The translations under genes were made by a program, and so were the position numbers. The notes beneath the pieces were generated by a model, which saw nothing but the letters and a program-made list of their open reading frames with translations, was not told the origin of the DNA and ran no database searches. Positions 1 to 64,000 of a stretch of 64,000 bases of DNA are shown piece after piece (positions within the stretch are counted from its first letter, which is position 1; every line of letters starts with the position of its first letter). Source of the DNA: Longitalea luteola (GTDB lineage: Bacteria > Bacteroidota > Bacteroidia > Chitinophagales > Chitinophagaceae); NCBI RefSeq assembly GCF_017356035.1, contig NZ_JAFIQX010000011.1, positions 1 to 64,000 of the forward strand. The letters are read 5' to 3'.

Positions 1-28
1 CATAGTCGAATTTTTCTTTTTTGTCCAT
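1..28 (-). CDS. 5' end of an unidentified gene running off the window
   Basis: An ATG at 28 on the minus strand opens a frame reading MDKKRKIRL before the window ends. It would lie just downstream of the Rrf2 gene in the same direction. No ribosome binding site is visible and only nine codons can be read, so the product cannot be named and the gene itself is uncertain. Confidence 0.25.
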
Positions 29-106
29 AAAAAAACTGTATTAAAGGTCTTGATTTTTTAACCTTTGACACAGTTTATTTTACAGTCTCAGTTTATATGC
101 AGTCAT

Positions 107-610
107 TTATTCTTCAGGAGCGATAATGCTCATGATACTGCGCTTCAGGGCCGGATCGGGCTGCAGCATCTGGTATAATATCTTGGTAGATTCTTTCTCG
201 GAGTTCACCAGGTCATGCAGGGTCACTTTGTCAAGTAACTGATCCAACGTGTACTGGATCATCTGCCACAATGAACGGGCCGAACAATCTACCGAATTGG
301 TACATAACTTCATGGTACCGGTATGTGAACCACAAAATGTGCTATTGAACATAGGACCACCCAACGCCTTCAACGCATCATTGATCACAATTTCCCTGGC
401 AGGTTTGGCCAGCACATAACCGCCTTTGTATCCGGGTGTGCTGTTTATAAAACCCTTCATTCGTAAAATACGCGTCAGCTTGGCAACATAGGTGCCTGTG
501 AGCCCCTCCGCTTCACTTAACTGCGGAATGCTCATGCCATTCGTATCCTTGCAGGCTGCAAGACGTATTAATATACGCAAACCGTATTCTTCCTGTGCAG
601 TTATTTTCAT
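107..610 (-). CDS. Rrf2/IscR-family transcriptional regulator, last gene of the suf operon
   Basis: A 167-residue Rrf2-type winged-helix regulator, the usual length for the family. The N-terminal half carries the helix-turn-helix (about residues 25-60). Three cysteines, C93, C103 and C109, sit where IscR-type proteins bind their [2Fe-2S] cluster (here spaced C-x9-C-x5-C), so it probably senses cluster supply and represses suf when clusters are plentiful. It follows sufT by 34 bases on the same strand and so is co-transcribed with the genes it would control; in many genomes the regulator comes first instead. The likely target is the palindrome in the sufB promoter at 6460-6475. The family is clear; cluster binding is inferred from the cysteines. 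Confidence 0.85.
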   Translation of the reverse strand: MKITAQEEYGLRILIRLAACKDTNGMSIPQLSEAEGLTGTYVAKLTRILRMKGFINSTPGYKGGYVLAKPAREIVINDALKALGGPMFNSTFCGSHTGTMKLCTNSVDCSARSLWQMIQYTLDQLLDKVTLHDLVNSEKESTKILYQMLQPDPALKRSIMSIIAPEE

Positions 611-644
611 GTAATTACGAGTTCTTGTTTAAAGGGATGATCAT

Positions 645-956
645 TTATAAAAATCCCAATTCTAATTGTGCTGCTTCCGACATCATGCTCTTATCCCAGG
701 CCGGGGTCCAGGTTACGGCAACATGTACGTCATTCACGCCTTCTATCGCACGCACTTTCTGATCAACTTCAACCGGTAGCGATTGGGCTGCTGGGCAGCC
801 GGGCGCCGTTAAGGTCATTACGATCTGAACATTGTTGATCGGCAGTATATTTATTTCATAGATCAAACCCAGTTCCCAAATACTCACAGGTAATTCGGGA
901 TCAAAAATGGTTTGCAATACCTCAATTACTTTTTGTTTCAGCGCTTCGTTCTCCAT
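645..956 (-). CDS. sufT: SufT-type MIP18/DUF59 iron-sulfur assembly protein
   Basis: A 103-residue single-domain DUF59 (MIP18/PaaD-like) protein. The family signature FDPELPVSIWELGLIY is near residues 18-33 and TAPGCPAAQSLP with its conserved cysteine near residues 50-61. Such proteins help mature or deliver Fe-S clusters, and in suf operons this family is called SufT. It starts inside the 3' end of sufE (35-base overlap), which points to translational coupling. The start at 956 gives the normal N-terminus for the family. Confidence 0.85.
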   Translation of the reverse strand: MENEALKQKVIEVLQTIFDPELPVSIWELGLIYEINILPINNVQIVMTLTAPGCPAAQSLPVEVDQKVRAIEGVNDVHVAVTWTPAWDKSMMSEAAQLELGFL

Positions 957-1395
957 GCGACATCGTGTTTTTTATTTTATAAGCCAGCGCAAAATTTTTC
1001 ATCTGTTTAACCATGGCCAGCAACCCGTTTGAGCGGGTTTGCGCCAGGTGGGTCGTCATGCCAATTTTCTGAATAAATCCCAGGTTGGCCTGAATGATCT
1101 CATCCGGCGTATGGCCCGACAATACCCTGATCAGCATACTGATCAAACCCTTCACGATCACGGCATCACTATCGGCTTTAAAGATTACTTTACCATCAAC
1201 AGAATCAGCTACCAGCCATACGGTGCTCTGGCATCCCCGTACCTTGTTCTCATCCAGTTTATGCTTGTCTTCCAGTACAGGCAGCTTCTTTCCCAGGTCG
1301 ATGATATATTCGTATTTATCATCCCATGAATCGAACAATGAAAACTCTTCCACTATTTCGTTCTCAATTTCCTGTATGGTCTTTTGGTCGCTCAT
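922..1395 (-). CDS. sufE: SufE sulfur-acceptor protein
   Basis: A 157-residue SufE. It takes persulfide sulfur from the SufS cysteine desulfurase onto its own cysteine and passes it to the SufBCD scaffold in the cytoplasm. The acceptor cysteine is C55 in KVRGCQSTVW, matching E. coli Cys51. The preceding segment LGKKLPVLEDKHKLDENKV is also typical. It begins 4 bases after the sufS stop and overlaps sufT by 35 bases, so the three are translated as a block. Length and motif agree with the family. Confidence 0.93.
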   Translation of the reverse strand: MSDQKTIQEIENEIVEEFSLFDSWDDKYEYIIDLGKKLPVLEDKHKLDENKVRGCQSTVWLVADSVDGKVIFKADSDAVIVKGLISMLIRVLSGHTPDEIIQANLGFIQKIGMTTHLAQTRSNGLLAMVKQMKNFALAYKIKNTMSHGERSAETKSN

Positions 1396-1399
1396 TTTT

Positions 1400-2641
1400 T
1401 TATAATAACATTTTTAAAGCCTTCTCCAATCCAACGATCAGTTTGTCAACTTCTTCTTTGGTATTATACATAGCCAGGGAAGCCCTGATGGTGCCCGGTA
1501 TCCCAAAGCAATGCATCAATGGTTGTGCGCAGTGGTGACCGGTTCTTACAGCAATACCGCGGTTATCGAGCAAAATGCCAATATCCTGCGGATGCACTTT
1601 ATCAATCACGAAAGAAGCCACGCTCACTTTATGGGCAGCACTTCCAATGACGCGAACACCAGGTAACTGAACCAGCTGCTCCGTAGCATAAGCCAGTAAT
1701 TCCGTCTCGTGATTTCGGATCTTCTCTTTACCGATCTTACTCACAAATTCCAACGCCGTTTTCAATACAACCGCATCGCCGATGTTTGGCGTGCCGGCTT
1801 CAAACTTATAAGGTAGGTCGGCATAGGTAGTTTTTTCCAATGTCACTTCCTTGATCATTTCACCCCCACCCTGAAAAGGCGGCATAGCTTCGAGCAACTG
1901 CTTTTTGCCATATAATACGCCAATACCGGTTGGTCCATACACCTTATGGGATGAGAAGGCAAAGAAATCGCAATCCATCGCCTGCACGTCAATGTCGAGG
2001 TGAACAGACGACTGGGCGCCATCTACCATTACCAATGCACCGGCCTGGTGTGCCAGTTTGATAATTTCTTCTACCGGGTTCACGGTTCCCAATGCATTGG
2101 ATACATGCACTACGGACACCAGTTTTGTTCTTGAACTCAGCAGCTTTTTATATTCATCCAGCAACAACACACCATCCTGTTGCGGGATCATTTTTAAGGT
2201 GGCGCCTTTTTCTTCGCATAACAGCTGCCAGGGAACAATGTTAGAGTGGTGCTCCATTTCGGTGATAATGATCTCGTCCCCTGCCTTTATATTTTTACGG
2301 CCCCAGGTATAAGCTACCAGGTTAATGCCTTCGGTAGTACCACGGGTAAAAATGATCTCTTCCCTTGAACCTGCATTGATGAACTGCCGGGCGGCATCAC
2401 GGCTGGCTTCAAAAGCAGCGGTTGCTTCTTCGGCCAGGGTATGAATACCCCGGTGCACGTTCGCGTTATAATTCGTATAATAATCAACCAGTGCATCAAT
2501 CACCACCTGCGGCTTCTGTGTAGTCGCGGCATTATCAAAATATACCAGTGGCTGACCTTTCACCTGCCGGTTCAGTGCCGGGAACTGTTGCCGGATGGCA
2601 TATACATCCAGTTCCTTTGTTATGGTGTCGCTCTGTATCAT
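1400..2641 (-). CDS. sufS: SufS group II cysteine desulfurase
   Basis: A 413-residue PLP enzyme that removes sulfur from L-cysteine, giving alanine and an enzyme persulfide for cluster assembly. The PLP lysine is K233 in SSHKVYGPTGIG, and the catalytic cysteine is C371 in RTGHHCAQPLM, the short-loop form that marks group II (SufS/CsdA) enzymes, which need SufE. The aspartate/glutamine pair at DGAQ (207-210) contacts the cofactor. Its ATG overlaps the sufD stop by four bases (ATGA), and sufE follows at once. Confidence 0.95.
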   Translation of the reverse strand: MIQSDTITKELDVYAIRQQFPALNRQVKGQPLVYFDNAATTQKPQVVIDALVDYYTNYNANVHRGIHTLAEEATAAFEASRDAARQFINAGSREEIIFTRGTTEGINLVAYTWGRKNIKAGDEIIITEMEHHSNIVPWQLLCEEKGATLKMIPQQDGVLLLDEYKKLLSSRTKLVSVVHVSNALGTVNPVEEIIKLAHQAGALVMVDGAQSSVHLDIDVQAMDCDFFAFSSHKVYGPTGIGVLYGKKQLLEAMPPFQGGGEMIKEVTLEKTTYADLPYKFEAGTPNIGDAVVLKTALEFVSKIGKEKIRNHETELLAYATEQLVQLPGVRVIGSAAHKVSVASFVIDKVHPQDIGILLDNRGIAVRTGHHCAQPLMHCFGIPGTIRASLAMYNTKEEVDKLIVGLEKALKMLL

Positions 2642-3942
2642 GCTAAATCAAATTCCAAACGTTCTGAAATCAGTTTGTCAACATACTCCCGAATGGGAGC
2701 CAGCTTAATTTGCTCCAGAATATCCACTGCAAACCCGTGTAACAATAAAGAGCGGGCAGTGTTTTCCGAAATACCTCTCGAGCGCAGATAGAATAAACTT
2801 TCTTCATCGAGGCGGCCAATAGTACAACCGTGCGAACACTTTACATCATCTGCAAAGATCTCCAGCTGCGGTTTGGTGTTTACACTTGCTCCTTCGTTCA
2901 GTAAGATGTTCTTATTGCTCTGGTAGGCATTGGTCTTCTGGGCATCCTGCCGCACAAATATCTTTCCGTTGAACACACCAGTACTTTGGTCATCCAACAT
3001 GCCCTTATACAACTCATTGCTTTCGCAATGCGGCTTGGCATGATCAACCACCGTATGGTTATCTATATGGCTTTGGCCCTGTTGTAAATAAATACCGTAT
3101 AAATGCGCTTCGCAATACTGCTCGTCCAGCACAATGTTCAAGTTATTACGAACCAGCCCGGCATTCAATGATACCGTAACTGTATGCGTATAGCTCTTAC
3201 CAATTTGTTGTATATGGGTAGTAGCTACCTGGCTGGCATGTGAAGCATCGGTTTGGATCTTGTAATATTCTGTGATGGCGTCTTTCTCAACCACGATCTC
3301 GATCACGCGGTTGGTAAAGCTTTCCTGCGTGCCCAGGGTGCTGAACGTTTCAACGAACTTCACCTGCGCATTCTCTCCTACATATACCAGCGTACGGGGC
3401 TGGGCCAGTACGTTTGCCTGACGCGCATCGGTAATATTATAAATGTAAATGGGATGCTCAATGATCTGCCCCTTCTTTACATGTACAAACACACCATCCT
3501 GCACAAAAGCAGTGCTCAACGCCATGATACCATCTTTCAGGTAATTGCTGCTATGGCCCAGGTGTTTTGAAACGATGTCCTTGTACTCGTTTTTAGCTGC
3601 TTCCTCCAAAGGCTGTATCGTCAACCCTTTTGAACGGATCACCGATAACTCAGGTGAGTAGCGGCCATTGATATACACCATTTCGTTAGCCTGTTCGTAA
3701 CCGGGCAGGCGAACTGCAGACAGTTCGTTGGCGCTTACAGCTGATTGATTCGCCTGGTATTGATATTCTTTATTGAAGAAGCTGCCTATACGGGTATATT
3801 TCCACTCCTCGTGACGGGTGGTAGGAATACCCATTTTATTCAATGCCTCAAATGCTTTTTGACGAATAACGCCCAAACCATTCAGGTCGTTTACAGAAGG
3901 TAGCTGATTGTACCGCTCTTTAATATATTCTAGATTATTCAT
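2638..3942 (-). CDS. sufD: SufD scaffold subunit of the SufBCD complex
   Basis: A 434-residue SufD. It pairs with SufB and the ATPase SufC to form the scaffold on which Fe-S clusters are built. The C-terminal half shows the family's beta-helix core, with CSHGCTIGRLDEESLFYLRSR (only its first part is needed to recognise it) followed by the conserved HGFAVDILEQI helix. The start codon at 3942 opens MNNLEYIKERYNQ. It lies 157 bases after sufC across a repeat-filled gap, and its end overlaps the sufS start. Confidence 0.93.
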   Translation of the reverse strand: MNNLEYIKERYNQLPSVNDLNGLGVIRQKAFEALNKMGIPTTRHEEWKYTRIGSFFNKEYQYQANQSAVSANELSAVRLPGYEQANEMVYINGRYSPELSVIRSKGLTIQPLEEAAKNEYKDIVSKHLGHSSNYLKDGIMALSTAFVQDGVFVHVKKGQIIEHPIYIYNITDARQANVLAQPRTLVYVGENAQVKFVETFSTLGTQESFTNRVIEIVVEKDAITEYYKIQTDASHASQVATTHIQQIGKSYTHTVTVSLNAGLVRNNLNIVLDEQYCEAHLYGIYLQQGQSHIDNHTVVDHAKPHCESNELYKGMLDDQSTGVFNGKIFVRQDAQKTNAYQSNKNILLNEGASVNTKPQLEIFADDVKCSHGCTIGRLDEESLFYLRSRGISENTARSLLLHGFAVDILEQIKLAPIREYVDKLISERLEFDLA

Positions 3943-3981
3943 CTTTGTTTATTACGTTTCAGATTCCAAACTACTGGTTTA

Positions 3982-4089
3982 GGTCACCAGTTACCAGTTT
4001 CCGGTTTCCGGGTCTTGAGCTTACAGATTGCTAACTATTGATCAAACACCTGCATTGGTGGCCTGGTAACCGGTAACCGGCAACCGATC
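3982..4089. repeat. Inverted pair of 7-bp tandem arrays between sufC and sufD
   Basis: The gap holds GGTCACC AGTTACC AGTTTCC GGTTTCC GGGTCTT (3982-4016), all in a strict 7-base phase. From 4062 to 4089 CCTGGTA ACCGGTA ACCGGCA ACCGATC follows in the opposite sense. The two halves are rough reverse complements, so the transcript could fold into a long imperfect stem. It is one member of the periodic intergenic arrays found throughout the window. Confidence 0.75.
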
Positions 4090-4099
4090 ATTTATTCAA

Positions 4100-4858
4100 T
4101 TATGCTTCAACTTTAAACTCATTCTTGATAAAATCATAGCCCTTTTCTTCCAGCTCAAGCGCCAGTTCTTTTGGACCAGATTTTACAATTCGTCCGTTGT
4201 ACAGCACATGCACAAAATCAGGTACGATATAATCCAGCAGGCGTTGATAGTGGGTAACTACCAGTACGGCGTTATCCTTGCTACGTAATTTATTCACGCC
4301 ATTGGCTACGATACGAATGGCATCGATATCCAAACCGGAATCAGTTTCATCGAGAATAGCCAGTTTGGGTTGCAGCATGGCCATCTGGAATACTTCATTC
4401 CTTTTCTTTTCACCGCCAGAAAAGCCTTCGTTCAGTGAACGGCTCAGCAGTGACTGATCGATGTTCACCATCGCCATTTTCTCTTTCATGAGTTTCAGGA
4501 ATGCTACTGCATCCAAAGGCTCTTCCCCACGGTACTTACGTACTTCATTTACCGCAGTTTTTATAAAGTTGGTAGTGCTTAAACCTGGTATTTCAACAGG
4601 GTATTGAAATGCGAGGAATAAACCTTCACCAGCTCTTTCTTCCGGAGACAGATCCAGCAGATCCTTTCCGGCAAACTCAACCGTACCATCTGTTACTTCA
4701 TAATCTTCCCGGCCAGCCAGTACCGATGCCAGGGTGCTTTTACCAGATCCGTTAGGTCCCATAATGGCATGCACTTCACCTGGTTTAATTTCGAGGTTAA
4801 TACCTTTCAAAATTTTCTTCTCGTCAATACTTGCATGCAGGTTCTTAATTGATAACAT
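4100..4858 (-). CDS. sufC: SufC ATPase of the SufBCD scaffold
   Basis: A 252-residue soluble ABC-type ATPase that drives conformational change in SufBCD during cluster assembly and is not a transporter component. Walker A GPNGSGKST is at residues 34-42, the SufC-type signature FSGGEKKRNE sits mid-protein, Walker B is LAILDETDSGLD, and the switch histidine is in VVTHYQR. It lies between sufB and sufD in the operon, 97 bases after the sufB stop. Confidence 0.96.
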   Translation of the reverse strand: MLSIKNLHASIDEKKILKGINLEIKPGEVHAIMGPNGSGKSTLASVLAGREDYEVTDGTVEFAGKDLLDLSPEERAGEGLFLAFQYPVEIPGLSTTNFIKTAVNEVRKYRGEEPLDAVAFLKLMKEKMAMVNIDQSLLSRSLNEGFSGGEKKRNEVFQMAMLQPKLAILDETDSGLDIDAIRIVANGVNKLRSKDNAVLVVTHYQRLLDYIVPDFVHVLYNGRIVKSGPKELALELEEKGYDFIKNEFKVEA

Positions 4859-4874
4859 AATAAATGATATAATT

Positions 4875-4955
4875 TAATCGTGAATCGTCATTTTTTTATT
4901 TCATTAGCATAACTTGTCCCGCTCTGCGGGATTTGCTAATTATCACATTAGCATA
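4875..4955. repeat. Short 7/8-bp periodic sequence between sufB and sufC
   Basis: TAATCGT GAATCGT (4875-4888) keep the 7-base phase and match units at 51766-51800. ATTAGCAT units follow around 4901 and 4943 and resemble the 8-base array at 19509-19548. A small inverted repeat TCCCGC..GCGGGA (about 4917-4931) sits between them. Confidence 0.5.
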
Positions 4956-6401
4956 TTAACCTACGCTTCCTTCAAGGCTGATCGCAAGCAGCTTCTGTGC
5001 TTCAACCGCAAACTCCATCGGCAACTGGTTCATAACTTCCTTGGCAAAACCATTAATGATCAGGGCAACGGCCGTTTCGGTATCAATACCGCGCTGGTTG
5101 CAGTAGAAGATCTGGTCTTCACCAATTTTGGAGGTAGTAGCTTCGTGCTCAACTACGGCTGTATTGTTCTTTACTTCAATATAAGGGAAGGTATGAGCGC
5201 CGCATTTGTCGCCTAATAATAAAGAGTCGCATTGGGAGAAGTTACGGGCATTGGCTGCATTTTTACCAACATGCACCAGTCCGCGGTAACTGTTGTTACT
5301 TACGCCGGCAGAAATACCTTTCGACACAATACGGCTGCGGGTATTTTTACCCAGGTGCATCATTTTAGTTCCGGTATCGGCCTGCTGGTGGTTATTGGTT
5401 ACTGCTACAGAATAAAACTCACCAACTGAATGATCACCTTTCAGGATCACACTGGGATATTTCCAGGTAATGGACGAACCGGTTTCTACCTGCGTCCAGG
5501 ATATTTTGGAATGAGCTCCCTGGCAAATACCGCGTTTGGTTACAAAGTTGTAAATACCGCCAACACCGTCCTTATCGCCGGGATACCAGTTTTGAACCGT
5601 TGAATATTTGATCTCGGCATTTTCCATGGCGATCAGCTCAACCACGGCAGCATGCAGCTGGTTCTCATCGCGAATAGGCGCTGTACAACCTTCCAGGTAG
5701 CTCACATAGCTGCCTTCATCGGCAATCAGCAATGTACGCTCAAACTGCCCGGTACCTTCCGCATTGATACGGAAATAGGTAGATAATTCCATCGGACAAC
5801 GAACGCCTTTCGGAATATAGCAGAAAGACCCATCGCTGAAAACAGCTGAATTCAGGGCCGAGAAATAGTTATCGGTAATAGGTACTACTGAACCTATATA
5901 TTTTTTAACCAGCTCAGGATGTTCCTGTATGGCTTCGCTGATAGAACAAAAGATGATGCCCAGCTCAGCCAGCTGCTCCTTGAAAGTGGTGCCAATGGAA
6001 ACGCTGTCAATAACCGCATCTATGGCTACGCCGGAAAGGCGTTTTTGCTCATCGAGCGAAATACCCAGCTTTTCAAATGTTTTGCGCAGCTCGGGATCGA
6101 TTTCATCGAGGCTGTTTACCTTCTTTTTCTGTTTGGGAGCAGAATAATATTTAATATCCTGATAATTAATGGCATCATACTTAATATTAGCCCAGGAAGG
6201 TTCCTGCATTTTAAGCCAGTGGTTATAAGCTTTTAGCCGCCATTCCAACATCCACTCCGGTTCATTTTTTTTGGCCGAAATAAAACGGATGGTGTCTTCA
6301 TTTAGCCCCGGAGGCGCTTCATCCGCTTCAATTTCTGTTACGAAACCATATTTGTAATCACTGAGAACCGTTTTTTCAATTGCACTAAGCTCATTGTTCA
6401 T
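4956..6401 (-). CDS. sufB: SufB scaffold subunit
   Basis: A 481-residue SufB, the main Fe-S scaffold of the SUF complex. The frame could open 15 codons earlier at 6446. I choose 6401 because the family start [20 protein letters not shown] matches there and because the TAnnTTTG promoter box at 6444-6451 covers the upstream ATG. Family features include the [12 protein letters not shown] helix, the [19 protein letters not shown] core and the C-terminal [20 protein letters not shown] strand-helix region with its essential H and E. It is the first gene of the operon and very close in sequence to other Bacteroidota SufB proteins. Confidence 0.95.
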
Positions 6402-6443
6402 ATCAAAATACTTTTGAATTGACCTGTTTTCGAATTTGGAGCA

Positions 6444-6451
6444 CAAAGGTA
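6444..6451 (-). promoter_or_regulatory. suf operon promoter, -7 box TACCTTTG
   Basis: On the minus strand TACCTTTG fits the Bacteroidota -7 consensus TAnnTTTG exactly. It lies 43 bases upstream of the sufB ATG chosen here. The -33 region is poor and is occupied by the palindrome at 6460-6475, which is what a repressor-controlled promoter would look like. Confidence 0.5.
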
Positions 6452-6459
6452 CGACAATC

Positions 6460-6475
6460 TATACTAAAAAGTATA
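6460..6475. promoter_or_regulatory. Candidate Rrf2 operator, TATACT-AAAA-AGTATA
   Basis: A perfect 6-base inverted repeat with a 4-base spacer lies directly upstream of the suf -7 box, between the -7 and -33 positions. Size and position suit the operon's own Rrf2 regulator. Binding is inferred. Confidence 0.45.
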
Positions 6476-6560
6476 AACAGCTCTGCATCATTTCTATTAT
6501 GGGGGGATAAATTTTATTTATAAAATTGTAGTCACTGACTTTCAAAGACATACAACTTTA

Positions 6561-6915
6561 TTAGCCGGCTGGGTTCGCTTTTGTTAAAAGTCTTTTCAGC
6601 GGGTAGCGCTGATGCCGGTCGGGGAATTGCGCCGCAAAGGTAGGGAAAACGCGGCTACCAGTTACCAGTTTCCAGGCCTCTTCCTTCAAAAATAAAACAG
6701 GGCTGTAGCCATCCATCTCATGTTCTACTTTCCAGGTAAGCAATCCATTATGATGCAGGAACACAGCTTTTAGTTCAGGGAGGTTGGTAATCGGAGCGAA
6801 CTGGTCGCCATCGTAAGACTTGTTCAACTGCTTCAACTGCCCTGCAGCGAACAGGCCATTAAAATATTATTGAGAACAAGGTATCTGTGATGGATACGTG
6901 TACATGTAGTTTCAT
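6561..6915 (-). pseudogene. Frameshifted small protein gene of unknown function
   Basis: The open part (to 6561) reads LKQLNKSYDGDQFAPITNLP and on through KVEHEMDGYSPVLFLKEEAW to TKANPAG, with no good start codon. An ATG at 6915 opens MKLHVHVSITDTLFSIIF and hits a stop at 6859-6861. Removing one base from the four-T run at 6861-6864 joins the two into one protein of about 117 residues (SIIF-NGLFAAGQLKQLN). I therefore read this as one gene broken by a single-base insertion, or a sequencing error in the homopolymer. I do not recognise the family, and it has no signal peptide or membrane segment. Confidence 0.5.
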
Positions 6916-6985
6916 TGTGTTTGGGTTTAGAAGAACGAGGTAAAATAAACCCGTGCAAATGCCTCGTACCTAACCATGAAAACAG

Positions 6986-7001
6986 CATGATTTAAATCAT
7001 G
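6986..7001. promoter_or_regulatory. 16-bp perfect palindrome, FNR/CRP-like
   Basis: CATGATTTAAATCATG is fully palindromic and contains TGAT-N4-ATCA, the core spacing of FNR/CRP-type operators. It sits 71 bases upstream of the ATG of the frameshifted gene at 6915 and downstream of the SGNH lipoprotein gene. The bound regulator is unknown. Confidence 0.35.
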
Positions 7002-7083
7002 ATGCAGACCTTCTGTTCTAGCTACATTGGCGGCAACCATCCATTGTTAATATTCAATTTTTCAATGCGCCTGCCAACTTTTT

Positions 7084-7797
7084 CTACAATAGCTCGCGGA
7101 TAACCTTCCACACATTCTCGGCCACTATTTTATGCCCCTCCCGGTTAGGATGGATGCCATCGGCCTGGTTCAGCGATGCAACGCCGCCTACATGCTCGAG
7201 AAGAAATGGGATAAGATATAGATTGTTTTTGCTTGCCAATTGTTCAAACGTTCCGCGGAAAGCGGTTGCATACTGCCGGCCCATGTTGGGTGGAACCTGC
7301 ATACCCGCCAGAATTATTTTTGCGTTGGGGTATTTTTCTCTTACCCGGTCAATAATAGCTTGCAGGTTACGGGAAGTTTCTGCGATAGGAATACCCCGCA
7401 GACCATCATTTCCGCCCAGTTCCAATACAAATACATCTACCGGCTGCCGGAGTATCCAGTCGATCCGGCTTCTACCACCTGCAGTGGTTTCGCCGCTTAC
7501 TCCCGCATTCACTACCTTATAAGGCAATTGCAGACTATCTATTTTTTCCTGCACCAATGCGGGGAATGCTTCCGATGAAGCGTCCACGCCATACCCTGCA
7601 GTTAAACTGTTACCATAGAATACTATGGTCTTTGTTTTTACATTGTCAGCTGTTCCTGTCACCTGTTCCCGCTTTTGTTTGGCAGCTTCGCTCGTTTTTT
7701 CCTCGTTATTCGCGCAGCCGGCCAGCAATATCAACGCCAGTAAACCGGCTGCAAATAGTTTTCCGCCCATATAATAAATACTGCTAAACTGTTTCAT
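7084..7797 (-). CDS. SGNH/GDSL hydrolase lipoprotein (TesA-like arylesterase/thioesterase)
   Basis: A 237-residue SGNH esterase. The blocks are all present: block I GNSLTAGYG, block II GVSGETTAGG, block III GGNDG and block V DGIHPN with the catalytic Asp-His. The start at 7797 is chosen over longer frames because AAAGGAGGT lies seven bases upstream and because it exposes a lipoprotein signal peptide with lipobox LAGC (C28). The enzyme is therefore expected to be a membrane-anchored periplasmic esterase. It is transcribed away from an ABC ATPase and an FtsX-like permease, the same arrangement as tesA with ybbA-ybbP in E. coli. Confidence 0.88.
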   Translation of the reverse strand: MKQFSSIYYMGGKLFAAGLLALILLAGCANNEEKTSEAAKQKREQVTGTADNVKTKTIVFYGNSLTAGYGVDASSEAFPALVQEKIDSLQLPYKVVNAGVSGETTAGGRSRIDWILRQPVDVFVLELGGNDGLRGIPIAETSRNLQAIIDRVREKYPNAKIILAGMQVPPNMGRQYATAFRGTFEQLASKNNLYLIPFLLEHVGGVASLNQADGIHPNREGHKIVAENVWKVIRELL

Positions 7798-7815
7798 CGG
7801 TACCTCCTTTAGAAT
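7788..7815 (-). promoter_or_regulatory. Strong Shine-Dalgarno deciding the SGNH lipoprotein start
   Basis: Read on the minus strand, AAAGGAGGTACCGATG places a full anti-16S match ahead of the ATG at 7797. Strong sites of this kind are rare in Bacteroidota, so it is a useful start marker. Confidence 0.6.
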
Positions 7816-8018
7816 TTGCCCTTTTATTTCATTCAAATCACCTGCCGGATTTTTCAACATTTCCTGGTCTTCAATCCCCGTTTTCAAGGTAAAGAAGAGA
7901 ACTATTCCTGTTTTTTCCGCTGTTCCGTCTATACGATCTTTCGAATAGTTTACTCTCAAAATAACATTAATTTAAGCAACTTTATTACTACACAACTGTA
8001 ATTAAAAGTTTAATCCTT

Positions 8019-8207
8019 GCGAGTAGTAAGTGGCGAGTCGCCGACAAAGCTTCGCTTGTCGAGATGCCGGCCGCGAGCATCGGAACGGGGAAATACAAGG
8101 GGGCGGAAATCTACTGCTAACCACAACTTTTCAATTAAACAGGCAGTCAGGTAATAGCGAGTGACACGTAAAACCACTAGCCATTTACCACCAGCCACTA
8201 GCTTTTT
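8019..8207. repeat. 7-bp periodic arrays and hairpins in the tesA/ybbA-like divergent gap
   Basis: GCGAGTA GTAAGTG GCGAGTC (8019-8039) and ACCACTA GCCATTT ACCACCA GCCACTA GCTTTTT (8173-8207) are in 7-base phase, the second partly the reverse complement of the first. Between them are two small hairpins: CGACAA..TTGTCG (8042-8061) and GATGC..GCATC (8063-8081). I find no gene in 7798-8214. Confidence 0.6.
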
Positions 8208-8214
8208 AGCATAT

Positions 8215-8895
8215 ATGGAAACAATTCTCAACGTAAAGAACGTTAGCAAAACATACCAGGGCGCGGGGCAAACCCTGACGGTGCTCAATGATGTGAATTT
8301 CGCGGTGGAAGCCGGTTCAACCGTTTCTATTGTCGGCCCATCAGGCAGTGGTAAAACTACGCTGCTGGGACTCTGCGCCGGGCTCGACCGGGCCAGTATG
8401 GGTTCGGTAGAACTTAACAATATCCGGCTCGATCAATTGAGTGAAGATGAACGGGCACAAGTGCGCAACCGCTATGTAGGTTTTATTTTTCAGAACTTCC
8501 AGTTACTGCCTACGCTCACTGCGCTCGAAAATGTGATGGTGCCGTTGGAATTGCGGGGTGAAAAACATGTGCGCGCCCGGTCAATCGGATTGCTGGAAAA
8601 AGTTGGCCTGCAAAACCGTATCCATCACTACCCTGCCCAGCTGTCGGGCGGCGAACAGCAACGGGTGTCACTGGCCCGGGCTTTTGCTAATAAACCCCGC
8701 ATCTTATTTGCCGACGAACCAACCGGTAACCTCGATGTGGAAACCAGTGACAAAGTGATCAAACTCCTGTTCGACCTGAACCAGGAGGCCGGCACAACAT
8801 TGATCATCGTGACCCATAACCTGGAACTGGCTTCACAAACCAAACGTATTATAAAGATCAAAGGCGGGCATCTCGTAGCTGATGAACTGAACTAA
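8215..8895 (+). CDS. YbbA-like ABC transporter ATPase
   Basis: A 226-residue ATPase of the LolD/MacB/YbbA type, which works with FtsX-like permeases in mechanotransmission rather than transport. Walker A GPSGSGKTT is at residues 41-49, the signature is LSGGEQQRVSLARAFANKP, Walker B is ILFADEPTGNLD and the switch histidine is in IVTHN. The ATG at 8215 is preferred to an upstream GTG because METILNVKNVSKTY is the family N-terminus and the upstream stretch is repeat. It precedes the permease by 172 bases. Confidence 0.92.
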   Translation: METILNVKNVSKTYQGAGQTLTVLNDVNFAVEAGSTVSIVGPSGSGKTTLLGLCAGLDRASMGSVELNNIRLDQLSEDERAQVRNRYVGFIFQNFQLLPTLTALENVMVPLELRGEKHVRARSIGLLEKVGLQNRIHHYPAQLSGGEQQRVSLARAFANKPRILFADEPTGNLDVETSDKVIKLLFDLNQEAGTTLIIVTHNLELASQTKRIIKIKGGHLVADELN

Positions 8896-9055
8896 AAATC
8901 CGAAATTACAAATCACAAGACCCAGATAAATCTCAAAACTCAATGAACAAATCACAATGGTAAATCGCAATTCTCAAATAAATGCCCAACTCAGATTATT
9001 GGTCTTATTGGTTTTTGGAATTTATTTGGTACCTGGTTCCTGTGGTTTGTGATTT
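8896..9055. repeat. 7-bp periodic array between ATPase and permease genes
   Basis: Directly after the stop codon come AAATCCG AAATTAC AAATCAC AAGACCC, then TCTCAAA ACTCAAT GAACAAA TCACAAT GGTAAAT CGCAATT CTCAAAT, roughly NNNCAAW in 7-base steps. The second half (8993-9055) is rich in TTGG and TGGTTCC words in the opposite sense and ends TTTGTGATTT, the complement of AAATCACAA near the start. The whole gap could fold back on itself. Confidence 0.65.
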
Positions 9056-9067
9056 AAATAAGGCAGG

Positions 9068-11626
9068 ATGGATTTAATGAGATTCAAATACAAAAGAAAA
9101 CTTCGCTTTGGCTGGTTATTGAAAATGGCCTGGCGTGATAGCCGGCGTAACCGGTCGCGTTTGTTCTTATTTATTTCATCCATCGTACTGGGTATTGCCG
9201 CCCTGGTAGCCATTTTCTCGCTGGGCGATAATGTGCGCAGCGACATTGACTCGCAGGCAAAAACACTTGTAGGCGCCGACCTTGTTATTGAAAGTAACAA
9301 AAGGGTCAGCTCCCGCATCAGGCCCCTGCTCGATTCACTCGGCGATCAGCGTTCGGTTGAACGCACCTTCGCCTCCATGATCTATTTTACCAAATCCGAC
9401 GGCACGAGGCTGGTACAGGTACGGGCGCTCGAAGGCGATTACCCCTACTATGGTTCTATTGAAACCACGCCGGTACGGGCCGCGCGATCATTTCGCAATA
9501 CCCGCGAGGCCCTGGTTGATAAAACCTTAATGCTGCAGTACAATGCGCAGGTGGGCGACTCGATACAAATTGGCGATGTTACCTTCGCCATTGCAGGGGT
9601 TATCACCAAAGCACCGGGCCGAACCGGCATTTCCACCACCGTAGCGCCGCCCGTTTATATTCCCCTCAAATACCTCGACTCTACCGGTCTCATTCAGAAA
9701 GGCAGCCGTATTGCAACGACCTATTACTATAAATATGCCGATCCTGCTGTCATTGGATCTGTGCTTTCGGCTATTGAATCGCGTTTGGAAAAAGAAGGAC
9801 TTGATTACGATACGGTTGAAGAAAGAAAAAGAAATACCGGCCGGGCGTTTGAGGATTTCAACCAGTTCCTTACCCTCATCAGCTTTATAGCACTGTTACT
9901 GGGTTGTATTGGCGTAGCAAGCGCCATCCATATTTATATGCGCGAAAAGATCGCGTCCATCGCTATCCTTCGCTGCCTGGGCGTGAATTCATCGCAGGCA
10001 TTCCTGATCTATTTAATTCAGATCGTTACCATAGGTTTAATAGGTTCTATGCTGGGCGCATTGCTGGGCATCGTCATTCAGCATCAATTACCCGCCGTAT
10101 TAAAAGATTTTTTACCAGTGCAGGTAACGACCAGCATTTCGTGGAAGGCCATCGGACAGGGTCTTATCTCAGGCGTGGTGATCTCTTTATTGTTTGCCTT
10201 GCTGCCCCTGGTGAATGTGCGAAATATTTCTCCGCTGTACACCCTGCGCCTCTCGGTTGAACATATCAGGTTCCGTGACCCGCTCAAGTGGCTGGTGTAT
10301 GCAGCCATACTCTTCTTTGTGGCCGGTTTTACCTGGTGGCAGATCCACAGCTGGCGGCAGTCGATCATTTTTACCGGCAGCATTTTGGTTGCCTTCCTGT
10401 TGTTATCCCTTGTAGCATTGACATTGCGCTGGCTGGTGCGACGGTTCTTCCCTACCTCCTGGAATTACCTGTGGCGGCAGGGCTTTGCCAATTTGTACCG
10501 CCCCAACAATCAAACGCTTATCCTCATTGTAACCATCGGTTTGGGGGCAGCCTTTATCGGCACCCTGTACTTTATTCAGGATATACTCATCAGCCGGGTA
10601 ACGTTATCGGGTAGCGGCAGCCAGCCCAATATGGTCCTTTTCGACATCCAGAACAACCAGAAAGACAGTGTGGCCAAACTGGCCACACAATATAAACTGC
10701 CCGTTATGCAGCAGGTTCCCATTGTTACCATGCGGGTAGAAGAGATCAACCACCAGACCGCCGCCCAGGTTAAACAGGATACCAGCTCAGGCTATCGTAC
10801 GGAAGCCTATGAATGGGAATTCCGCGTAACCTACCGCGATACCCTGACGAGCTCCGAAAAACTGACCGCGGGAAAATTATATGGTCCGGTTAAATCTGCT
10901 GATGATGTGATCTACATTTCCATGGAAGACCGGTACGCCAAACGTATTCACGTAAACCTGGGTGATCATATTATCTTCAACGTGCAGGGTACGTTGATCC
11001 CAACGGTAGTGGGCAGCTTCAGGCAGGTTGACTGGCAACGGGTGCAAACCAATTTCAGGGTGGTATTTCCCACCGGCGTGCTCGAAGAAGCACCCCAGTT
11101 CCACGTATTGGTTACGCGGGTGCCAACGCCGGAAGTATCTGCCCGGTTCCAGCAGGCCATTGTGAAAAAGTATCCCAACGTTTCGGTCATCGACCTCAAC
11201 CTGATCCTTACCGTGTTGGATGAAGTGCTGGATAAGATCGGTTTCGTGATCCGCTTTATGGCTGGGTTCAGCATTATTACCGGTTTGATCGTACTCATTG
11301 CTTCGGTGCTCATCAGTAAATTTCAACGCATCCAGGAAAGTATCCTGTTGCGAACACTGGGCGCCAGCCGGAAACAAATCTTATTTATCACTGCCCTTGA
11401 ATATTTCTTTTTAGGTGCGCTGGCAGCTGCCACCGGCATTCTGTTATCGATGGCAGCCAGCTGGGCATTGGCAAAATATAGTTTCAAAGCGCCCTTTACC
11501 CCACATGCGCTTCCGATCTTAATTTTGTTTACGGCCATTTCGCTCTTAACGGTCATCATCGGCCTGCTCAATAGCCGCAGTTTATTGAACAAACCACCGT
11601 TGGAGGTCTTACGCAAAGAAGTATAG
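9068..11626 (+). CDS. YbbP-like FtsX-domain ABC permease
   Basis: An 852-residue permease, close to the roughly 800-residue YbbP family. One transmembrane helix after a basic N-terminus (about residues 30-50) is followed by a MacB-like periplasmic domain and then two FtsX transmembrane blocks (about 260-460 and 720-840) with a second periplasmic domain between them. It would act with the ATPase at 8215 on envelope lipids or lipoproteins. Next to the SGNH esterase, it forms the conserved esterase/ATPase/permease set. The start follows AGGCAGG at 9068. The exact substrate is unknown. Confidence 0.88.
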   Translation: MDLMRFKYKRKLRFGWLLKMAWRDSRRNRSRLFLFISSIVLGIAALVAIFSLGDNVRSDIDSQAKTLVGADLVIESNKRVSSRIRPLLDSLGDQRSVERTFASMIYFTKSDGTRLVQVRALEGDYPYYGSIETTPVRAARSFRNTREALVDKTLMLQYNAQVGDSIQIGDVTFAIAGVITKAPGRTGISTTVAPPVYIPLKYLDSTGLIQKGSRIATTYYYKYADPAVIGSVLSAIESRLEKEGLDYDTVEERKRNTGRAFEDFNQFLTLISFIALLLGCIGVASAIHIYMREKIASIAILRCLGVNSSQAFLIYLIQIVTIGLIGSMLGALLGIVIQHQLPAVLKDFLPVQVTTSISWKAIGQGLISGVVISLLFALLPLVNVRNISPLYTLRLSVEHIRFRDPLKWLVYAAILFFVAGFTWWQIHSWRQSIIFTGSILVAFLLLSLVALTLRWLVRRFFPTSWNYLWRQGFANLYRPNNQTLILIVTIGLGAAFIGTLYFIQDILISRVTLSGSGSQPNMVLFDIQNNQKDSVAKLATQYKLPVMQQVPIVTMRVEEINHQTAAQVKQDTSSGYRTEAYEWEFRVTYRDTLTSSEKLTAGKLYGPVKSADDVIYISMEDRYAKRIHVNLGDHIIFNVQGTLIPTVVGSFRQVDWQRVQTNFRVVFPTGVLEEAPQFHVLVTRVPTPEVSARFQQAIVKKYPNVSVIDLNLILTVLDEVLDKIGFVIRFMAGFSIITGLIVLIASVLISKFQRIQESILLRTLGASRKQILFITALEYFFLGALAAATGILLSMAASWALAKYSFKAPFTPHALPILILFTAISLLTVIIGLLNSRSLLNKPPLEVLRKEV

Positions 11627-11632
11627 GCGCTG

Positions 11633-11800
11633 AAGGCGCAAGGCTAAAGGCTGAAGGCCGAAGGCTGAAGGCACAAGGCTAAAGGCGCAAGGCTGAAGGC
11701 TAAAGGCGGAAGGCTGAAGGCGCAAAGCTAAAGGCTAAAGGCTTAAGGCTAAAGGCGCAAGGCTGAAGGCGGAAGGCTGAAGGCTGAAGGCGCAAGGCCA
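11633..11800. repeat. 24-unit AAGGCNN heptamer array
   Basis: Starting seven bases after the permease stop, 24 consecutive 7-base units read AAGGC plus two variable bases. The pairs used are TG, GC, TA, CG, AC, GG, TT and CA. Only one unit (AAAGCTA) departs from AAGGC and there is no phase slip over 168 bases. A second array of this unit lies at 46050-46154. It sits in a gap between convergent genes. Confidence 0.92.
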
Positions 11801-11814
11801 CGCAAGCGATCTGC

Positions 11815-11901
11815 GTTAACCGTTAAGCGTTTATCGTTGAGCGTTTAACCCGCCTTCGCTAAAGCTACGGACGGGCAAGCGTTCAGCGTAACCGGTAAAT
11901 G
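11815..11901. repeat. GTTAAGC-type heptamer array reaching into the next gene's stop
   Basis: GTTAACC GTTAAGC GTTTATC GTTGAGC GTTTAAC (11815-11849) keep a 7-base phase. After a hairpin-like CCGCCTTCGCT..ACGGACGGGC spacer, GTTCAGC GTAACCG GTAAATG (11881-11901) resume the period. This last stretch includes the stop and final codons of the minus-strand gene ending at 11883. Confidence 0.65.
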
Positions 11902-12578
11902 ATCCGTAAGCCGCCGGGCACGGCCGGCAGTACACGCTTCCCCGGAACATTAGTAGTATTGTTTTCGCTCACCCTGTCATTTTGGGCCAGCATCCGGAAG
12001 CCATGCTCAAACCGGCTGTCAGGCGGTTCGTTGTATAAACCTTCCTTCTTGAAATGAACGCCCAGCCCAAGATATATTTCCATGAAAAAACGGCGGTTGT
12101 TGGTAAAGTACTGCTTTAATCCTCCCATTATATGTACACCCATTACCCGTTTCTTAAAGCGGAATCTGGCCAGTTCCTCATACGAGGCCACATCCTGCAC
12201 TACATCGCGTTCGATCCAGTCTTTCACATGATACATTACCTGTTTATAATGCAATTGCAGGTCAATAAAATAGTCTTTGTATTTGCCGGGGTATAACCTT
12301 GCCCCCGGACGCAATAGCAGGCCGGTGGCCTGCCTCGTCTTTGGAAGATAGGTTGAATACCAGATAGCGCCTGCATCCAGGGTGGCCGACCAGGTCCTGT
12401 TGAACCTGTACTCTCCTCCCACGGTAACATTTCCGTCTAAAAAATCCATCCAGCCCAAGGGATTATGGCGCAGGTAAACGGTTCCGGTATCGGCTTTCAA
12501 CCCCTGGTATTTGATCCTTTGAGCGCTGCCCGTTTCTGCCGCCAGCAGCCACAGGCACAACACGTAAACACGAATCAT
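11883..12578 (-). CDS. Predicted outer-membrane beta-barrel-like protein, unknown function
   Basis: A 231-residue protein with a signal peptide (MIRVYVLCLWLLAAETGSAQ) and alternating aromatic and polar strands such as VTVGGEYRFNRTWSATLDAG and FFMEIYLGLGVHFKKEG. This fits a small outer-membrane barrel, possibly DUF3575-like. It begins with a TAATG overlap at the stop of the LVIVD lipoprotein gene, so the two are translationally coupled and probably work together at the outer membrane. The C-terminus YRLR ends inside a heptamer array. No precise function can be assigned. Confidence 0.65.
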   Translation of the reverse strand: MIRVYVLCLWLLAAETGSAQRIKYQGLKADTGTVYLRHNPLGWMDFLDGNVTVGGEYRFNRTWSATLDAGAIWYSTYLPKTRQATGLLLRPGARLYPGKYKDYFIDLQLHYKQVMYHVKDWIERDVVQDVASYEELARFRFKKRVMGVHIMGGLKQYFTNNRRFFMEIYLGLGVHFKKEGLYNEPPDSRFEHGFRMLAQNDRVSENNTTNVPGKRVLPAVPGGLRIIYRLR

Positions 12579-13318
12579 TATTTAATTTTTGTAATGAGGG
12601 CTGGGGCCATGCGGCTGGAAATATCAAACAGGTTCATGCCATCCTGCACCTGGCAGATGAGGGTATTATTATAGGGGATCACATCCAGGTACCAGTCATC
12701 AGGGATCTTCTTAATGAGCTGCGGATTGAATGCACTGCTGATGTTAAAAACATACAGGCCATCGCGGTTGCATACATACAAAGCAGTATCAGCATAGCCT
12801 AACCCGTAAGGTTCACTCACCGGGAAGGTTGCTTTCTGAACCGGTTTCGTAATATCTTTTATATCATAGGCAGCCAGAATACTTTGGGTACCGCCGCACA
12901 GCTGGTTCGTGCGCAATGTTGCATACGCAACTGTATCCCTGGCAACCACAGGATCGCAACGGCGTAGTACCTCCGGCGAAATGGCCATGCTCAGTTTCTG
13001 CGGATTTTCAGGATCATCAACCGAAAAAATATGCACTACACTGGTTGAGCCAATAAACAGCTTGTCTTTAAACGGATAAATGGTCTCAATCTCAAAACCC
13101 ACCGGTACTGTATTTTTCAAAACCGGATTGGCTGCATCGGCGATATTAAATACTTTCAGGTTCGATTTATCTACGGTATACAGGTAATTACCACTTATGG
13201 TAAAGCGGGCTGTTGAGCCGCCACTGCCGGTGAGTTTGCCTGAATCTGTAGCTTTATGACATTGAACAACTGCTACCAGTACTACTGCCAGCAGTATACA
13301 GGATAATAAATGCTTCAT
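12578..13318 (-). CDS. LVIVD-repeat lipoprotein
   Basis: A 246-residue secreted protein with a hydrophobic signal peptide ending VVAVVQC, a plausible lipobox with Cys20. Repeats of the LVIVD/beta-propeller type follow, e.g. LKVFNIADAANPVLKNTVPV, VVHIFSVDDPENPQKLS and AAYDIKDITKPVQKATFPV, each a strand pair ending in a D-x-x-x-P turn. Such proteins are usually surface or periplasmic beta-propellers with no known catalysis. It follows another LVIVD lipoprotein by 11 bases and overlaps the barrel gene, making a three-gene operon. Confidence 0.78.
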   Translation of the reverse strand: MKHLLSCILLAVVLVAVVQCHKATDSGKLTGSGGSTARFTISGNYLYTVDKSNLKVFNIADAANPVLKNTVPVGFEIETIYPFKDKLFIGSTSVVHIFSVDDPENPQKLSMAISPEVLRRCDPVVARDTVAYATLRTNQLCGGTQSILAAYDIKDITKPVQKATFPVSEPYGLGYADTALYVCNRDGLYVFNISSAFNPQLIKKIPDDWYLDVIPYNNTLICQVQDGMNLFDISSRMAPALITKIK

Positions 13319-13329
13319 GCGAAATGTTT

Positions 13330-13863
13330 TTAGCGTCTGCAGTTGACAGTTTTACCGGTCTGTAATTCCCAGGCTACCACAATGCCTTTGGTCGTATCGG
13401 GACATTCGAAATAACCCGTTTGCTGGGGATATTGCTGATTCACATAAGGAAAAGCTCCTTCCACTCTATTTACCACCGTGGGATTGTTAATATCCCTGAT
13501 ATCGATTACCACGAGGTCGTTTACATTGTTGGCATAGATATAATTGCCCTTTACAGCAAACTCGGTATTGTAGGGAATATTCAAAAAACCGATCTTTTTA
13601 GGATGCATCCGGTCGCTATTATCGATGATATGAATGCCTTTATTCTGGTCGTTCTGAAAAATATAGTTTGCAAAGGCATATATCTTCCCGGATCTTTCGG
13701 TTGTTCGTGCACTGGAGAGGGAAATGTTATTTTTTTCGGTTGCGGACATATACACAGGTACATAAGCCTGCTTGTCCCCTGTGGAATCCGGATAATCCGG
13801 TTCGCAACTATACAGGCAAAGGCATAACCCTATGCCGGAAGCAATTAGTAATGGGGGGTTCAT
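13330..13863 (-). CDS. LVIVD-repeat lipoprotein, first gene of the envelope operon
   Basis: A 177-residue lipoprotein. The start at 13863 (MNPPLLIASGIGLCLCLYSC) is preferred to one seven codons upstream because it gives a clean signal peptide with lipobox cysteine at residue 20. LVIVD-like strands include GIHIIDNSDRMHPKKIGFL and DLVVIDIRDINNPTVVNRV. It is shorter than its neighbour and resembles about half a propeller. It leads the operon running to 11883. Its partner genes suggest a joint role on the cell surface, but nothing in the sequence shows a ligand. Confidence 0.72.
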   Translation of the reverse strand: MNPPLLIASGIGLCLCLYSCEPDYPDSTGDKQAYVPVYMSATEKNNISLSSARTTERSGKIYAFANYIFQNDQNKGIHIIDNSDRMHPKKIGFLNIPYNTEFAVKGNYIYANNVNDLVVIDIRDINNPTVVNRVEGAFPYVNQQYPQQTGYFECPDTTKGIVVAWELQTGKTVNCRR

Positions 13864-14010
13864 GCGTTTAATTTGAAAGTTCAAGACATTCCCCTTTTAA
13901 CGGCCGTTGCAGCTGTTTATTCACCAGAGACTGTTTAAGATTTCATTAACGTTTCATTATCTAAACCGGTCATGCAGGTCGCAGGAATGTGAAGTGTGAA
14001 CTTACCAGCC

Positions 14011-14050
14011 CTGTCAACGCTATCAACCCATGAACTTGTCAACTCGTTAA
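14011..14050. repeat. 8-bp periodic array (TTGAnnnn family, inverted)
   Basis: In the 444-base divergent gap (13864-14307), CTGTCAA CGCTATCAA CCCATGAA CTTGTCAA CTCGTTAA repeat with period 8 (one 9-base step). Read on the other strand they are AGTT-led units like those at 19408-19471, sharing GTTAACGAGTTGA. The rest of the gap holds no gene I can support. Confidence 0.6.
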
Positions 14051-14307
14051 CTTTACCTTATCTTAGCGCCCTCTTTAGAACCTCTTCTTCCACAAAAATT
14101 AAGAAACCGATTGGCAGTGCTGAATGCGAAAAAAGCGACACGGAAGTCCCGCTTTTTACAGGCATTTTATTTTCCAATGCCCAAGATGGTTCCCGACGAA
14201 AAATGGCAGCCAGGCAAATGTCCAGGCTGAAGGTACAGATCCATTATATCCTTTCATGAAAGAGCCACAGAGCCGTTCCTGATCCTGTCAACCCCTAACC
14301 AGAATGT

Positions 14308-17300
14308 ATGCGCCAGACCAGAAAGCTGTCTGCCTCTTTTGTATTGTTGTTCTTCTCTTTTCTTCTTGCTTCTCCTGCATTCACGCAGGTGACAGCCGGC
14401 ATCAGGGCCAATGGTAAAATGGTAGATCATGGCGACACGGTACGAATATGCGAAGGCAATTCGATACAGTACCTGAGCGCTGCCCAGGGCTCTTTTATCA
14501 TCGGCTGGACTTTTACCGGGGGGCATATCCCGGGCGCTTCGGGGATTGGTCCCTTTAACGTGTATTATCCTGCTACCGGTTATTATGCGACCAAACAGAT
14601 CGTTACTGCCGGCAATATGGCCGACTCCATATTGATCGTAGTATATGTTTCCAACGAAAAGCCGGCTGCGGGTTTCAGCTTCTCTCCCAACAACGTGTGT
14701 GGGAATATAGATATTCAGTTCACCGGTCATGCCACAGGTACGGGTTTGTCATACTTCTGGACCTTTGGCGATGGTACTACCAGTACCTTACCCAACCCTA
14801 CCCATCAATTTCTGCAGGCAGTAGGAATGCCGGGCACTACCACGTATTCCGTAAAACAGGTTGTTACCAACCTGTTTGGTTGTAAAGATTCAACCACCCA
14901 ACAGGTGACCATCCGGAATGTTCCCGACGCTTCAATAGGCAATGCCGATGCCAACATAAACTTTGGCACTTTTAACGGCGTATCCACTTTCAGGCGCTGC
15001 TCAAATATTCCCTCGTATACGTTTAGCTTTATTAACCAGTCAACCACCATGCCCATTAATACCAGCTACTCCATTTCCTGGGGCGATGGTACGCCGGATA
15101 CATCTTTCAACAGCTGGCCTGCCGGCACTGTTATAAAGCATATTTTTCCTTTAGGCAGCAGCAGCATGACCGTTCGGGTTACCGGAGCCGATGGCTGTAT
15201 CGGCATAAGAAAATATATTGTATTTCTTGGCTCAACGCCCGCAGGAGGATTGTCGAGCCTGGGCAATACCGATATCTGTGCATCCGACTCGCTGCGCTTT
15301 GCCATCAATAACATTGCGGCAAATCCGCCAGGAACGCAATACACCTTCCTCATCAATGATGGTTCCGCTCCACAGGTGTTTGTACATCCGCCGCCTGCCG
15401 TGGCAGCGCATTTCTTTGCGCACGGTTCCTGTTCTTTCTCCAGCAGCAGCGGTAACAATACCTTCAACAACGCATTTGGCGCTTACTTAACTATCGAGAA
15501 TCCGTGTGGTACAACAAGCCCGTCGGTAGTGCCTATTTATGTGTCGGGTAAACCGCGGGCACAGATCGCAGTATCACCCTCCGAAACGGTTTGTACCCAG
15601 GCAGCTGTTTCCATCGTCAGCAATTCCACTTATGGATCGGTGATCACGCCCACGGGCGGCACCGGTTCTACCTGTACCAATTCAGGCAAGCAGGTTTGGA
15701 CCATTTCTCCCGCGTCTGGTTACACGATCAATTCCGGCAACCTGGGATCTTTGAACGGCAGTTCTTTAAATGGCTTATTATGGAACAGCGGTTCAAATGC
15801 ATTGAACGTTACCTTCAACGCCACCGGTACTTATACGGTCAAGCTGTATGTTTTCAATGATAAATGTGGGCTCGACAGCACCTTGAAAGTGATCTGTGTG
15901 CGCAATCCGCCAGATGCGCAGTTCTCTATGAGCCGTAAAATGAGCTGTGGCCCGGGGAGCGCCCTGTTCACCAATACATCACCTGTCAATGGCTGCCAGG
16001 GTGATGAGTATAAATGGGAAGTAACTTATGATGATCCCCTGAACTGTGGCTCGAGCCAGTCGCCTGCCTGGCAGTTCCTGAATGGCGCCACAGAAGAAAC
16101 CACTTCACCAGAAATCCGGTTCAATGCACCGGGCAGATATATTATTCGCCTTACGGTAACTGCGGCGGCTGCACGAACCGCCTGTGCTGAATCCTTTAAA
16201 CAGGATACATTTTATGTAAGCAGTTTACCCAAGGCTGCCATCGATCCGATCCCTGCAGTGTGTATTACCAATGGCCTCACTCCTTCGGCTACGTCAAACA
16301 CATGCTATTCCCCGGGCCCCCTTGGCTACCAATGGAATTTTACCAATGGAACACCAGCCACTTCCAACCTGCAGCACCCTGGCACCATTCATTACGCCGG
16401 CACCGGCACCCATGCGGTTCAACTCAAGGTCATTGACAGCTCCTGTAATACCAGTGTCGTTTTGAATACAACCGTTACCGTAACACCCAAACCCGTTGCC
16501 AATGCAGGCCCGGATACTGCCATTTGCGGCAGAGCCGTTATTACTCTTGGCGCACCCGCAGTGAACGGGGTTAGCTACCAATGGTCGCCCGCAACAGGCC
16601 TCAGCAACCCGGCTATTGCCAACCCGGTTCTACAGCTCGATTATACCGGATCTGCCAACGATACCACTTATGGTTATCAACTAACAGCTTCTATTGGCGC
16701 CAATTGCGCTACGGAAGATTCTATTTATATCAGGGTTAAACGCCGGCCGGTAGTTACGCTCAACACACCCGCTACCACCATTTGTATCAACACCAGTACC
16801 CGGCTTGAAGCGGGTGGCGCCGGCTCTTACACCTGGTGGCCCGGCACATCGTTAAACCATATAGCTCCTGATACCGTTATGGCGGCGCCCACCACTACCA
16901 CTACTTACTATGTTGCTGGCACTCTGGCCAATGGATGTGCAGATACTACCAGTGTACAGGTGACCGTAAACCCCGATGCCAAAGCACAGTTCACCGCAAC
17001 GGGCATCACCCAATGTGCTCCCGTGAACCTCGATACGGTAATTCAAACCACGCCTTTTCCGCAGGGCAATGGCTTGTATACCTGGTATGCCAATGGTACG
17101 CCCATCAGCTCCGGTACCAATAGCGCTTTTCCCAGCTACCCAATCAACGGCCAGGCTGAAACGGCGATCATAAAACTGGTTACCAGCAGTAGACATGGTT
17201 GTAAGGCAGACAGTATGGAAATGACATTCAACACGGTTCCGGGTGTAACGGCCGGTTTTACAAAAGACCAGTCAAAAGGCTGCGGTCCCTTGACCGTTAG

Positions 17301-19401
17301 TTTTACCAATACCTCAGGCCTGTTAAGTGGCATCCAGTTCTTTTGGGATTTTGGCAATGGTATTTCCAGCAACCAGGTGTCGCCCGCCGCTATTACCTAC
17401 CATCCCGGTGCCGATTTCAGGGATACAACTTATTACATAACGCTGAAAGCCTATAATGGCTGTGATACTTCATACCATCGCGATAGCGTATTGGTGTATG
17501 CCAACGCCAAAGCACGGTTTACGGTTGACACCACCAAAGGCTGTTCGCCTTTTGATGTCACCATTACCAATAAATCGGCGGGAAACAATGTTGCTTATTA
17601 CTGGGACTTTGGCGATGGTCTTAAAGATACCACTACCACGAACAATCCATTTGTACATGTATATCATACAGGCGCTATCAGCACGTATGAGATCCGGTTG
17701 ATCGCCGAAAACCAATGCCGGCGCGATACCCAACGCATCAGTGTGCTGGTAATGCCGAATTCCATAGATGCACACATAACCATAAACGGCAACCAGTTGG
17801 AAGGCTGCGCCCCGCATCCTGTCACATTCAATAACAGCAGCGTTGGCGCATCAACGCTTACCTGGGATTTTGGCGACAATGCTGCCAGGATCACCACTCC
17901 CAATGCACAGAATATCGTAAGCTATACCTATCAGCGCCCGGGCACATTTACGGTAACTGTGAGACTGCAAAATGACTGTTCCGATACCACGATCTATCGA
18001 AAGGTAACCGTTCATGCGCCCCCTGTTGCCGGCTTTAACCTGAACGATGCGCTTGTTTGCACCGGTAACAATGTGTTTACGGCCAATACAGCCCAGGAAG
18101 CAACAGCCTATGAATGGTTCTGGGGAGATGGACAAACCTCCTCTACAACCAACGGTTCCCATGCCTACGCTTCAGCAGGCAGTTACACCATTCAGCAGGT
18201 GGCTAAAAAAATAAACAATGCCGGGATGGTTTGTACAGATACCGCCTCGCACCTGGTGGTGATCACAGATAAAATAAAAGCCCGGCTAACAGTACGCCCC
18301 GGCAAAACGTGTGTGCCTTATACGTTACAAACGACTGCCACCGGCGCTGCCAATGCCTTCAAAACAGCATGGATATTTTACGACAGCGCCCAGGCGCCCT
18401 ATACCTTCAACGCCACCGGTAGTTCTGCAGCTCACGTGTATAACAAGCCCGGTAAATACCAGGTAAAACTGATCGTACATACAACAAACGAATGTGCCGA
18501 CAGTACAACCTTTTCTTTTGAAGTGCATAATACACCTGTAGTGCTTGGCACACCGGCCAGCAACAGTACCTGCAGCCACGACACAACCCTGTCGTTCAAC
18601 GCCCATGTGAGTTATACGGGCACCGATGACGTGCACCTGAAATGGTTTGTCAATAACGACCTGCAGGGTATGGCCAATCCGTTTGCTTATCGTTTCAAGG
18701 CGCCGGTACAAGCTGGTACGCCAACTGTTTACTCCATTCAGGTACTGGCAGAAAACGCCGCCGGCTGCGGCGACACAACTTCGGCGGGCGAGCTGCACAT
18801 GCAGCCTTTACCGCGGCCTGCCATTGCATTGTCACCAGCCAATATATTGCTGCAACCCGATTATACATTCACCTTTTGGGATACAGTGGCTACCAATGCC
18901 AATAAAGTGTACACCTGGGATATGGGCGATAAAACGCGGCAGCAATTGTCGGGGCAGAAAATAACCTACGAATATGCCGACACCGGCGCTTATAAAATAC
19001 AGTTATATGTGCATGATCATGGAACCGGCTGCAGCGGGTACGATACTGTGCACGTACGCATCCTGCATGTACCCGGTTACCTGTATGTGCCAAACGCCAT
19101 TTGCCCCGGATGCAGCAACAACGCGTTACGGCAGTTCCTGCCCATGGGAAAAGGGCTATCGCAATACCGCTTGCGCATTTTCAATACCTGGGGGCAGAAA
19201 ATATTTGAAACAACCCGGCTCGATGGCAATGGATCGCCCAACGACCCCTGGGATGGAAGATACAATGGCCAGGCTGTACAGCAGGACACCTATGGCTGGC
19301 AGATAGAAGCCAGGTATATAAACGGAACAGAATGGAAAGGTATGCTGTTCCCTAATAGTGATAAACCCGTTAAGGCAGGGTTTATTACGGTTGTGAAATA
19401 G
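14308..19401 (+). CDS. Large PKD-repeat surface protein with gliding-motility/T9SS C-terminal domain
   Basis: A 1697-residue secreted protein. A signal peptide (LSASFVLLFFSFLLASPAFT) is followed by many immunoglobulin-like and PKD domains; PKD motifs are visible as WTFGDGTTST, WDFGNGISS, YWDFGDGLKD, TWDFGDNA and WFWGDGQTSS. The last ~90 residues resemble the CHU_C (type B) sorting domain, with YRLRIFNTWGQKIFET, PWDGRYNGQ and a final KAGFITVVK strand, so it should leave the cell through the type IX secretion system. The usual VPNAFTPNGDG entry is replaced by VPNAICPGCSNNALRQF. A PorP/SprF-family gene follows, the standard pairing for such cargo. It may be an adhesin or structural filament. Confidence 0.88.
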   Translation: MRQTRKLSASFVLLFFSFLLASPAFTQVTAGIRANGKMVDHGDTVRICEGNSIQYLSAAQGSFIIGWTFTGGHIPGASGIGPFNVYYPATGYYATKQIVTAGNMADSILIVVYVSNEKPAAGFSFSPNNVCGNIDIQFTGHATGTGLSYFWTFGDGTTSTLPNPTHQFLQAVGMPGTTTYSVKQVVTNLFGCKDSTTQQVTIRNVPDASIGNADANINFGTFNGVSTFRRCSNIPSYTFSFINQSTTMPINTSYSISWGDGTPDTSFNSWPAGTVIKHIFPLGSSSMTVRVTGADGCIGIRKYIVFLGSTPAGGLSSLGNTDICASDSLRFAINNIAANPPGTQYTFLINDGSAPQVFVHPPPAVAAHFFAHGSCSFSSSSGNNTFNNAFGAYLTIENPCGTTSPSVVPIYVSGKPRAQIAVSPSETVCTQAAVSIVSNSTYGSVITPTGGTGSTCTNSGKQVWTISPASGYTINSGNLGSLNGSSLNGLLWNSGSNALNVTFNATGTYTVKLYVFNDKCGLDSTLKVICVRNPPDAQFSMSRKMSCGPGSALFTNTSPVNGCQGDEYKWEVTYDDPLNCGSSQSPAWQFLNGATEETTSPEIRFNAPGRYIIRLTVTAAAARTACAESFKQDTFYVSSLPKAAIDPIPAVCITNGLTPSATSNTCYSPGPLGYQWNFTNGTPATSNLQHPGTIHYAGTGTHAVQLKVIDSSCNTSVVLNTTVTVTPKPVANAGPDTAICGRAVITLGAPAVNGVSYQWSPATGLSNPAIANPVLQLDYTGSANDTTYGYQLTASIGANCATEDSIYIRVKRRPVVTLNTPATTICINTSTRLEAGGAGSYTWWPGTSLNHIAPDTVMAAPTTTTTYYVAGTLANGCADTTSVQVTVNPDAKAQFTATGITQCAPVNLDTVIQTTPFPQGNGLYTWYANGTPISSGTNSAFPSYPINGQAETAIIKLVTSSRHGCKADSMEMTFNTVPGVTAGFTKDQSKGCGPLTVSFTNTSGLLSGIQFFWDFGNGISSNQVSPAAITYHPGADFRDTTYYITLKAYNGCDTSYHRDSVLVYANAKARFTVDTTKGCSPFDVTITNKSAGNNVAYYWDFGDGLKDTTTTNNPFVHVYHTGAISTYEIRLIAENQCRRDTQRISVLVMPNSIDAHITINGNQLEGCAPHPVTFNNSSVGASTLTWDFGDNAARITTPNAQNIVSYTYQRPGTFTVTVRLQNDCSDTTIYRKVTVHAPPVAGFNLNDALVCTGNNVFTANTAQEATAYEWFWGDGQTSSTTNGSHAYASAGSYTIQQVAKKINNAGMVCTDTASHLVVITDKIKARLTVRPGKTCVPYTLQTTATGAANAFKTAWIFYDSAQAPYTFNATGSSAAHVYNKPGKYQVKLIVHTTNECADSTTFSFEVHNTPVVLGTPASNSTCSHDTTLSFNAHVSYTGTDDVHLKWFVNNDLQGMANPFAYRFKAPVQAGTPTVYSIQVLAENAAGCGDTTSAGELHMQPLPRPAIALSPANILLQPDYTFTFWDTVATNANKVYTWDMGDKTRQQLSGQKITYEYADTGAYKIQLYVHDHGTGCSGYDTVHVRILHVPGYLYVPNAICPGCSNNALRQFLPMGKGLSQYRLRIFNTWGQKIFETTRLDGNGSPNDPWDGRYNGQAVQQDTYGWQIEARYINGTEWKGMLFPNSDKPVKAGFITVVK

Positions 19402-19407
19402 TTGATC

Positions 19408-19471
19408 AGTTGACCAGTTGACCAGTTAACGAGTTGAAGAGTTACTGAGTTGTTCAGTTATTAAGTTATTC
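19408..19471. repeat. AGTTNNNN octamer array
   Basis: Seven bases after the PKD gene stop, eight 8-base units in a row begin AGTT (one begins inside the partial unit before it): AGTTGACC twice, then AGTTAACG, AGTTGAAG, AGTTACTG, AGTTGTTC, AGTTATTA, AGTTATTC. The four leading bases are constant and the rest vary. Confidence 0.85.
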
Positions 19472-19508
19472 AGCCAATTATAGGATCGGCACATTGGTTT
19501 TGAATTTC

Positions 19509-19548
19509 ATTAGCATATTAGCCAATTAGCACATCAGCACATTGGTTC
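19509..19548. repeat. ATTAGCNN octamer array
   Basis: Five 8-base units, ATTAGCAT ATTAGCCA ATTAGCAC ATCAGCAC ATTGGTTC, sit just upstream of the PorP/SprF gene. The same ATTAGCAT word occurs in the sufB-sufC gap. Confidence 0.75.
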
Positions 19549-19578
19549 TGCCGTTCACAACAAAACAATATCTTAAGA

Positions 19579-20652
19579 ATGAAAGTATATTTACTGGCGT
19601 GCATCATGACCCTGTCACCAACCTGTTCCCTACAGGCCCAGGACCCGGTATTTTCCCAGCCGTTTTTGTCGCCGGTATACCTGAACCCTGCAGCCACGGG
19701 CGCAGGTGATTACGATCTGCGGTTCAGCGCCATCTATCGCCGCCAATGGTGGAGTCTACCTTCGCAGATCTCCTACAGTGCTGTCTCCGTAGATAAATAC
19801 ATGCCCTCCCTGCATGGCGGTTTTGGCCTGCTGGGCACACACTCCAGTGAAGGGTATTTAAAAAAAACCGGCATTTATGGGTCATATGCCTATACCATTT
19901 GTTCCGGCACTTTGTCGCCAGCCGAAAATGGCGATGTGCCGCGCTGGTTTGCCAGCGGCGGTTTGCAATTTGGTTTTGTACAACGCCGCATCGATTACAG
20001 CAAACTGGTCTTTGCCGATCAGCTCGATGCTGATGGAATAATTCCCGGCAGTGTGTCCGCTGCCGACAAAGCCATTAACAGCGGTAAATGGTATCCTGAT
20101 TTTGCTGCCGGATTGTTCTTTAACTATAACTGGAATGACAATAACCGGTTGTTACTGGGAGGCAGCGCACATCACATTAACCGGCCCGATGAGTCGCTCA
20201 CCAATTCGGCCGATTCATTTCGCAGCCAGCTGCCCGTTCGCTGGACGGGCAATGCCATGTACACGTATACCAATCCCGAACAAACATGGTCGTATAGCCT
20301 GGCCGGTATTGTATACACACAGGCCAAACAACACTCATTGCAGGTAGGAACAGAAATTACCCAAAATGAATATGACATCAGCCTGGGCTTATGGTACCGC
20401 GGTGGTATTAATTTCCGGAATTACGATGTCTTTACCGTGACACTTTCCATTAACCTGGCTGGTCGCAGCGGCGATGGCTATAAAGTGCGGGCAGGCGCCG
20501 CCCACGATGCGCCGATCGGCCAAAACCGGTATTCGTATACTACCGGCAGTTCAGAACTCGGCTTTGTATGGGATCAAAGCACATACGACCAGGAAGCTGG
20601 CCATGCGTGCAAACCACGCATAAACAGCAAAAGTGCGTGCCCGATCCGATAA
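19579..20652 (+). CDS. PorP/SprF-family type IX secretion outer-membrane protein
   Basis: A 357-residue outer-membrane protein with a signal peptide ending LQAQ. The family opening DPVFSQPFLSPVYLNPAATG is followed by YRRQWWSLPS. Strands alternate to the end, as in a barrel. PorP/SprF members assist T9SS export or surface attachment of cargo with type B C-terminal domains and are commonly encoded directly after such cargo, as here (177 bases after the PKD protein). The last ~35 residues (GHACKPRINSKSACPIR) look like an extra tail. Confidence 0.9.
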   Translation: MKVYLLACIMTLSPTCSLQAQDPVFSQPFLSPVYLNPAATGAGDYDLRFSAIYRRQWWSLPSQISYSAVSVDKYMPSLHGGFGLLGTHSSEGYLKKTGIYGSYAYTICSGTLSPAENGDVPRWFASGGLQFGFVQRRIDYSKLVFADQLDADGIIPGSVSAADKAINSGKWYPDFAAGLFFNYNWNDNNRLLLGGSAHHINRPDESLTNSADSFRSQLPVRWTGNAMYTYTNPEQTWSYSLAGIVYTQAKQHSLQVGTEITQNEYDISLGLWYRGGINFRNYDVFTVTLSINLAGRSGDGYKVRAGAAHDAPIGQNRYSYTTGSSELGFVWDQSTYDQEAGHACKPRINSKSACPIR

Positions 20653-21001
20653 GTTATTTATGTGTAATTATTACGCGGTTATGCTCTTCTTTTATAACTC
20701 CAACAGACCACTGAACATAACCTTTTTACTACCTTTTATTGGCCCTGGAGTAACCCCAGGATCGCAATTGCGTCGTACCAGCTTCGCTGATATTTCGTAT
20801 ATATTCCGTAGATGTCTCGTAGATGTCTCGTATATAAGCCGTTCCTTTAAAGGTACGGGACATGTACGGCACATCCTGGAGATACGTACATTAAACACAT
20901 TAAACATGGGCGAAGCTGACCCGAACCAGATACGATCCAGGGGGCATCCAGGTGTGTTCAACAGGTTATAAAAAGCAGTAAAGCGTTAAAGAAAAAGGAG
21001 A
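20653..21001. repeat. Gene-free gap with a tandem 11-mer
   Basis: This 349-base stretch has no supportable gene. It contains TAGATGTCTCG twice in tandem (20809-20819 and 20820-20830), flanked by TCGTATATA on either side, and a 10-base palindrome CCTTTAAAGG just downstream (about 20846-20855). A CTGGAG..CCCCAG hairpin lies near 20745-20762. Confidence 0.45.
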
Positions 21002-21211
21002 TTATAAAGGATCGTGATCCTTTGCCTTGAACTTGTAATCATTAAAAAGCGGGAGTGGCTCTTTTACATATAGTTTATTGGGAGCCTTTGTTTTGGATAC
21101 AGTTTTTTTCTCTTCATTGATAACTTCTTCTTTCTTGTAAACTAACCTTAACGAGGAAGATTCTTCCGCTGCCGTCAGTTGAACTGGTTGGGTATTTCCT
21201 TTGATTTTCAT
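21002..21211 (-). CDS. Small charged protein of unknown function
   Basis: A 69-residue frame, MKIKGNTQPVQL to KAKDHDPL, lysine- and glutamate-rich, with no signal peptide or membrane segment and no cysteine. It is separated from the MOSC gene upstream by the terminator at 21251-21288, so it would need its own promoter. Amino-acid make-up is plausible for a real gene, but I know no family and no start signal is evident. Confidence 0.45.
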   Translation of the reverse strand: MKIKGNTQPVQLTAAEESSSLRLVYKKEEVINEEKKTVSKTKAPNKLYVKEPLPLFNDYKFKAKDHDPL

Positions 21212-21250
21212 GAGCAGTGCATTTAGTAAGTTATGAGGGACTTACATAGT

Positions 21251-21288
21251 AAAAAAAACAGACCACCTGCTTCCAGCGGGGTGATCTG
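21251..21288 (-). terminator. Intrinsic terminator of the MOSC gene
   Basis: On the minus strand CAGATCACC and GGTGGTCTG form a 9-base stem with one mismatch, followed directly by eight T. It lies 70 bases after the MOSC stop. Confidence 0.8.
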
Positions 21289-21357
21289 CTTATATTCACA
21301 TCTTGTGTTGACTAATTTCCTCAGTCGTAGAAATAAAAACTGATAATGGGGCAAGCT

Positions 21358-22185
21358 TTAGTCGGGTAATAACTCAACCTGCGCATGTTCGTTAATGATA
21401 ATCGTATCGCCAATGCTTATACTGCCGGTTCCGTGGAACAATAAGTTCTGTCCGAACAGGATCTTTTTATTCTTTGTGCGGTAGGTGCTGAGTGTTCTAA
21501 GGGGCTCTTTGGCTTTTTCGGCGGTTTGCTGGTCAATTGTCGTAATTACGCAGCGGGAACAGGGCTTCACCCCGAAAAAAGAGACCCCATTGATCTGGAA
21601 CTGTTTCATCGAATCCTCCAGGAAGGCCGCTCCTCCCTTAAAGACAATGTTTGGCCGGAAGCGGTTCATGGGCACAGGTATTTCCAACCGGCTGTTCAGG
21701 TCGTCGAGCGAGGCCTGGCTGATCAGCAGTAAAGGATAGCCGTCGGAAAAACTGGTGATTTCCTTATTGTGCGCATAACGGCCGTCAACATAGCGGCGGG
21801 TTGTGTCGGGCATATACACCAGTTTGCAGGGCAGCCCTAACTGTTCACTGAACCAGGCGTTGGCCCGGTCACTCACCTTTTGAGCCCGGCAATGATTGCT
21901 CCACACGGTAACCATAAACGTTTCTAAACTGGCGGGTTCAAATGGGATCAGCAATTCCGCCCCGGGAACACCGGTATTTTGTACCAGCAGGCCCCCATCG
22001 GTAAGCTGTACCTTCAATAAAGCCATTGCACTTATTTCGCGTTGCGACAGGAACCGGTCATTTTCATCAACCAGCATCCATCTTCTATCGTATTGAAATC
22101 CGCGATCGGTAAGTGTGGCTGTGTTCACGGCAATACCACCCAATGATTTTATAGGGTAAATGTATAATTCGCTAACTGTAAGCAT
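21358..22185 (-). CDS. MOSC-domain protein (molybdenum-cofactor sulfurase C-terminal type)
   Basis: A 275-residue protein with the MOSC N-terminal beta-barrel (LYIPIKSLGGIAVNTATLTDRG-type opening, residues about 1-120) and the MOSC domain (about 130-270). The conserved cysteine is in GVKPCSRCVITTID, preceded by MNRFRPNIVFKGG. This is the YcbX/mARC-like arrangement, which binds or transfers molybdenum cofactor and reduces N-hydroxylated compounds. No other Moco gene is in view, so the substrate is open. A terminator and a 15-codon ORF lie just upstream. Confidence 0.88.
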   Translation of the reverse strand: MLTVSELYIYPIKSLGGIAVNTATLTDRGFQYDRRWMLVDENDRFLSQREISAMALLKVQLTDGGLLVQNTGVPGAELLIPFEPASLETFMVTVWSNHCRAQKVSDRANAWFSEQLGLPCKLVYMPDTTRRYVDGRYAHNKEITSFSDGYPLLLISQASLDDLNSRLEIPVPMNRFRPNIVFKGGAAFLEDSMKQFQINGVSFFGVKPCSRCVITTIDQQTAEKAKEPLRTLSTYRTKNKKILFGQNLLFHGTGSISIGDTIIINEHAQVELLPD

Positions 22186-22236
22186 ACGCTAAGGTAGCAA
22201 GATGTAAGTTATTGGGTTAAACCGGTAAAATAAAAA

Positions 22237-22260
22237 AGCCCTTCGATGGTTCGAAGGGCT
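22237..22260 (-). terminator. Perfect 10-bp terminator hairpin upstream of the MOSC gene
   Basis: AGCCCTTCGA and TCGAAGGGCT pair fully around a 4-base loop, and on the minus strand six T follow (22231-22236). It stands 52 bases before the MOSC start, so it ends transcription of the mini-ORF at 22310-22357 or acts as an attenuator. Confidence 0.8.
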
Positions 22261-22309
22261 CTCCCGGCACTTTTTGTCGGGACAGATATTTTGATGGAAC
22301 ATACCCCGG

Positions 22310-22357
22310 CTAGGCGATACCAACCGAAAGTGTCCATGAATGATCTGTAGATTTCAT
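22310..22357 (-). CDS. 15-codon ORF with strong Shine-Dalgarno, leader-peptide-like
   Basis: ATG at 22357 opens MKSTDHSWTLSVGIA and stops at 22310. AAAGGAGGT lies at ideal distance upstream (AGGAGG at 22363-22368). Fifty bases downstream is the perfect terminator at 22237-22260, and then the MOSC gene. Peptide size and layout resemble leader peptides of attenuators, or a free-standing mini-gene. The peptide has no run of a single amino acid. I know no family. Confidence 0.45.
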   Translation of the reverse strand: MKSTDHSWTLSVGIA

Positions 22358-22495
22358 GAATACCTCCTTTTCTTTGGTGAACTGTAAATATACGCAAAAA
22401 ACGACATCGGCCGCCCCGCAAAACGTATTCATACTCTTATAAAAATGTTATATACTGAACACTACTACATTGTATGTATGGCCTGATAAATAATT

Positions 22496-22521
22496 TCTGG
22501 TATTAACTTTGTATTACCAGA
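22496..22521 (+). promoter_or_regulatory. Promoter box inside an inverted repeat, upstream of the MBL gene
   Basis: TAACTTTG (22504-22511) fits TAnnTTTG and lies between arms TCTGGTA (22496-22502) and TACCAGA (22515-22521). This is a candidate repressor site over the -7 box. The MBL gene starts 88 bases further on. No good -33 box is seen. Confidence 0.35.
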
Positions 22522-22608
22522 TGCCCTGATATAACACACCGGCAGTTGGCGCCTGCCGGGCAAAAGGCCTGACATTCTATTGCAGCAACTCTACGCAAAT
22601 ACTTTTCT

Positions 22609-23418
22609 ATGATACTTTCGCCTTCGGCAAAGAATATTTGCAACACCTGCGGTGTGCGATATGGAACTTCTATCATTCCTGCTATTTGCGATATCTGCGC
22701 CGATGACCGGCAATACCTGGGTTTTACGGGACAAACGTGGACGAGCTATAATGAACTGGCTGCCAGGAGCAGCATTCGTTTTTGCCGCTTACAGTCAACG
22801 ATATACGATCTCCGAATAACCCCGGCCTTTGCCATCGGCCAAAAAGCACACCTGGTACTTTCACCTGCCGGCAATGTGCTGTGGGATTGCCTGCCTTTCA
22901 TCGACGATCAAACCATTGCTTTCGTCCGGTCGCTGGGCGGTATCAGCGCCATTGCCATTTCACACCCGCACTATTACAGTCTGATGCAGGATTGGGCCAC
23001 TGCCTTTGACTGTCCTATTTATTTGCATGCCAATGATAAAGAATGGATCAAAGATCCCGGAGGATATATCGAACTGTGGTCGGGCAGTACCAAAACGCTT
23101 TGGGATAACATTAGTATCGTGCACACAGGCGGTCATTTTGCCGGCAGCACCATCCTCCATTTGCCTGATCATGGCCGGTCGGGCTGTTTACTAACCGGCG
23201 ACAGCATTTACATAGCGCCCAGCCGGCGCCATATGGCCTTTATGTATAGTTACCCAAATCATATTCCGCTTCCCAAAAAAGACATAGAACTTATTTACGA
23301 ACGGGTGCATCCACTGCCCTTCGACGCCATGTACGGCGCTTTTGAATGGATGAATATCACAGAAGGCGCGCGGGCCATTTTTGAAAGATCGATCAGCCGT
23401 TATCTTTCCATTTATTGA
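22609..23418 (+). CDS. MBL-fold metallohydrolase with N-terminal zinc ribbon
   Basis: A 269-residue protein. The N-terminus has a four-cysteine ribbon (C11, C14, C27, C30 in ICNTCG and ICDICADD). The rest is a metallo-beta-lactamase fold with a varied HxHxDH motif, SHPHYYSLMQDW, a metal histidine in HTGGHFAGS and the aspartate in LLTGDS. The altered first motif (HPHYYSLM) means only part of the usual metal set is kept, as in several glyoxalase II-like homologues of unknown activity. It is a single-gene unit with a likely promoter at 22504. The substrate is unknown. Confidence 0.8.
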   Translation: MILSPSAKNICNTCGVRYGTSIIPAICDICADDRQYLGFTGQTWTSYNELAARSSIRFCRLQSTIYDLRITPAFAIGQKAHLVLSPAGNVLWDCLPFIDDQTIAFVRSLGGISAIAISHPHYYSLMQDWATAFDCPIYLHANDKEWIKDPGGYIELWSGSTKTLWDNISIVHTGGHFAGSTILHLPDHGRSGCLLTGDSIYIAPSRRHMAFMYSYPNHIPLPKKDIELIYERVHPLPFDAMYGAFEWMNITEGARAIFERSISRYLSIY

Positions 23419-23787
23419 ACGCTGAATTTTTTACTATCTGGTGACAATGGAAAAGCACGATACTGTTCGCTGGTGAACCCCGGTGAATTACTTATCTCAA
23501 TTAGAGAAAACACTTAAGCCATTTTTTAATATATTTTTGTAAACTTGCATCCCGCTGTTAGCTGTGCCAAAAAGCGCAGATAATGCGATGATTTCAGGTT
23601 CCGCACCGCACTGATTATAGCAACCTCCGTGATTTGAAACTGGAAAGTTATTCCTGTACCATTAGCAATTTATTGATAGTCACTAACCTTATCTTTATAG
23701 AGTTCGGTATTACAGTAAGCCGGGTTTTATAAAGATGTATTGCCAGTAGTTGGTTCCCGATAACAGATGATCATAAATTGAAACCCG
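23419..23787. promoter_or_regulatory. 369-base gap upstream of the sigma factor, with a TATTTTTG box
   Basis: TATTTTTG at 23532-23539 matches TAnnTTTG and is followed by GTAAACTTGCAT. If used, the sigma-factor mRNA would have a leader of about 240 bases. No ORF in it is convincing. I see no terminator or known RNA. Confidence 0.35.
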
Positions 23788-24432
23788 ATGAAGAAGAAAT
23801 TTTTGGAAAAGGAAGATTGGCTCACAGCGTTTAATCAAGGGAATAGTAGTGCCTTTCGCGTGATTTTCGAGAACTACAACAAACTGCTTTTTACCTGTGC
23901 CGTGCAATTGGTAAAGGATAAAGAGCAGGCTGAGGACATTGTATCTGAAGCTTTTACAAAACTATGGCAACGGCATGATGTTTTTCAGACCGAAGAACAC
24001 ATAAAAGCGTTTTTATTTGTGACCACCCGCAACGCCAGCCTCAATTACCTGCGGCATATACAAAGAAAAACTGCGTCCCAAAACGAATTGTCGTATCTGC
24101 AAAGAGATAAGGACGACCAGGATGTGATTACCGATATGATAGAAGGCGAATTACTCAAAAGGATCTACCCGCTCATAGAGACCCTGCCCCATAAATGCAA
24201 GATCATCTTTAAAATGATCTATTTTGAAGATGCCAGCACCGACGAGGTGGCGGAAAAACTGCATATCAGTGCGCGGAATGTATTGAACCAGAAAAGCAGG
24301 GCCATCCAGTTACTGAAAAAGAAACTGCTGGTGGCTGTATTTATCAGTTTTTGCCTCAGCGCATCCATTGCCTGCAAGTTTAAAAAAGAGCGCCCGATAG
24401 AAAAGGGGATTTTTACGATATGCACCTGGTAA
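23788..24432 (+). CDS. ECF RNA polymerase sigma-70 factor
   Basis: A 214-residue ECF sigma factor of the Bacteroidota FecI-like type. Region 2 is seen in FRVIFENYNKLLFTCAVQLV and EDIVSEAFTKLW, and region 4 helix-turn-helix in STDEVAEKLHISARNVLNQK. It should direct the downstream SusC/SusD genes and be held by the FecR protein encoded next. The C-terminus carries an extra segment: after LLKKK comes the hydrophobic LLVAVFISFCLSASIA and a basic tail, enough to touch or enter the inner membrane. A hairpin with ten paired bases (24468-24490) separates it from fecR. Confidence 0.9.
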   Translation: MKKKFLEKEDWLTAFNQGNSSAFRVIFENYNKLLFTCAVQLVKDKEQAEDIVSEAFTKLWQRHDVFQTEEHIKAFLFVTTRNASLNYLRHIQRKTASQNELSYLQRDKDDQDVITDMIEGELLKRIYPLIETLPHKCKIIFKMIYFEDASTDEVAEKLHISARNVLNQKSRAIQLLKKKLLVAVFISFCLSASIACKFKKERPIEKGIFTICTW

Positions 24433-24467
24433 CATCACCTTTATTTATTTTTTTAATTTTTTTTGTC

Positions 24468-24490
24468 AAAAACAACCAACGGTTGTTTTT
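24468..24490 (+). terminator. Hairpin between sigma and FecR genes
   Basis: AAAAACAACC and GGTTGTTTTT are perfect arms around AAC, the T-rich arm acting as the U tract. It would end or weaken transcription after the sigma gene. Confidence 0.6.
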
Positions 24491-24575
24491 ATAGTATGTA
24501 AGGTTTTAAAGGCTCAGAGAGGTAGGCGCATTCCTGGTGAGTCAAGCCACTTTCAAAGATTTAAATACCATTATT

Positions 24576-25871
24576 ATGCAGGAGAAGGTAAGTAGAATCA
24601 CAAGTCTGATCGAGAAGTTCCTGGAGGAGAGTATAAGTCCGGAGGAAGAGAGGGAACTAAATGAGTGGCTCGCAGAAGCTGCGCATAATGATTCTTTTTT
24701 TCGGCAGATCACAGATAAAAATGTGCTGCGGGAAAAACTGAAGATCTATGCAGGCACTGACAGTGAGGCTATCTGGAAAAAGACGCTGCAGAAAATTGAC
24801 GAACAGAAATCTGAAGGAGCCAAACTGGTTGATCTTTATCCGGAAAAGAAATCATTCAGAATACCTTTTGGAAAGATCGCGGCAGCGGCAGTAATTATCC
24901 TGCTGATCTCAGGTGGTACCTGGTACTTTTTAGACAAGTCAACACCTGAACAAACAGCCAAAACCGAGACTAAGCAAAGTGACAATAAAAGCCAGATCAT
25001 GCCCGGTGGCAATAAAGCCATACTGACGCTGGGAGACGGTTCTGAGATTGCCCTGAACAATGAAGCAGATGGCAATCTGGCTGATCAAGGTCACATGCAG
25101 CTAACCAAGACTGATGGACGGTTAATATATAAAATGAAGCCTGGTTCGGACGACTTAATCCCTAAACAGGATCTGTACAACACAGTTACCACCCCAAGAG
25201 GGGGCGAATATAAGATCACTTTACCTGACGGAAGTAAAGTGTGGCTGAATGCGGCTTCATCATTGCGTTTTCCTATAGCCTTCGCCGGGAACGAGCGAAT
25301 TGTCGAACTCACCGGCGAGGCTTATTTTGAAGTTAATCCGCAGCAGCAACCAGCCACATCACAGGAAAAGGGTGAACAAAATGGAAAAATCGCTAAAACG
25401 CCCTTTATCGTTAAAATAAATACCCCAGCGGGAAATAAAAATGAAGTGGAAGTGCTGGGAACGCATTTTAACGTAATGGCCTACACCGATGAAAGCGCCA
25501 TTAAAACAACATTGATAGAAGGTAAAGTAAAAGTTACATCAGGAAATAATTACAAGACCATTCGCCCCGGCGAACAGGCAAAACTGAAAGAAGGGAATAT
25601 ATCCATCCAAAAGATCGATGCAGAAAACGTGGTAGCATGGACGAACGGATTTCTTCCTGTTGCTGGCCCTGATGTTGCCTATACCATGCGCCAAATTGCC
25701 CGCTGGTATGACGTTACCATTAAATATGAAGGCGGAAAAGCGCCCGAAGGTTCGTTTAGTGGTAACCTTCCGCGTACAGCCAATATTGAAAGCGTTATAG
25801 AACTGCTTAAAATCAATAATATAAAGGCAAGGCTAAACGAAAAAGAAAGGACAATCATAGTAAAGTCATAG
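24576..25871 (+). CDS. FecR-family transmembrane anti-sigma factor
   Basis: A 431-residue FecR protein (start at 24576, MQEKVSRITSL; a GTG 13 codons upstream is less likely). A cytoplasmic N-terminal region with helix-rich EEERELNEWLAEA (about 20-100) should bind the sigma factor. One membrane segment follows (IAAAAVIILLISGGTWYFL, about 95-115). Then comes the periplasmic FecR domain with TTPRGGEYKITLPDGSKVWL (about 205-225), EAYFEV and GTHFNVMAY, and a C-terminal STN-contacting domain (WYDVTIKYEGG). It relays a signal from the STN domain of the SusC encoded next. Confidence 0.92.
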   Translation: MQEKVSRITSLIEKFLEESISPEEERELNEWLAEAAHNDSFFRQITDKNVLREKLKIYAGTDSEAIWKKTLQKIDEQKSEGAKLVDLYPEKKSFRIPFGKIAAAAVIILLISGGTWYFLDKSTPEQTAKTETKQSDNKSQIMPGGNKAILTLGDGSEIALNNEADGNLADQGHMQLTKTDGRLIYKMKPGSDDLIPKQDLYNTVTTPRGGEYKITLPDGSKVWLNAASSLRFPIAFAGNERIVELTGEAYFEVNPQQQPATSQEKGEQNGKIAKTPFIVKINTPAGNKNEVEVLGTHFNVMAYTDESAIKTTLIEGKVKVTSGNNYKTIRPGEQAKLKEGNISIQKIDAENVVAWTNGFLPVAGPDVAYTMRQIARWYDVTIKYEGGKAPEGSFSGNLPRTANIESVIELLKINNIKARLNEKERTIIVKS

Positions 25872-25994
25872 TTATCAATTGCTTAGTAAACCTAACCCCT
25901 ACCTTTAGCGTAAATGACATTGTTCTCCGTTAATCATTAAACCACATCTAACGCTGTTCTTCCATGGAAAGATATGGGCAGCGTTGAGCGCTTA

Positions 25995-26060
25995 AAGCTA
26001 CCCTGCGACCATGAGCTTCTCACGCTCATGGTTCGCAGTGAGGTGGCTTAATTTTTTTTA
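25995..26060 (+). terminator. Strong terminator after fecR
   Basis: CTGCGACCATGAGC (26003-26016) pairs with GCTCATGGTTCGCAG (26024-26038) with one bulge, extended by AAGCTACC / GGTGGCTT. Eight T follow at 26052-26059. It should end the sigma-fecR transcript and isolate susC. Confidence 0.8.
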
Positions 26061-26142
26061 AATATCTGTTCTTTCTACAATATGAAAGTGTAATTTTATT
26101 TACCGGTTTACACATGAATACCCTTAATATTGTAAAAAGCTG

Positions 26143-26197
26143 AAAATAGTCAACTTTTTTTCGCTATTGCGAGATTACAGTTGACTATTTTTATTTT
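26143..26197 (+). terminator. 13-bp stem-loop with T-rich tail in the SusC leader
   Basis: AAAATAGTCAACT (26143-26155) and AGTTGACTATTTT (26179-26191) are perfect arms around a 23-base loop that itself contains CGC..GCG, and TTTATTTTT follows. It sits 75 bases before the susC start. The stem is AT-rich. It may be a second terminator, an attenuator, or a protein-binding site. Confidence 0.5.
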
Positions 26198-26265
26198 TAC
26201 ACAAAATAAAGGTTGCCGGTGAGTGTAGTGATACTTAGGATTCGCATCTGGAGGAGGTTCTGATT

Positions 26266-29200
26266 ATGAAATACATGACTGCTTTTGTAATCATTGCTTG
26301 TATATTGCTAAGTGTATCGGCACTTGCACAGACAATCACATTCTCCAAAAAGAACGTAACTATCAACGAGCTCCGAAAAGTACTGGAAAAACAGGCAGGT
26401 TACACCATCTTCAACTCAAACTCAATATCATCTCAACTTAAGCCTGTAAACATCAATATCACCAATGGAACTGTTCAGCAATTACTTGATGACTATTTCC
26501 GGTATCAGTCCTGTACCTACACGATTATCGATAAGATAATAACAGTTATTCCCAGGGGAAGACAAACATTGATCGGTTCCAATTTGACAAACATCAAAGG
26601 CAAGATCATTAATGAACAGGGCGAACCCATTCCCGGGGCAACCGTTACCATTAAGGGCAGCCAACAGCAAACGAGCACCAACGAGAACGGAGAATTCCGG
26701 TTGAATGGCATTAATGAAATAGATCTCGCCATTGTTGTAACCAGCGTAAACTATGAACCCGAAGTAGTAAGCTGGCGGCAGGGCGACGAACCGAATTTGA
26801 ATGTACGCTTAAGGCAACATATCAGCGAACTGAACAAAGTGCAGGTGGTTTCTACCGGTTACCAAAAAATCTCAAAAGATAAATCGCCCGGCTCTTTTGT
26901 GAAGATCGATAATGAATTACTGAACCGCCGGGTTTCTACCAATGTTATTGACCGGTTGGAAGGCATTACCAGTGGATTGATATTTAATAAGAACGTAAAT
27001 ACCAACACTAATCAATCGAACCTTTCCATCCGTGGCAGAAGCACCATTTTTGCCAATCCCAACCCATTGATCGTAGTCGATAATTTCCCGTATAACGGCG
27101 ATATCAACAACATTAACCCCAATGACGTAGAAAGCATTACCGTATTGAAAGATGCGGATGCAGCTTCCATCTGGGGCGCCTATTCGGGAAACGGCGTAAT
27201 TATTATAACAACCAAAAAGGGAAAGTATAACCAATCACTGAAGCTGTCCTTTAACAGCAATGTTACAGTAAGTGAAAAGCCAGATTTGTACTATCAGCCC
27301 ATTTTGAATGCTTCCGATTATATTGATGTAGAGCAGTTCCTCTTTAATAACAGGTTTTATTATCTCTCAGAGTCTGATGGAAGCCGCAAGGCGCTGTCAC
27401 CCGTGGTAGAAACCCTGATCCAGGAAAGAGACAAACTGATCTCACCGGCGACAGCAGCCGCCCGGTTGAATGAGTTAAGAGGCCAGGATAAACGGAAAGA
27501 CCTGGAGAAATATTTTTACCGGGCCGGTGTTAACCAACAATATGCCGTAAACGCCAGCGGTGGCAGCACCAATAACCACTATTATTTTTCGCTGGGCTAT
27601 GATAAGAACCTCGAAAACCTGGTCAGAAACGAGTACGATCGTATTAATTTAACGGCCAATAACTCGTTCTCCTGGTTAAAAAAGAAACTTGAGTTCAATA
27701 CTGGCATCATTTACACCGAGACGAAGATGCGGAATAATAATACAATTACCAGCCTGGCCAGTCTCAACAATCCCTACCTCGACCTGGTTGATGATAACGG
27801 GTATGCATTAACTGTGAATTCAGATGTAAGGCAGACTTATAAAGACTCGGCAGGTAAGGGAATCCTGCTGGATTGGAATTTCAAACCTTATGACGAGTTG
27901 AAGTTCAGTGACAATTCTACAAAAACGACCGATTACCGGATCAATGCAGATGCCAAATACACCCTGTTTAAATGGCTCGATGCCACGGTGCTGTATCAAT
28001 ACAACAAAGGATTTATTGAACAGGAAGATTACAAGAGCCAGCAAACGTATTTTACCCGCAACCTGATCAACCAGTTTACAGCAGTTGATTCTTTAGGGCT
28101 GCCAATCAGGCCTGTTCCACTGGGTGGTATATTGGATCAGGCGTCCATCCGGTATAATGCGCACAATATCAGGACCCAACTTAATTTCAACCAAAGCTGG
28201 TACAATCGTAACCATAGTAAACATCATCAGGTAACCGCATTGGCCGGTACAGAAGTGAGGAGTTACCGGTCCTTTGTTGAAACGCTTCGATTGTACGGTT
28301 ATAAACAGAACCAGCCGAACAACAATTTGATAGATTACGAGAGGGAGTATCCGTTGTACCATGCACCATTCATTTACCAAAAGATCCCGTTTCTGAACGA
28401 CAAGAGAAACATGGCAGACCGGTACATTTCTTATTATCTGAATGCAAAGTATATTTATCAAAGGCGGTATATCCTGTCGGCCAGCGCCCGTAAAGATGAA
28501 TCCAATCTATTTGGCGTGAGTGCTAATCAAAAGGGCATACCGCTTTGGTCGGTGGGCGCCAGTTGGGAACTTAGCCAGGAAAATTTTTACCGTATGGGAT
28601 GGTTGCCATTCCTGAAATTAAGGGTGACCAACGGTTACAAAGGCAATGTAGACAAAACAGTGTCGGCCTTTACAACTGCCCGTTATGATAACCCCAATAA
28701 CTATAGTGCATTGCCGGCCTCGATTGCCAACCCGCCTAATCCTTCTTTACGTTGGGAGAAAAATCACATGGTTAATTTCGGGGTTGATTTTGCCACCAGG
28801 AACAGCATTTTGGAGGGAAGCCTGGAATATTATTTTAAGAAAGGAACAGACCTGATCGGTTACAGTCCACTAGACCCTACCACCGGTGTCATCCAGTTCA
28901 GGGGGAATACTGCCGATATGAAAGGGCAGGGAGCAGATATCGTATTGCGGTCAAAAAACCTGAACACCAGGCGGTTCAAATGGGTAAGTACCCTGCTGTT
29001 CAGTTATGCAACCGACAAGGTAACCAGTTATAAAGTCAAGCAAAGCGCTATCTGGTATTATTGCGATCCCCAATACATCAGCCCCATCGAAGGCAAGCCA
29101 TTATATTCCATTTTCAGTTTAAAATGGATGGGCCTGGACAGTACAAACGGTGATCCTCAAGGCCTTTACGACAAGCGAATAAGTAAGGATTATAGTGCTA

Positions 29201-29748
29201 TTTTTAATTCGAACAATCTGGACGACCTTATTTACAGAGGCCCGGCCAACCCCACTTATTTCGGCAGCCTGCGCAATAATTTCACTTTTAAACAACTGGA
29301 ATTATCTTTTACCATTAGTTGGAAAATGGGCTATTATTTCAGGCGAAATTCTATCAATTATAATAATCTGTTTTCGGGCGCCACGCCAGGGCATTCGGAT
29401 TATGAAAAACGTTGGCTGCAACCGGGAGACGAGGCATTCACCTCGGTTCCTTCAATGCAGTATATTGCCAGTAGTGTAACCAGTGCAGACAGAAGCCGCT
29501 TCTACACCTATTCAGATGTGTTGATTGAAAAAGGGGACCATATAAGATTACAGGATATACAGGTAAGCTACCAGCTTAATAAAAATGATGTGAAGGGGTT
29601 GCCCATTAACCAGTTCAGGATATATGTATATACCAATAACCTGGGCATTCTATGGAAAGCCAATGACAAAGGGATTGATCCGGATTATATTTCAAGCGCA
29701 TTCCCCAATCCCAGAACCATTGCAGCGGGTTTAAAAATTGATTTTTAA
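26266..29748 (+). CDS. SusC/RagA TonB-dependent outer-membrane transporter with STN signalling domain
   Basis: A 1160-residue SusC. After a signal peptide (ending SVSALA) comes an STN domain (about 25-90, KNVTINELRKVLEKQAGYTI), which contacts FecR. A carboxypeptidase-like beta-sandwich follows (about 107-190, GKIINEQGEPIPGATVTIKG), then the plug (about 200-315, with SIRGRSTIFANPNPLIVVDN and GNGVIIITTKKG) and the 22-strand barrel ending AAGLKIDF. It imports a ligand bound by the SusD encoded next. GGAGGAGG just before the ATG marks the start. The layout sigma-FecR-SusC(STN)-SusD is a complete signal and uptake unit. The substrate is unknown, since no glycosidase is adjacent. Confidence 0.95.
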   Translation: MKYMTAFVIIACILLSVSALAQTITFSKKNVTINELRKVLEKQAGYTIFNSNSISSQLKPVNINITNGTVQQLLDDYFRYQSCTYTIIDKIITVIPRGRQTLIGSNLTNIKGKIINEQGEPIPGATVTIKGSQQQTSTNENGEFRLNGINEIDLAIVVTSVNYEPEVVSWRQGDEPNLNVRLRQHISELNKVQVVSTGYQKISKDKSPGSFVKIDNELLNRRVSTNVIDRLEGITSGLIFNKNVNTNTNQSNLSIRGRSTIFANPNPLIVVDNFPYNGDINNINPNDVESITVLKDADAASIWGAYSGNGVIIITTKKGKYNQSLKLSFNSNVTVSEKPDLYYQPILNASDYIDVEQFLFNNRFYYLSESDGSRKALSPVVETLIQERDKLISPATAAARLNELRGQDKRKDLEKYFYRAGVNQQYAVNASGGSTNNHYYFSLGYDKNLENLVRNEYDRINLTANNSFSWLKKKLEFNTGIIYTETKMRNNNTITSLASLNNPYLDLVDDNGYALTVNSDVRQTYKDSAGKGILLDWNFKPYDELKFSDNSTKTTDYRINADAKYTLFKWLDATVLYQYNKGFIEQEDYKSQQTYFTRNLINQFTAVDSLGLPIRPVPLGGILDQASIRYNAHNIRTQLNFNQSWYNRNHSKHHQVTALAGTEVRSYRSFVETLRLYGYKQNQPNNNLIDYEREYPLYHAPFIYQKIPFLNDKRNMADRYISYYLNAKYIYQRRYILSASARKDESNLFGVSANQKGIPLWSVGASWELSQENFYRMGWLPFLKLRVTNGYKGNVDKTVSAFTTARYDNPNNYSALPASIANPPNPSLRWEKNHMVNFGVDFATRNSILEGSLEYYFKKGTDLIGYSPLDPTTGVIQFRGNTADMKGQGADIVLRSKNLNTRRFKWVSTLLFSYATDKVTSYKVKQSAIWYYCDPQYISPIEGKPLYSIFSLKWMGLDSTNGDPQGLYDKRISKDYSAIFNSNNLDDLIYRGPANPTYFGSLRNNFTFKQLELSFTISWKMGYYFRRNSINYNNLFSGATPGHSDYEKRWLQPGDEAFTSVPSMQYIASSVTSADRSRFYTYSDVLIEKGDHIRLQDIQVSYQLNKNDVKGLPINQFRIYVYTNNLGILWKANDKGIDPDYISSAFPNPRTIAAGLKIDF

Positions 29749-29767
29749 CCAGGAAATTCCTTTTCCG

Positions 29768-31141
29768 ATGAAAGTAAAGATCCATTACCTGAGATTGTTG
29801 CTAGTTTGTTTGTGGTTGACTGGCTGCAACAAAAAAGAATTTCTGGAGGAAAAACCCGATTCTGATCTTTTTGTACCCACCAGCCTTGAAGATTGCCAGG
29901 CGCTTTTAGATAATGAAGCACGATTAAGTATTACCCCTGCTTTAGGTGAATTGTCGGCTGATAATTTTTTTCTTGTTTCTTCTTTCTGGGAATTGCTTCC
30001 CACTAAAGAACGCAATGCATATATCTGGGCACCTGATATATACCAGGGGGAAGGCCGGGTATCTGACTGGAATGCACCTTATGAACAGGTACTGTATGCC
30101 AATGTGGTGCTGGATGCGCTGAAGAAAATTTCCGTAACACCAGATAATATACAACAGTGGAATAACCTGAAAGGGGCCGCGCTTTTTATCAGGGCTTATG
30201 CTTTTTATAACCTGGCCCAGGTATTTGCCCTACCCTATAACCAGGAATCAGCCAGTTTAGACAAGGGTATTCCATTGAAACTAACGCCTAATGTTGATGA
30301 ATCATTAAAACGGTCATCTGTCGAAGAAACCTATGCACAAATACAGAAAGACCTGCTGGAGGCCCAAACGCTGTTGCTTAGTGAAATAACCAAGAACCGT
30401 AACCGGCCCAATAAACCGGCTGCCCTGGCCCAACTTGCCCGGGTGTATGTGAGCATGCGTCAATATGATAAGGCAGGTATATATGCTGATAGCAGTTTGC
30501 GGCTTTACAGCAAGCTTATCGATTATAATTCCAGAGACGCTGTTTCGCTCAGATTTTTTGAACGTCCTAATGATGAAACCATGTACCAAAGCAGGTTTAT
30601 TGAAACCAATGTGCTAAAAAGCAGCCCACTCACCAGAGATTGCATAGTGGATTCAATCCTGTATGGCTCCTATTCAGCAAACGACCTGAGGCGTTCCATG
30701 TTTTTCAGCAATAATGCCGGCAGGATCAATTTCAAGGGCCATTATAGTGGATCCATTGTACCCTTTACCGGTTTGGCCACCGATGAAATGTACCTGGTAC
30801 GAGCCGAATGCCGGGCAAGAGCAGGCAATGTGACAGCCGCCATGGAAGATTTGAATGCCTTGCTGCAAAAAAGATGGAAAACCGGCACTTTTGTTCCCTA
30901 TTCAGCGTCCAGCCCGGGGGAAGCCCTGGATATTATACTTCTCGAGAGAAGAAAAGAAATGCCCTGCCGGGGTGTACGCTGGACAGATATCCGCCGATTG
31001 AACCTCGACTTTGCAGGTATCACTCCGAAAAGAGTGATAAATGGCCAGGAATATATACTACCCGTAAGCAGCCGGTTATATGCTTTACCTATTCCAGCAG
31101 ACGCCCAGGAAATGGGTAACTATGAACCAAACGAAAGATAA
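29768..31141 (+). CDS. SusD/RagB-family nutrient-binding lipoprotein
   Basis: A 457-residue SusD. The start at 29768 gives a lipoprotein signal peptide with lipobox LTGC (C20). Typical SusD segments include the early helix ELSADNFF, the TPR-like KGAALFIRAYAFYNLAQVFA and the C-terminal EMYLVRAECRARAGN and ILLERRKEMPCRGVRWTDIRR. It caps the SusC barrel at the cell surface and binds the ligand. It begins 19 bases after the susC stop. A bidirectional hairpin follows at 31155-31182. Confidence 0.93.
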   Translation: MKVKIHYLRLLLVCLWLTGCNKKEFLEEKPDSDLFVPTSLEDCQALLDNEARLSITPALGELSADNFFLVSSFWELLPTKERNAYIWAPDIYQGEGRVSDWNAPYEQVLYANVVLDALKKISVTPDNIQQWNNLKGAALFIRAYAFYNLAQVFALPYNQESASLDKGIPLKLTPNVDESLKRSSVEETYAQIQKDLLEAQTLLLSEITKNRNRPNKPAALAQLARVYVSMRQYDKAGIYADSSLRLYSKLIDYNSRDAVSLRFFERPNDETMYQSRFIETNVLKSSPLTRDCIVDSILYGSYSANDLRRSMFFSNNAGRINFKGHYSGSIVPFTGLATDEMYLVRAECRARAGNVTAAMEDLNALLQKRWKTGTFVPYSASSPGEALDIILLERRKEMPCRGVRWTDIRRLNLDFAGITPKRVINGQEYILPVSSRLYALPIPADAQEMGNYEPNER

Positions 31142-31154
31142 CTCCTAACTAAAA

Positions 31155-31182
31155 AGCCAGCCATTTGAATAAATGGCCGGCT
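31155..31182. terminator. Bidirectional hairpin between convergent SusD and cysteine-peptide genes
   Basis: AGCCAGCCATTT and AAATGGCCGGCT form a 12-base stem with one mismatch around GAAT. Five T follow on the minus strand, so it is best as terminator of the gene ending at 31276; for susD it is a stem without a clear T run. Confidence 0.7.
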
Positions 31183-31275
31183 CAATAGGAAATGTTTTTT
31201 ACATATAACTGATTGGCAACTGTCAAAGACAAAAATACTTTGTGCCAAATTCAATTAAACCAGAGCTCTTATAAA

Positions 31276-31539
31276 TTACTGTAGCGGTGTATAAGCGCCC
31301 TGGTGGCAAGGTGCATACACATTGGGCTGCAACGCAGGTTCTGGCTTGTAATATGTGCAGGTTCCTGCGGTAATCCAGCAGTCAAAATCAACTCCCCATT
31401 CACCAACCGGCGAATAACCGGAACCGGTCCAGATGTATTGTTGTGAATACGAGCATTCGAAACAGGGTCTTGTCGCAAATGCACCGCCAACGGCAGCTAA
31501 TATTGCGATAGCAATAAATGCCATCTTGATTTTGTTCAT
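31276..31539 (-). CDS. Small exported five-cysteine protein (DUF6520-like)
   Basis: An 87-residue protein with a signal peptide (KMAFIAIAILAAVGGAFA). The mature part has C26-x2-C29, C54-x6-C61 and C78. It is a paralogue of the 87-residue protein at 32778: both share GGAFAT, PxGxxG[VI]D, C-x6-C-TYY and a C-terminal G-x-Y-x-P. Small Bacteroidota proteins of this kind (DUF6520-like, as I judge it) have no known activity. It follows a MauE-type membrane protein on the same strand. The two shared cysteines suggest a disulfide or a metal or redox role in the periplasm. Confidence 0.7.
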   Translation of the reverse strand: MNKIKMAFIAIAILAAVGGAFATRPCFECSYSQQYIWTGSGYSPVGEWGVDFDCWITAGTCTYYKPEPALQPNVYAPCHQGAYTPLQ

Positions 31540-31690
31540 ACTTGTTCTTTTACTAATGGTTAATTTTTCTTTGCCTACTCTTTTATTCAGGTTTTCGGCA
31601 TCTCCTTACCTGTTATTTCAGGCACACTTACTCCGGAATAAGTGGACGCAGCCAACAACAGGAAAAAGTTATTGTATTTAACTGTGCCAA

Positions 31691-32122
31691 TTACGTTTGT
31701 ATAGCCTCTACCGGCTCCCGCTTTTTCAGGATGATACCCCATAGAGAAATTCCCACAAAAAACAGATTAAAGAAAAGGTGTTGAGGCCAGGTAAGCGATC
31801 TGATCACTCCTCCGCAGGAACAGGGGATATACCTGAAAGCATGAAACAAAATTGCAACCGTATATACCGTAAACGCCGACATTAAAACGAAAGACGCATA
31901 TAATGCAGGCACCCTGGTTCGCTCAAATATTAATCCTAAAGCGATAATTACTTCAATGAAGGGAATGCTCCATACTAAAAATGGAGTCATCCAGTTGGGG
32001 AATGGCTGGTTATTCATTTCGCCAATGAACAATTTAAAATCAAGCCATTTACTTACACTTGCATACAAAAAAAGCAATATCAATAAGGAAGATATTATTT
32101 CAATAATAATCTTTCTTTTCAT
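31691..32122 (-). CDS. MauE/DoxX-like four-helix membrane protein
   Basis: A 143-residue integral membrane protein with four hydrophobic segments (about 7-25, 48-66, 72-92, 115-132). Opening SSLLILLFLYASVSKWLDF, the FERTRVPALYASF helix and the cysteine pair in IPCSCGGVIRS match the MauE-type, DoxX-related family, whose founding member is needed for disulfide formation and maturation in methylamine dehydrogenase. Here it stands between two small exported cysteine proteins on the same strand, so I infer that it helps oxidise or mature them. Confidence 0.78.
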   Translation of the reverse strand: MKRKIIIEIISSLLILLFLYASVSKWLDFKLFIGEMNNQPFPNWMTPFLVWSIPFIEVIIALGLIFERTRVPALYASFVLMSAFTVYTVAILFHAFRYIPCSCGGVIRSLTWPQHLFFNLFFVGISLWGIILKKREPVEAIQT

Positions 32123-32777
32123 AATATGAAAGGGTTATAAGGGGGCAACAGTTATTGACGAATGGAAGCATCCAAATTCACAGATCCTGCGATACGTTAG
32201 ATGGTAGATTAGAATAAGGCGTTCAGGGGGATAAGGTAGCTTTGGTAGAATTGAGGGCGATGGTAGAATTAAAGTTATATACTAATAGACTATGTTCAAA
32301 AATTTATATCAGTTATTTTTAGTTTATTTAATTCACTAAAAGTTTACGGTACAAATTATACCAAAAACATTTCTATTTAAAACCAATGGCATGGCATCCT
32401 ATTGCACGATTGCACAGTTGGTTTAGCGAAGTATATTTATTATACTTTTTTATTGTTCGATTGACATTGATCATTGCCTATAATATATTCCTTTATTCTA
32501 ATCCCGGCGACTTCAGCTAACGCAATTTAGCGATTAACATTTTCCGTTTGGCATCATCACTTCTACAAAAAACCGGCCATTTGAAATGGGAACGCCGATT
32601 TAATAAAAATTTTATTATAGGTTCTTTTAAAAAGACCCCACGAATGTTAAAACGTCAAAACCGTATTAAAACGCCGGCCCTTAGTATTCCACTAATCTAC
32701 CAGATAAGTCGATTGTAATTATACGAGTTTACAATTACCATTTACTATATGGTTTCGTTTATAACGCGGCCGCCGCA
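32123..32777. other. 655-base gap without a supportable gene
   Basis: AT-rich sequence. On the minus strand around 32335-32365 GTTTTTGGTATAATTTGTACC carries a near match to TAnnTTTG and an inverted GGTA..TACC pair, a possible promoter for the MauE gene about 220 bases away. Near 32567-32597 CCGGCCATTTGAAATGG resembles a decayed copy of the hairpin at 31155-31182. I see nothing else. Confidence 0.3.
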
Positions 32778-33041
32778 TCATTTTCCGGCAGGAACATACC
32801 TTCCGTTACGGTAAGGAACAAATTCTTCAGGACGGGCTACAGAATCGGGTTGATAATACGTACATACCTCAGTAGAGTCAATGCAATGATAGTCTATACC
32901 ATAGTCACCGGCAGGTTCAAAGGTGTTTGAGCCGCGAATAAATTGAGGCCGGTTATCGTGCATATAATAATGAGTAGCGAAAGCACCGCCAATAGCAACC
33001 GTGATGGCTATGGCATTTAAAATGATCCTGATCTGTTTCAT
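32778..33041 (-). CDS. Small exported two-cysteine protein, paralogue of the 31276 gene
   Basis: An 87-residue protein (start at 33041, MKQIRIILNAIAITV; upstream codons in the frame do not add a sensible N-terminus). The signal peptide ends GGAFAT. The mature part keeps C53-x6-C60, followed by TYYQP, and AGDYGIDYHC before it. It lacks the N-terminal CxxC and the last cysteine of its paralogue. Same length and shared motifs show that the two arose by duplication. It is the most upstream gene of a minus-strand group with MauE and its paralogue, but the 655-base gap suggests separate transcripts. Confidence 0.68.
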   Translation of the reverse strand: MKQIRIILNAIAITVAIGGAFATHYYMHDNRPQFIRGSNTFEPAGDYGIDYHCIDSTEVCTYYQPDSVARPEEFVPYRNGRYVPAGK

Positions 33042-33564
33042 ACTTAGGTGTTTAATGGTTAATGGAACTTTCGCCTTGCGAAAGCCGTTTGTGCTCAGCA
33101 TCCTGTAAATAACGATCATATAAATAACCCATGTATATAAACATGCGTATTATTGATCATCTGCCTGCGTTAATGTTAATTTTTGCAAAAACTGTAATAG
33201 TTGGGGAGTCACAATAGCCAGAGAAACGGCCAACCATTCATTACATATTTATGAATACAATGAGGCCGGCGTATTGATTGCTGCTGCTTTTGGAAATTGT
33301 CTAACCAGGGAATCCGGTTAAAAATAAAAAGAAAAAATTTGTTTCAAAAAAAATCATCAAACAATATTTATAGCAGCTGTTATTGACCGTTTCACTTTCA
33401 TATATAGCCGCTCATCCCTTCAACCAGCGGCTAAAAACTTCAAATAAGTCAGAGAAGAAAATAAAGGAAGCTGCTGCCATTGCATACGAACGGCAGCATC
33501 GCTCAACAACTGTTAGCGATCTAAAAGGAAGAAGTTCAGATATAATTACAAGGAAAATCGGAGC
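33042..33564. other. 523-base gap, nothing clear
   Basis: AT-rich. A plus-strand 63-codon frame at 33383-33574 has lysine-rich content but no start signal and overlaps the 3' end of the holin-like gene; I do not accept it as a gene. No terminator or promoter stands out. Confidence 0.3.
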
Positions 33565-33930
33565 TTACCGGTGATCTTCATCATCATCCTTCTTATGCAA
33601 CATTCTTATGATTGCATTCATAACCGGAAAACGTATTAAACGCCCTCTTGCTACCCAAACAATAATACCTAATAACAAATAGATACCGGCTACAATCAAA
33701 AAGCCTGAATAAGGCTGCCCTATCCATTCACTGAGGGCCCATGCCCCTGCGATACTTCCAAATACCAGCACAAATAAAAACAACAATGCTATTATACCCA
33801 CAGCAATGAAGTTACCAATTACCAGTGATGTTTTCTCAGCAATGCGTAGCTTGGTTATTTCAACCCGGGTATTGATGTATTCCTTCACATGATCAGATAA
33901 CCCTTCTATTTTGTCAAATGTATCATTCAT
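33565..33930 (-). CDS. Phage-holin-3-like (YqjE-type) membrane protein
   Basis: A 121-residue protein with an N-terminal amphipathic region (residues 1-35) and two membrane helices (about 36-62 and 75-96), then a charged C-terminus KKDDDEDHR. This is the actinobacterial-holin/YqjE-like family (phage holin 3_6), common next to YtxH and YqjD proteins in general stress sets. It is not evidence of a prophage here. It begins 30 bases after the YtxH gene. Confidence 0.82.
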   Translation of the reverse strand: MNDTFDKIEGLSDHVKEYINTRVEITKLRIAEKTSLVIGNFIAVGIIALLFLFVLVFGSIAGAWALSEWIGQPYSGFLIVAGIYLLLGIIVWVARGRLIRFPVMNAIIRMLHKKDDDEDHR

Positions 33931-33960
33931 ATTGGCCGTATTATAAGTGGTGATTCTTGT

Positions 33961-34179
33961 TTATGCAAAACCCTGCGGCTGCTCCATATCGTCTTTCACA
34001 GCATTCACTTTGTCTTTCATTTTATTGAATTTTTCTTTTAATGCATCTGACAACTTTCTGCCTTCCTCATTCACTTTTCTGCGGGTTTCAGATCCTTTGT
34101 CGGGAGCAAACAAAATTCCCAGAACAGCACCTGCAGCGGCGCCAACAATAAATGCGGCTAATTTACTTCCGTTACTCAT
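33961..34179 (-). CDS. YtxH-domain general stress-type protein
   Basis: A 72-residue protein. A glycine-rich hydrophobic segment KLAAFIVGAAAGAVLGILFAP is followed by DKGSETRRKVNEEG and a basic coiled helix, the YtxH pattern. Such proteins are membrane-tethered and stress-linked in Gram-positives and Bacteroidota. Here it heads a two-gene unit with the holin-like protein. A promoter box is present at 34232-34239. Confidence 0.85.
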   Translation of the reverse strand: MSNGSKLAAFIVGAAAGAVLGILFAPDKGSETRRKVNEEGRKLSDALKEKFNKMKDKVNAVKDDMEQPQGFA

Positions 34180-34231
34180 ACATAGAATTTTTAAAGTTTT
34201 TTAATCAGTTGATCAAAATAGTTGTTCTATA

Positions 34232-34239
34232 CAAAGTTA
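34232..34239 (-). promoter_or_regulatory. Promoter -7 box TAACTTTG for the YtxH unit
   Basis: On the minus strand TAACTTTG fits TAnnTTTG and lies 52 bases upstream of the YtxH start. No clear -33 box is visible; a TGAC..GTCA pair lies just upstream (34248-34259). Confidence 0.45.
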
Positions 34240-34433
34240 ACAGCCTGTGACGTATGTCATGGCTGATTATTATCAGGGTGGCCATCCGTTTTCGCCCCAT
34301 TTTACCCGTACGTTGTAGAAATTTGGGGAACTCATTTAACTAATTAAATAACAATCAATTACAACACCCTCGCCAAAGTATGTTGAGGTTGGCATAACTT
34401 TTTAAAATCATATAATACAAGTACACGAGCAAT

Positions 34434-36530
34434 ATGAAATCAAAAGGAATGCCTCAGTTTGAAAGCAGGAATAAAAACGGGACCGATACCTCACCTACCC
34501 CCCAGCGTATCCCCGAAAACCGTGCTTTCAACGAGCATAACAGTGATGATGGAGTGAATGGTTTCGTAACTGTTGGCGCCAGTATTACAACCGACGACCT
34601 CAAAGAAACAGCCACCAAATATCAACAACTCATTCAGGGATTACCCGCAGCCATATATACCTGCGATGCCAACGGTTATATTCTCAGTTACAATAAAGCT
34701 GCAGTTGAACTTTGGGGACGGGAACCTGAGATCGGTAAAGACAGCTGGTGCGGCTCGTTCAAAATTTATACTACAGACGGCACGCCCATGTCACTGGACG
34801 AATGCCCAATGGCCATCGCATTAAAAGAGGCCAGGGAGATCAATGATATAGAGATCATTGTTGAACGCCCTGACGGTCAAAAACGAAACATAATGCCGTA
34901 TCCAAAACCCTTTTTCAACCATGCAGGGAAATTGATAGGCGCTGTAAATATGCTGGTTGATATTACCGACTGGAAGATCACTGAAGAAAGAAATGGCCAT
35001 TTTGCCGCCATCATTCAATCTTCAGATGATGCCATCATAAGTAAAACACTCGATGGCATAGTTACCAGCTGGAACAACAGCGCAGAACGGATCTTTCAAT
35101 ATACGGCTGAAGAGATGATCGGCTCCCATATTACGAAGATCGTTCCGCCCGACCGACTGGATGAAGAAGCTGCCATTTTGGAGCGTCTAAAAAAAGGAGA
35201 ACGGATCGATCACTTTGAAACAAAACGCATCAGCAAAGACGGAAAACTCATAGATATTTCATTAAGCATTTCACCGATCAAGAACAGCAAAGGCGTCATC
35301 ATTGGCGCTTCAAAGATCGCGCGGGATATATCTGATCAAAAAAAAGCCGAACTGCAGATCAGGGAAAACGAAGAACGCATCAGGGAAAGTGAAGAACGCC
35401 TGCGGCTCGCAGTTGAAAGTGCTGAATTGGGGATGTGGGACCTTGACCTGTCAACCGGCCTGACAACCACATCAACACAACACCGCAAAATCCTTGGCTA
35501 CCCGAAAGAGGAACAATGGAGCAAAGCCGGATTTATGAATATAGTTCACCCGGCAGATCAGGCCATGGTGGAACAGGCATTTCAAAATGCCTTGGAAACC
35601 GGGAACATTTCTTATGAAGCCAGGATCATACGACCAGATAACAACCAGGAGCGATGGATCCGCGTGAATGGAACAACGATGTATGATAAAAAGCACAACC
35701 CGGTACGAATGCTTGGTACGGTGCTGGATATTTCCGATCAGAAGAAAGCCAAGGAAGAACTGGAAAAAATGGTACTGGCAAGGACGAGTGAACTGCTTAC
35801 ATCCAATTCAGCGCTGGAAAAATCGAATCATGAACTCGAGCAGTTCGCTTATATCGCCAGTCATGACCTGCAGGAACCTTTGAGGAAGATCCAGACTTTT
35901 GCCGATATCGTGAAAGAGCATCTGCATGACAGCGCCATGACGGAAAAGTACTTTAACAAAATATACTCATCAGCTCACCGGATGTCGCGCCTCATCAATG
36001 ATGTACTGAACTATTCACGGCTTACAAAAAACGGTGAACAATTTATCAATAGTGATCTGAATAAGATCCTTAAAGATGTATTGTCTGATTTTGAATTGCT
36101 CATTGAACAAAAACAGGCTGTAATTAACTACACCGATCTGCCAACCATTAAAGGCATTCCGTTACAGTTACACCAGCTCATGGCAAACCTGATAAGCAAT
36201 TCATTGAAATTTGCAGAGAAACAACCTGTAGTAAATATTACCGCCAAACAGCTTACGCCGAAAGAAGTACGGCAATACCCTGCGTTGCATTTGGATAACG
36301 AATATATTCAACTGGTTTTTTCAGACAATGGTATCGGGTTTGAACAACAATATGCAGAGCAGATCTTTATTATTTTTCAAAGACTGAATAACCTGAAATC
36401 GTATAGTGGTACGGGAATAGGGTTAGCATTATGTAAAAAGATCGTAGATCACCACAATGGAATTATTACAGCCCAAAGCGAACCTGGCAAGGGCGCCACA
36501 TTTACAATCATATTACCGGTATATCATTAA
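34434..36530 (+). CDS. Multi-PAS soluble sensor histidine kinase
   Basis: A 698-residue kinase without signal peptide or membrane helices. Three PAS domains: about 62-182, 186-302 (SSDDAIISKTLDGIVTSWNN) and 320-438, each followed by DISDQKK-type linkers. A coiled linker (440-470) leads to the HisKA box with phospho-acceptor H477 in FAYIASHDLQEPLRK. The ATPase domain has HQLMANLISNSLKF (N box), DNGIGFEQQYAEQIF and GTGIGLALCKKIVDHH (G boxes). It belongs to the cytoplasmic phytochrome-like PAS kinases that are usually orphans; no response regulator is adjacent (one is at 43660). It converges on the LacI gene with 6 bases between stops. Confidence 0.93.
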   Translation: MKSKGMPQFESRNKNGTDTSPTPQRIPENRAFNEHNSDDGVNGFVTVGASITTDDLKETATKYQQLIQGLPAAIYTCDANGYILSYNKAAVELWGREPEIGKDSWCGSFKIYTTDGTPMSLDECPMAIALKEAREINDIEIIVERPDGQKRNIMPYPKPFFNHAGKLIGAVNMLVDITDWKITEERNGHFAAIIQSSDDAIISKTLDGIVTSWNNSAERIFQYTAEEMIGSHITKIVPPDRLDEEAAILERLKKGERIDHFETKRISKDGKLIDISLSISPIKNSKGVIIGASKIARDISDQKKAELQIRENEERIRESEERLRLAVESAELGMWDLDLSTGLTTTSTQHRKILGYPKEEQWSKAGFMNIVHPADQAMVEQAFQNALETGNISYEARIIRPDNNQERWIRVNGTTMYDKKHNPVRMLGTVLDISDQKKAKEELEKMVLARTSELLTSNSALEKSNHELEQFAYIASHDLQEPLRKIQTFADIVKEHLHDSAMTEKYFNKIYSSAHRMSRLINDVLNYSRLTKNGEQFINSDLNKILKDVLSDFELLIEQKQAVINYTDLPTIKGIPLQLHQLMANLISNSLKFAEKQPVVNITAKQLTPKEVRQYPALHLDNEYIQLVFSDNGIGFEQQYAEQIFIIFQRLNNLKSYSGTGIGLALCKKIVDHHNGIITAQSEPGKGATFTIILPVYH

Positions 36531-36536
36531 CAACGG

Positions 36537-37553
36537 TTAAGTAGACCCTCTCACGATCAATTTGGCGGTAAGCTCTACTTCCGTTTTATCGAACCGGATA
36601 TCTGTATTCTCACATTGGTCCATCAACAGCGCAACGGCTTTTTTGGCAATGGCTTCAACAGGCTGCTGAATACTCGTTATTCCTGGCGGATACAAGCGGA
36701 AAATATCGTGGTCATCAAAACTTATAACCGCTATATCCTCCGGGATCGACATCTTTAACCGGTTAATGCTTTCCAGTCCTAATATGCCCAGGTAATTGGT
36801 GGCAAAAAACAGCGCATCCAGTTGTGGGTTATTTTTTAACAAACCTGCAATAAGCTCAATGGCGTCTTCCCGGTGATGTGTATAAGGGATCTTCAGGATG
36901 ATATCTTTATTTAGGCGGATACCTTCTTTGGAAAGGGCGGCAATATAACCATCGAGCCGCTGCTCTATTTGAATAACGTCGAGGTCCACTGTAACGAATC
37001 CTATCTCCCGATAGCCCTGAGAAAACAAATGGGCCATGCCCTGTCCTACCGCTTCCGCATTATTCACCAGGACATGGGATGCTTCTACGGCCGGCAAATA
37101 GCGGTCAATCAGTACCACAGGCCGCTGCAGCTGCACCAGTTGCTGGATATCCTCTTCCATATGCGGAGCAGGCGTAATGAGATATCCGTCAACCTGCCGT
37201 TGCGAAAGCATATTGATCAATTCCTTTCCTTTCGAGGCATTGTTCTCGGTACTGCAATACACAACGCGGTAACCATATTGCTCGGCTTCCTCCTCTATTG
37301 TTTTTGCCAGGGTAGCAAAAAAAATGTTCCCGATATTCTCTACGATCAGGCCCAGGGTCTTTGATTTACCGGTTCGCAAACTGATGGCCAGCTGGTTGGG
37401 GTAATAGCCTGCAGTACGGGCCACCTCCAACACGCGTTTCTCAACCGTTTCACTGATGCGCATTTTGCGGGCTTTTCCGTTCAAAACAAATGATACGGTC
37501 GACGAGGCTACGCCCGCCATTTGAGCAATATCTTTTATCGATACTTTCTTCAT
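36537..37553 (-). CDS. LacI-family transcriptional regulator of the sulfatase/GH92 cluster
   Basis: A 338-residue LacI/GalR regulator. The helix-turn-helix is SIKDIAQMAGVASSTVSFVLNG (about 4-25), then the hinge helix around NQLAISLRTG, and a periplasmic-binding-protein-like sugar domain (about 63-338). It starts 12 bases after the GH92 stop, so it is co-transcribed with GH92 and likely controls the cluster. A 15-base odd palindrome over the GH92 promoter (39907-39921) is a fitting operator. The inducer is presumably a mannose-containing sugar, by inference from GH92. Confidence 0.93.
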   Translation of the reverse strand: MKKVSIKDIAQMAGVASSTVSFVLNGKARKMRISETVEKRVLEVARTAGYYPNQLAISLRTGKSKTLGLIVENIGNIFFATLAKTIEEEAEQYGYRVVYCSTENNASKGKELINMLSQRQVDGYLITPAPHMEEDIQQLVQLQRPVVLIDRYLPAVEASHVLVNNAEAVGQGMAHLFSQGYREIGFVTVDLDVIQIEQRLDGYIAALSKEGIRLNKDIILKIPYTHHREDAIELIAGLLKNNPQLDALFFATNYLGILGLESINRLKMSIPEDIAVISFDDHDIFRLYPPGITSIQQPVEAIAKKAVALLMDQCENTDIRFDKTEVELTAKLIVRGST

Positions 37554-37565
37554 ACGCTTAATGTA

Positions 37566-39857
37566 TTACCGGTTCAATACAGGAGATACTGAAAATGGAA
37601 ATGCAGCTGGTGTTGTTCCTCTGTTGTAAGATGGTACTTTCTTTACGTCATACAGTAATGTGCCGCCTTTTTGCAATTGGCTGTGATCGATCCAGTTCTT
37701 CGGATGTGCCGTTCCGTTCAGTGAAATATTGTGTATATAAAACGAGTTCTTATCAGTTGCCGGCGCCTGGATCACCAGTTTCTTTCCGTTTTCAAATGTG
37801 AGGGTCAATTTCGGGAACAAAGGAGTTCCAAACACATATTGCGTTGTACCCGGGCAAACCGGATAAAAACCCATTGCTGAAAATACATACCACGCCGACG
37901 TTTGTCCGTTATCTTCATCACCACAGTAGCCGTCTGGCGAAGGATGGTACAGTTTATCCATTACCTGCCGGATCCAGTATTGTGTTTTCCAGGGTTCGCC
38001 TGCATAATTGTATAAATAGATCATGTGCTGGATCGGCTGATTGCCATGGGCATACTGTCCCATGTTCATTATCTGCATTTCGCGGATCTCATGAATAACA
38101 CCGCCATAATAACTTTCATCGAATACAGGCGGCAGCGCAAATACCGAATCCAGCATTTTGGTAAACATTTTCCGACCGCCCATGAGCTTCGCCAAACCCT
38201 GCACATCATGAAACACACTCCAGGTATAATGCCAGCTGTTGCCTTCGGTAAAAGCATCCCCCCATTTAAATGGATTGAAGGGCGATTGAAAACGGCCGTC
38301 CTTATTCTTCCCACGCATCAGCAGGGTTGAGCTGTCGAACAGGTTGCGATAATTCATGCTCCTGCGGGCAAAACGTTCAACTTCTTCTTTCGGGCGGTTC
38401 AATGCTTTTGCCAGCTGCGAGATCGTGAAATCATCATAGGCATATTCCAGCGTGCGGGCCGCATTCTCATTGATCTTAACATCGTATGGAACATAACCCA
38501 GCTCGTTATAATACTGAACACCTTTTCTGCCAACGGATGTAAGCGGCCCTTCGTTCTCCGAATTCTTTAAAAGCGCTTCGTACAGGGTATTGACATCATA
38601 TCCCCGTATTCCTTTGATATAAGAATCTGCTATAAGCGAAGCGGAGTTAGAGCCTATCATGCAATCGCGATGGCCCGGACTGGCCCATTCAGGCAGCCAT
38701 CCGCTTTCTTTATATGTATTTACCAGTCCCTGCATGATCTGACTGTTCAGGGTTGGGTACATCAATGTAAAGAAAGGAAATACGGCCCTGAAAGTGTCCC
38801 AGAAACCATTATCGGTAAACATATAACCGGGTAATACCTGTCCATTGTACGGACTATAATGTACTATTTCGTTCGCTTTGTTATACTCGTAGAATTTACG
38901 CGGGAATAACAGCACCCGGTACAAACAGGAATAAAACGTTTGCATTTGTTCGGGGGTACCGCCTTCTGCCACCAGGCGGCTCAGTTCCCGGTTCCAGCTC
39001 TGGCGTCCTTTTTTGCAGGTGTTATCGAACGAATCATTTCCCAGCTCCCGCTGTGCATTCAATTCGGCCTGTTCGAAGCTGATAAAAGAAGAAGCGGTTT
39101 TCACGTGCACTTTTTCTCCTTTTGCCGTTTTAAATCCAATGATGGCCCCGGTATGATTCGCCTGCAGCTCCAGTGTATCTTTTGCAAGCGTTTTATCGTG
39201 CCAGGTATGCGCAATGGTGAACGCTTTATCAAAATACAAGACAAAATAATTTTTGAAATTTGCGGGTACGCCGCCACTGTTGGCCGTTGTATAGCCAATG
39301 ATCTTTTTTTCAGCAGGAATGATCTTTATGTAAGAGCCTTTGTCAAAAGCATCTACCACGATAAAGGAGCTGTCGCATTCTGGAAATGTGAAACGTAACT
39401 GGGCTGCGCGTTCAGTGGGCGTAATTTCGGCGGTAACATCCGGATCGGCAAGGTAAACGCTATAATAATAGGGTGTGGATTTTTCGGTCTTATGCGAGAA
39501 CCAGCTGGCACGTTTGTCCTGGTCAAAATGCATTTTCCGGGTAACAGGCATTATACTGAACTGTCCGTAATCGTTTATCCAGGGTGAGGGCTGATGGGTT
39601 TGTTTAAATCCGCGGATCTTATCAGCAGCGTATTGGTAGGTCCATCCATTGCCCATGGTATTGGTTTGCGGCACCCAAAAATTCATTCCCCACGGTAAGG
39701 CGATGGCTGGATAGGTATTGCCGTTGGAAAGGCCGGGTTTTGAATCGGTACCCATTAATGGGTTTACATAATCTACCGGTTCAACGGCAGTTTTGCTTAC
39801 CTGGGCATAGGAGTTCATAGAAATTATGGCAATCGTCAGGCAAAAAATCCTTCTCAT
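37566..39857 (-). CDS. GH92 exo-alpha-mannosidase
   Basis: A 763-residue glycoside hydrolase family 92 enzyme, calcium-dependent inverting exo-alpha-mannosidases that trim N-glycans and mannans. Start at 39857 gives signal peptide MRRIFCLTIAIISMNSYAQ, so it is periplasmic or beyond. Family motifs: VNPLMGTDSKPGLSNGNTYPA at the N-terminus, FWDTFRAVFPFFTLMYP, ANENAARTLEYAYDDF-like (here INENAARTLEYAYDDF) and the C-terminal GDEDNGQTSAWYVFSAMGFYPVCPG with the metal and acid-base region. It lies between the sulfatase/FGE pair and the LacI regulator. Confidence 0.94.
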   Translation of the reverse strand: MRRIFCLTIAIISMNSYAQVSKTAVEPVDYVNPLMGTDSKPGLSNGNTYPAIALPWGMNFWVPQTNTMGNGWTYQYAADKIRGFKQTHQPSPWINDYGQFSIMPVTRKMHFDQDKRASWFSHKTEKSTPYYYSVYLADPDVTAEITPTERAAQLRFTFPECDSSFIVVDAFDKGSYIKIIPAEKKIIGYTTANSGGVPANFKNYFVLYFDKAFTIAHTWHDKTLAKDTLELQANHTGAIIGFKTAKGEKVHVKTASSFISFEQAELNAQRELGNDSFDNTCKKGRQSWNRELSRLVAEGGTPEQMQTFYSCLYRVLLFPRKFYEYNKANEIVHYSPYNGQVLPGYMFTDNGFWDTFRAVFPFFTLMYPTLNSQIMQGLVNTYKESGWLPEWASPGHRDCMIGSNSASLIADSYIKGIRGYDVNTLYEALLKNSENEGPLTSVGRKGVQYYNELGYVPYDVKINENAARTLEYAYDDFTISQLAKALNRPKEEVERFARRSMNYRNLFDSSTLLMRGKNKDGRFQSPFNPFKWGDAFTEGNSWHYTWSVFHDVQGLAKLMGGRKMFTKMLDSVFALPPVFDESYYGGVIHEIREMQIMNMGQYAHGNQPIQHMIYLYNYAGEPWKTQYWIRQVMDKLYHPSPDGYCGDEDNGQTSAWYVFSAMGFYPVCPGTTQYVFGTPLFPKLTLTFENGKKLVIQAPATDKNSFYIHNISLNGTAHPKNWIDHSQLQKGGTLLYDVKKVPSYNRGTTPAAFPFSVSPVLNR

Positions 39858-39906
39858 GTATACAGTTAATTTAATTGTACCCATAGAGTGTCTCTAGCAG
39901 TAAATT

Positions 39907-39921
39907 TGTAACAATGTTACA
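39907..39921. promoter_or_regulatory. LacI-type operator TGTAACA-A-TGTTACA over the GH92 promoter
   Basis: A perfect 7-1-7 palindrome. On the minus strand it covers TAACATTG (39912-39919), one mismatch from TAnnTTTG, and a -33 TTTTG sits exactly 19 bases upstream (39939-39943). This makes a full Bacteroidota promoter with its -7 box inside the operator, 50 bases from the GH92 start. Confidence 0.6.
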
Positions 39922-40030
39922 CATCTAAAACGATTTTGCAAAATTTAAACGAACGCCGGATCATATATTTTTTTCTAAAATCCTGGCAGCGGCTGACAGC
40001 TGATTTAAATACAGCAGGTTGCAAAAAGGC

Positions 40031-41179
40031 TTAGTTTTTAACACAGCGGAACCCTGTATGCTCGAGGCCTGTATCAGGAGAAGTTTTCATGCGGGCCGAC
40101 ACCCGGTAGCTGGCGCAATAGGATGCATGGCACAAAAAAGAACCACCGCGCACTACCCTCTTGGGAACAGTGGGCTCATCCGGGTCGTTACTGGTTGCAG
40201 GTCCGGCAGGATTGATCAATTTTTTTGACCCTGCGCGGCTATAATAATCCGATTGGTACCAATCGGAACACCATTCCCATACATTGCCAGCCATATCGTA
40301 TAAACCATAGGCATTTGCAGTAAATGATCTTACCGGTGCGATCCGGGCAAACCCGTCGGCCAAGGTATTACGGTCGGGAAAATGTCCCTGCCAGATATTG
40401 GCTTTCGGTTTGCCTTTTTCTACCGGTTCATCGCCCCAGGTAAATGGCTGATTGGATAACCCTGCCCTGGCTGCCCATTCCCACTCCGCTTCGGTAGGCA
40501 ATCGCTTGCCGGCCCATTTGGCATAAGCCATGGCATCCTCCCACGAAACGTGCACCACCGGAAAATGCTCTTTACCCTTAATGCTGCTGCCGGGTCCCTG
40601 GGGATGTTTCCAGTTGGCTCCTTTCACCCATTGCCACCACCGGCTAACATCCTGCAGCGGTACAGGTGCAGCCGAAGGTGTAAACACCAAAGAGGCTGCT
40701 ACCAGTAAACTATCGGCAGGTTTGGGTGTGCCCGGCGGTAACTGCTTTTTTAATTCGTTCCAGTCAGGCGCACGTTCTGCTGTAGTAATATAACCGGTTT
40801 GCTTTACAAATTCCGCAAACATGGCATTGGTCACTTCAGTAGCATCCATATAAAAGCCATCAACATGAACGGCATGTTGCGGATATTCATCCGGCCTGCC
40901 TTCTTTATCGGCAGCGCCCATTAAAAAATCACCACCCGGAATTTTAACCATGCCATCATAGGAAGCATTGGCACTTGTAACGATCGTATCCGCAGCTGCC
41001 TTCGCCGTTGCAAAACGCGACGGAATATTAGCAGTGCAAGACATCACTGTATCATCTGTGGCTGCACTTTCTTTTTGCACAGCGGGTGTACCGTTAGTTT
41101 GCTTACAGGCAATAGTGGTTATGACCATGGCCCCTGCAAAAAATCCGGTAAGCCCCCTCCTATTTATCGGTAACCTCAT
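40031..41179 (-). CDS. Formylglycine-generating enzyme, lipoprotein (SUMF1/FGE)
   Basis: A 382-residue FGE-sulfatase domain protein. Start at 41179 (MRLPINRRGLTGFFAG) exposes a lipoprotein signal with lipobox ending TIAC, so it acts in the periplasm. FGE converts a cysteine of type I sulfatases to formylglycine. Both catalytic cysteines are present, C350 and C355 in GGSFLCHASYCASYR, as in human FGE (CHRSYC), which many bacterial homologues lack. Other motifs are PGGDFLMG, RLPTEAEWEWAARAG and DMAGNVWEWCSDWY. Its start overlaps the sulfatase stop by 20 bases, so the two are made together. Confidence 0.93.
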   Translation of the reverse strand: MRLPINRRGLTGFFAGAMVITTIACKQTNGTPAVQKESAATDDTVMSCTANIPSRFATAKAAADTIVTSANASYDGMVKIPGGDFLMGAADKEGRPDEYPQHAVHVDGFYMDATEVTNAMFAEFVKQTGYITTAERAPDWNELKKQLPPGTPKPADSLLVAASLVFTPSAAPVPLQDVSRWWQWVKGANWKHPQGPGSSIKGKEHFPVVHVSWEDAMAYAKWAGKRLPTEAEWEWAARAGLSNQPFTWGDEPVEKGKPKANIWQGHFPDRNTLADGFARIAPVRSFTANAYGLYDMAGNVWEWCSDWYQSDYYSRAGSKKLINPAGPATSNDPDEPTVPKRVVRGGSFLCHASYCASYRVSARMKTSPDTGLEHTGFRCVKN

Positions 41180-42626
41180 TTTCTTTTGCTGCATTTGTAA
41201 ATAATGGGAAATCGGCGCTTTCCGTATGTTGCTGCTGCATAACTTTTCGTATGGCCTGCACGACATCAGGATGTTTGTCTGCAATATTATTCTTTTCAGC
41301 AAGATCTTTTTGCAGGTCATACAGTTCTATAGGGCCATCGGGCTGACTGGCCGCATTTAATTTAACGCCTTTCCATTTACCCATACGTACCGCCTGCTTA
41401 CCACCCTGCTCATGAAACTCCCAATATAGCCATGGATGTGTTGGTGCATTTTTCTGCCCCAGTAAAACCGGTACTATTGAAATGCCGTCAATATTTTCAG
41501 GTTTTGGTTGCTTTGCCAGTTCGGCAAACGTGGGAAGAAAATCCCAGAAGGCGCCGGTAAAATCGGAGATGGTGCCTGCCTTTACTTTGCCTGGCCACCA
41601 GGCAATCATCGGCTCGCGAATGCCGCCTTCATACAGATCTCTTTTTATACCACGTAATGAACCACTGCTGTTGAAATACGCAGGATCATTGCCGCCTTCC
41701 TTATGCGGTCCATTGTCGCTTGAAAAGAGCACCAGGGTATTTTTATCGATGCCGAGCGCGCGCAATTTCTGAAGCACTTCGCCCACGTACGCATCCAGCC
41801 GGCTTACCATGGCAGCGTATGCCGCCCTCGGATATGCCTGTGGGGCATAGCCTTTACCCGTCCAGGCTTTCACATCAACCGGCTCTTCATTGAACAGCTT
41901 TTTATATTTTTCAAACAAACTGTCGTTGGGTACCTGCAATGCTGCATGCGGCAAGGTATAAGAGAGATATAAAAAGAATGGTTTGTTTTTTTGCTGGTCG
42001 ATAAAATCGAGCGCTTTTTGCTGGATCAAGGCTGCTGAATAATCCGTAAAGCGGTCAGTGGTGTTTTGGGGGAAGTCGATGCGTTTATCGTTTTCCCACA
42101 AATGATCGGGATAATAATTATGCGCTTTTGACTGGCAATTATACCCGAAGAAATAATCGAAACCCTGCTTAACGGGATCACCGGATGATGCTACCGGTCC
42201 CAGCCCCCATTTACCGAAATCGCCGGTGGTATAGCCCGCTTTTTTCATTACTTCGGCAATGGTTACTGCAGAATCGGGAATGGGCCATTGACCTTCAGGT
42301 TCTACTCCTTTATTACCGCGAATGGGTGTATGACCTGTATGCTGGCCGGTTAGTAATGAGGAGCGGGAAGGCGCACAAACCGAAGTGCCTGCATAAAATT
42401 GCGTAAACCGCATTCCCTGCTTTGCCATGGCATCTAGATTGGGCGTCTGGATCAGTTTCTGTCCATAACAGCCGAGGTCGCCGTAGCCAAGATCATCGGC
42501 AAGAATAAAAATAATGTTCGGCCGAACAGGATCTGATCGCTGCCCGGAACTTTTACCAGGTTGACAAAAGAGGAAAATACTTACCAGGGCAATCGTACTA
42601 AATGGTTTGCTTATCTGCATTGGCAT
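41160..42626 (-). CDS. Type I (Cys) sulfatase, arylsulfatase A-like
   Basis: A 488-residue secreted sulfatase; the signal peptide covers about residues 1-29. The metal pair D44-D45 (ILADDLGYGDLG) and the modified cysteine C84 in CAPSRSSLLTG fit the C-x-P-S-R signature, so it needs the FGE encoded immediately after it. Further conserved parts are GKWGLG and SSDNGPHKEGG. With GH92 and LacI it suggests breakdown of a sulfated, mannose-containing glycan, though the sulfate position cannot be told. The start could be 42626 or 42620. Confidence 0.93.
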   Translation of the reverse strand: MPMQISKPFSTIALVSIFLFCQPGKSSGQRSDPVRPNIIFILADDLGYGDLGCYGQKLIQTPNLDAMAKQGMRFTQFYAGTSVCAPSRSSLLTGQHTGHTPIRGNKGVEPEGQWPIPDSAVTIAEVMKKAGYTTGDFGKWGLGPVASSGDPVKQGFDYFFGYNCQSKAHNYYPDHLWENDKRIDFPQNTTDRFTDYSAALIQQKALDFIDQQKNKPFFLYLSYTLPHAALQVPNDSLFEKYKKLFNEEPVDVKAWTGKGYAPQAYPRAAYAAMVSRLDAYVGEVLQKLRALGIDKNTLVLFSSDNGPHKEGGNDPAYFNSSGSLRGIKRDLYEGGIREPMIAWWPGKVKAGTISDFTGAFWDFLPTFAELAKQPKPENIDGISIVPVLLGQKNAPTHPWLYWEFHEQGGKQAVRMGKWKGVKLNAASQPDGPIELYDLQKDLAEKNNIADKHPDVVQAIRKVMQQQHTESADFPLFTNAAKENEVTDK

Positions 42627-42651
42627 TACTTGGCTTTTGTGAAGTATTACC

Positions 42652-42666
42652 CCACTAATTTAGTGG
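42652..42666. promoter_or_regulatory. Odd palindrome CCACTAA-T-TTAGTGG upstream of the sulfatase gene
   Basis: A perfect 7-1-7 palindrome 26 bases upstream of the sulfatase start. It has the same geometry as the site before GH92 but a different sequence, so it may bind another regulator. Confidence 0.4.
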
Positions 42667-42810
42667 ATTTTACTAAATCAATCATAATGTAATAAAAGAA
42701 TACAAATATCTTCCGAACAGCGCAGGGCTTGCCCTGCACCCGGCCAATAAAAATATCCAAATGCTGTAAAATAACCACCGGAATACTTTATTTTGAAAAA
42801 AAATCATGGG

Positions 42811-43632
42811 ATGAACCAAATCATTGAAAAAATAGCAGAAACGGCTGGTTTTTTAGAGGAGAAAGGATTTACCGGTGCTTCAACTGCCATTGTTCTGGGA
42901 ACAGGGCTTGGAACCTTCATCGACCGGGTGGAAGTGCTCCGGCAGATCCCCTATAACGACATCCCGCATTTTCCTGTTTCTACTGTTGAATCGCATAAAG
43001 GAAAGCTCTCCCTCGCCAAAATAAATGACAAAAAGATACTGATCATGCAGGGGCGTTTTCATTATTATGAAGGGTACAGTATGCAACAGATCACTTTCCC
43101 CGTACGGGTATTTAAAAAATTGGGCGTTACCAGCCTGTTGTTAAGTAATGCGGCCGGCGGCATGAACCCCGAATATAAAAAGGGCGACCTGGTGTTACTT
43201 ACCGACCACATCAACCTGCAACCGGAAAATCCTTTACGCGGGGTGCATGATGCTGCTTTAGGGCCCCGGTTTCCCAACATGAGCGAACCTTATGATATCC
43301 GCCTGAATAAGCTCTTTATTAAAACGGCATTGGAATTATCGGTTCCGCTTAAGCAGGGCATTTATGTAGCCGTGCCGGGGCCCAATCTGGAAACAAGAGC
43401 GGAATACCGCTTTCTCAGGGTGATCGGCGCTGATATGGTAGGTATGAGCACGGTGCCGGAGGTTATTGTAGCTAACCAGATCGGTCTGCAATGTGCCGCG
43501 GTGAGTGTAATAACAGATGAATGTGACCCGGATAACCTGCAACCGGTAAAAATTGAAGAGATCATTTCGGTGGCTGCAAAAGCCGACCAAAAACTAAGCA
43601 CCGTATTTAAAATGGTAATTGAACAATTATAA
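42811..43632 (+). CDS. punA: Purine-nucleoside phosphorylase (trimeric type)
   Basis: A 273-residue PNP that cleaves inosine or guanosine with phosphate in purine salvage. Seen: VLGTGLGTF (phosphate loop), STVESHKGKL, MQGRFHYYEG, LSNAAGGMN, the GPNLETRAEYRFLR signature, MVGMSTVPEVI and VITDECDPDN (base-contacting Asp in place of Asn). Start at 42811 is the first ATG; a TTG six codons earlier is unlikely. Single-gene unit, convergent with the response regulator. Confidence 0.94.
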   Translation: MNQIIEKIAETAGFLEEKGFTGASTAIVLGTGLGTFIDRVEVLRQIPYNDIPHFPVSTVESHKGKLSLAKINDKKILIMQGRFHYYEGYSMQQITFPVRVFKKLGVTSLLLSNAAGGMNPEYKKGDLVLLTDHINLQPENPLRGVHDAALGPRFPNMSEPYDIRLNKLFIKTALELSVPLKQGIYVAVPGPNLETRAEYRFLRVIGADMVGMSTVPEVIVANQIGLQCAAVSVITDECDPDNLQPVKIEEIISVAAKADQKLSTVFKMVIEQL

Positions 43633-43659
43633 GCTGTCGTATAAAGCCTGTTGCATTCC

Positions 43660-44061
43660 TTACACTGGCTGCGATTTGATCAACGTTTGCAAATAGCTGC
43701 ACAATTCAGAAAACCTGGCTGGTTTGGTAACAAAGGAAACTGCGCCCAATTCTTTCGTTCTGGCAACATCATGGGGGTTTGAACTGGTAGTATAAATGAT
43801 CACCGGAATGTTCTTCAGACTGTCGGTTTGCTTTATTTCTTTCAGGAACTGTAATCCGCCCATGCGGGGCATATTGAGGTCAACAAAAATATAATCAGGC
43901 AATGTATTGGCTGCAGACAATACATCCAATGCTTCGGAACCATTGGCAGCCGTTAATAATTCAAGATCTCCATCAACTTTAGCCAAAGCCGATTTGAAGA
44001 TCTCCTGATCATCTATGTCGTCATCTACCAGAAATAGCAGTTGATTTTGAAGCATTGGCAT
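43660..44061 (-). CDS. Stand-alone CheY-like response regulator
   Basis: A 133-residue receiver with no output domain. Acidic residues are in FLVDDDIDDQEIF, the phospho-acceptor Asp is in YIFVDLNMPRMGG, the Thr/Ser is in IYTTSSNP and the Lys is in VTKPARF. This subtype (Rcp1-like) partners PAS/phytochrome-type histidine kinases in phosphorelays, so the orphan kinase at 34434 is a candidate partner, though 7 kb away. Start at 44061 or 44055. Confidence 0.9.
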   Translation of the reverse strand: MPMLQNQLLFLVDDDIDDQEIFKSALAKVDGDLELLTAANGSEALDVLSAANTLPDYIFVDLNMPRMGGLQFLKEIKQTDSLKNIPVIIYTTSSNPHDVARTKELGAVSFVTKPARFSELCSYLQTLIKSQPV

Positions 44062-44186
44062 AATTTTCAAATTATGAAAATTTTTCTACCGTTCAAGGTA
44101 CACATTTTTTGCAAAAGAGCCTCTCTTTTTAACAGCGGTTCACCACCGAATGTATTTTCTGTTATCTTCGAATTATAACTGTCGTT

Positions 44187-45089
44187 ATGAAGATTCATCC
44201 GAAATTAAGCATCTTGCTTTGTAACCTGTTCCTTTTATGTGCCTGTTCAAATCGTATGACACTTGACAAACTTAAAGATCAGATCTCGTCTACGCTCGCC
44301 GGGCAACCCGGTGATTTCTCGGTTGCTTTCAAAGACCTGTCAACAGGAGAAACCATACTCATTAATGAGCAAACGTATTTTCATGCAGCAAGCACCATGA
44401 AAACGCCTGTTATGATAGAAGTATACAAACAGGCAGCTGCAGGCGTTTTCTCGCTGAACGATTCCTTTGTGTTGAAAAATGAATTCCGGAGCATTGTCGA
44501 CAGCAGTGCTTTCAGCCTGAAGCCTGAAGATGACAGTGAGAAAGAGCTGTACCGTCATTTGGGTGAAAAAAGAACTTTGTACAACCTGGTGTATGAGATG
44601 ATCATTATGAGCAGTAACCTGGCTACCAATATGGTGATAGAACTGGTCAATGCACGCAATGTAATGCAAACTATGCGGCAGTTGGGTGCTAACAAAATAC
44701 AGGTCCTGCGAGGTGTGGAAGATTCCAAAGCATACGCCAAAGGATTCAATAACGTTACCACCTCTCATGACCTGCTGGTCATTTTTGAAAAAATGGCCCG
44801 GGGCGAAATTGTGGACAGCGCTTCTTGCGATGCCATGATCAAAATATTGTTAGAACAACAATTCAACGAGATCATCCCCGCCCGCTTACCCAAGGATGTG
44901 AAGGTAGCGCACAAGACGGGTAACATCTCCCACGTGCAACACGATTCGGGCATTGTATTTCTGCCCAACGGTAAAAAATATGTGCTGGTATTATTATCAA
45001 AGAATCTGCCGGATGAAGACAAAGCCAAAAAGGCGATGGCTGAAGTGTCGGAAATGATCTATAAATATGTGAGCGATCCTGATAAATAG
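44187..45089 (+). CDS. Class A beta-lactamase-like serine hydrolase lipoprotein
   Basis: A 300-residue periplasmic lipoprotein (signal peptide ending LLCAC, lipid cysteine C20 or nearby). The serine motif is S69-T70-M71-K72, the second motif is SSN at 142-144 instead of SDN, and KTG is at 243-245 (AHKTGNISHV). I do not see a clean E-x-x-L-N omega-loop; E178 in GVEDSKAY lies in the right area. This fits the PenP/YbxI-type beta-lactamase-related family, which may be beta-lactamases or D-Ala-D-Ala-type peptidases. Resistance should not be assumed. Confidence 0.82.
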   Translation: MKIHPKLSILLCNLFLLCACSNRMTLDKLKDQISSTLAGQPGDFSVAFKDLSTGETILINEQTYFHAASTMKTPVMIEVYKQAAAGVFSLNDSFVLKNEFRSIVDSSAFSLKPEDDSEKELYRHLGEKRTLYNLVYEMIIMSSNLATNMVIELVNARNVMQTMRQLGANKIQVLRGVEDSKAYAKGFNNVTTSHDLLVIFEKMARGEIVDSASCDAMIKILLEQQFNEIIPARLPKDVKVAHKTGNISHVQHDSGIVFLPNGKKYVLVLLSKNLPDEDKAKKAMAEVSEMIYKYVSDPDK

Positions 45090-45100
45090 AATGGACCGTA

Positions 45101-46036
45101 TCAATGTGAATGCTTCTCCAGTCTTTCATTCTCATCGGGGCAGTGAATGGTCTCCGATTCCAGCTCAATAGTGCTGTGATGAATGTTATGGTGCATCAGC
45201 TCATGTTTAAGCTCCTGTATCACTTTTAATTTCTCGTTAAAGGGTAAACAGTCGTCGATGATCACATGCGCAGTCAATGCATTTTCCGTTGTGCTCAATG
45301 GCCAGATGTGAATATGATGCACATTGAGGATATGTTTAACCGATAAAATAACCCTGGTTATTTCGTTGAGCTCGATGCCTGCAGGCACCCCATCAACTGA
45401 CATTTTGAAACTGGCCGTGAGCAGCGACCAGGTGCCAATGAGCACTATGAACATGATCGCGAGACCGATCACCGGATCGAGCCAATACCAGTTGGTAAAA
45501 GAAATTACAATACCTCCCACCACAACACCAACCGATACCAGCGCATCGGCCACCAGATGCAGGTAGGCGCCTTTTATATTGAGATCGGCTTCCTTATTTC
45601 TGAAGAAAAGAAAAGCCGAAAGGCTGTTCACGGCAATACCTACGGCTGCCACCCAGGCGATTCCGGCGCCCTGTACAACCGGTGGCGCCTGTAACCGAAG
45701 TACCGATTCATAGCCAAGCATGCCGATGGCCAGCAGCAGCAATAATGCATTGAGGAAAGCGGCTAAAACAGTCGTCTTTTTGAATCCATAGGTATACCGG
45801 ATGGTTGCCTGCCGGCGGGCAAGTTTGAAGGCAAAATAAGAAAGGAGCAGGCTGGCCACATCGGCCAGGTTATGCCCGGCATCGCTCAGGAGTGAGATAG
45901 ATCTGTACGCCAAACCGGCCACCACTTCTACCAATACAAACAGCACATTCAATGCGATGCCCAGCTGAAACGCTTTCAGGCTCGCTTCATTGAACGAAAC
46001 GGCATGCGTGTGAGGGTGTGAATGGTCGTGTGCCAT
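45101..46036 (-). CDS. Cation diffusion facilitator (CzcD/ZitB-like metal exporter)
   Basis: A 311-residue CDF protein with a histidine-rich N-terminus (MAHDHSHPHTH). Six membrane segments lie in residues about 25-215. Metal-site residues are in helix 2 (LLSDAGHNLAD) and helix 5 (LHLVADALVS). The cytoplasmic domain follows with IHIWPLSTTENALTAHV and a His/Cys/Glu-rich tail. It exports Zn2+, Co2+ or Cd2+ by proton antiport. Start at 46036 chosen for the His-rich opening. It converges with the hydrolase gene (11-base gap), and an AAGGCNN array lies just upstream of its start. Confidence 0.92.
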   Translation of the reverse strand: MAHDHSHPHTHAVSFNEASLKAFQLGIALNVLFVLVEVVAGLAYRSISLLSDAGHNLADVASLLLSYFAFKLARRQATIRYTYGFKKTTVLAAFLNALLLLLAIGMLGYESVLRLQAPPVVQGAGIAWVAAVGIAVNSLSAFLFFRNKEADLNIKGAYLHLVADALVSVGVVVGGIVISFTNWYWLDPVIGLAIMFIVLIGTWSLLTASFKMSVDGVPAGIELNEITRVILSVKHILNVHHIHIWPLSTTENALTAHVIIDDCLPFNEKLKVIQELKHELMHHNIHHSTIELESETIHCPDENERLEKHSH

Positions 46037-46049
46037 ACGGCAAAGGTAC

Positions 46050-46154
46050 AAGGTTCAAGGCTAAGGGCTGAAGGCTAAGGGCTGAAGGCTGAAGGCGCAA
46101 GGCTAAGGGCTGAAGTCTAAAAGCGAAAAGCTAAGGGCCGAAGGCTGAAGGCGC
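46050..46154. repeat. 15-unit A(A/G)(A/G)GCNN heptamer array
   Basis: Fifteen 7-base units without phase slip: AAGGTTC, AAGGCTA, AGGGCTG, AAGGCTA, AGGGCTG, AAGGCTG, AAGGCGC and so on to AAGGCGC at 46148-46154. The words match those at 11633-11800 in the same orientation. It begins 13 bases upstream of the CDF start codon, in the region where its promoter would lie. Confidence 0.9.
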
Positions 46155-46171
46155 AGGTTGTGTCTTAAAAT

Positions 46172-46198
46172 AAAAAGCAGGTGGTAGAAACCACCTGC
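46172..46198 (-). terminator. Intrinsic terminator downstream of the IS1595-like gene
   Basis: On the minus strand GCAGGTGGT pairs with ACCACCTGC (9 perfect bases, loop TTCT), then five T and TATTTT. It lies 127 bases after the gene's stop. Confidence 0.75.
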
Positions 46199-46298
46199 GA
46201 GTCACATGAGAAAAATTCTATTACCGCAACTGGTTTTATATTGATCCAGGGATGAGTTGCGATAGGCTATAGAATGAAATCCCCGGAGTTCCTTTACA

Positions 46299-46321
46299 TT
46301 TTTGACCAGTAAGGTCAAAAA
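46299..46321. repeat. Short perfect hairpin at the end of the IS1595-like gene
   Basis: TTTTTGACC and GGTCAAAAA pair fully around AGTAA, three bases beyond the stop codon at 46325. It may be a weak terminator. No matching copy is seen on the far side of the gene, so it is not a terminal repeat of an intact insertion element. Confidence 0.45.
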
Positions 46322-46324
46322 CAA

Positions 46325-47017
46325 CTATTTTATGGCTTCTTTGGAATAATGCAAAGGTCGCTTGTGCAAAATTTCCATCAACAATTCAAACAGGTCATTT
46401 TCCCTGTAATTGTACCTGAACTCTGTTTCCTTGACGTGAAGATAAAGGGTACCGCTGTTTAATCCGCGGAATTTAATTAACCGCGATTTCAGCATGCCCC
46501 AGAACAAATCAATCTCGTCGATATGCGATTTACCACGTGTTACACCGGGTACCGATTCATTGATGCGGTATAACCGGATGCTGTTGAAATCGGCAATGCC
46601 ATTGAACAGGTGAAGGCGATACTTTTCGATGATATCGCGTTCGCCCTCCGTTTTTCCTTTCAACCAATCGTACATCCATTCCGAATCAATGTTTGCGATC
46701 TTATCGGTGTAAATGGTTTCATCGTTCCTGAAAATGCCGTAAAACGATTTCTTTGAAACTGTTCCATTACTGGCAACAGTACCATTTTCCGATGCATGAT
46801 AAGAAACCGTTCCATTCGTAAAATGAAATGGGTTCCTTTCTTCGCAAAATTTCGCAATGTGTGTACGAATTAGTTTGAAGTACGCATTGACCGTAATTCG
46901 ACTAATTCCTGTGATGTTGGCGATCTGTGTGGCTGTCAGATCTTCCGAGAATAATTTAATAAGTTCCCGAACTTTCCGCTCAGAAAGATGGGCCCCCTTC
47001 AGGTATCTGTTTTTCAT
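46325..47017 (-). CDS. IS1595/ISXO2-type transposase-derived protein, catalytic residues lost
   Basis: A 230-residue protein. Residues 1-60 (LSERKVRELIKLFSEDLTATQIA and SRITVNAYFKL) match the N-terminal helix-turn-helix of Bacteroidota IS1595 transposases. The C-terminus FWGMLKSRLIKFRGLN, YLHVKETEFRYNYREND and ILHKRPL matches their end. Between them, the usual first catalytic D-E-S strand is replaced by a linker with three NGTV repeats (about 69-87), the S-D-G-W segment is not recognisable, and N-G-I-E-S-F-W has become D-E-I-D-L-F-W. The frame is open and no terminal inverted repeats were found. I infer a DNA-binding protein kept for another purpose. Confidence 0.7.
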   Translation of the reverse strand: MKNRYLKGAHLSERKVRELIKLFSEDLTATQIANITGISRITVNAYFKLIRTHIAKFCEERNPFHFTNGTVSYHASENGTVASNGTVSKKSFYGIFRNDETIYTDKIANIDSEWMYDWLKGKTEGERDIIEKYRLHLFNGIADFNSIRLYRINESVPGVTRGKSHIDEIDLFWGMLKSRLIKFRGLNSGTLYLHVKETEFRYNYRENDLFELLMEILHKRPLHYSKEAIK

Positions 47018-47028
47018 GGCTGCTTAGG

Positions 47029-47059
47029 TAGTTTGAAGTACGTAACTCTACGTAAATAA
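47029..47059 (-). promoter_or_regulatory. Repeated TTACGTA boxes and 14-bp repeat upstream of the IS1595-like gene
   Basis: On the minus strand TTACGTA-GAG-TTACGTA (10-base spacing) is followed by CTTCAAACTA. The 14-mer TAGTTTGAAGTACG at 47029-47042 recurs inside the gene at 46871-46884, at its helix-turn-helix. Possible self-binding site. Confidence 0.35.
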
Positions 47060-47193
47060 GACAAATTTTATTATACGCCGCGTGTTAAAATATTATAAAC
47101 GGCAGAAGGATAGGATGTACGATTCAACCTACTTATCTTGTAGAATAAATTGATAAAATGAAATTATCTAGAAGTGTATCTAGTTGATCTTTA

Positions 47194-49260
47194 TCAGGAA
47201 ACTAACAAGCGTTTAATTACTGCTGCCACTTTTTCACCATTGGGTAACATAGCCTGTTCCAAATACATATTCATCGGCACTGCAGGCACATTTAATGCAC
47301 CTAATACAGCAACGGGTGCATCGAGCCATTGAAAACATGCAGATGAAATTCTTCCGGCCAGTGCTTCTGCAAATGAATTGTGCTGCTGCTCTTCCGTTAG
47401 TACTAAACATTTCCCATGTTTCTTCACGGTCTCAAAGATCAGGGCTTCATCTAATGGGTATAACGTACGCAAATCAATGATATCAATCATGCCGGGGAAT
47501 TGCCTGGCTGCGGTGCGCGCCCAGTAAACACCCATACCATAAGTGATGATACAACATGATTCACCGTTTGTAATGTTTTGTATATCGGCCTGTACAACCA
47601 GGTTGGCTTTGCCTAATGGTAGAATATAATCTCGGGATGGTTCAATTGTTTTTGCGTCTTCTGTTCCGGGCACTTTACTCCAGTATAATCCTTTATGTTC
47701 CAGCATTACGACCGGATTAGGGTCGAGGAACGCTGCTTTCATTAACCCTTTCATGTCGGCTGCATTGGAAGGGTATACAACTTTGATCCCTTTGATGGAT
47801 AATAACGTTGTTTCAACACTACCACTATGATAAGGACCGCCACCGCCATAAGCGCCGACAGGCACGCGTATTACTGTTTGAACAGGGAACTTGCCGCAAG
47901 TGAGATAACATGATTTTGAGATCTCTGTCACGAGCTGATTAAAGCCGGGATAGATATAATCGGCAAATTGTACTTCGACGATCGGCTTCACTCCTACCGC
48001 ACTCATTCCAACGGTTGAACCAATGATATAGGCTTCCTGGATGGCGGTATTGAAAACACGCACATCACTGAATTTTTCGGCCAGGGTAGCCGCTTCGCGA
48101 AAAACGCCGCCCAGCCGGCGGCCAACATCCTGTCCGTACAACATGGCCTCGGGATGATCTTCCATTATTTCTCTAATGGCAAAGAGCGCCGCATCAACCA
48201 TGATGATCTTTTCATTACCTGCAGGCTGGCGCTGCCCTTTTTCTTCCGTTACAGGTGTGGGCACAAAAACATACTCGGCTACTGTAGCGGGGTCAGGTTC
48301 CGGCGCTGTTAAGGCCTGCTGAAACTGCGCCGTCACATCCTCCCAGGCTTTCTTTTCTATATGCAGGAGCTCATGTTCCTCTATCCCAACATGTAATAAC
48401 TGCTTTCGCAGCCTGGGTCCCGGATCGCTCAGCGCATGTTTTTCCAGATCCTGCTGCGACCGGTAGAACTCTTTGCGCACGCCACTGGTGTGATGGCCCA
48501 GCAAAGGCACTTTTGCCTGCACCAGGTAAGGCGTTCTATGCTGCCGTACATATTGCACTACGCGATGCATGGCATCGAAACTTTCTTCGAAATTGCTGCC
48601 GTCGATCCTTACCCGATCGAGGCCTGGAAAACCGGCTGCATAATCATATGCATCCATTACCCGCACTTCATCGGCGCTGGCACTAATGCCCCAGCCGTTG
48701 TCCTGCACGAGATAGATCACCGGAAGTTTTTTCAATACGGCAAACTGAAATGCCTCGCTCACCTCACCTTCTGTTACACTGGCATCACCCAGTGAGCAGA
48801 TGACTACCGGTAATTCGCCATTGGGACCTTTTATGAGTTTATCGGAATTAATTTGTTCAAGATATTGAAGGCCCTGAGCAACACCGGTAGTGGGTATCAC
48901 CTGCATGCCGGTGGCGCTGCTTTGATGGATTATGGTGGGTTTATCATTACCGCGGTAGTTAGGATGGCCATAATATTCGCGGCCGCCGGTAAAAATATCA
49001 TCGCGTTTGGCCAGCAGTTGCAGCATCAGTTGGTAGGGCGAAAAGCCAAGGCCAAGCAAAATGCTTTCATCGCGGTAATAGGGGCTTATATAGTCACAGG
49101 GAAGCAATTGGAACGCTGTTGCCAGCTGTATGGCTTCATGTCCCCGGGATGTGGAATGCACATATTTGCAGGCGGTACGATTCGCTTCATAGGTTTCGGC
49201 CATGGCTTTGGCCGTGCACATGAGCCGGTAGGCTTCTAATAATGTATCGGTATGCATCAT
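47194..49260 (-). CDS. Fused alpha/beta E1 of a 2-oxoacid dehydrogenase complex
   Basis: A 688-residue thiamine-diphosphate enzyme, with the E1 alpha part (about 1-335) and beta part (about 345-688) in one chain. TPP site: GDASVTEGEVSEAF (158-171) to QDNGWGIS (N188). The beta part has MLYGQDVGRRLGGVFREA, FNTAIQEAYIIGSTVGMSAVG and PVGAYGGGGPYHSG. It decarboxylates branched-chain 2-oxoacids or pyruvate and hands the acyl group to E2; no E2 or E3 gene is in the window. Fused E1 of this type is common in Bacteroidota, mostly annotated as branched-chain. Single gene with its own upstream region. Confidence 0.9.
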   Translation of the reverse strand: MMHTDTLLEAYRLMCTAKAMAETYEANRTACKYVHSTSRGHEAIQLATAFQLLPCDYISPYYRDESILLGLGFSPYQLMLQLLAKRDDIFTGGREYYGHPNYRGNDKPTIIHQSSATGMQVIPTTGVAQGLQYLEQINSDKLIKGPNGELPVVICSLGDASVTEGEVSEAFQFAVLKKLPVIYLVQDNGWGISASADEVRVMDAYDYAAGFPGLDRVRIDGSNFEESFDAMHRVVQYVRQHRTPYLVQAKVPLLGHHTSGVRKEFYRSQQDLEKHALSDPGPRLRKQLLHVGIEEHELLHIEKKAWEDVTAQFQQALTAPEPDPATVAEYVFVPTPVTEEKGQRQPAGNEKIIMVDAALFAIREIMEDHPEAMLYGQDVGRRLGGVFREAATLAEKFSDVRVFNTAIQEAYIIGSTVGMSAVGVKPIVEVQFADYIYPGFNQLVTEISKSCYLTCGKFPVQTVIRVPVGAYGGGGPYHSGSVETTLLSIKGIKVVYPSNAADMKGLMKAAFLDPNPVVMLEHKGLYWSKVPGTEDAKTIEPSRDYILPLGKANLVVQADIQNITNGESCCIITYGMGVYWARTAARQFPGMIDIIDLRTLYPLDEALIFETVKKHGKCLVLTEEQQHNSFAEALAGRISSACFQWLDAPVAVLGALNVPAVPMNMYLEQAMLPNGEKVAAVIKRLLVS

Positions 49261-49298
49261 AGTTAACTAACAAAAGTAATAATAACAAATGTTAGTTT

Positions 49299-49431
49299 GA
49301 AATCTGAAACCCGAAGCCGGAAATCGGAAACCTGAAGTCGGAAGTCCGAAGTCGGAAATTACTCATACCTCAGACCTCAGACTTCTGACCTCAGACTTCT
49401 GACCTCAGACTTCTGACTTCAGACCTCAGTC
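49299..49431. repeat. 19-unit heptamer array in inverted halves
   Basis: Nine units of the GAARYCN type (GAAATCT, GAAACCC, GAAGCCG, ... GAAGTCG, GAAATTA) run to 49361. Ten of the CTCAGAC/TTCTGAC type, the reverse complement GAAGTCN-like set, run to 49431. Phase is kept over all 133 bases. It fills the gap between the E1 start and the FAH-gene terminator. Confidence 0.9.
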
Positions 49432-49436
49432 CGCCT

Positions 49437-49474
49437 AAAAACAAAAAGCCCTTCCCGAAGAATCGGGAAAGGCT
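49437..49474 (-). terminator. Intrinsic terminator of the FAH-family gene
   Basis: On the minus strand AGCCTTTCCCGA and TCGGGAAGGGCT form a 12-base stem with one mismatch, loop TTCT, then TTTTTGTTTT. Confidence 0.8.
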
Positions 49475-49500
49475 ATTTCCTTGTAATGATGATCTATTTG

Positions 49501-50112
49501 TTATTTGATCTCTAAACTTAATAAGCTGTCGTCTTCGATAAAGGCTTCCAGCTCGTCACCAACTACACATTCGCCAACACCGGCTGGTGTACCGGTAAAT
49601 ACGAGGTCGCCAATATTCACTGAAAAATAGTTGGAGATATAAGCAACTACTTTATCAAAGTTATTGATCATTAAACCTGAATTACCCTGCTGCACCAGCT
49701 CTTTATTTTTATACAGACAGAAGTTGATGTCTTTTTTGTTCTTGATATTCGTAAGCGGGATCCACTTTCCGATCACTGCAGAATTATCCCAGGCTTTCGC
49801 TTTTTCCCAGGGCAATCCCTTTTCTTTCAGCTCCGTCTGAATATCTCGTGCGGTGAAGTCGATACCAACTGTTACGGCGTCATAATACTTACTGGCAAAT
49901 CTATCCTGAATGTACTTTCCATTCTTGGATATACGCAATACCAGTTCACACTCATAATGCAATTCGTTAGTGAACTCAGGGTAATAAAAAGGGGTATGAG
50001 CCTGCAGTAAAGCACTTTTAGGTTTCATAAAAACGATAGGTTCTTCAGGAACCTCGTTACCCAATTCTTTTGCGTGAGCCACATAATTACGGCCTACACA
50101 GAAAATTTTCAT
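49501..50112 (-). CDS. Fumarylacetoacetate-hydrolase-family protein
   Basis: A 203-residue single-domain FAH protein (start at 50112, MKIFCVGRNYVAHAKELGN). The divalent-metal residues are in YECELVLRI (E-x-E) and VGIDFTARDIQ (Asp). LVFTGTPAGVG is the conserved C-terminal loop. Members are hydrolases or decarboxylases of acylpyruvates or oxaloacetate (YcgM/FAHD1-like). It is the last of a minus-strand run with pth upstream (146 bases), ended by the terminator at 49437. Confidence 0.9.
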   Translation of the reverse strand: MKIFCVGRNYVAHAKELGNEVPEEPIVFMKPKSALLQAHTPFYYPEFTNELHYECELVLRISKNGKYIQDRFASKYYDAVTVGIDFTARDIQTELKEKGLPWEKAKAWDNSAVIGKWIPLTNIKNKKDINFCLYKNKELVQQGNSGLMINNFDKVVAYISNYFSVNIGDLVFTGTPAGVGECVVGDELEAFIEDDSLLSLEIK

Positions 50113-50258
50113 ACTCAACAAAGGGTTTAATTGAGATAATTGTTTTCAAGTTTCATGCGCCTGGAAAAGCCGGGGTACGTGGACATAGAGATATTGAATA
50201 TCAAATTATTACTCACCTCAATATTGGCATTGCGAAAATAAAGATTCAAATTAACAAA

Positions 50259-50834
50259 TCATAGTGTAAACTCCAATTTATTCGCTTCATTCATAGTTCG
50301 TTCGATGCCAATGGTGATAAAATTTTCTATCACTTCCACACATTTTTCAACCTTTCGTTTTACTAAGGGCGCTTCCTCGGGCGTCCAGCGGCTTAGCACA
50401 AAATCCGCCTGCCCTCCTTTGGGGAAATTGTTACCGATACCAAGTCGTAATCGGGGATATTTATCGGTAAGAAGGGTTTCCTCTATGCTCCGCAATCCGT
50501 TATGACCGGCACAGCTACCCGAAGGTCTCAGCCGTATCCGGGAAAGCGGTAATGCAATATCGTCTACTATTACCAATAATTGTTCCAAAGCGACCGATTC
50601 TTTTTCCATCCAATACTTTACAGCTTTCCCACTAAGGTTCATATACGTCGTAGGCTTGATAATTGTCAATTTTTTGCCTTTCCACTTTATATCACAAACC
50701 TGTGCCAGCCTGCCCACTCCAAAAAAGCCGCCATGTTTTTGCACGAAAGCATCTACTACATCAAATCCGATGTTATGACGTGTGTATGCATATTCATCTC
50801 CAATATTACCTAAACCAATCAACAGGAATTTCAT
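50259..50834 (-). CDS. pth: Peptidyl-tRNA hydrolase
   Basis: A 191-residue Pth that frees peptide from stalled peptidyl-tRNA. Seen: LLIGLGNIGDEYAYTRHNIGF with catalytic H20 (quoted here in full only up to the histidine region), YMNLSGKAV, LVIVDDIALPL and GHNGLRSIEETL. Length is normal. It lies downstream of rplY, the usual prs-rplY-pth order. Confidence 0.95.
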   Translation of the reverse strand: MKFLLIGLGNIGDEYAYTRHNIGFDVVDAFVQKHGGFFGVGRLAQVCDIKWKGKKLTIIKPTTYMNLSGKAVKYWMEKESVALEQLLVIVDDIALPLSRIRLRPSGSCAGHNGLRSIEETLLTDKYPRLRLGIGNNFPKGGQADFVLSRWTPEEAPLVKRKVEKCVEVIENFITIGIERTMNEANKLEFTL

Positions 50835-50894
50835 AAAAATGGCAATAATGATACTGGGTGGTGGGTAAGCTACATGCAGAAAAGGCCCAAAATG

Positions 50895-51020
50895 ATCGAA
50901 ACTGGCTATGGATCAAAAAGGTCTAATCAGTCAACCGGCAAATGGATCAAATTGGTCAAATGAGTCTGTTCAAAGGTAGTACGATCAGTAAAAAGGGTCA
51001 AATCAGTCAATGATACCTTT
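50895..51020. repeat. 9-bp periodic array between rplY and pth
   Basis: GGTCAAAT/GATCAAAA-type words recur at 9-base steps: GGATCAAAA AGGTCTAAT CAGTCAACC, then (after a two-base slip) ATCAAATTG GTCAAATGA GTCTGTTCA. Similar words appear again near 50984-51012. The period is longer and less exact than in the heptamer arrays. Confidence 0.5.
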
Positions 51021-51062
51021 TTCTCAGTTCCTCATGTGACTCACTTGACCGCTTTATGTGAC

Positions 51063-51086
51063 TTAAAAGCCCGGAGTTACCGGGCT
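51063..51086 (-). terminator. Terminator hairpin after rplY
   Basis: AGCCCGG and CCGGGCT pair perfectly around a 5-base loop on the minus strand, with a short TTTT tail. It is 21 bases after the rplY stop. Confidence 0.65.
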
Positions 51087-51106
51087 TAATATGCAATTAT
51101 CTTATG

Positions 51107-51739
51107 TTACTTTTTGGCAGCAGGTGCTTTTGCAGGAGCAGCGGCGGGCGCTTTGGCTCCGGCAGCAGGTGCAGCAGCAGCTTCTTCCTGTTTCAACTGA
51201 CGCGTCATTACAACTGATGCAATGGGGATACGCGGTGAGTTCAGGATCTCGTAATTAGCTTCCTTCACATCTTCTACACGAATGTTGCCATTCAGTTGCA
51301 GGTTAGTGATATCAACCTCGATATTCTCTTTCAGGTGTTGGGGAAGTGTCTTTACTTTTAAAGATTTTACTTTAGTAATAAGACGGCCACCATCTTTTAC
51401 CCCTTGTGAAGCTCCGGTGAACTTAATAGGGATAGTAGCAATTACTGCTTTGTCCTGAACCAGTTCCAGGAAGTCAACGTGTGACAGCTCATCTGTTACC
51501 TTGTCGAACTGCAGGTCTTTCAAAATACATTTGTAGCTTTTTCCGTCTACCTGGATGTCAGCTAACTGGAAATCAGGAGTATATACGATGGATTTAAAAG
51601 CCAGCACAGGTGCTGCGAAAGCAATTTCCTGTGTACCGCCGTAAATTACACCAGGCACCAGTCCCTGAGAGCGAAGTTGGCGGGTGGCTTTTTTCCCGGT
51701 TTCGGTCCTCAGTTGTCCTTCGATTGTAATTGTTTTCAT
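51107..51739 (-). CDS. rplY: 50S ribosomal protein bL25 (CTC/TL5 long form)
   Basis: A 210-residue bL25 of the long CTC type that binds 5S rRNA. The N-terminal L25 domain (about 1-92) is EGQLRTETGKKATRQLRSQG with VPGVIYGG, and the C-terminal TL5 domain (about 95-185) has KFTGASQGVKDGG. An alanine/proline-rich low-complexity tail (EEAAAAPAAGAKAPAAAPAK) ends it. It follows prs by 122 bases. Confidence 0.95.
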   Translation of the reverse strand: MKTITIEGQLRTETGKKATRQLRSQGLVPGVIYGGTQEIAFAAPVLAFKSIVYTPDFQLADIQVDGKSYKCILKDLQFDKVTDELSHVDFLELVQDKAVIATIPIKFTGASQGVKDGGRLITKVKSLKVKTLPQHLKENIEVDITNLQLNGNIRVEDVKEANYEILNSPRIPIASVVMTRQLKQEEAAAAPAAGAKAPAAAPAKAPAAKK

Positions 51740-51765
51740 TGTTTATTTTAATTTATAAATTCTGT

Positions 51766-51800
51766 CAATCGTGAATCGGTAATCGTGCATAGCTCACTCT
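51766..51800. repeat. AATCGT heptamer array between prs and rplY
   Basis: CAATCGT GAATCGG TAATCGT GCATAGC TCACTCT in 7-base phase. TAATCGT GAATCGT also occurs at 4875-4888. Confidence 0.65.
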
Positions 51801-51861
51801 CCGATCCTGATAACTATTGGCCATTCTAAAATCCGTTTCTTCAAATGCCAATATCGTCGCC

Positions 51862-52812
51862 TTACCTGTTCCTTCTTTGGCTATGTATAAATAAGCCTGT
51901 GATACTTCTGTTCTCGTATGCATTGCGGATGGCTACTGCAAACAGCTCTGCCACGCTCAGGATCTTCACTTTTGATATTTTCTGTTTCAAAGGAATTGTA
52001 TCACACACTACCAGTTCTTCCAGTACACTGTTCTCAATATTTGAGTAGGCGTTTCCGCTTAAAACAGGGTGTGTGCACAAAGCCCGAACGCTGCGGGCCC
52101 CTTTTTCTTTCAACAAACCGGCTGCTTTAGCCAGTGTGCCGCCTGTATCGCAAATATCATCGATCAGGACGACGTCCCTGTCGGTAACATCACCAATGAC
52201 CACCATACTGGCAATTTCATTAGCGCGTTTACGGTGCTTATCGCATATTACCATTTCTGCATTGAAATAAGAGGCAATTTCACGGATGCGATTGGCACTT
52301 CCCACGTCAGGGGCCGCAAAGGTAAGGTTTTCCAGCTGAAGTTGCTGGATGTAAGGAATAAAAATAGCGGAACTGTCGAGATGGTCTACGGGGATATCGA
52401 AATAGCCCTGGATCTGCGGAGCATGCAGGTCCATGGTGATCACGCGATCGGCGCCGGCGGCCACTAACATATTGGCAACCAGCTTAGAACCTATAGCCAC
52501 GCGGGGCTTGTCCTTCCTGTCCTGCCGCGCGTAGCCATAATATGGTATAACAGCCACCACTTTATAGGCCGAAGCGCGCCGGGCGGCATCGATCATTAAT
52601 AATAACTCTAAAATGTTTTCAGCCGGTGCAAATGTGCTTTGCACCAGGAAAACCATATCGCCCCGGATACTTTCCTGAAATACAGGCTGAATTTCGCCAT
52701 CGCTGAACTTCGAGATGGTTATTTTTCCAAGGGTAGCTCCGAATTTTTGAGCTATTTTTTCGGCCAGGTATTGTGACCCCGTGCCTGAAAAGATCTTGAC
52801 TGACATTTGCAT
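51862..52812 (-). CDS. prs: Ribose-phosphate pyrophosphokinase
   Basis: A 316-residue PRPP synthetase (ribose 5-phosphate + ATP to PRPP). Motifs: GTGSQYLAEKIA opening, FSDGEIQPVFQESIRG, YGYARQDRKDKPR (ATP site), MDLHAPQIQGYFDIPVDHL and the PRPP loop VVLIDDICDTGGTLAKAA. Start at 52812 or, two codons later, 52806. It heads the prs-rplY-pth group. Confidence 0.96.
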   Translation of the reverse strand: MQMSVKIFSGTGSQYLAEKIAQKFGATLGKITISKFSDGEIQPVFQESIRGDMVFLVQSTFAPAENILELLLMIDAARRASAYKVVAVIPYYGYARQDRKDKPRVAIGSKLVANMLVAAGADRVITMDLHAPQIQGYFDIPVDHLDSSAIFIPYIQQLQLENLTFAAPDVGSANRIREIASYFNAEMVICDKHRKRANEIASMVVIGDVTDRDVVLIDDICDTGGTLAKAAGLLKEKGARSVRALCTHPVLSGNAYSNIENSVLEELVVCDTIPLKQKISKVKILSVAELFAVAIRNAYENRSITGLFIHSQRRNR

Positions 52813-52956
52813 ACCGCAGTAAAATGTGCGGCGAAGATAACGCGAAGCATGGGATTTGACCGATAACCTATGTACAAAAAATTTATTTCACCGTTCTGCA
52901 GAAAAAAATAGTATTTCAATGGTTATTGATTAATCGGTGGATCCCCAAAACAGGTG

Positions 52957-53172
52957 TTACTTGGTCACTGTCAGCAGCATTCTTGATCCGCCATGTGTTG
53001 CAGCAGCCGTTTTATGTCCCGAAGCGTCTTTCGCTATCTTTTTGGGATAAAATGCATAAAAAACAGCAGAACATATAAATATGGAAAAGAAAAGGGCAAC
53101 AAAGTACATTCCGATGCAAAAAAGGAAGGGTTGGTAACCTCCAATAGCGGCTAGAGTAGTCTTTCTATTCAT
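52957..53172 (-). CDS. Small membrane protein of unknown function
   Basis: A 71-residue protein with one long hydrophobic segment (PFLFCIGMYFVALFFSIFIC, about 15-42), then a basic, alanine-rich tail. No family is recognised. It lies between divergently placed prs and radC with no visible ribosome site; a real gene is possible but not certain. Confidence 0.45.
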   Translation of the reverse strand: MNRKTTLAAIGGYQPFLFCIGMYFVALFFSIFICSAVFYAFYPKKIAKDASGHKTAAATHGGSRMLLTVTK

Positions 53173-53298
53173 GGGGATATAGATTAAGTATTTTTAAATA
53201 AGATTTGGATTTATACATGAAATAACGCACATGCTAGTACATAACGTACATTTTGTGGTTATAGTATTTGTCCGAAAAGTACTAGAAATATTTGAACT

Positions 53299-53991
53299 AT
53301 GCAAGAAACTAAATTTTCAATAAAAAAATGGGCTAAAGACGACCGTCCCCGGGAAAAGCTACTTGGGAAAAATCCATCTACTTTAAGCGACTCGGAACTA
53401 CTGTCGATCCTGATCGGAAACGGTCATCGGGAAAAAAATGCCGTTGAACTGGCAAAAGAGGTCCTTCGACTGGGCAAGAACAACCTAAATGAACTAGGTA
53501 AAGTTACCATACAGGAGATGCTGCGTATCAAAGGGATCGGAAAAGTGAAGGCCATAACCATCATGGCAGCCCTGGAACTCGGCCGCCGCCGCCAGGCTGC
53601 CCTTTCCATGGAAAAGCCTTATGTGAAGAACAGCCGCGACATAGCCAGCTACCTGCAGGCCCTCCTTCGCGACCTGCCGCACGAGGTATTTGCGGTGGCC
53701 TATCTGAACCAGGCGAACCGCATCAATCATTTCGAGATCATTAGTAAAGGCGGTATAACCGGAACGATAGCCGATCCCCGGGTAATTTTGAAGAAAGCGT
53801 TGCTCGAAGAAGCCGTAAGCCTCATTCTTTGCCATAACCACCCTTCAGGCAATTTACAACCCAGCCGGGCCGACAAGGAGCTTACCAGAAAATTAAAGGA
53901 CGCGGCCAAACTGTTCGATATCTCGCTGTTCGACCACATTATAGTTAGTGATAACGGCTATTTCAGCTTTGCCGATGCGGGAATATTGTAG
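53299..53991 (+). CDS. radC: RadC/JAB-domain protein
   Basis: A 230-residue RadC. N-terminal helix-hairpin-helix region (LSDSELLSILIGNGH, MLRIKGIGKVKA) and C-terminal JAB/MPN domain (about 110-230) with the metal motif CHNHPSGNLQPSRAD and ISLFDHIIV. The proposed DNA-repair role is doubtful; a JAMM-type metalloprotease fold is what the sequence shows. It converges on the DUF3467 gene. Confidence 0.93.
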   Translation: MQETKFSIKKWAKDDRPREKLLGKNPSTLSDSELLSILIGNGHREKNAVELAKEVLRLGKNNLNELGKVTIQEMLRIKGIGKVKAITIMAALELGRRRQAALSMEKPYVKNSRDIASYLQALLRDLPHEVFAVAYLNQANRINHFEIISKGGITGTIADPRVILKKALLEEAVSLILCHNHPSGNLQPSRADKELTRKLKDAAKLFDISLFDHIIVSDNGYFSFADAGIL

Positions 53992-54058
53992 TTTGTGGTT
54001 TATGGTTTGTGGTTTGTTGTTAACAACCGCAAACAACAAACTATAAACAACAAACCTG
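53991..54058. repeat. GTTTNTG heptamer array, inverted, filling the radC/DUF3467 gap
   Basis: GTTTGTG GTTTATG GTTTGTG GTTTGTT, a short centre, then AAACAAC AAACTAT AAACAAC AAACCTG. The halves pair along almost all of their length (about 31 of 34 positions, allowing a few changes). The first unit shares its G with the radC stop and the last ends two bases before the other gene's stop. A bidirectional terminator role is likely. Confidence 0.85.
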
Positions 54059-54059
54059 T

Positions 54060-54377
54060 TTAAGCTTGTGCCGTAGGGCCGCCGAAATTCATTGGGATCT
54101 GCACTTCTTCCAGGTCCTGGATCTTACCATTTGCGGCTTCAAAACGCTGGATATTCTCAGTTAATGCCTTCATAAAGCGTTTGGCATGCTGCGGCGTTAA
54201 AATAATGCGCGATTTTACCTTGCTTTTTGGGGTGCCGGGCATTACGTTCACAAAATCTATTACAAATTCTGCATGGGAGTGGGTAATGATGGCAAGATTG
54301 GCATATTCCCCTTCTGCTACTTCTTCTGAGATTTCAATATTTAGCTGGTTCGGCTGCTGATTTTGTTCTTCCATCAT
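54060..54377 (-). CDS. DUF3467-domain protein
   Basis: A 105-residue DUF3467 protein: NIEISEEVAEGEYANLAIITHSHAEF, FVNVMPGTPKSKVKSRIILTP and HAKRFMKALTENI are the conserved blocks (each seen only in part here). It is widespread in Bacteroidota and has no proven function. No signal peptide; soluble. Single gene. Confidence 0.88.
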   Translation of the reverse strand: MMEEQNQQPNQLNIEISEEVAEGEYANLAIITHSHAEFVIDFVNVMPGTPKSKVKSRIILTPQHAKRFMKALTENIQRFEAANGKIQDLEEVQIPMNFGGPTAQA

Positions 54378-54465
54378 TACAACATTTAAGACCCAAAAGT
54401 AAGAAACCGGGCGTAATGGTTTGTACTGAATTTTATTTTTCAGGCAATAAACGCTAAAAACGCAA

Positions 54466-54503
54466 AAAGGGAGGTTTCCCGATTTGCATGGAAACCTCCC
54501 TTT
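54466..54503. terminator. Strong bidirectional terminator before the SusD gene end
   Basis: AAAGGGAGGTTTCC and GGAAACCTCCCTTT are perfect 14-base arms around a 10-base loop. On the minus strand TTTTTGCG follows, so it ends the SusD operon finishing at 54519. Confidence 0.85.
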
Positions 54504-54518
54504 GCTAACACAGGTATC

Positions 54519-55946
54519 TTAATATTTATCCCAGAACAATTTAAATTCAACCTTATCGCTACCCATTATGGCTGCTGCAGCCGTGTAATTGGTTCCATTC
54601 AACTGCTGCTCATTGCCCGGATACGGGAAGCGGTTGGGGAACCCTGATTTTGCATTTACAGCCGGCGTAAGCTGGGGATAATCCAACCTGCGCAGTTCCG
54701 TCCAGCCATCAAATGGCCGGTTATACAGGGCGATCCATTTTTGAAAACCGATCTTTTGCTTCCAGCCGCCTGCAGCGGTAGCATAGGCCACCGCAGGTTG
54801 GGCCAGGTACGCATTTGCCTCGGCCTCTGTTCCACCCCAATACAAAATGGAAGCCTTTATGGCGTTGTTGTAATGTTCTTCCGCAGTACCTGCGACCGTA
54901 TAACCGCGCTCTTTGGCTTCTGCCCGCAAAAACTCCGTCTCTGCATAATCGCCCAACACCAATGCTGCATTTGGTTCAGAGATCTTTGCACTTGGTTTGG
55001 AAAAGTCTGAGTAGGTATTCACTCTTCCCACTACACCACCGGCATAATTTCCTGCATTGTTAGTGCCGAAGTACAACGACTTGCGGGGATCATTCAAATT
55101 GATCAATGGATTCATAAGATCTTCGGCTGCCACATAATCGGCCCGGCCGCCTATAACGATATCGGTATATAAGGGATTCGTGTTTGGACTGGTGGGTAAA
55201 TATTTAAACAATGCGTTTTGTGAGGCAGCCGAAATCGCTTTTGCATCCGCAGCTTCAACAGCAGCTTTGGCAACTGCATTATCCACATCTGCCATCATCA
55301 TACCCATTTTCATTTGCAGGTAACTGGCAAATCTTATCCATTGGGCTACATTACCTGCATAAAGTACATCTTCAGACGCTGCAAAACTGGCACTGGCTGT
55401 ATTCAATTTGCCAATATCTTCAGCCAGTCTTTTCAACAGATCGGTATAAATGGTTTTGGCATCATCATATACCGGAAACAGGTTGTTCGGGTCCAACGCT
55501 TCTTTATACGGAACATTGCCGAACGTGTTTACCAGAATATTGAACGTATATACCTGCATGATATCAATAATGGCCAGTTGATTCTGTTTCACAGCTGCAT
55601 CAAGATTGGCATCATTTGAGATAACGCGGGCAGATTCTTTCAGATCGTTCAAAACATCACGGTACATTCTTGTCCACCAGGCCTGGGGAATTCCCCTGGT
55701 GTTGAAATCGTATTGTGCCTCGTCCTGATATACCGCCATAGCCCAGTGTTTTACCGTAAACCTGAACACATTTACGTTTACGCTGGCATTGGCCAGGCCA
55801 TCTGAAAGACCTTTTAATGCATTTGAAAACAAGGCAGCGCCTGGAACAGCCGAAGGCTTTTTAGTTTCTTTATTAAACCGGGAAATGTCTTTTGTACATG
55901 CCGCCAGGAACAAGACCGGCATGGCTATATAAAGGATTTTTCTCAT
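54519..55946 (-). CDS. SusD/RagB-family lipoprotein (SusD-like type 2)
   Basis: A 475-residue SusD-like outer-membrane lipoprotein with lipobox LAAC (C17). Blocks seen: LGLSDGLANAS-like helix region, VNTFGNVPYKEALDPN, WIRFASYLQMKMGM, EFLRAEAKERGY and RPFDGWTELRRLDYP. This matches the second SusD family (PF12771 type) like the one at 60147. It follows the truncated SusC by 11 bases. The gene itself is intact, but with its SusC broken and no promoter in view its expression is doubtful. Confidence 0.9.
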   Translation of the reverse strand: MRKILYIAMPVLFLAACTKDISRFNKETKKPSAVPGAALFSNALKGLSDGLANASVNVNVFRFTVKHWAMAVYQDEAQYDFNTRGIPQAWWTRMYRDVLNDLKESARVISNDANLDAAVKQNQLAIIDIMQVYTFNILVNTFGNVPYKEALDPNNLFPVYDDAKTIYTDLLKRLAEDIGKLNTASASFAASEDVLYAGNVAQWIRFASYLQMKMGMMMADVDNAVAKAAVEAADAKAISAASQNALFKYLPTSPNTNPLYTDIVIGGRADYVAAEDLMNPLINLNDPRKSLYFGTNNAGNYAGGVVGRVNTYSDFSKPSAKISEPNAALVLGDYAETEFLRAEAKERGYTVAGTAEEHYNNAIKASILYWGGTEAEANAYLAQPAVAYATAAGGWKQKIGFQKWIALYNRPFDGWTELRRLDYPQLTPAVNAKSGFPNRFPYPGNEQQLNGTNYTAAAAIMGSDKVEFKLFWDKY

Positions 55947-55957
55947 GATTTTCTTTT

Positions 55958-58900
55958 TTAGAATTTCAACCTAAGATTCATACCAATTGACCGTGTGGTA
56001 GGATACGCACCACTTTGCATTCCCTGGGGCATATTTCCAGCGGAAAGATTTTCCTCAGGATCGGAGTAAGGCAGATTTTTATGGATGATCCATAAGTTCC
56101 TTCCGAATACCGACACGTCAATGCCTTTAATGGCTTTGATCTTTGAAAAAATGGTTGCGGGCAAAGAATAGGTAATGTTTGCTTCTCTTAATTTTACAAA
56201 GCTGGCGTCGTATGAATAAGCGGCCTGCGGCAGTTGGGTTGAATTGGCGTCTACTACTACCCGTTTGGTATTCGGTTTGCCGTCTTCCGTTACTCCTTCA
56301 AATATTACACCACCGCCATCCTGCAGGCTGTTGCGTACCGGATTTCCGAGGTCGTTTAACCCGGCAGATTCTTTGTATAAACCGGTGCCTTGTGCATAGA
56401 ACTGATCGAGCGACCATACATTACCGCCCTTACGTACATCAACCAAAAAGCCCAGTGAGAGGTTTTTATATCTAAACGTGTTATACACGCCACCGATCCA
56501 GTCGGGGTTGATGTTTCCTATTACGTTCGTGGTTGTGCTGGTAACCATATAATACCCTGTTGTGTCAACCACCCGTTGTCCATCTTTCATTACAAAAGTT
56601 CTGCCCTGGATGGTTCCATAAGGTTGTCCCAGGGTGGCATTTATACTAACACCGCTCTGGAATGCGCCCAATGGCAGGTTTCTACTGTCATTATATAACT
56701 TGAGTACTTTGTTTCTGTTACGTGTCCAGTTTACATTTACCGTCCATGAAAAATTCGGAGTTCTTACAGGCGTAGCATACACCGACAACTCTATACCTTT
56801 ATTTTGAACATCACCTGCATTCACCCATTTTGCGGTATATCCCGTAGCAGCCGAAACAGAAACCGGAATGATCTGATCGATCGTATTGGTTACGTAGTAG
56901 GTAACATCGAAGCCCAAGCGGTTCTTCAGGAATGCCATTTCCAAACCAATTTCGCGGCTCTTGGTTTCTTCCGGCCTTAATTCACTATTGTTCTTTCTGT
57001 CGGGCAAAGAAAATAATATACTGCTGCCGAACGGATCGGGCTTATCGTATACATCGTAAATACTTCCCCATGGAGCACTGTTACCGACTGTTGCATAGTT
57101 CAACCTGATCTTGCCGGAAGATAACCACGGCACAGTGGGTAAATGATGAGAGAACAACCAGCTTCCGGAAATCGCATAATAGTTATAGGCGTTTTCACTA
57201 ACGGGAAGGGTTGAAGACCTGTCGCGGCGGAAAGTAGCGTCCAGTGATAAGTAATCCTGGTAGCTCAGGGTGATACCGCCAAAATAACCATCTACAGCAA
57301 TAGGTTGATTGGTTTCAATGGGCGCAGGAATAGTTCCTTTTGAGTTGGAAATGCTGTATAAACCAGGAACAACCAAACCACCCGATGTAGTAGCCAATGA
57401 GGAACGTTCGGTTGTACGGCGCAGGTTAATACCTAACAGGCCTTTGAAATTAAGATCCTTGGTCAGATCTTTATCGATATTGGCCATCAGGTCATAGTTC
57501 TTTTCGGTGAAGGTGCGGTCGAAACGGGTATACGAAGCTGCACCCTGGCTTCCTACGGCAACTCTTTCTTCCTGGAGCTCCGTGTAATTATCAATTGATA
57601 TCCGGCCCAGGAAACTCAACCAATCGGTTGCTTTAAAATCCAGTGATGCATAACCGAATACACGCGATCGGTTATCGTTCTGGTAGTTTTCATAAACGGT
57701 CCAGTAGTAATTATCTGTGTAAATGGGAACCAGTCCCGACGGTTTTGAAGGATCACTCCAGTTCCAGGTAACGTTTTTGTAATTTCTAAAATAAGCGTCC
57801 TTTTGTTCTTTGATATCCACATTGGTTTGGTACCATTGGCGAAAGTTCTGATTTACGTTGCGACCGCTGTATCCGGTACCATACCGGCCCCTGCCATCAA
57901 TATGCGAATAGTTTACCGAAGCGCTCGCAGTGAGTCGCGATGTGATGTTATAAGTAGCGCCGAAGTTGATCATATTTTTTATAAGACGGCTATTTGGCAA
58001 TACGCCCCGATCCTCATTTCGTGTGTAGCCCAGTTTATAAGTTCCTTTATCGGTAGCGCCATCGAACAGGACGTTTTGGTTGTTCGATAATGAAGTTATG
58101 TAGAAGGTGGACGGATCATTTGCGGCAGCTACCCACGGTTTTGGCTTTTTGTAATAAGGCGAAGCAGGGTCAAAAGCATCCCAATGATAAACCATTAAGT
58201 TCGGATTGAACTTGGCACCGTACGATGCATCCTGCGAGGTGGGTACTACCAGATCTTTAACCCCATCGCCATCTACATCGTAACTATAGAAACCGTCTAC
58301 ATGGTAAGGGTCCGAATAACCGGCTCCATATTCTTTCTGATATTCGGGAAAGGTTTTTTTATCGATCGAATTTATCGTTAAACCTGAGTTCACGACAATA
58401 CCCAATCCTTTTTTTGCTTTTTTGGTGGTGATCATGATGACCCCATTGGCAGCTCTTGAACCATATAGCGCTGTAGCTGCAGCACCTTTCAAGACATTTA
58501 TGTTCTCGATATCATCAGGGTTGATATCTGCAGCCGCATTTCCGTAGTCGTAACCACCGCGACCGGTTTGTTGGTTGGTCCTGTTATTGATGGAATTATC
58601 AACCGGTACGCCATCTACTACAAACAACGCCTGGTTGTTGCCTGTAATTGACTTCATCCCGCGGATAACGATGTTGGTAGAACCTCCCAACCCATTACCC
58701 TGGTTGATCTGCAAACCCGATACTTTACCTGAAAGCGCGCTGAATGCATTACCCGATCGCAAACGGCTCACATCTTCGCCCTGCACAGTTTGTGCAGCAT
58801 ACGGCAGGGTATTCTTTGCTCTTTTAATACCCAATGCAGTTACAACCACTTCGCTCATGGCATCGAGTGGAGCCAATGATACCGAAAGGACACCTGCATT

Positions 58901-59044
58901 ACCTGCTTTTGATTCTGTTTGTTCAAAACCCACGGCAGAAATGACAAGGGTGGCGTTCTGGGGAGCGTTGATGGAGAATTTGCCGTCGGCATCGGCGGCT
59001 ACGGCATTATTGGTGCCTTTGACTTTAATGAATACATTAGTAAC
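55958..59044 (-). pseudogene. SusC/RagA TonB-dependent transporter lacking its 5' end
   Basis: A 1028-codon open frame with the SusC plug (NIVIRGMKSITGNNQALFVVDG, GVIMITTKKAKKG) and full barrel ending SIGMNLRLKF. The frame begins inside the carboxypeptidase-like domain: VTNVFIKVKGTNNAVAADADG is preceded by a stop at 59045-59047. About 50-60 N-terminal residues, including the signal peptide, are missing. The only start in frame is a GTG at 58931-58933, far inside the domain. The region before it (to 59114) is a terminator and AT-rich spacer without promoter. No internal stop breaks the remaining frame, so the loss is recent or the fragment is under some selection. Confidence 0.85.
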
Positions 59045-59053
59045 TTAACTAAT
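59036..59053. repeat. Inverted repeat at the SusC truncation point
   Basis: ATTAGT (59036-59041) and ACTAAT (59048-59053) flank AACTTA exactly where the SusC frame stops. It may be chance, or a mark of the rearrangement. Confidence 0.3.
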
Positions 59054-59114
59054 TTCTCTAAGTTATTAAGTAAAACGGAGCAATATTTTCTGGCAAGTTG
59101 AGAACTGCAGCAAC

Positions 59115-59143
59115 AAAAAGCCGCCCCCATTAATGGAGACGGC
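59115..59143 (-). terminator. Terminator of the SusC-SusD-DUF1735 operon
   Basis: On the minus strand GCCGTCTCCATT and AATGGGGGCGGC pair along their length with two G-T pairs, then TTTTT. It isolates the truncated SusC from the operon upstream. Confidence 0.8.
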
Positions 59144-59169
59144 CCTTTGAGCTATATTCAAAGATATTA

Positions 59170-60129
59170 TTACCTCGGTCCAATATAAGTAAAATGTTCA
59201 TCAAAAGTTGTACGAGTAGCACCCGCCTGCTTCATAACATATTTGACATCGATACTTTTGTCGGCATTAATGACATTTGCGCCGGTTGCAACGATTTCTG
59301 CACTGCGGTTATTTCCTGAGGGCTGACCATGGTAATTCGTAACGCTGACTATTTTATTGGTTGCCGGATCAATTATGAAATTAGGTGAAAACGAACCATA
59401 GTAACTGTTACCACCTATTAAATGGCCATAATCTATTCCACTTACCCACATAGCAACGGAATTGGCGCCAGTCGTTCTTAATTCAACCTCGAAAGGATAC
59501 GGACCATCAGGGCCTGAACTCAACGCCGGATTTATGGCATCTATAAGCGTGCCATCTACTTCATATCTTCCGTCATATTTGTTTTTAATGAGAATGGCTA
59601 CTACGCCTGAACCCAGGTTGCCACTGATATTGTAGCCCGGTTTATCAATGCTGGTGATCGCCAATCCATAAGCATACTCACGGCCTATAAGGGCAGAGGG
59701 TTTAAACTTTACCTGCATATAACCGGTACGCGATCCTTTCGGAATAGTAACAACCGGATTGACGATGGAAACCAATGAAGCGGAAGGTATACTATATGCA
59801 GTATGGTTAGAATCGTTGTATGCCTGAACCAGATCAGGTTTTAATTCCAGCGTAACATTGATATCTTCCGGAGCTACATCGGCAGTTGCCAGGTTGATAG
59901 GTACCAGGTTTACAGTCGTATCATTGTCGCTGTTATCATAAGCCAGGCTCACAAATTTACGGGTGTTCGTAGCTGTAATTTTCATTTCTATAACCCTTGG
60001 CGTTCCTTCGGGGCGGTTAGACTGTATTTCCTGATCCTCATAAGGTTGGTCTTTTAAACAACCTGCCATTACGAATGACGCTATGGCCAACGATAATGAT
60101 AATTTTATATGATATAGTTTCATATTCAT
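59170..60129 (-). CDS. DUF1735-domain outer-surface lipoprotein
   Basis: A 319-residue lipoprotein with lipobox MAGC (C24). The N-terminal DUF1735 domain (about 45-165) is followed by a second beta-rich domain. Such proteins often sit after susCD and are thought to be surface glycan-binding parts. KGSRTGYMQVKF and EYAYGLAITSID are typical. It starts 17 bases after the SusD stop and ends the operon at the 59115 terminator. Start at 60129 or two codons later. Confidence 0.85.
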   Translation of the reverse strand: MNMKLYHIKLSLSLAIASFVMAGCLKDQPYEDQEIQSNRPEGTPRVIEMKITATNTRKFVSLAYDNSDNDTTVNLVPINLATADVAPEDINVTLELKPDLVQAYNDSNHTAYSIPSASLVSIVNPVVTIPKGSRTGYMQVKFKPSALIGREYAYGLAITSIDKPGYNISGNLGSGVVAILIKNKYDGRYEVDGTLIDAINPALSSGPDGPYPFEVELRTTGANSVAMWVSGIDYGHLIGGNSYYGSFSPNFIIDPATNKIVSVTNYHGQPSGNNRSAEIVATGANVINADKSIDVKYVMKQAGATRTTFDEHFTYIGPR

Positions 60130-60146
60130 TTATTTAAGTAGTTGGT

Positions 60147-61643
60147 TTATGGTTGCCAGAAGATTTTGGAATCAAACTGGTTAATGTTCTCACCCTGAGC
60201 CCGTACATTGTCACCATTGGTGGTATATTCACTCTGTGGATATAATAACCTGACCGGAATACTTGTTCTGGTTGTATTAACTGAAATATATCCTTTATCA
60301 GGTATCATATTCAATCTTCTCAGGTCACTCCATGCCTCAACAGGATCAATGGCACATAAGGCTATATACTTCTGAAAAGCGATAAACCTTGCCTGCTGCA
60401 AAACAGTTGAGCCTGCATTTGCCCAATTGGCAATATCAGCATCTGCCAAATATGCCTGCGCTTCTGGTACGGCGTTCTCTACTCCTAACCATACAAATGA
60501 TTCAACTACGGCAGCTTCATAGGCAGTTTGTGCATTACCGGGCAACCACCCCCTGACAATGGCCTCAGCTTTTAAGAACATACTTTCAAATGAAGGAAAG
60601 ATCCATTGATTCTGTGTTGCACTACCCGCTATACCAGGTCCCATAGTGGAACTATGATTACCGTCGGGATTTCCCGCTGCAAGGCCATAAGTTGTACCTG
60701 TAATCGGTCCGCCGGCTGCTGGCGGATTATAGAACCGTTCGATCCTTGGATCACCATGCGTGTTCAATAAGTTTACGAAATAACGATTGGCCCTTGTGCT
60801 GGTGCTTGCCTGAGCACCGGCAGGGGTTAAACCATAATTGGCATAAAATGGTGACTGTTTATTATTCTCATTTACATAACCAGGGTTAGCATCTATGCTT
60901 TGTCCGGCTTCCAACACACCCCCATTGGCCTGTATTTTAGCAATCTCGCTGCCAGGATTGAAACCTGCCATCTCTGACTGACGAATGAGCAACCGCAATT
61001 TGAGCGTATTGGCAAATTTTGTCCATAACGTTTTGTCACCTTTGTTTACAATATCAATAGCATTAAAGGAGCCCACGGTGGCAGCCTTCATGTAAGTAAT
61101 AGCGGTATCGAGGCTTTTTTGCAAGTCTGCATATATATCCTGCGCCCTATCGTATGCTGGCTGGCGGTAGCTATTACTTTGAAATGCCTGTGAATAAGGA
61201 ATATTTCCGTAAATATCTACCATGTCCTGCCAAAGGCGGGCCGACAAGATCATGGCAGCGCCTGCCAGTACCTGGTTTTCAGCTGCCAGGGCTTTTTGCT
61301 TTACCAGGTAAAGATCAAAGAGAACATTATAATTGTTCTGCCACAACACGTCGCCGAAAGTAAAATCGATATTATATGTCGTTTCATCCTGCTGGATGGC
61401 AAAATCACCGGAGGCCGACATATAACCCATCCAGTTCTGGATGAACTGCAGGTTGCCGCTTGCCAGCCGGGCACCTACTGAATGAGCTGCCTGCGGAAAA
61501 ATAAGTTCGGCTGTTATATTAGCATCGGTGGCCCGGTTGGGATCTTCATTTACATCGAGCCAGCCTTTTTTACATCCTGTACAGGCAACGATCACTGCCA
61601 GCACCGCACCACAAATTCGTCTGTTTATTTTAAATTTTTTCAT
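60147..61643 (-). CDS. SusD/RagB-family nutrient-binding lipoprotein (SusD-like type 2)
   Basis: A 498-residue SusD-like lipoprotein with lipobox CTGC (C24) and NEDPNRATDANITAELIFPQA following. Blocks: VDIYGNIPYSQAF, TLWTKFANTLKLRLLIRQ, MFLKAEAIVRGW and PVEAWSDLRRLNMIP. It is paired with the SusC starting beyond the window and precedes the DUF1735 gene. It partners the barrel for uptake. Sequence similarity to the 54519 protein is only family-level. Confidence 0.93.
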   Translation of the reverse strand: MKKFKINRRICGAVLAVIVACTGCKKGWLDVNEDPNRATDANITAELIFPQAAHSVGARLASGNLQFIQNWMGYMSASGDFAIQQDETTYNIDFTFGDVLWQNNYNVLFDLYLVKQKALAAENQVLAGAAMILSARLWQDMVDIYGNIPYSQAFQSNSYRQPAYDRAQDIYADLQKSLDTAITYMKAATVGSFNAIDIVNKGDKTLWTKFANTLKLRLLIRQSEMAGFNPGSEIAKIQANGGVLEAGQSIDANPGYVNENNKQSPFYANYGLTPAGAQASTSTRANRYFVNLLNTHGDPRIERFYNPPAAGGPITGTTYGLAAGNPDGNHSSTMGPGIAGSATQNQWIFPSFESMFLKAEAIVRGWLPGNAQTAYEAAVVESFVWLGVENAVPEAQAYLADADIANWANAGSTVLQQARFIAFQKYIALCAIDPVEAWSDLRRLNMIPDKGYISVNTTRTSIPVRLLYPQSEYTTNGDNVRAQGENINQFDSKIFWQP

Positions 61644-61666
61644 TGATTAATTCTTTAAAAGTTTAA

Positions 61667-64000
61667 TTAGAACTGAACGGTTATTGAACCACCAAATAAT
61701 CTGGAAGCGGGCGACTGGTATGAACTACTTATACCAAACGTATTGTTGGTAGAAGAATAGTTAAACTCAGGATCACCCCATTGGTTCGATTTTGGCACGA
61801 TCAAAAACAGGTTCCTTCCAATAGCACTTACAGTTAAACGTTGAATGTATTTTCCGCCACCGATCCATTTTAATGGCAGGTTGTAAGAGATATTCACTTC
61901 TCTCAAACGCCAGGCAGCAGCGCTTGCAAAATAGTTGGTAGCGATCTGGCTGTTGGTGGCAGCGCCGGTCCAGAATCCATAGTTACCGTCCTGCACCTGG
62001 ATATTTGTGTTTTCAACCAATTTTCCTGAAGCGTCTTTGTAAACAGAGTTCGGGAACACAAAACGCTCACGTCCATAGGCAGCACTGCGTTCTGAAATGC
62101 CGGCAAAATCCATATCAGATCCTATACCGGCATAGAAGCTGTGACCCGTTTTATAATCCCAGGTCATGCTGGCGGTGAAACCGCCAATTGAATAAGACGG
62201 TGTTAAACCTACCACCCACAAAGGCAATGAACGTCCTCTGACAGCCAGTTCAGTAGCGATTGTAGGATTACCGGTTATCGCATCAACAATCACTTTTCCG
62301 GTCTCAGGATCCCTTTCATAATCTGTAAGCTGGAATGCAAACGCAGGTTTTCCAACAATGGCAATATTGTTTGCGGTTGGCGAGCTTACTGAGTTTTGAA
62401 TAAATCCTGAGTTTCCACCGATAACAACAGGCACATTATCCAGCGTACGGGTCACTTTATTGTCGTTGTAAGTAGCATTGATCCTGAAATCAATCCTGCC
62501 TTTGCCCACATTAATCAAAGGGGTCAGGTTCAGGTCCATTTCAACACCCTTGTTCTTGAAATCGGCAGCATTGGCCAATCCAACCGTGAAACCGGTCGTA
62601 ATAGACTGGGACAGTGCCAGGATCTGATCAGTATTATTCTGATTGAAATAGGTAGCTTCTACGTTAATGCGGTTATTCAGGAAACCTAACTCCACCCCTG
62701 CTTCCACGGTTTCAACAAATTCCGGTTTTAAGTTATCGGCAGGAATGGTTCCATTAGCAGTAAAACCCGGAATGCTCCCATAAGGAAAACCACCCGCTTG
62801 TGAATATGTCGCTTGCAGCGCATACGCACCGAGGTTTACGTTACCTGATTTTGAAACAGCGCCTCTTACTTTGGCATAGGATATAACGCTGGTTTGCAAT
62901 GCGGGGATCGCATCTGACAGGATCACCGATGCATTGGCGCCGGGATAGAACAGAGAACGGTTCTCTTTCCCAAGGCGGCTATCCCAGTCATTTCTGCCTG
63001 TAAATTCTACATTCGCCCAGCCTTTGTAGCTGAAGCCAACACTTCCATAAGCCGATAATAATCTTGATTCAATTTCATAGTTATTGCCGCCGTTCGTAGT
63101 TTGGGAGCTTCCTGTATACAAGGGTACATTAGCATCGCCGCTCCGTTGTCCCACATTGTATAAATAAGGAACCGCCAGGTTATTACCGCCTACTGCTACA
63201 TCCTTGAATCGGTTTTGACGAACCGTGCTACCGGCAATATATCGCACTGCAAAATCTTTGTTGATATTGTAATCACCATGCAAATAATAATCAAGGTTAA
63301 TGCGGGAAGAAAAGCCCTGTGCATCAAATACATTGCCTGGCCGGTTGGTATACTGGGTGGCATTGCGATGTTCTGCTGCCCATGGTGTTACCACAACCGG
63401 CGCGGTGGTATTTTTATAGCTATTGAAGCCCACGTTGGTGCTCAATCTTGCAGAAGCATTTAACCATTTTGTAAACTTGTAGTGAACGTCCACATTGCCG
63501 ATCAGATCATCTGTACGGCCCTTCTGGCGAAGGTTTCCAATGATCCAGTACGGATTAACGGCAAACTCGTTATAATAATTCGAATACTGGGCAAATTTGC
63601 TATTCTTCCAGTCTTTATAATCGAGTAACGGTACGTTACTGGGTGTTTGCATTACCAGGAACATAATACTGCCGTTGTAGGCCGGGAAAAGACCGGCCAT
63701 TGCGTTTTCATTCACTACATCATAATTCTGCAGCACATAGTTCAACCCGTAGTTCACAGAAAAATTGCCACGGCTTTTGGCACCGTTAAAACGAAAACTT
63801 GTTCTCCTGTTCTCATCTTCAGGCATCAAACCTTTTACTTTTGCATCCTGCACACTTACGTAAAAATCTTCGCCTGATACCGAAATGGAATTCTGCCAGG
63901 TTAAACCCGTATTCCAGAATTTGATTTTATCCTTATAACGACCATCATTATAAGGGCCTCTTTGGATTGTACCGTCTTCCAGCTGTACACCAATATCCTG
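61667..64000 (-). CDS. SusC/RagA TonB-dependent transporter, 5' part outside the window
   Basis: The frame is open from 61667 to the window edge (about 777 codons), so only the barrel region is in view; plug and N-terminus lie beyond 64000. Barrel strands such as ARLSTNVGFNSYKN, VEFTGRNDWDSRLGKENRS, VEATYFNQNNTDQIL and the end RLFGGSITVQF are typical of SusC. It is first in the susC-susD-DUF1735 operon closed by the terminator at 59115. Substrate unknown. Confidence 0.93.
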   Translation of the reverse strand, partial: QDIGVQLEDGTIQRGPYNDGRYKDKIKFWNTGLTWQNSISVSGEDFYVSVQDAKVKGLMPEDENRRTSFRFNGAKSRGNFSVNYGLNYVLQNYDVVNENAMAGLFPAYNGSIMFLVMQTPSNVPLLDYKDWKNSKFAQYSNYYNEFAVNPYWIIGNLRQKGRTDDLIGNVDVHYKFTKWLNASARLSTNVGFNSYKNTTAPVVVTPWAAEHRNATQYTNRPGNVFDAQGFSSRINLDYYLHGDYNINKDFAVRYIAGSTVRQNRFKDVAVGGNNLAVPYLYNVGQRSGDANVPLYTGSSQTTNGGNNYEIESRLLSAYGSVGFSYKGWANVEFTGRNDWDSRLGKENRSLFYPGANASVILSDAIPALQTSVISYAKVRGAVSKSGNVNLGAYALQATYSQAGGFPYGSIPGFTANGTIPADNLKPEFVETVEAGVELGFLNNRINVEATYFNQNNTDQILALSQSITTGFTVGLANAADFKNKGVEMDLNLTPLINVGKGRIDFRINATYNDNKVTRTLDNVPVVIGGNSGFIQNSVSSPTANNIAIVGKPAFAFQLTDYERDPETGKVIVDAITGNPTIATELAVRGRSLPLWVVGLTPSYSIGGFTASMTWDYKTGHSFYAGIGSDMDFAGISERSAAYGRERFVFPNSVYKDASGKLVENTNIQVQDGNYGFWTGAATNSQIATNYFASAAAWRLREVNISYNLPLKWIGGGKYIQRLTVSAIGRNLFLIVPKSNQWGDPEFNYSSTNNTFGISSSYQSPASRLFGGSITVQF

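Follow-up and report, generated by a model that had tools for sequence, protein, structure and literature searches.

The STRR of heterocystous cyanobacteria are tandem intergenic heptanucleotides built from a few fixed words, and we know of no plan of inverted 7- and 8-base arrays among them. The arrays described here share their 7-base tandem intergenic units but use many words instead of few. The closest published system is that of the Xanthomonas GGGANTN heptads. In Xanthomonas (GGGAATC/GGGANTN) and Nostoc (GGGGA(C/T)T), such heptads are intergenic, form inverted pairs (70 and 75 cases) and lie nearer to the 3′ end of the upstream ORF (averages of 28 vs. 160 bases) (PMC4692102). TAACTGA direct repeats are found in Beggiatoaceae, Cyanobacteria and some Bacteroidetes (PMC4679880).

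With the Xanthomonas and Nostoc heptads the present arrays have in common constant and variable columns, inverted pairs, proximity to 3′ ends and rapid change between related species. However, those heptads belong to one G-rich, quadruplex-capable word family (PMC4692102), whereas here many words, periods of both 7 and 8, and dialects are found; judged by words rather than by folding, 0 of 44 distinct seven-base words have a GGG/CCC tract, and 5 of the 24 eight-base ones do, accounting for 7 of 49 arrays. The TAACTGA repeats are likewise intergenic 7-base tandem units, with other heptamers nearby in some Bacteroidetes and with relatives that are repeat-free in the same gap, but PMC4679880 describes one word, a position mostly upstream of start codons in Beggiatoaceae and one inverted repeat among 170 sets. 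Finally, the REPs and REPINs associated with RAYT, as portrayed in PMC3116915 and PMC3733652, are similar in being extragenic, downstream of genes, arranged in inverted doublets and organized in genome-specific populations, with a Y1 transposase in the genome; the GTAG/CGTC tag, the conserved element sequence and a consistent link between transposase and arrays are absent here.

Period, position and arms of the arrays

We analyzed a 64,000-base stretch of the Longitalea luteola genome (hereafter the window) together with 29 stretches of 20 kb from the same genome (G000), a blind set of 321 gaps of which 98 to 100 bear arrays, depending on gene-caller training; the comparisons with relatives cover one genome per species, that of G008 being incomplete. 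In the blind set, 127 of 140 detected arrays, in 100 gaps, have period 7 or 8 (78 and 49, respectively), against about 1.3 in shuffles, so that 7-base tandem units are in excess between genes as in heptameric SSRs and STRR-like sequences. The remaining periods from 4 to 13 together yield 13 arrays vs. 5.1 in shuffles, chiefly at periods 4 and 11. Lag autocorrelation in the 31 gaps of the window peaks at lag 7 (z 7.4) with harmonics at 14 and 21, and in nine blind 20-kb stretches at lags 7 and 8 (z 11.9 and 9.5), with further peaks at 14 and 16 and a weaker one at 21; lags 3 and 6 also show a small excess (z about 3-4). In coding DNA the pattern is absent: only multiples of 3 appear in the autocorrelation and just 4 of 37 arrays have period 7 or 8. 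None of 51 Escherichia coli gaps shows the pattern. It is thus confirmed that the pattern is real and genome-wide in G000, where arrays account for roughly 10% of the intergenic DNA sampled and occupy nearly a third of the gaps.

A sequence-only reading of the window had singled out 12 stretches with a fixed period of 7, 8 or 9 bases. Tested individually at the claimed lag against 1000 dinucleotide shuffles, ten of the 12 are significant: nine at p ≤ 0.002 (3982-4089, 8896-9055, 11633-11901, 14011-14050, 19408-19548, 46050-46154, 49299-49431, 51766-51800 and 53991-54058), and the 9-base stretch at 50895..50985 with p 0.002 for the segment and 0.016 for the whole. Stretch 8019-8207 is marginal (p 0.003-0.010 at the claimed lag; 0.09 across any lag from 5 to 12), and 4875-4955 has no significant period (p 0.06-0.20; 0.33 across any lag). 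Periods 7 and 8 stand out, while 9 is an outlier (one array in the blind set vs. 0.6 in shuffles). What that reading had expected beyond these stretches holds: the lag-7/8 excess is present in the blind stretches, and arrays with unit lengths of 7 or 8 and many different words recur genome-wide and in relatives. Their carriers are soil-dwelling bacteria belonging to the Niastella group.

Inverted pairing of the arrays is a feature missing from the sequence-only reading. Between the sufC-like and sufD-like genes (Pfam names), a left arm of 7-base GTTACCR/GTTTCCG units (3982..4012, plus strand) is paired with a right arm of GGTAACC units, the reverse complement of the left-arm word (4062..4086, minus strand). 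Among the relatives, G003 shares the word in this gap and G005 and G006 have different ones; the sister species G007, in which the gap spans 32 bases vs. 157, has no array. The gap between the sufB and sufC-like genes lacks a significant array, yet a weak 8-base CATTAGCA hairpin is visible at 4902..4955. Marginal TAGTGGC/AGTGGCG-type arms occupy a divergent gap (8019..8207), with related hairpins in G007, G003 and G002, and inverted 7-base AAATCNC arms lie at 8896..9055, where G007, G004 and G001 have oppositely oriented 8-base arms of the AAAATCTC type. An AAGGCNN array of 24 units, with five nearly constant and two variable columns (11629..11798, plus strand), faces a GCGTTNA array that is its imperfect complement (11813..11888, minus strand); the orthologous gap of the former measures 4 bases in G007, which has a single GCGTTCAGCG at the site of the latter. 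A separate palindrome-like element at 11850-11874 is matched in 2 of 281 loci with the pattern used. Further downstream there are a short 8-base AACTTGTC-type array (14011..14050), an 8-base AGTTNNNN array starting at the upstream gene's stop codon (19400..19473, plus strand) and an 8-base CATTAGCA array (19508..19543, plus strand). A second AAGGCNN array (46050..46153, plus strand), for which no inverted partner was found, and a 7-base GAARYCN left arm (49299..49359, plus strand), with a CTCAGAC/CTTCTGA right arm complementary in phase (49362..49429, minus strand), are both absent in G007. A short 7-base AATCGTG array (51766..51800) is followed by a GTTTGTG left arm whose first 7-base unit touches the stop codon (53986..54021, plus strand) and a CAAACAA right arm (54025..54055, minus strand); here in G007, arms of this kind enclose a core of about 130 bases, in four tandem copies.

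In the blind set, inverted arms that beat all 20 shuffles were found in 54 of 99 array gaps vs. 36 of 203 other gaps (Fisher p 2e-10), and comparable proportions were obtained for the genus (30/56 vs. 28/190) and the family (15/23 vs. 19/99). The link to folded DNA suggested by the sequence-only reading is thereby borne out. Across the phylum at large, the sampled gaps show a weak excess (16/57 vs. 80/510, p 0.025; median z 0.58 vs. 0.51), and the hairpin part is therefore largely lineage-specific. With respect to genes, 59 of 143 array-to-3′-end relations in G000 fall within 10 bases (23.0 expected from uniform placement), as against 14 of 107 for 5′ ends (10.5 expected); the median distances on the two sides, 22 vs. 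117 bases, can be compared with the Xanthomonas averages. Hence arrays are indeed enriched at 3′ ends, but to say that the majority start no more than ten bases from a stop codon was an overstatement, and those at 46050 and 49299 lie away from stops. Arrays are found in 22 of 50 convergent, 67 of 210 codirectional and 11 of 61 divergent gaps.

Words, dialects and the aro operon

The words of the blind set recur in families, with 22 clusters at period 7 and 15 at period 8 rather than one or a few fixed words as in STRR. Uneven columns were detected in 19 of 93 arrays, and 13 of the 93 have p < 0.01. Identical runs of at least 20 bases are common to 60 gap pairs, compared to 15.0 when units are shuffled and 23.7 when two-unit blocks are shuffled, and fragment sharing is about threefold higher within G000 (0.0126 of pairs) than between G000 and other genus members (0.0039). 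Gap-gap BLAST gave 1028 array-array vs. 20 non-array matches and revealed no element sequence conserved across copies; since cores are not common to gaps, transposition of whole elements is not supported. Five words counted in 10 whole genomes differ between species up to several hundredfold: CATTAGCA has 437 pattern matches in G007, 8 in G001, 2 in G004, 1 in G009 and 0 in G008. G007 exceeds G000 in CATTAGCA and GGTAACC matches despite its smaller share of array gaps (12 of 83-84 on one contig, or 18 of 114 with four stretches from other contigs added, vs. 99 of 321). The sequence-only reading had regarded the sequence as free and had denied copying of one element. The recurrence of words in families and their differences as dialects contradict the former; this recurrence, the shared runs of at least 20 bases, the within-genome sharing excess and the disparity of word counts speak against the latter. 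Nevertheless, word recurrence could partly reflect convergent constraint.

Turnover is rapid, with 8 of the 10 array gaps of the window lacking an array in the sister species G007. The aro operon behaves differently: in nine species, 23 of 27 gaps bear arrays, each gap keeps one period, words are exchanged and the arms comprise about four units. In three aro gaps, own-arm scores (40.2, 35.9 and 31.0) contrast with same-arm scores between species (23.6-27.4, 27.3-29.5 and 16.9-17.5, respectively), indicating concerted change. Kept words do not always track abundance: despite the 8 CATTAGCA matches in its whole genome, G001 retains an arm of this type at aro.

A rule tying unit length to duplex energy was rejected. 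Eight-base arrays have a lower GC content than 7-base arrays (0.312 vs. 0.431, p 5e-9) at equal nearest-neighbor energy per unit (-9.63 and -9.45), and the GC difference extends to other genus members (p 8e-6); it is absent in the family (p 0.65) and the phylum sample (p 0.28) and weakens when each word counts a single time (distinct words, p 0.017; cluster seeds, p 0.12), and accordingly we treat it as an effect of the lexicon. Also rejected was the hypothesis that units not divisible by three serve to place stops in all frames: stop triplets occur in 84 of 125 distinct words vs. 81.1 permuted, and the per-array excess (177/236 vs. 157.2; 0 of 200 permutations reach it) is ascribed to recurring words. 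Reverse transcriptases (PF00078), with 2-6 matches in nine genus genomes and one in the incomplete G008, showed no relation to arrays by eye.

Possible origins of the arrays

The explanation we prefer, to which we assign an even chance, is that the arrays are a dispersed family of hairpin-building, DNA-level repeats that spread and homogenize within the genome and are tolerated after stop codons. Under this explanation, whole units would be gained or lost by local slippage, and words would be homogenized within a genome by template switching between both arms of a hairpin and by non-allelic copying between hairpins of different gaps (concerted evolution, molecular drive), with selection acting chiefly to clear arrays from promoters and genes. 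For the unit lengths 7 and 8, a published suggestion points to the length of duplex held by DNA polymerase. More tentatively, a trans-acting process in each genome might rewrite old hairpin positions into an abundant 7- or 8-base word while keeping unit length and roughly unit number, amounting to a word-switching molecular drive.

Alternatively, the arrays might be RNA hairpins selected at transcript 3′ ends or between operon genes as mRNA stabilizers, processing sites or terminators, such that only the fold counts and the sequence is free. This rather improbable alternative is consistent with the location of arrays behind stop codons and in gaps of the convergent type, with the better folding of array gaps (median z -2.1, n=84, vs. 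-0.8 for others, n=155, in a set that includes AAGGC-picked stretches) and with the retention of aro hairpins under changed words (sense-strand MFE z -0.8 to -8.8). However, the antisense strand folds about equally well (-0.7 to -7.9), 8 of 10 window positions are arrayless in the sister species, and some arrays, such as that at 46050, have no partner arm. Among array hairpins, TTTT occurs within the next 10 bases in 3 of 71 codirectional cases and in 2 of 24 convergent ones, unlike in intrinsic terminators; the T fraction after the arm is 0.299 vs. 0.301 in the gap for codirectional and slightly higher (0.367 vs. 0.310) for convergent ones. G-U mismatches lead A-C mismatches in G000 alone (111 to 84, p 0.06; blind, 71 to 50, p 0.07), but pooling with genus and family removes the lead (a hand-made sum of 138 to 129 over codirectional array hairpins), and the aro hairpins give 22 to 15 (p 0.32). 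RNA-level selection through wobble was accordingly rejected, the bias being inconsistent across sets.

It is unlikely that the arrays are REPIN-like elements mobilized by the genus-wide Y1 (IS200-type) transposase, although they resemble such elements in being extragenic, inverted and genome-specific. All ten genus genomes encode one Y1_Tnp match over the whole profile. In these proteins a His-X-His pair and a tyrosine, presumably the catalytic residues, align to solved IS200/IS605-type transposase chains. At the nine loci read, the gene lies inside the aro operon among array-bearing gaps (23/27, compared to 38/115 codirectional gaps of 90-160 bases), and two genomes without it, G031 and G052, are nearly array-free (1/35 and 0/20 gaps). 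However, Y1 presence does not track arrays across the family: G011 and G024 have the gene and few arrays (1/33 and 2/28), G017 lacks it yet has some (2/16), and G018 has a broken copy yet many (15/34). At other Y1 loci, neighboring gaps bear arrays in 4 of 17 cases and none in 13 (threshold 10). Moreover, words are many, no core is shared, and GTAG or CGTC is found at 10 and 3 of 262 hairpin feet vs. 6.9 and 3.1 expected. The array family thus is without the marks of both intrinsic terminators and tagged REPs.

Replication slippage that is purely local and followed by decay, with every array born in place and never copied elsewhere as the sequence-only reading had it, appears still more doubtful. 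Among bacterial SSRs with long units, heptamers are the most frequent (Mrazek 2007, as cited in PMC4692102 and PMC4679880), and the GCGTTCAGCG at the empty G007 site resembles a seed. Nevertheless, slippage does not predict word recurrence, the sharing excess with its word order common to different gaps, or dialects; arms of some four units at aro, where words are exchanged at kept positions, are likewise unexpected under it.

Ribbon-helix-helix proteins have DNA footprints in the 7-8 base range. Binding arrays for cooperative proteins with such a footprint (these on DNA, or cold-shock proteins on RNA), with dialects tracking specificity, would fit the constant core and variable bases of some arrays, the period retained at aro under word change and the precedent of CspB, for which a weakly specific mode of one monomer per heptamer is cited in PMC4679880, but are very improbable in view of the coexistence of 22 and 15 word clusters in one genome, the lack of uneven columns in most arrays and the absence of anything obviously shared by the neighbor genes inspected (suf, aro, ABC transporter).

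Returning to the dispersed family of DNA-level repeats, the four-unit arms at aro are more than neutral drive predicts; positions like the aro operon, few in number, have kept their hairpin so long that a mild benefit there is likely. The arrays differ from the published heptads in the many words per genome, the two periods, the species dialects and the exchange of words at kept positions. The arrays may break assemblies and affect mRNA ends. Furthermore, as a countable system tagged by words, they make it possible to trace from species to species how very short repeats spread and are replaced inside a genome. The aro operon, with one period per gap and different words, opens to direct test the old question of why heptamers predominate among the long-unit repeats of bacteria.

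Intergenic periods of seven and eight bases

The sequence-only reading had claimed that at least ten intergenic gaps of the window hold tandem arrays of short units with a period of 7 bases, or 8 or 9 in some, and the periodicity is real. Relative to dinucleotide shuffles, autocorrelation in the 31 gaps of the window has a z of 7.4 at lag 7 and shows harmonics at lags 14 and 21; in nine blind stretches the z values for lags 7 and 8 are 11.9 and 9.5, and coding DNA yields multiples of three only. Gaps were delimited by a purpose-made simple codon-usage gene caller and arrays were called by a maximal-segment scan at each period from 4 to 13; gaps below 30 bases (50 for the hairpin tests) were dropped, as were gaps with N in several tests. 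The window, the first 64 kb of contig C2 in the 7.3-Mb genome of Longitalea luteola (G000), forms the blind set together with 29 stretches of 20 kb; in the first sample of this genome (20 stretches), 11 were chosen for AAGGC hits and are excluded from all blind counts. The full blind set holds 140 arrays in 321 gaps (108 kb), 127 of them with period 7 (78) or 8 (49) and 13 with all other periods, against 0.4, 0.9 and 5.1, respectively, in shuffled gaps. Coding DNA of the blind stretches (485 kb) contains 37 arrays, 4 with period 7 or 8, and a scan of 51 gaps in 100 kb of E. coli K-12 found no arrays.

Longer units also occur: the convergent window gap 20653-21357 carries an 11-base tandem repeat, GATATCTCGTA, at 20789-20836, with similar units in the orthologous gap of the sister genome G007, and the congener G004 has six period-11 arrays in 120 kb (loci L067-L068 and L105-L108), more than other sampled genus members. 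At L044 12097-12577 (contig C1 of G000), an array of TCTGCCT, perfect over more than a dozen units, continues into a run of N; assemblies may break at arrays. An energy rule for unit length, when put to the test, did not hold beyond the genus. The loop limit of mismatch repair, about four bases, would not exclude unit lengths of 5, 6, 9 or 10.

Words, dialects and turnover

The array words form a lexicon. In the blind set, the seven-base arrays reduce to 44 distinct words; these fall into 22 clusters, and 61 arrays belong to nine of them. The eight-base arrays reduce to 24 words in 15 clusters, five of which account for 37 arrays. Identical runs of at least 20 bases are common to 60 gap pairs of this set (15.0 after unit shuffling, 23.7 after shuffling two-unit blocks), and runs of at least 24 bases to 20 pairs (3.4 and 7.8). 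The fraction of sharing pairs is higher inside G000 (0.0126) than between G000 and other genus members (0.0039), and gaps have little sequence in common outside the arrays (20 of 1048 gap-gap matches). Some non-array matches are related to a separate palindrome-like element, CCTTCGCTAAAGCT-CGG, present in array-bearing gaps (window 11850-11874; L018 3087-3104 and L070 17649-17666, the latter two corresponding to one place in the congener G005). A 76-base interspersed repeat, 89% identical and only in part an array, lies in two gaps (L081 5095-5591, L093 9620-10384).

Word usage differs between species. Pattern hits were counted on both strands of ten whole genomes with overlapping positions included, so that they are not numbers of arrays. 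AAGGCNN has 738 hits in G000, 28 in G007 and 2 in G001 (reversed-pattern control: 83, 14 and 6). CATTAGCA, whose control is zero in all ten genomes, has 437 in G007, 310 in G002, 290 in G000, 2 in G004, 1 in G009 and 0 in G008, a genome 61% complete. GGTAACC ranges from 453 to 3, AGTTAACA from 337 to 3 (with a high control in G006), and TTTGAAAA has 92 hits in G003 and at most 9 in each other genome. Since these dialects differ despite identities over five core genes of 90.9% (G000-G007) and 91.3% (G005-G009), word populations rise and fall fast. Among ten array-bearing window gaps (threshold 10), eight lack an array in G007, one has an identical word and one has an 8-base word in place of the 7-base word of G000. 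The suf operon (Pfam) gap 3943-4099 carries GTTACCR in G000 and G003, GTTCCNN in G005 and GTTACAN in G006, with no array in G001, G002, G004, G007 and G009.

The clearest case of word exchange is the aro operon (DEAD helicase, DAHP synthase/chorismate mutase, Y1 transposase, aroB, aroA). Three of its gaps carry arrays in 23 of 27 cases across nine species, and arrays that are present have 8-base units in the first and third of these gaps and 7-base units in the second; the locus was chosen for its transposase, so this richness counts as one locus only. In the first gap, six species have CATTAGCA-type words, G003, the only genome rich in TTTGAAAA, has TTTGAAAA, and G004 and G009, nearly devoid of CATTAGCA, have AGTTAACA; the exception is G001, which retains a CATTAGCA-type arm with 8 CATTAGCA hits genome-wide. 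Within a species, the two arms (halves of an inverted pair) are more alike than the equivalent arm is across species, and this applies to each of the three gaps. In each of the nine genus loci read, this shikimate operon includes the Y1 (IS200-type) transposase-like gene, placed 8-9 bases ahead of aroB (L223 7213-7668 on contig C39 of G000; orthologous loci L224-L226 and L263-L267).

Inverted arms and the proposed copying of arrays

In the blind set, 54 of 99 array gaps and 36 of 203 other gaps have best inverted arms that score above every one of 20 shuffles; the excess in array gaps repeats in the genus and family samples and is weak in phylum-wide loci (16 of 57 versus 80 of 510). In codirectional gaps, the median arm is about 36 bases and the median loop about 30. 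On the sense strand, G-U versus A-C type arm mismatches number 111 to 84 in G000 (AAGGC-chosen stretches included), 19 to 31 in the genus and 8 to 14 in the family, with no consistent bias across these samples, and a T-run follows only 3 of 71 codirectional arms; thus, neither RNA pairing nor intrinsic termination is supported as the main driver. In G007, at L061 11040-11760 (orthologous to window 53970-54080), GTTTGTG arms together with a core of roughly 130 bases form four tandem repeats.

The simplest account of the arrays is a DNA-level repeat family with three copying steps that we infer: slippage would add or remove whole units, templating would act from arm to arm within hairpins, and copying would proceed from gap to gap. 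Selection would clear arrays from promoters and genes. In the literature, the nearest relative is GGGANTN of Xanthomonas (PMC4692102); TAACTGA repeats are described in PMC4679880, where Mrazek (2007) is cited for a heptamer excess and the idea of polymerase contact. The literature compared also includes PMC4060949 and, on REPs and REPINs, PMC3116915 and PMC3733652. Searches for repeats in Niastella, Chitinophaga, Bacteroidetes or Flavobacterium, confined to an open-access library with subscription papers outside its scope, listed no account of such arrays in Chitinophagaceae.

Spread across genus, family and phylum

The genus survey took in G000 and eight others, G008 being left out: array-bearing gaps make up 14-34% in G000 and seven others (80-180 kb sampled each), and none of six gaps in 20 kb of G006 has an array. 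In other genera, arrays occupy 0 of 20 gaps in G052, 15 of 34 in G018 and 11 of 26 in G374. In the family, CATTAGCA is patchy: it has 480 hits in G370, 94 in G395 and zero in 96 of 117 genomes searched. Of 296 genomes sampled across the phylum, 8 have a match to GGTAACC, with 221 of the hits in G000. Six period-7 arrays lie in an 11.5-kb piece of a Flavobacteriales MAG contig (L192).

A set of 80 named loci, most of them from Bacteroidota, holds 116 arrays, of which 51 have period 7 (3.3 when shuffled) and 17 have period 8 (2.7), with a weaker excess at periods 9-11 (27 versus 9.0). Given the period-7 excess in these loci and the arrays of other genera, the preference for 7 is wide, in line with earlier reports on bacterial SSRs; the arrays of Niastella are a rich example of it, with period 8 added.
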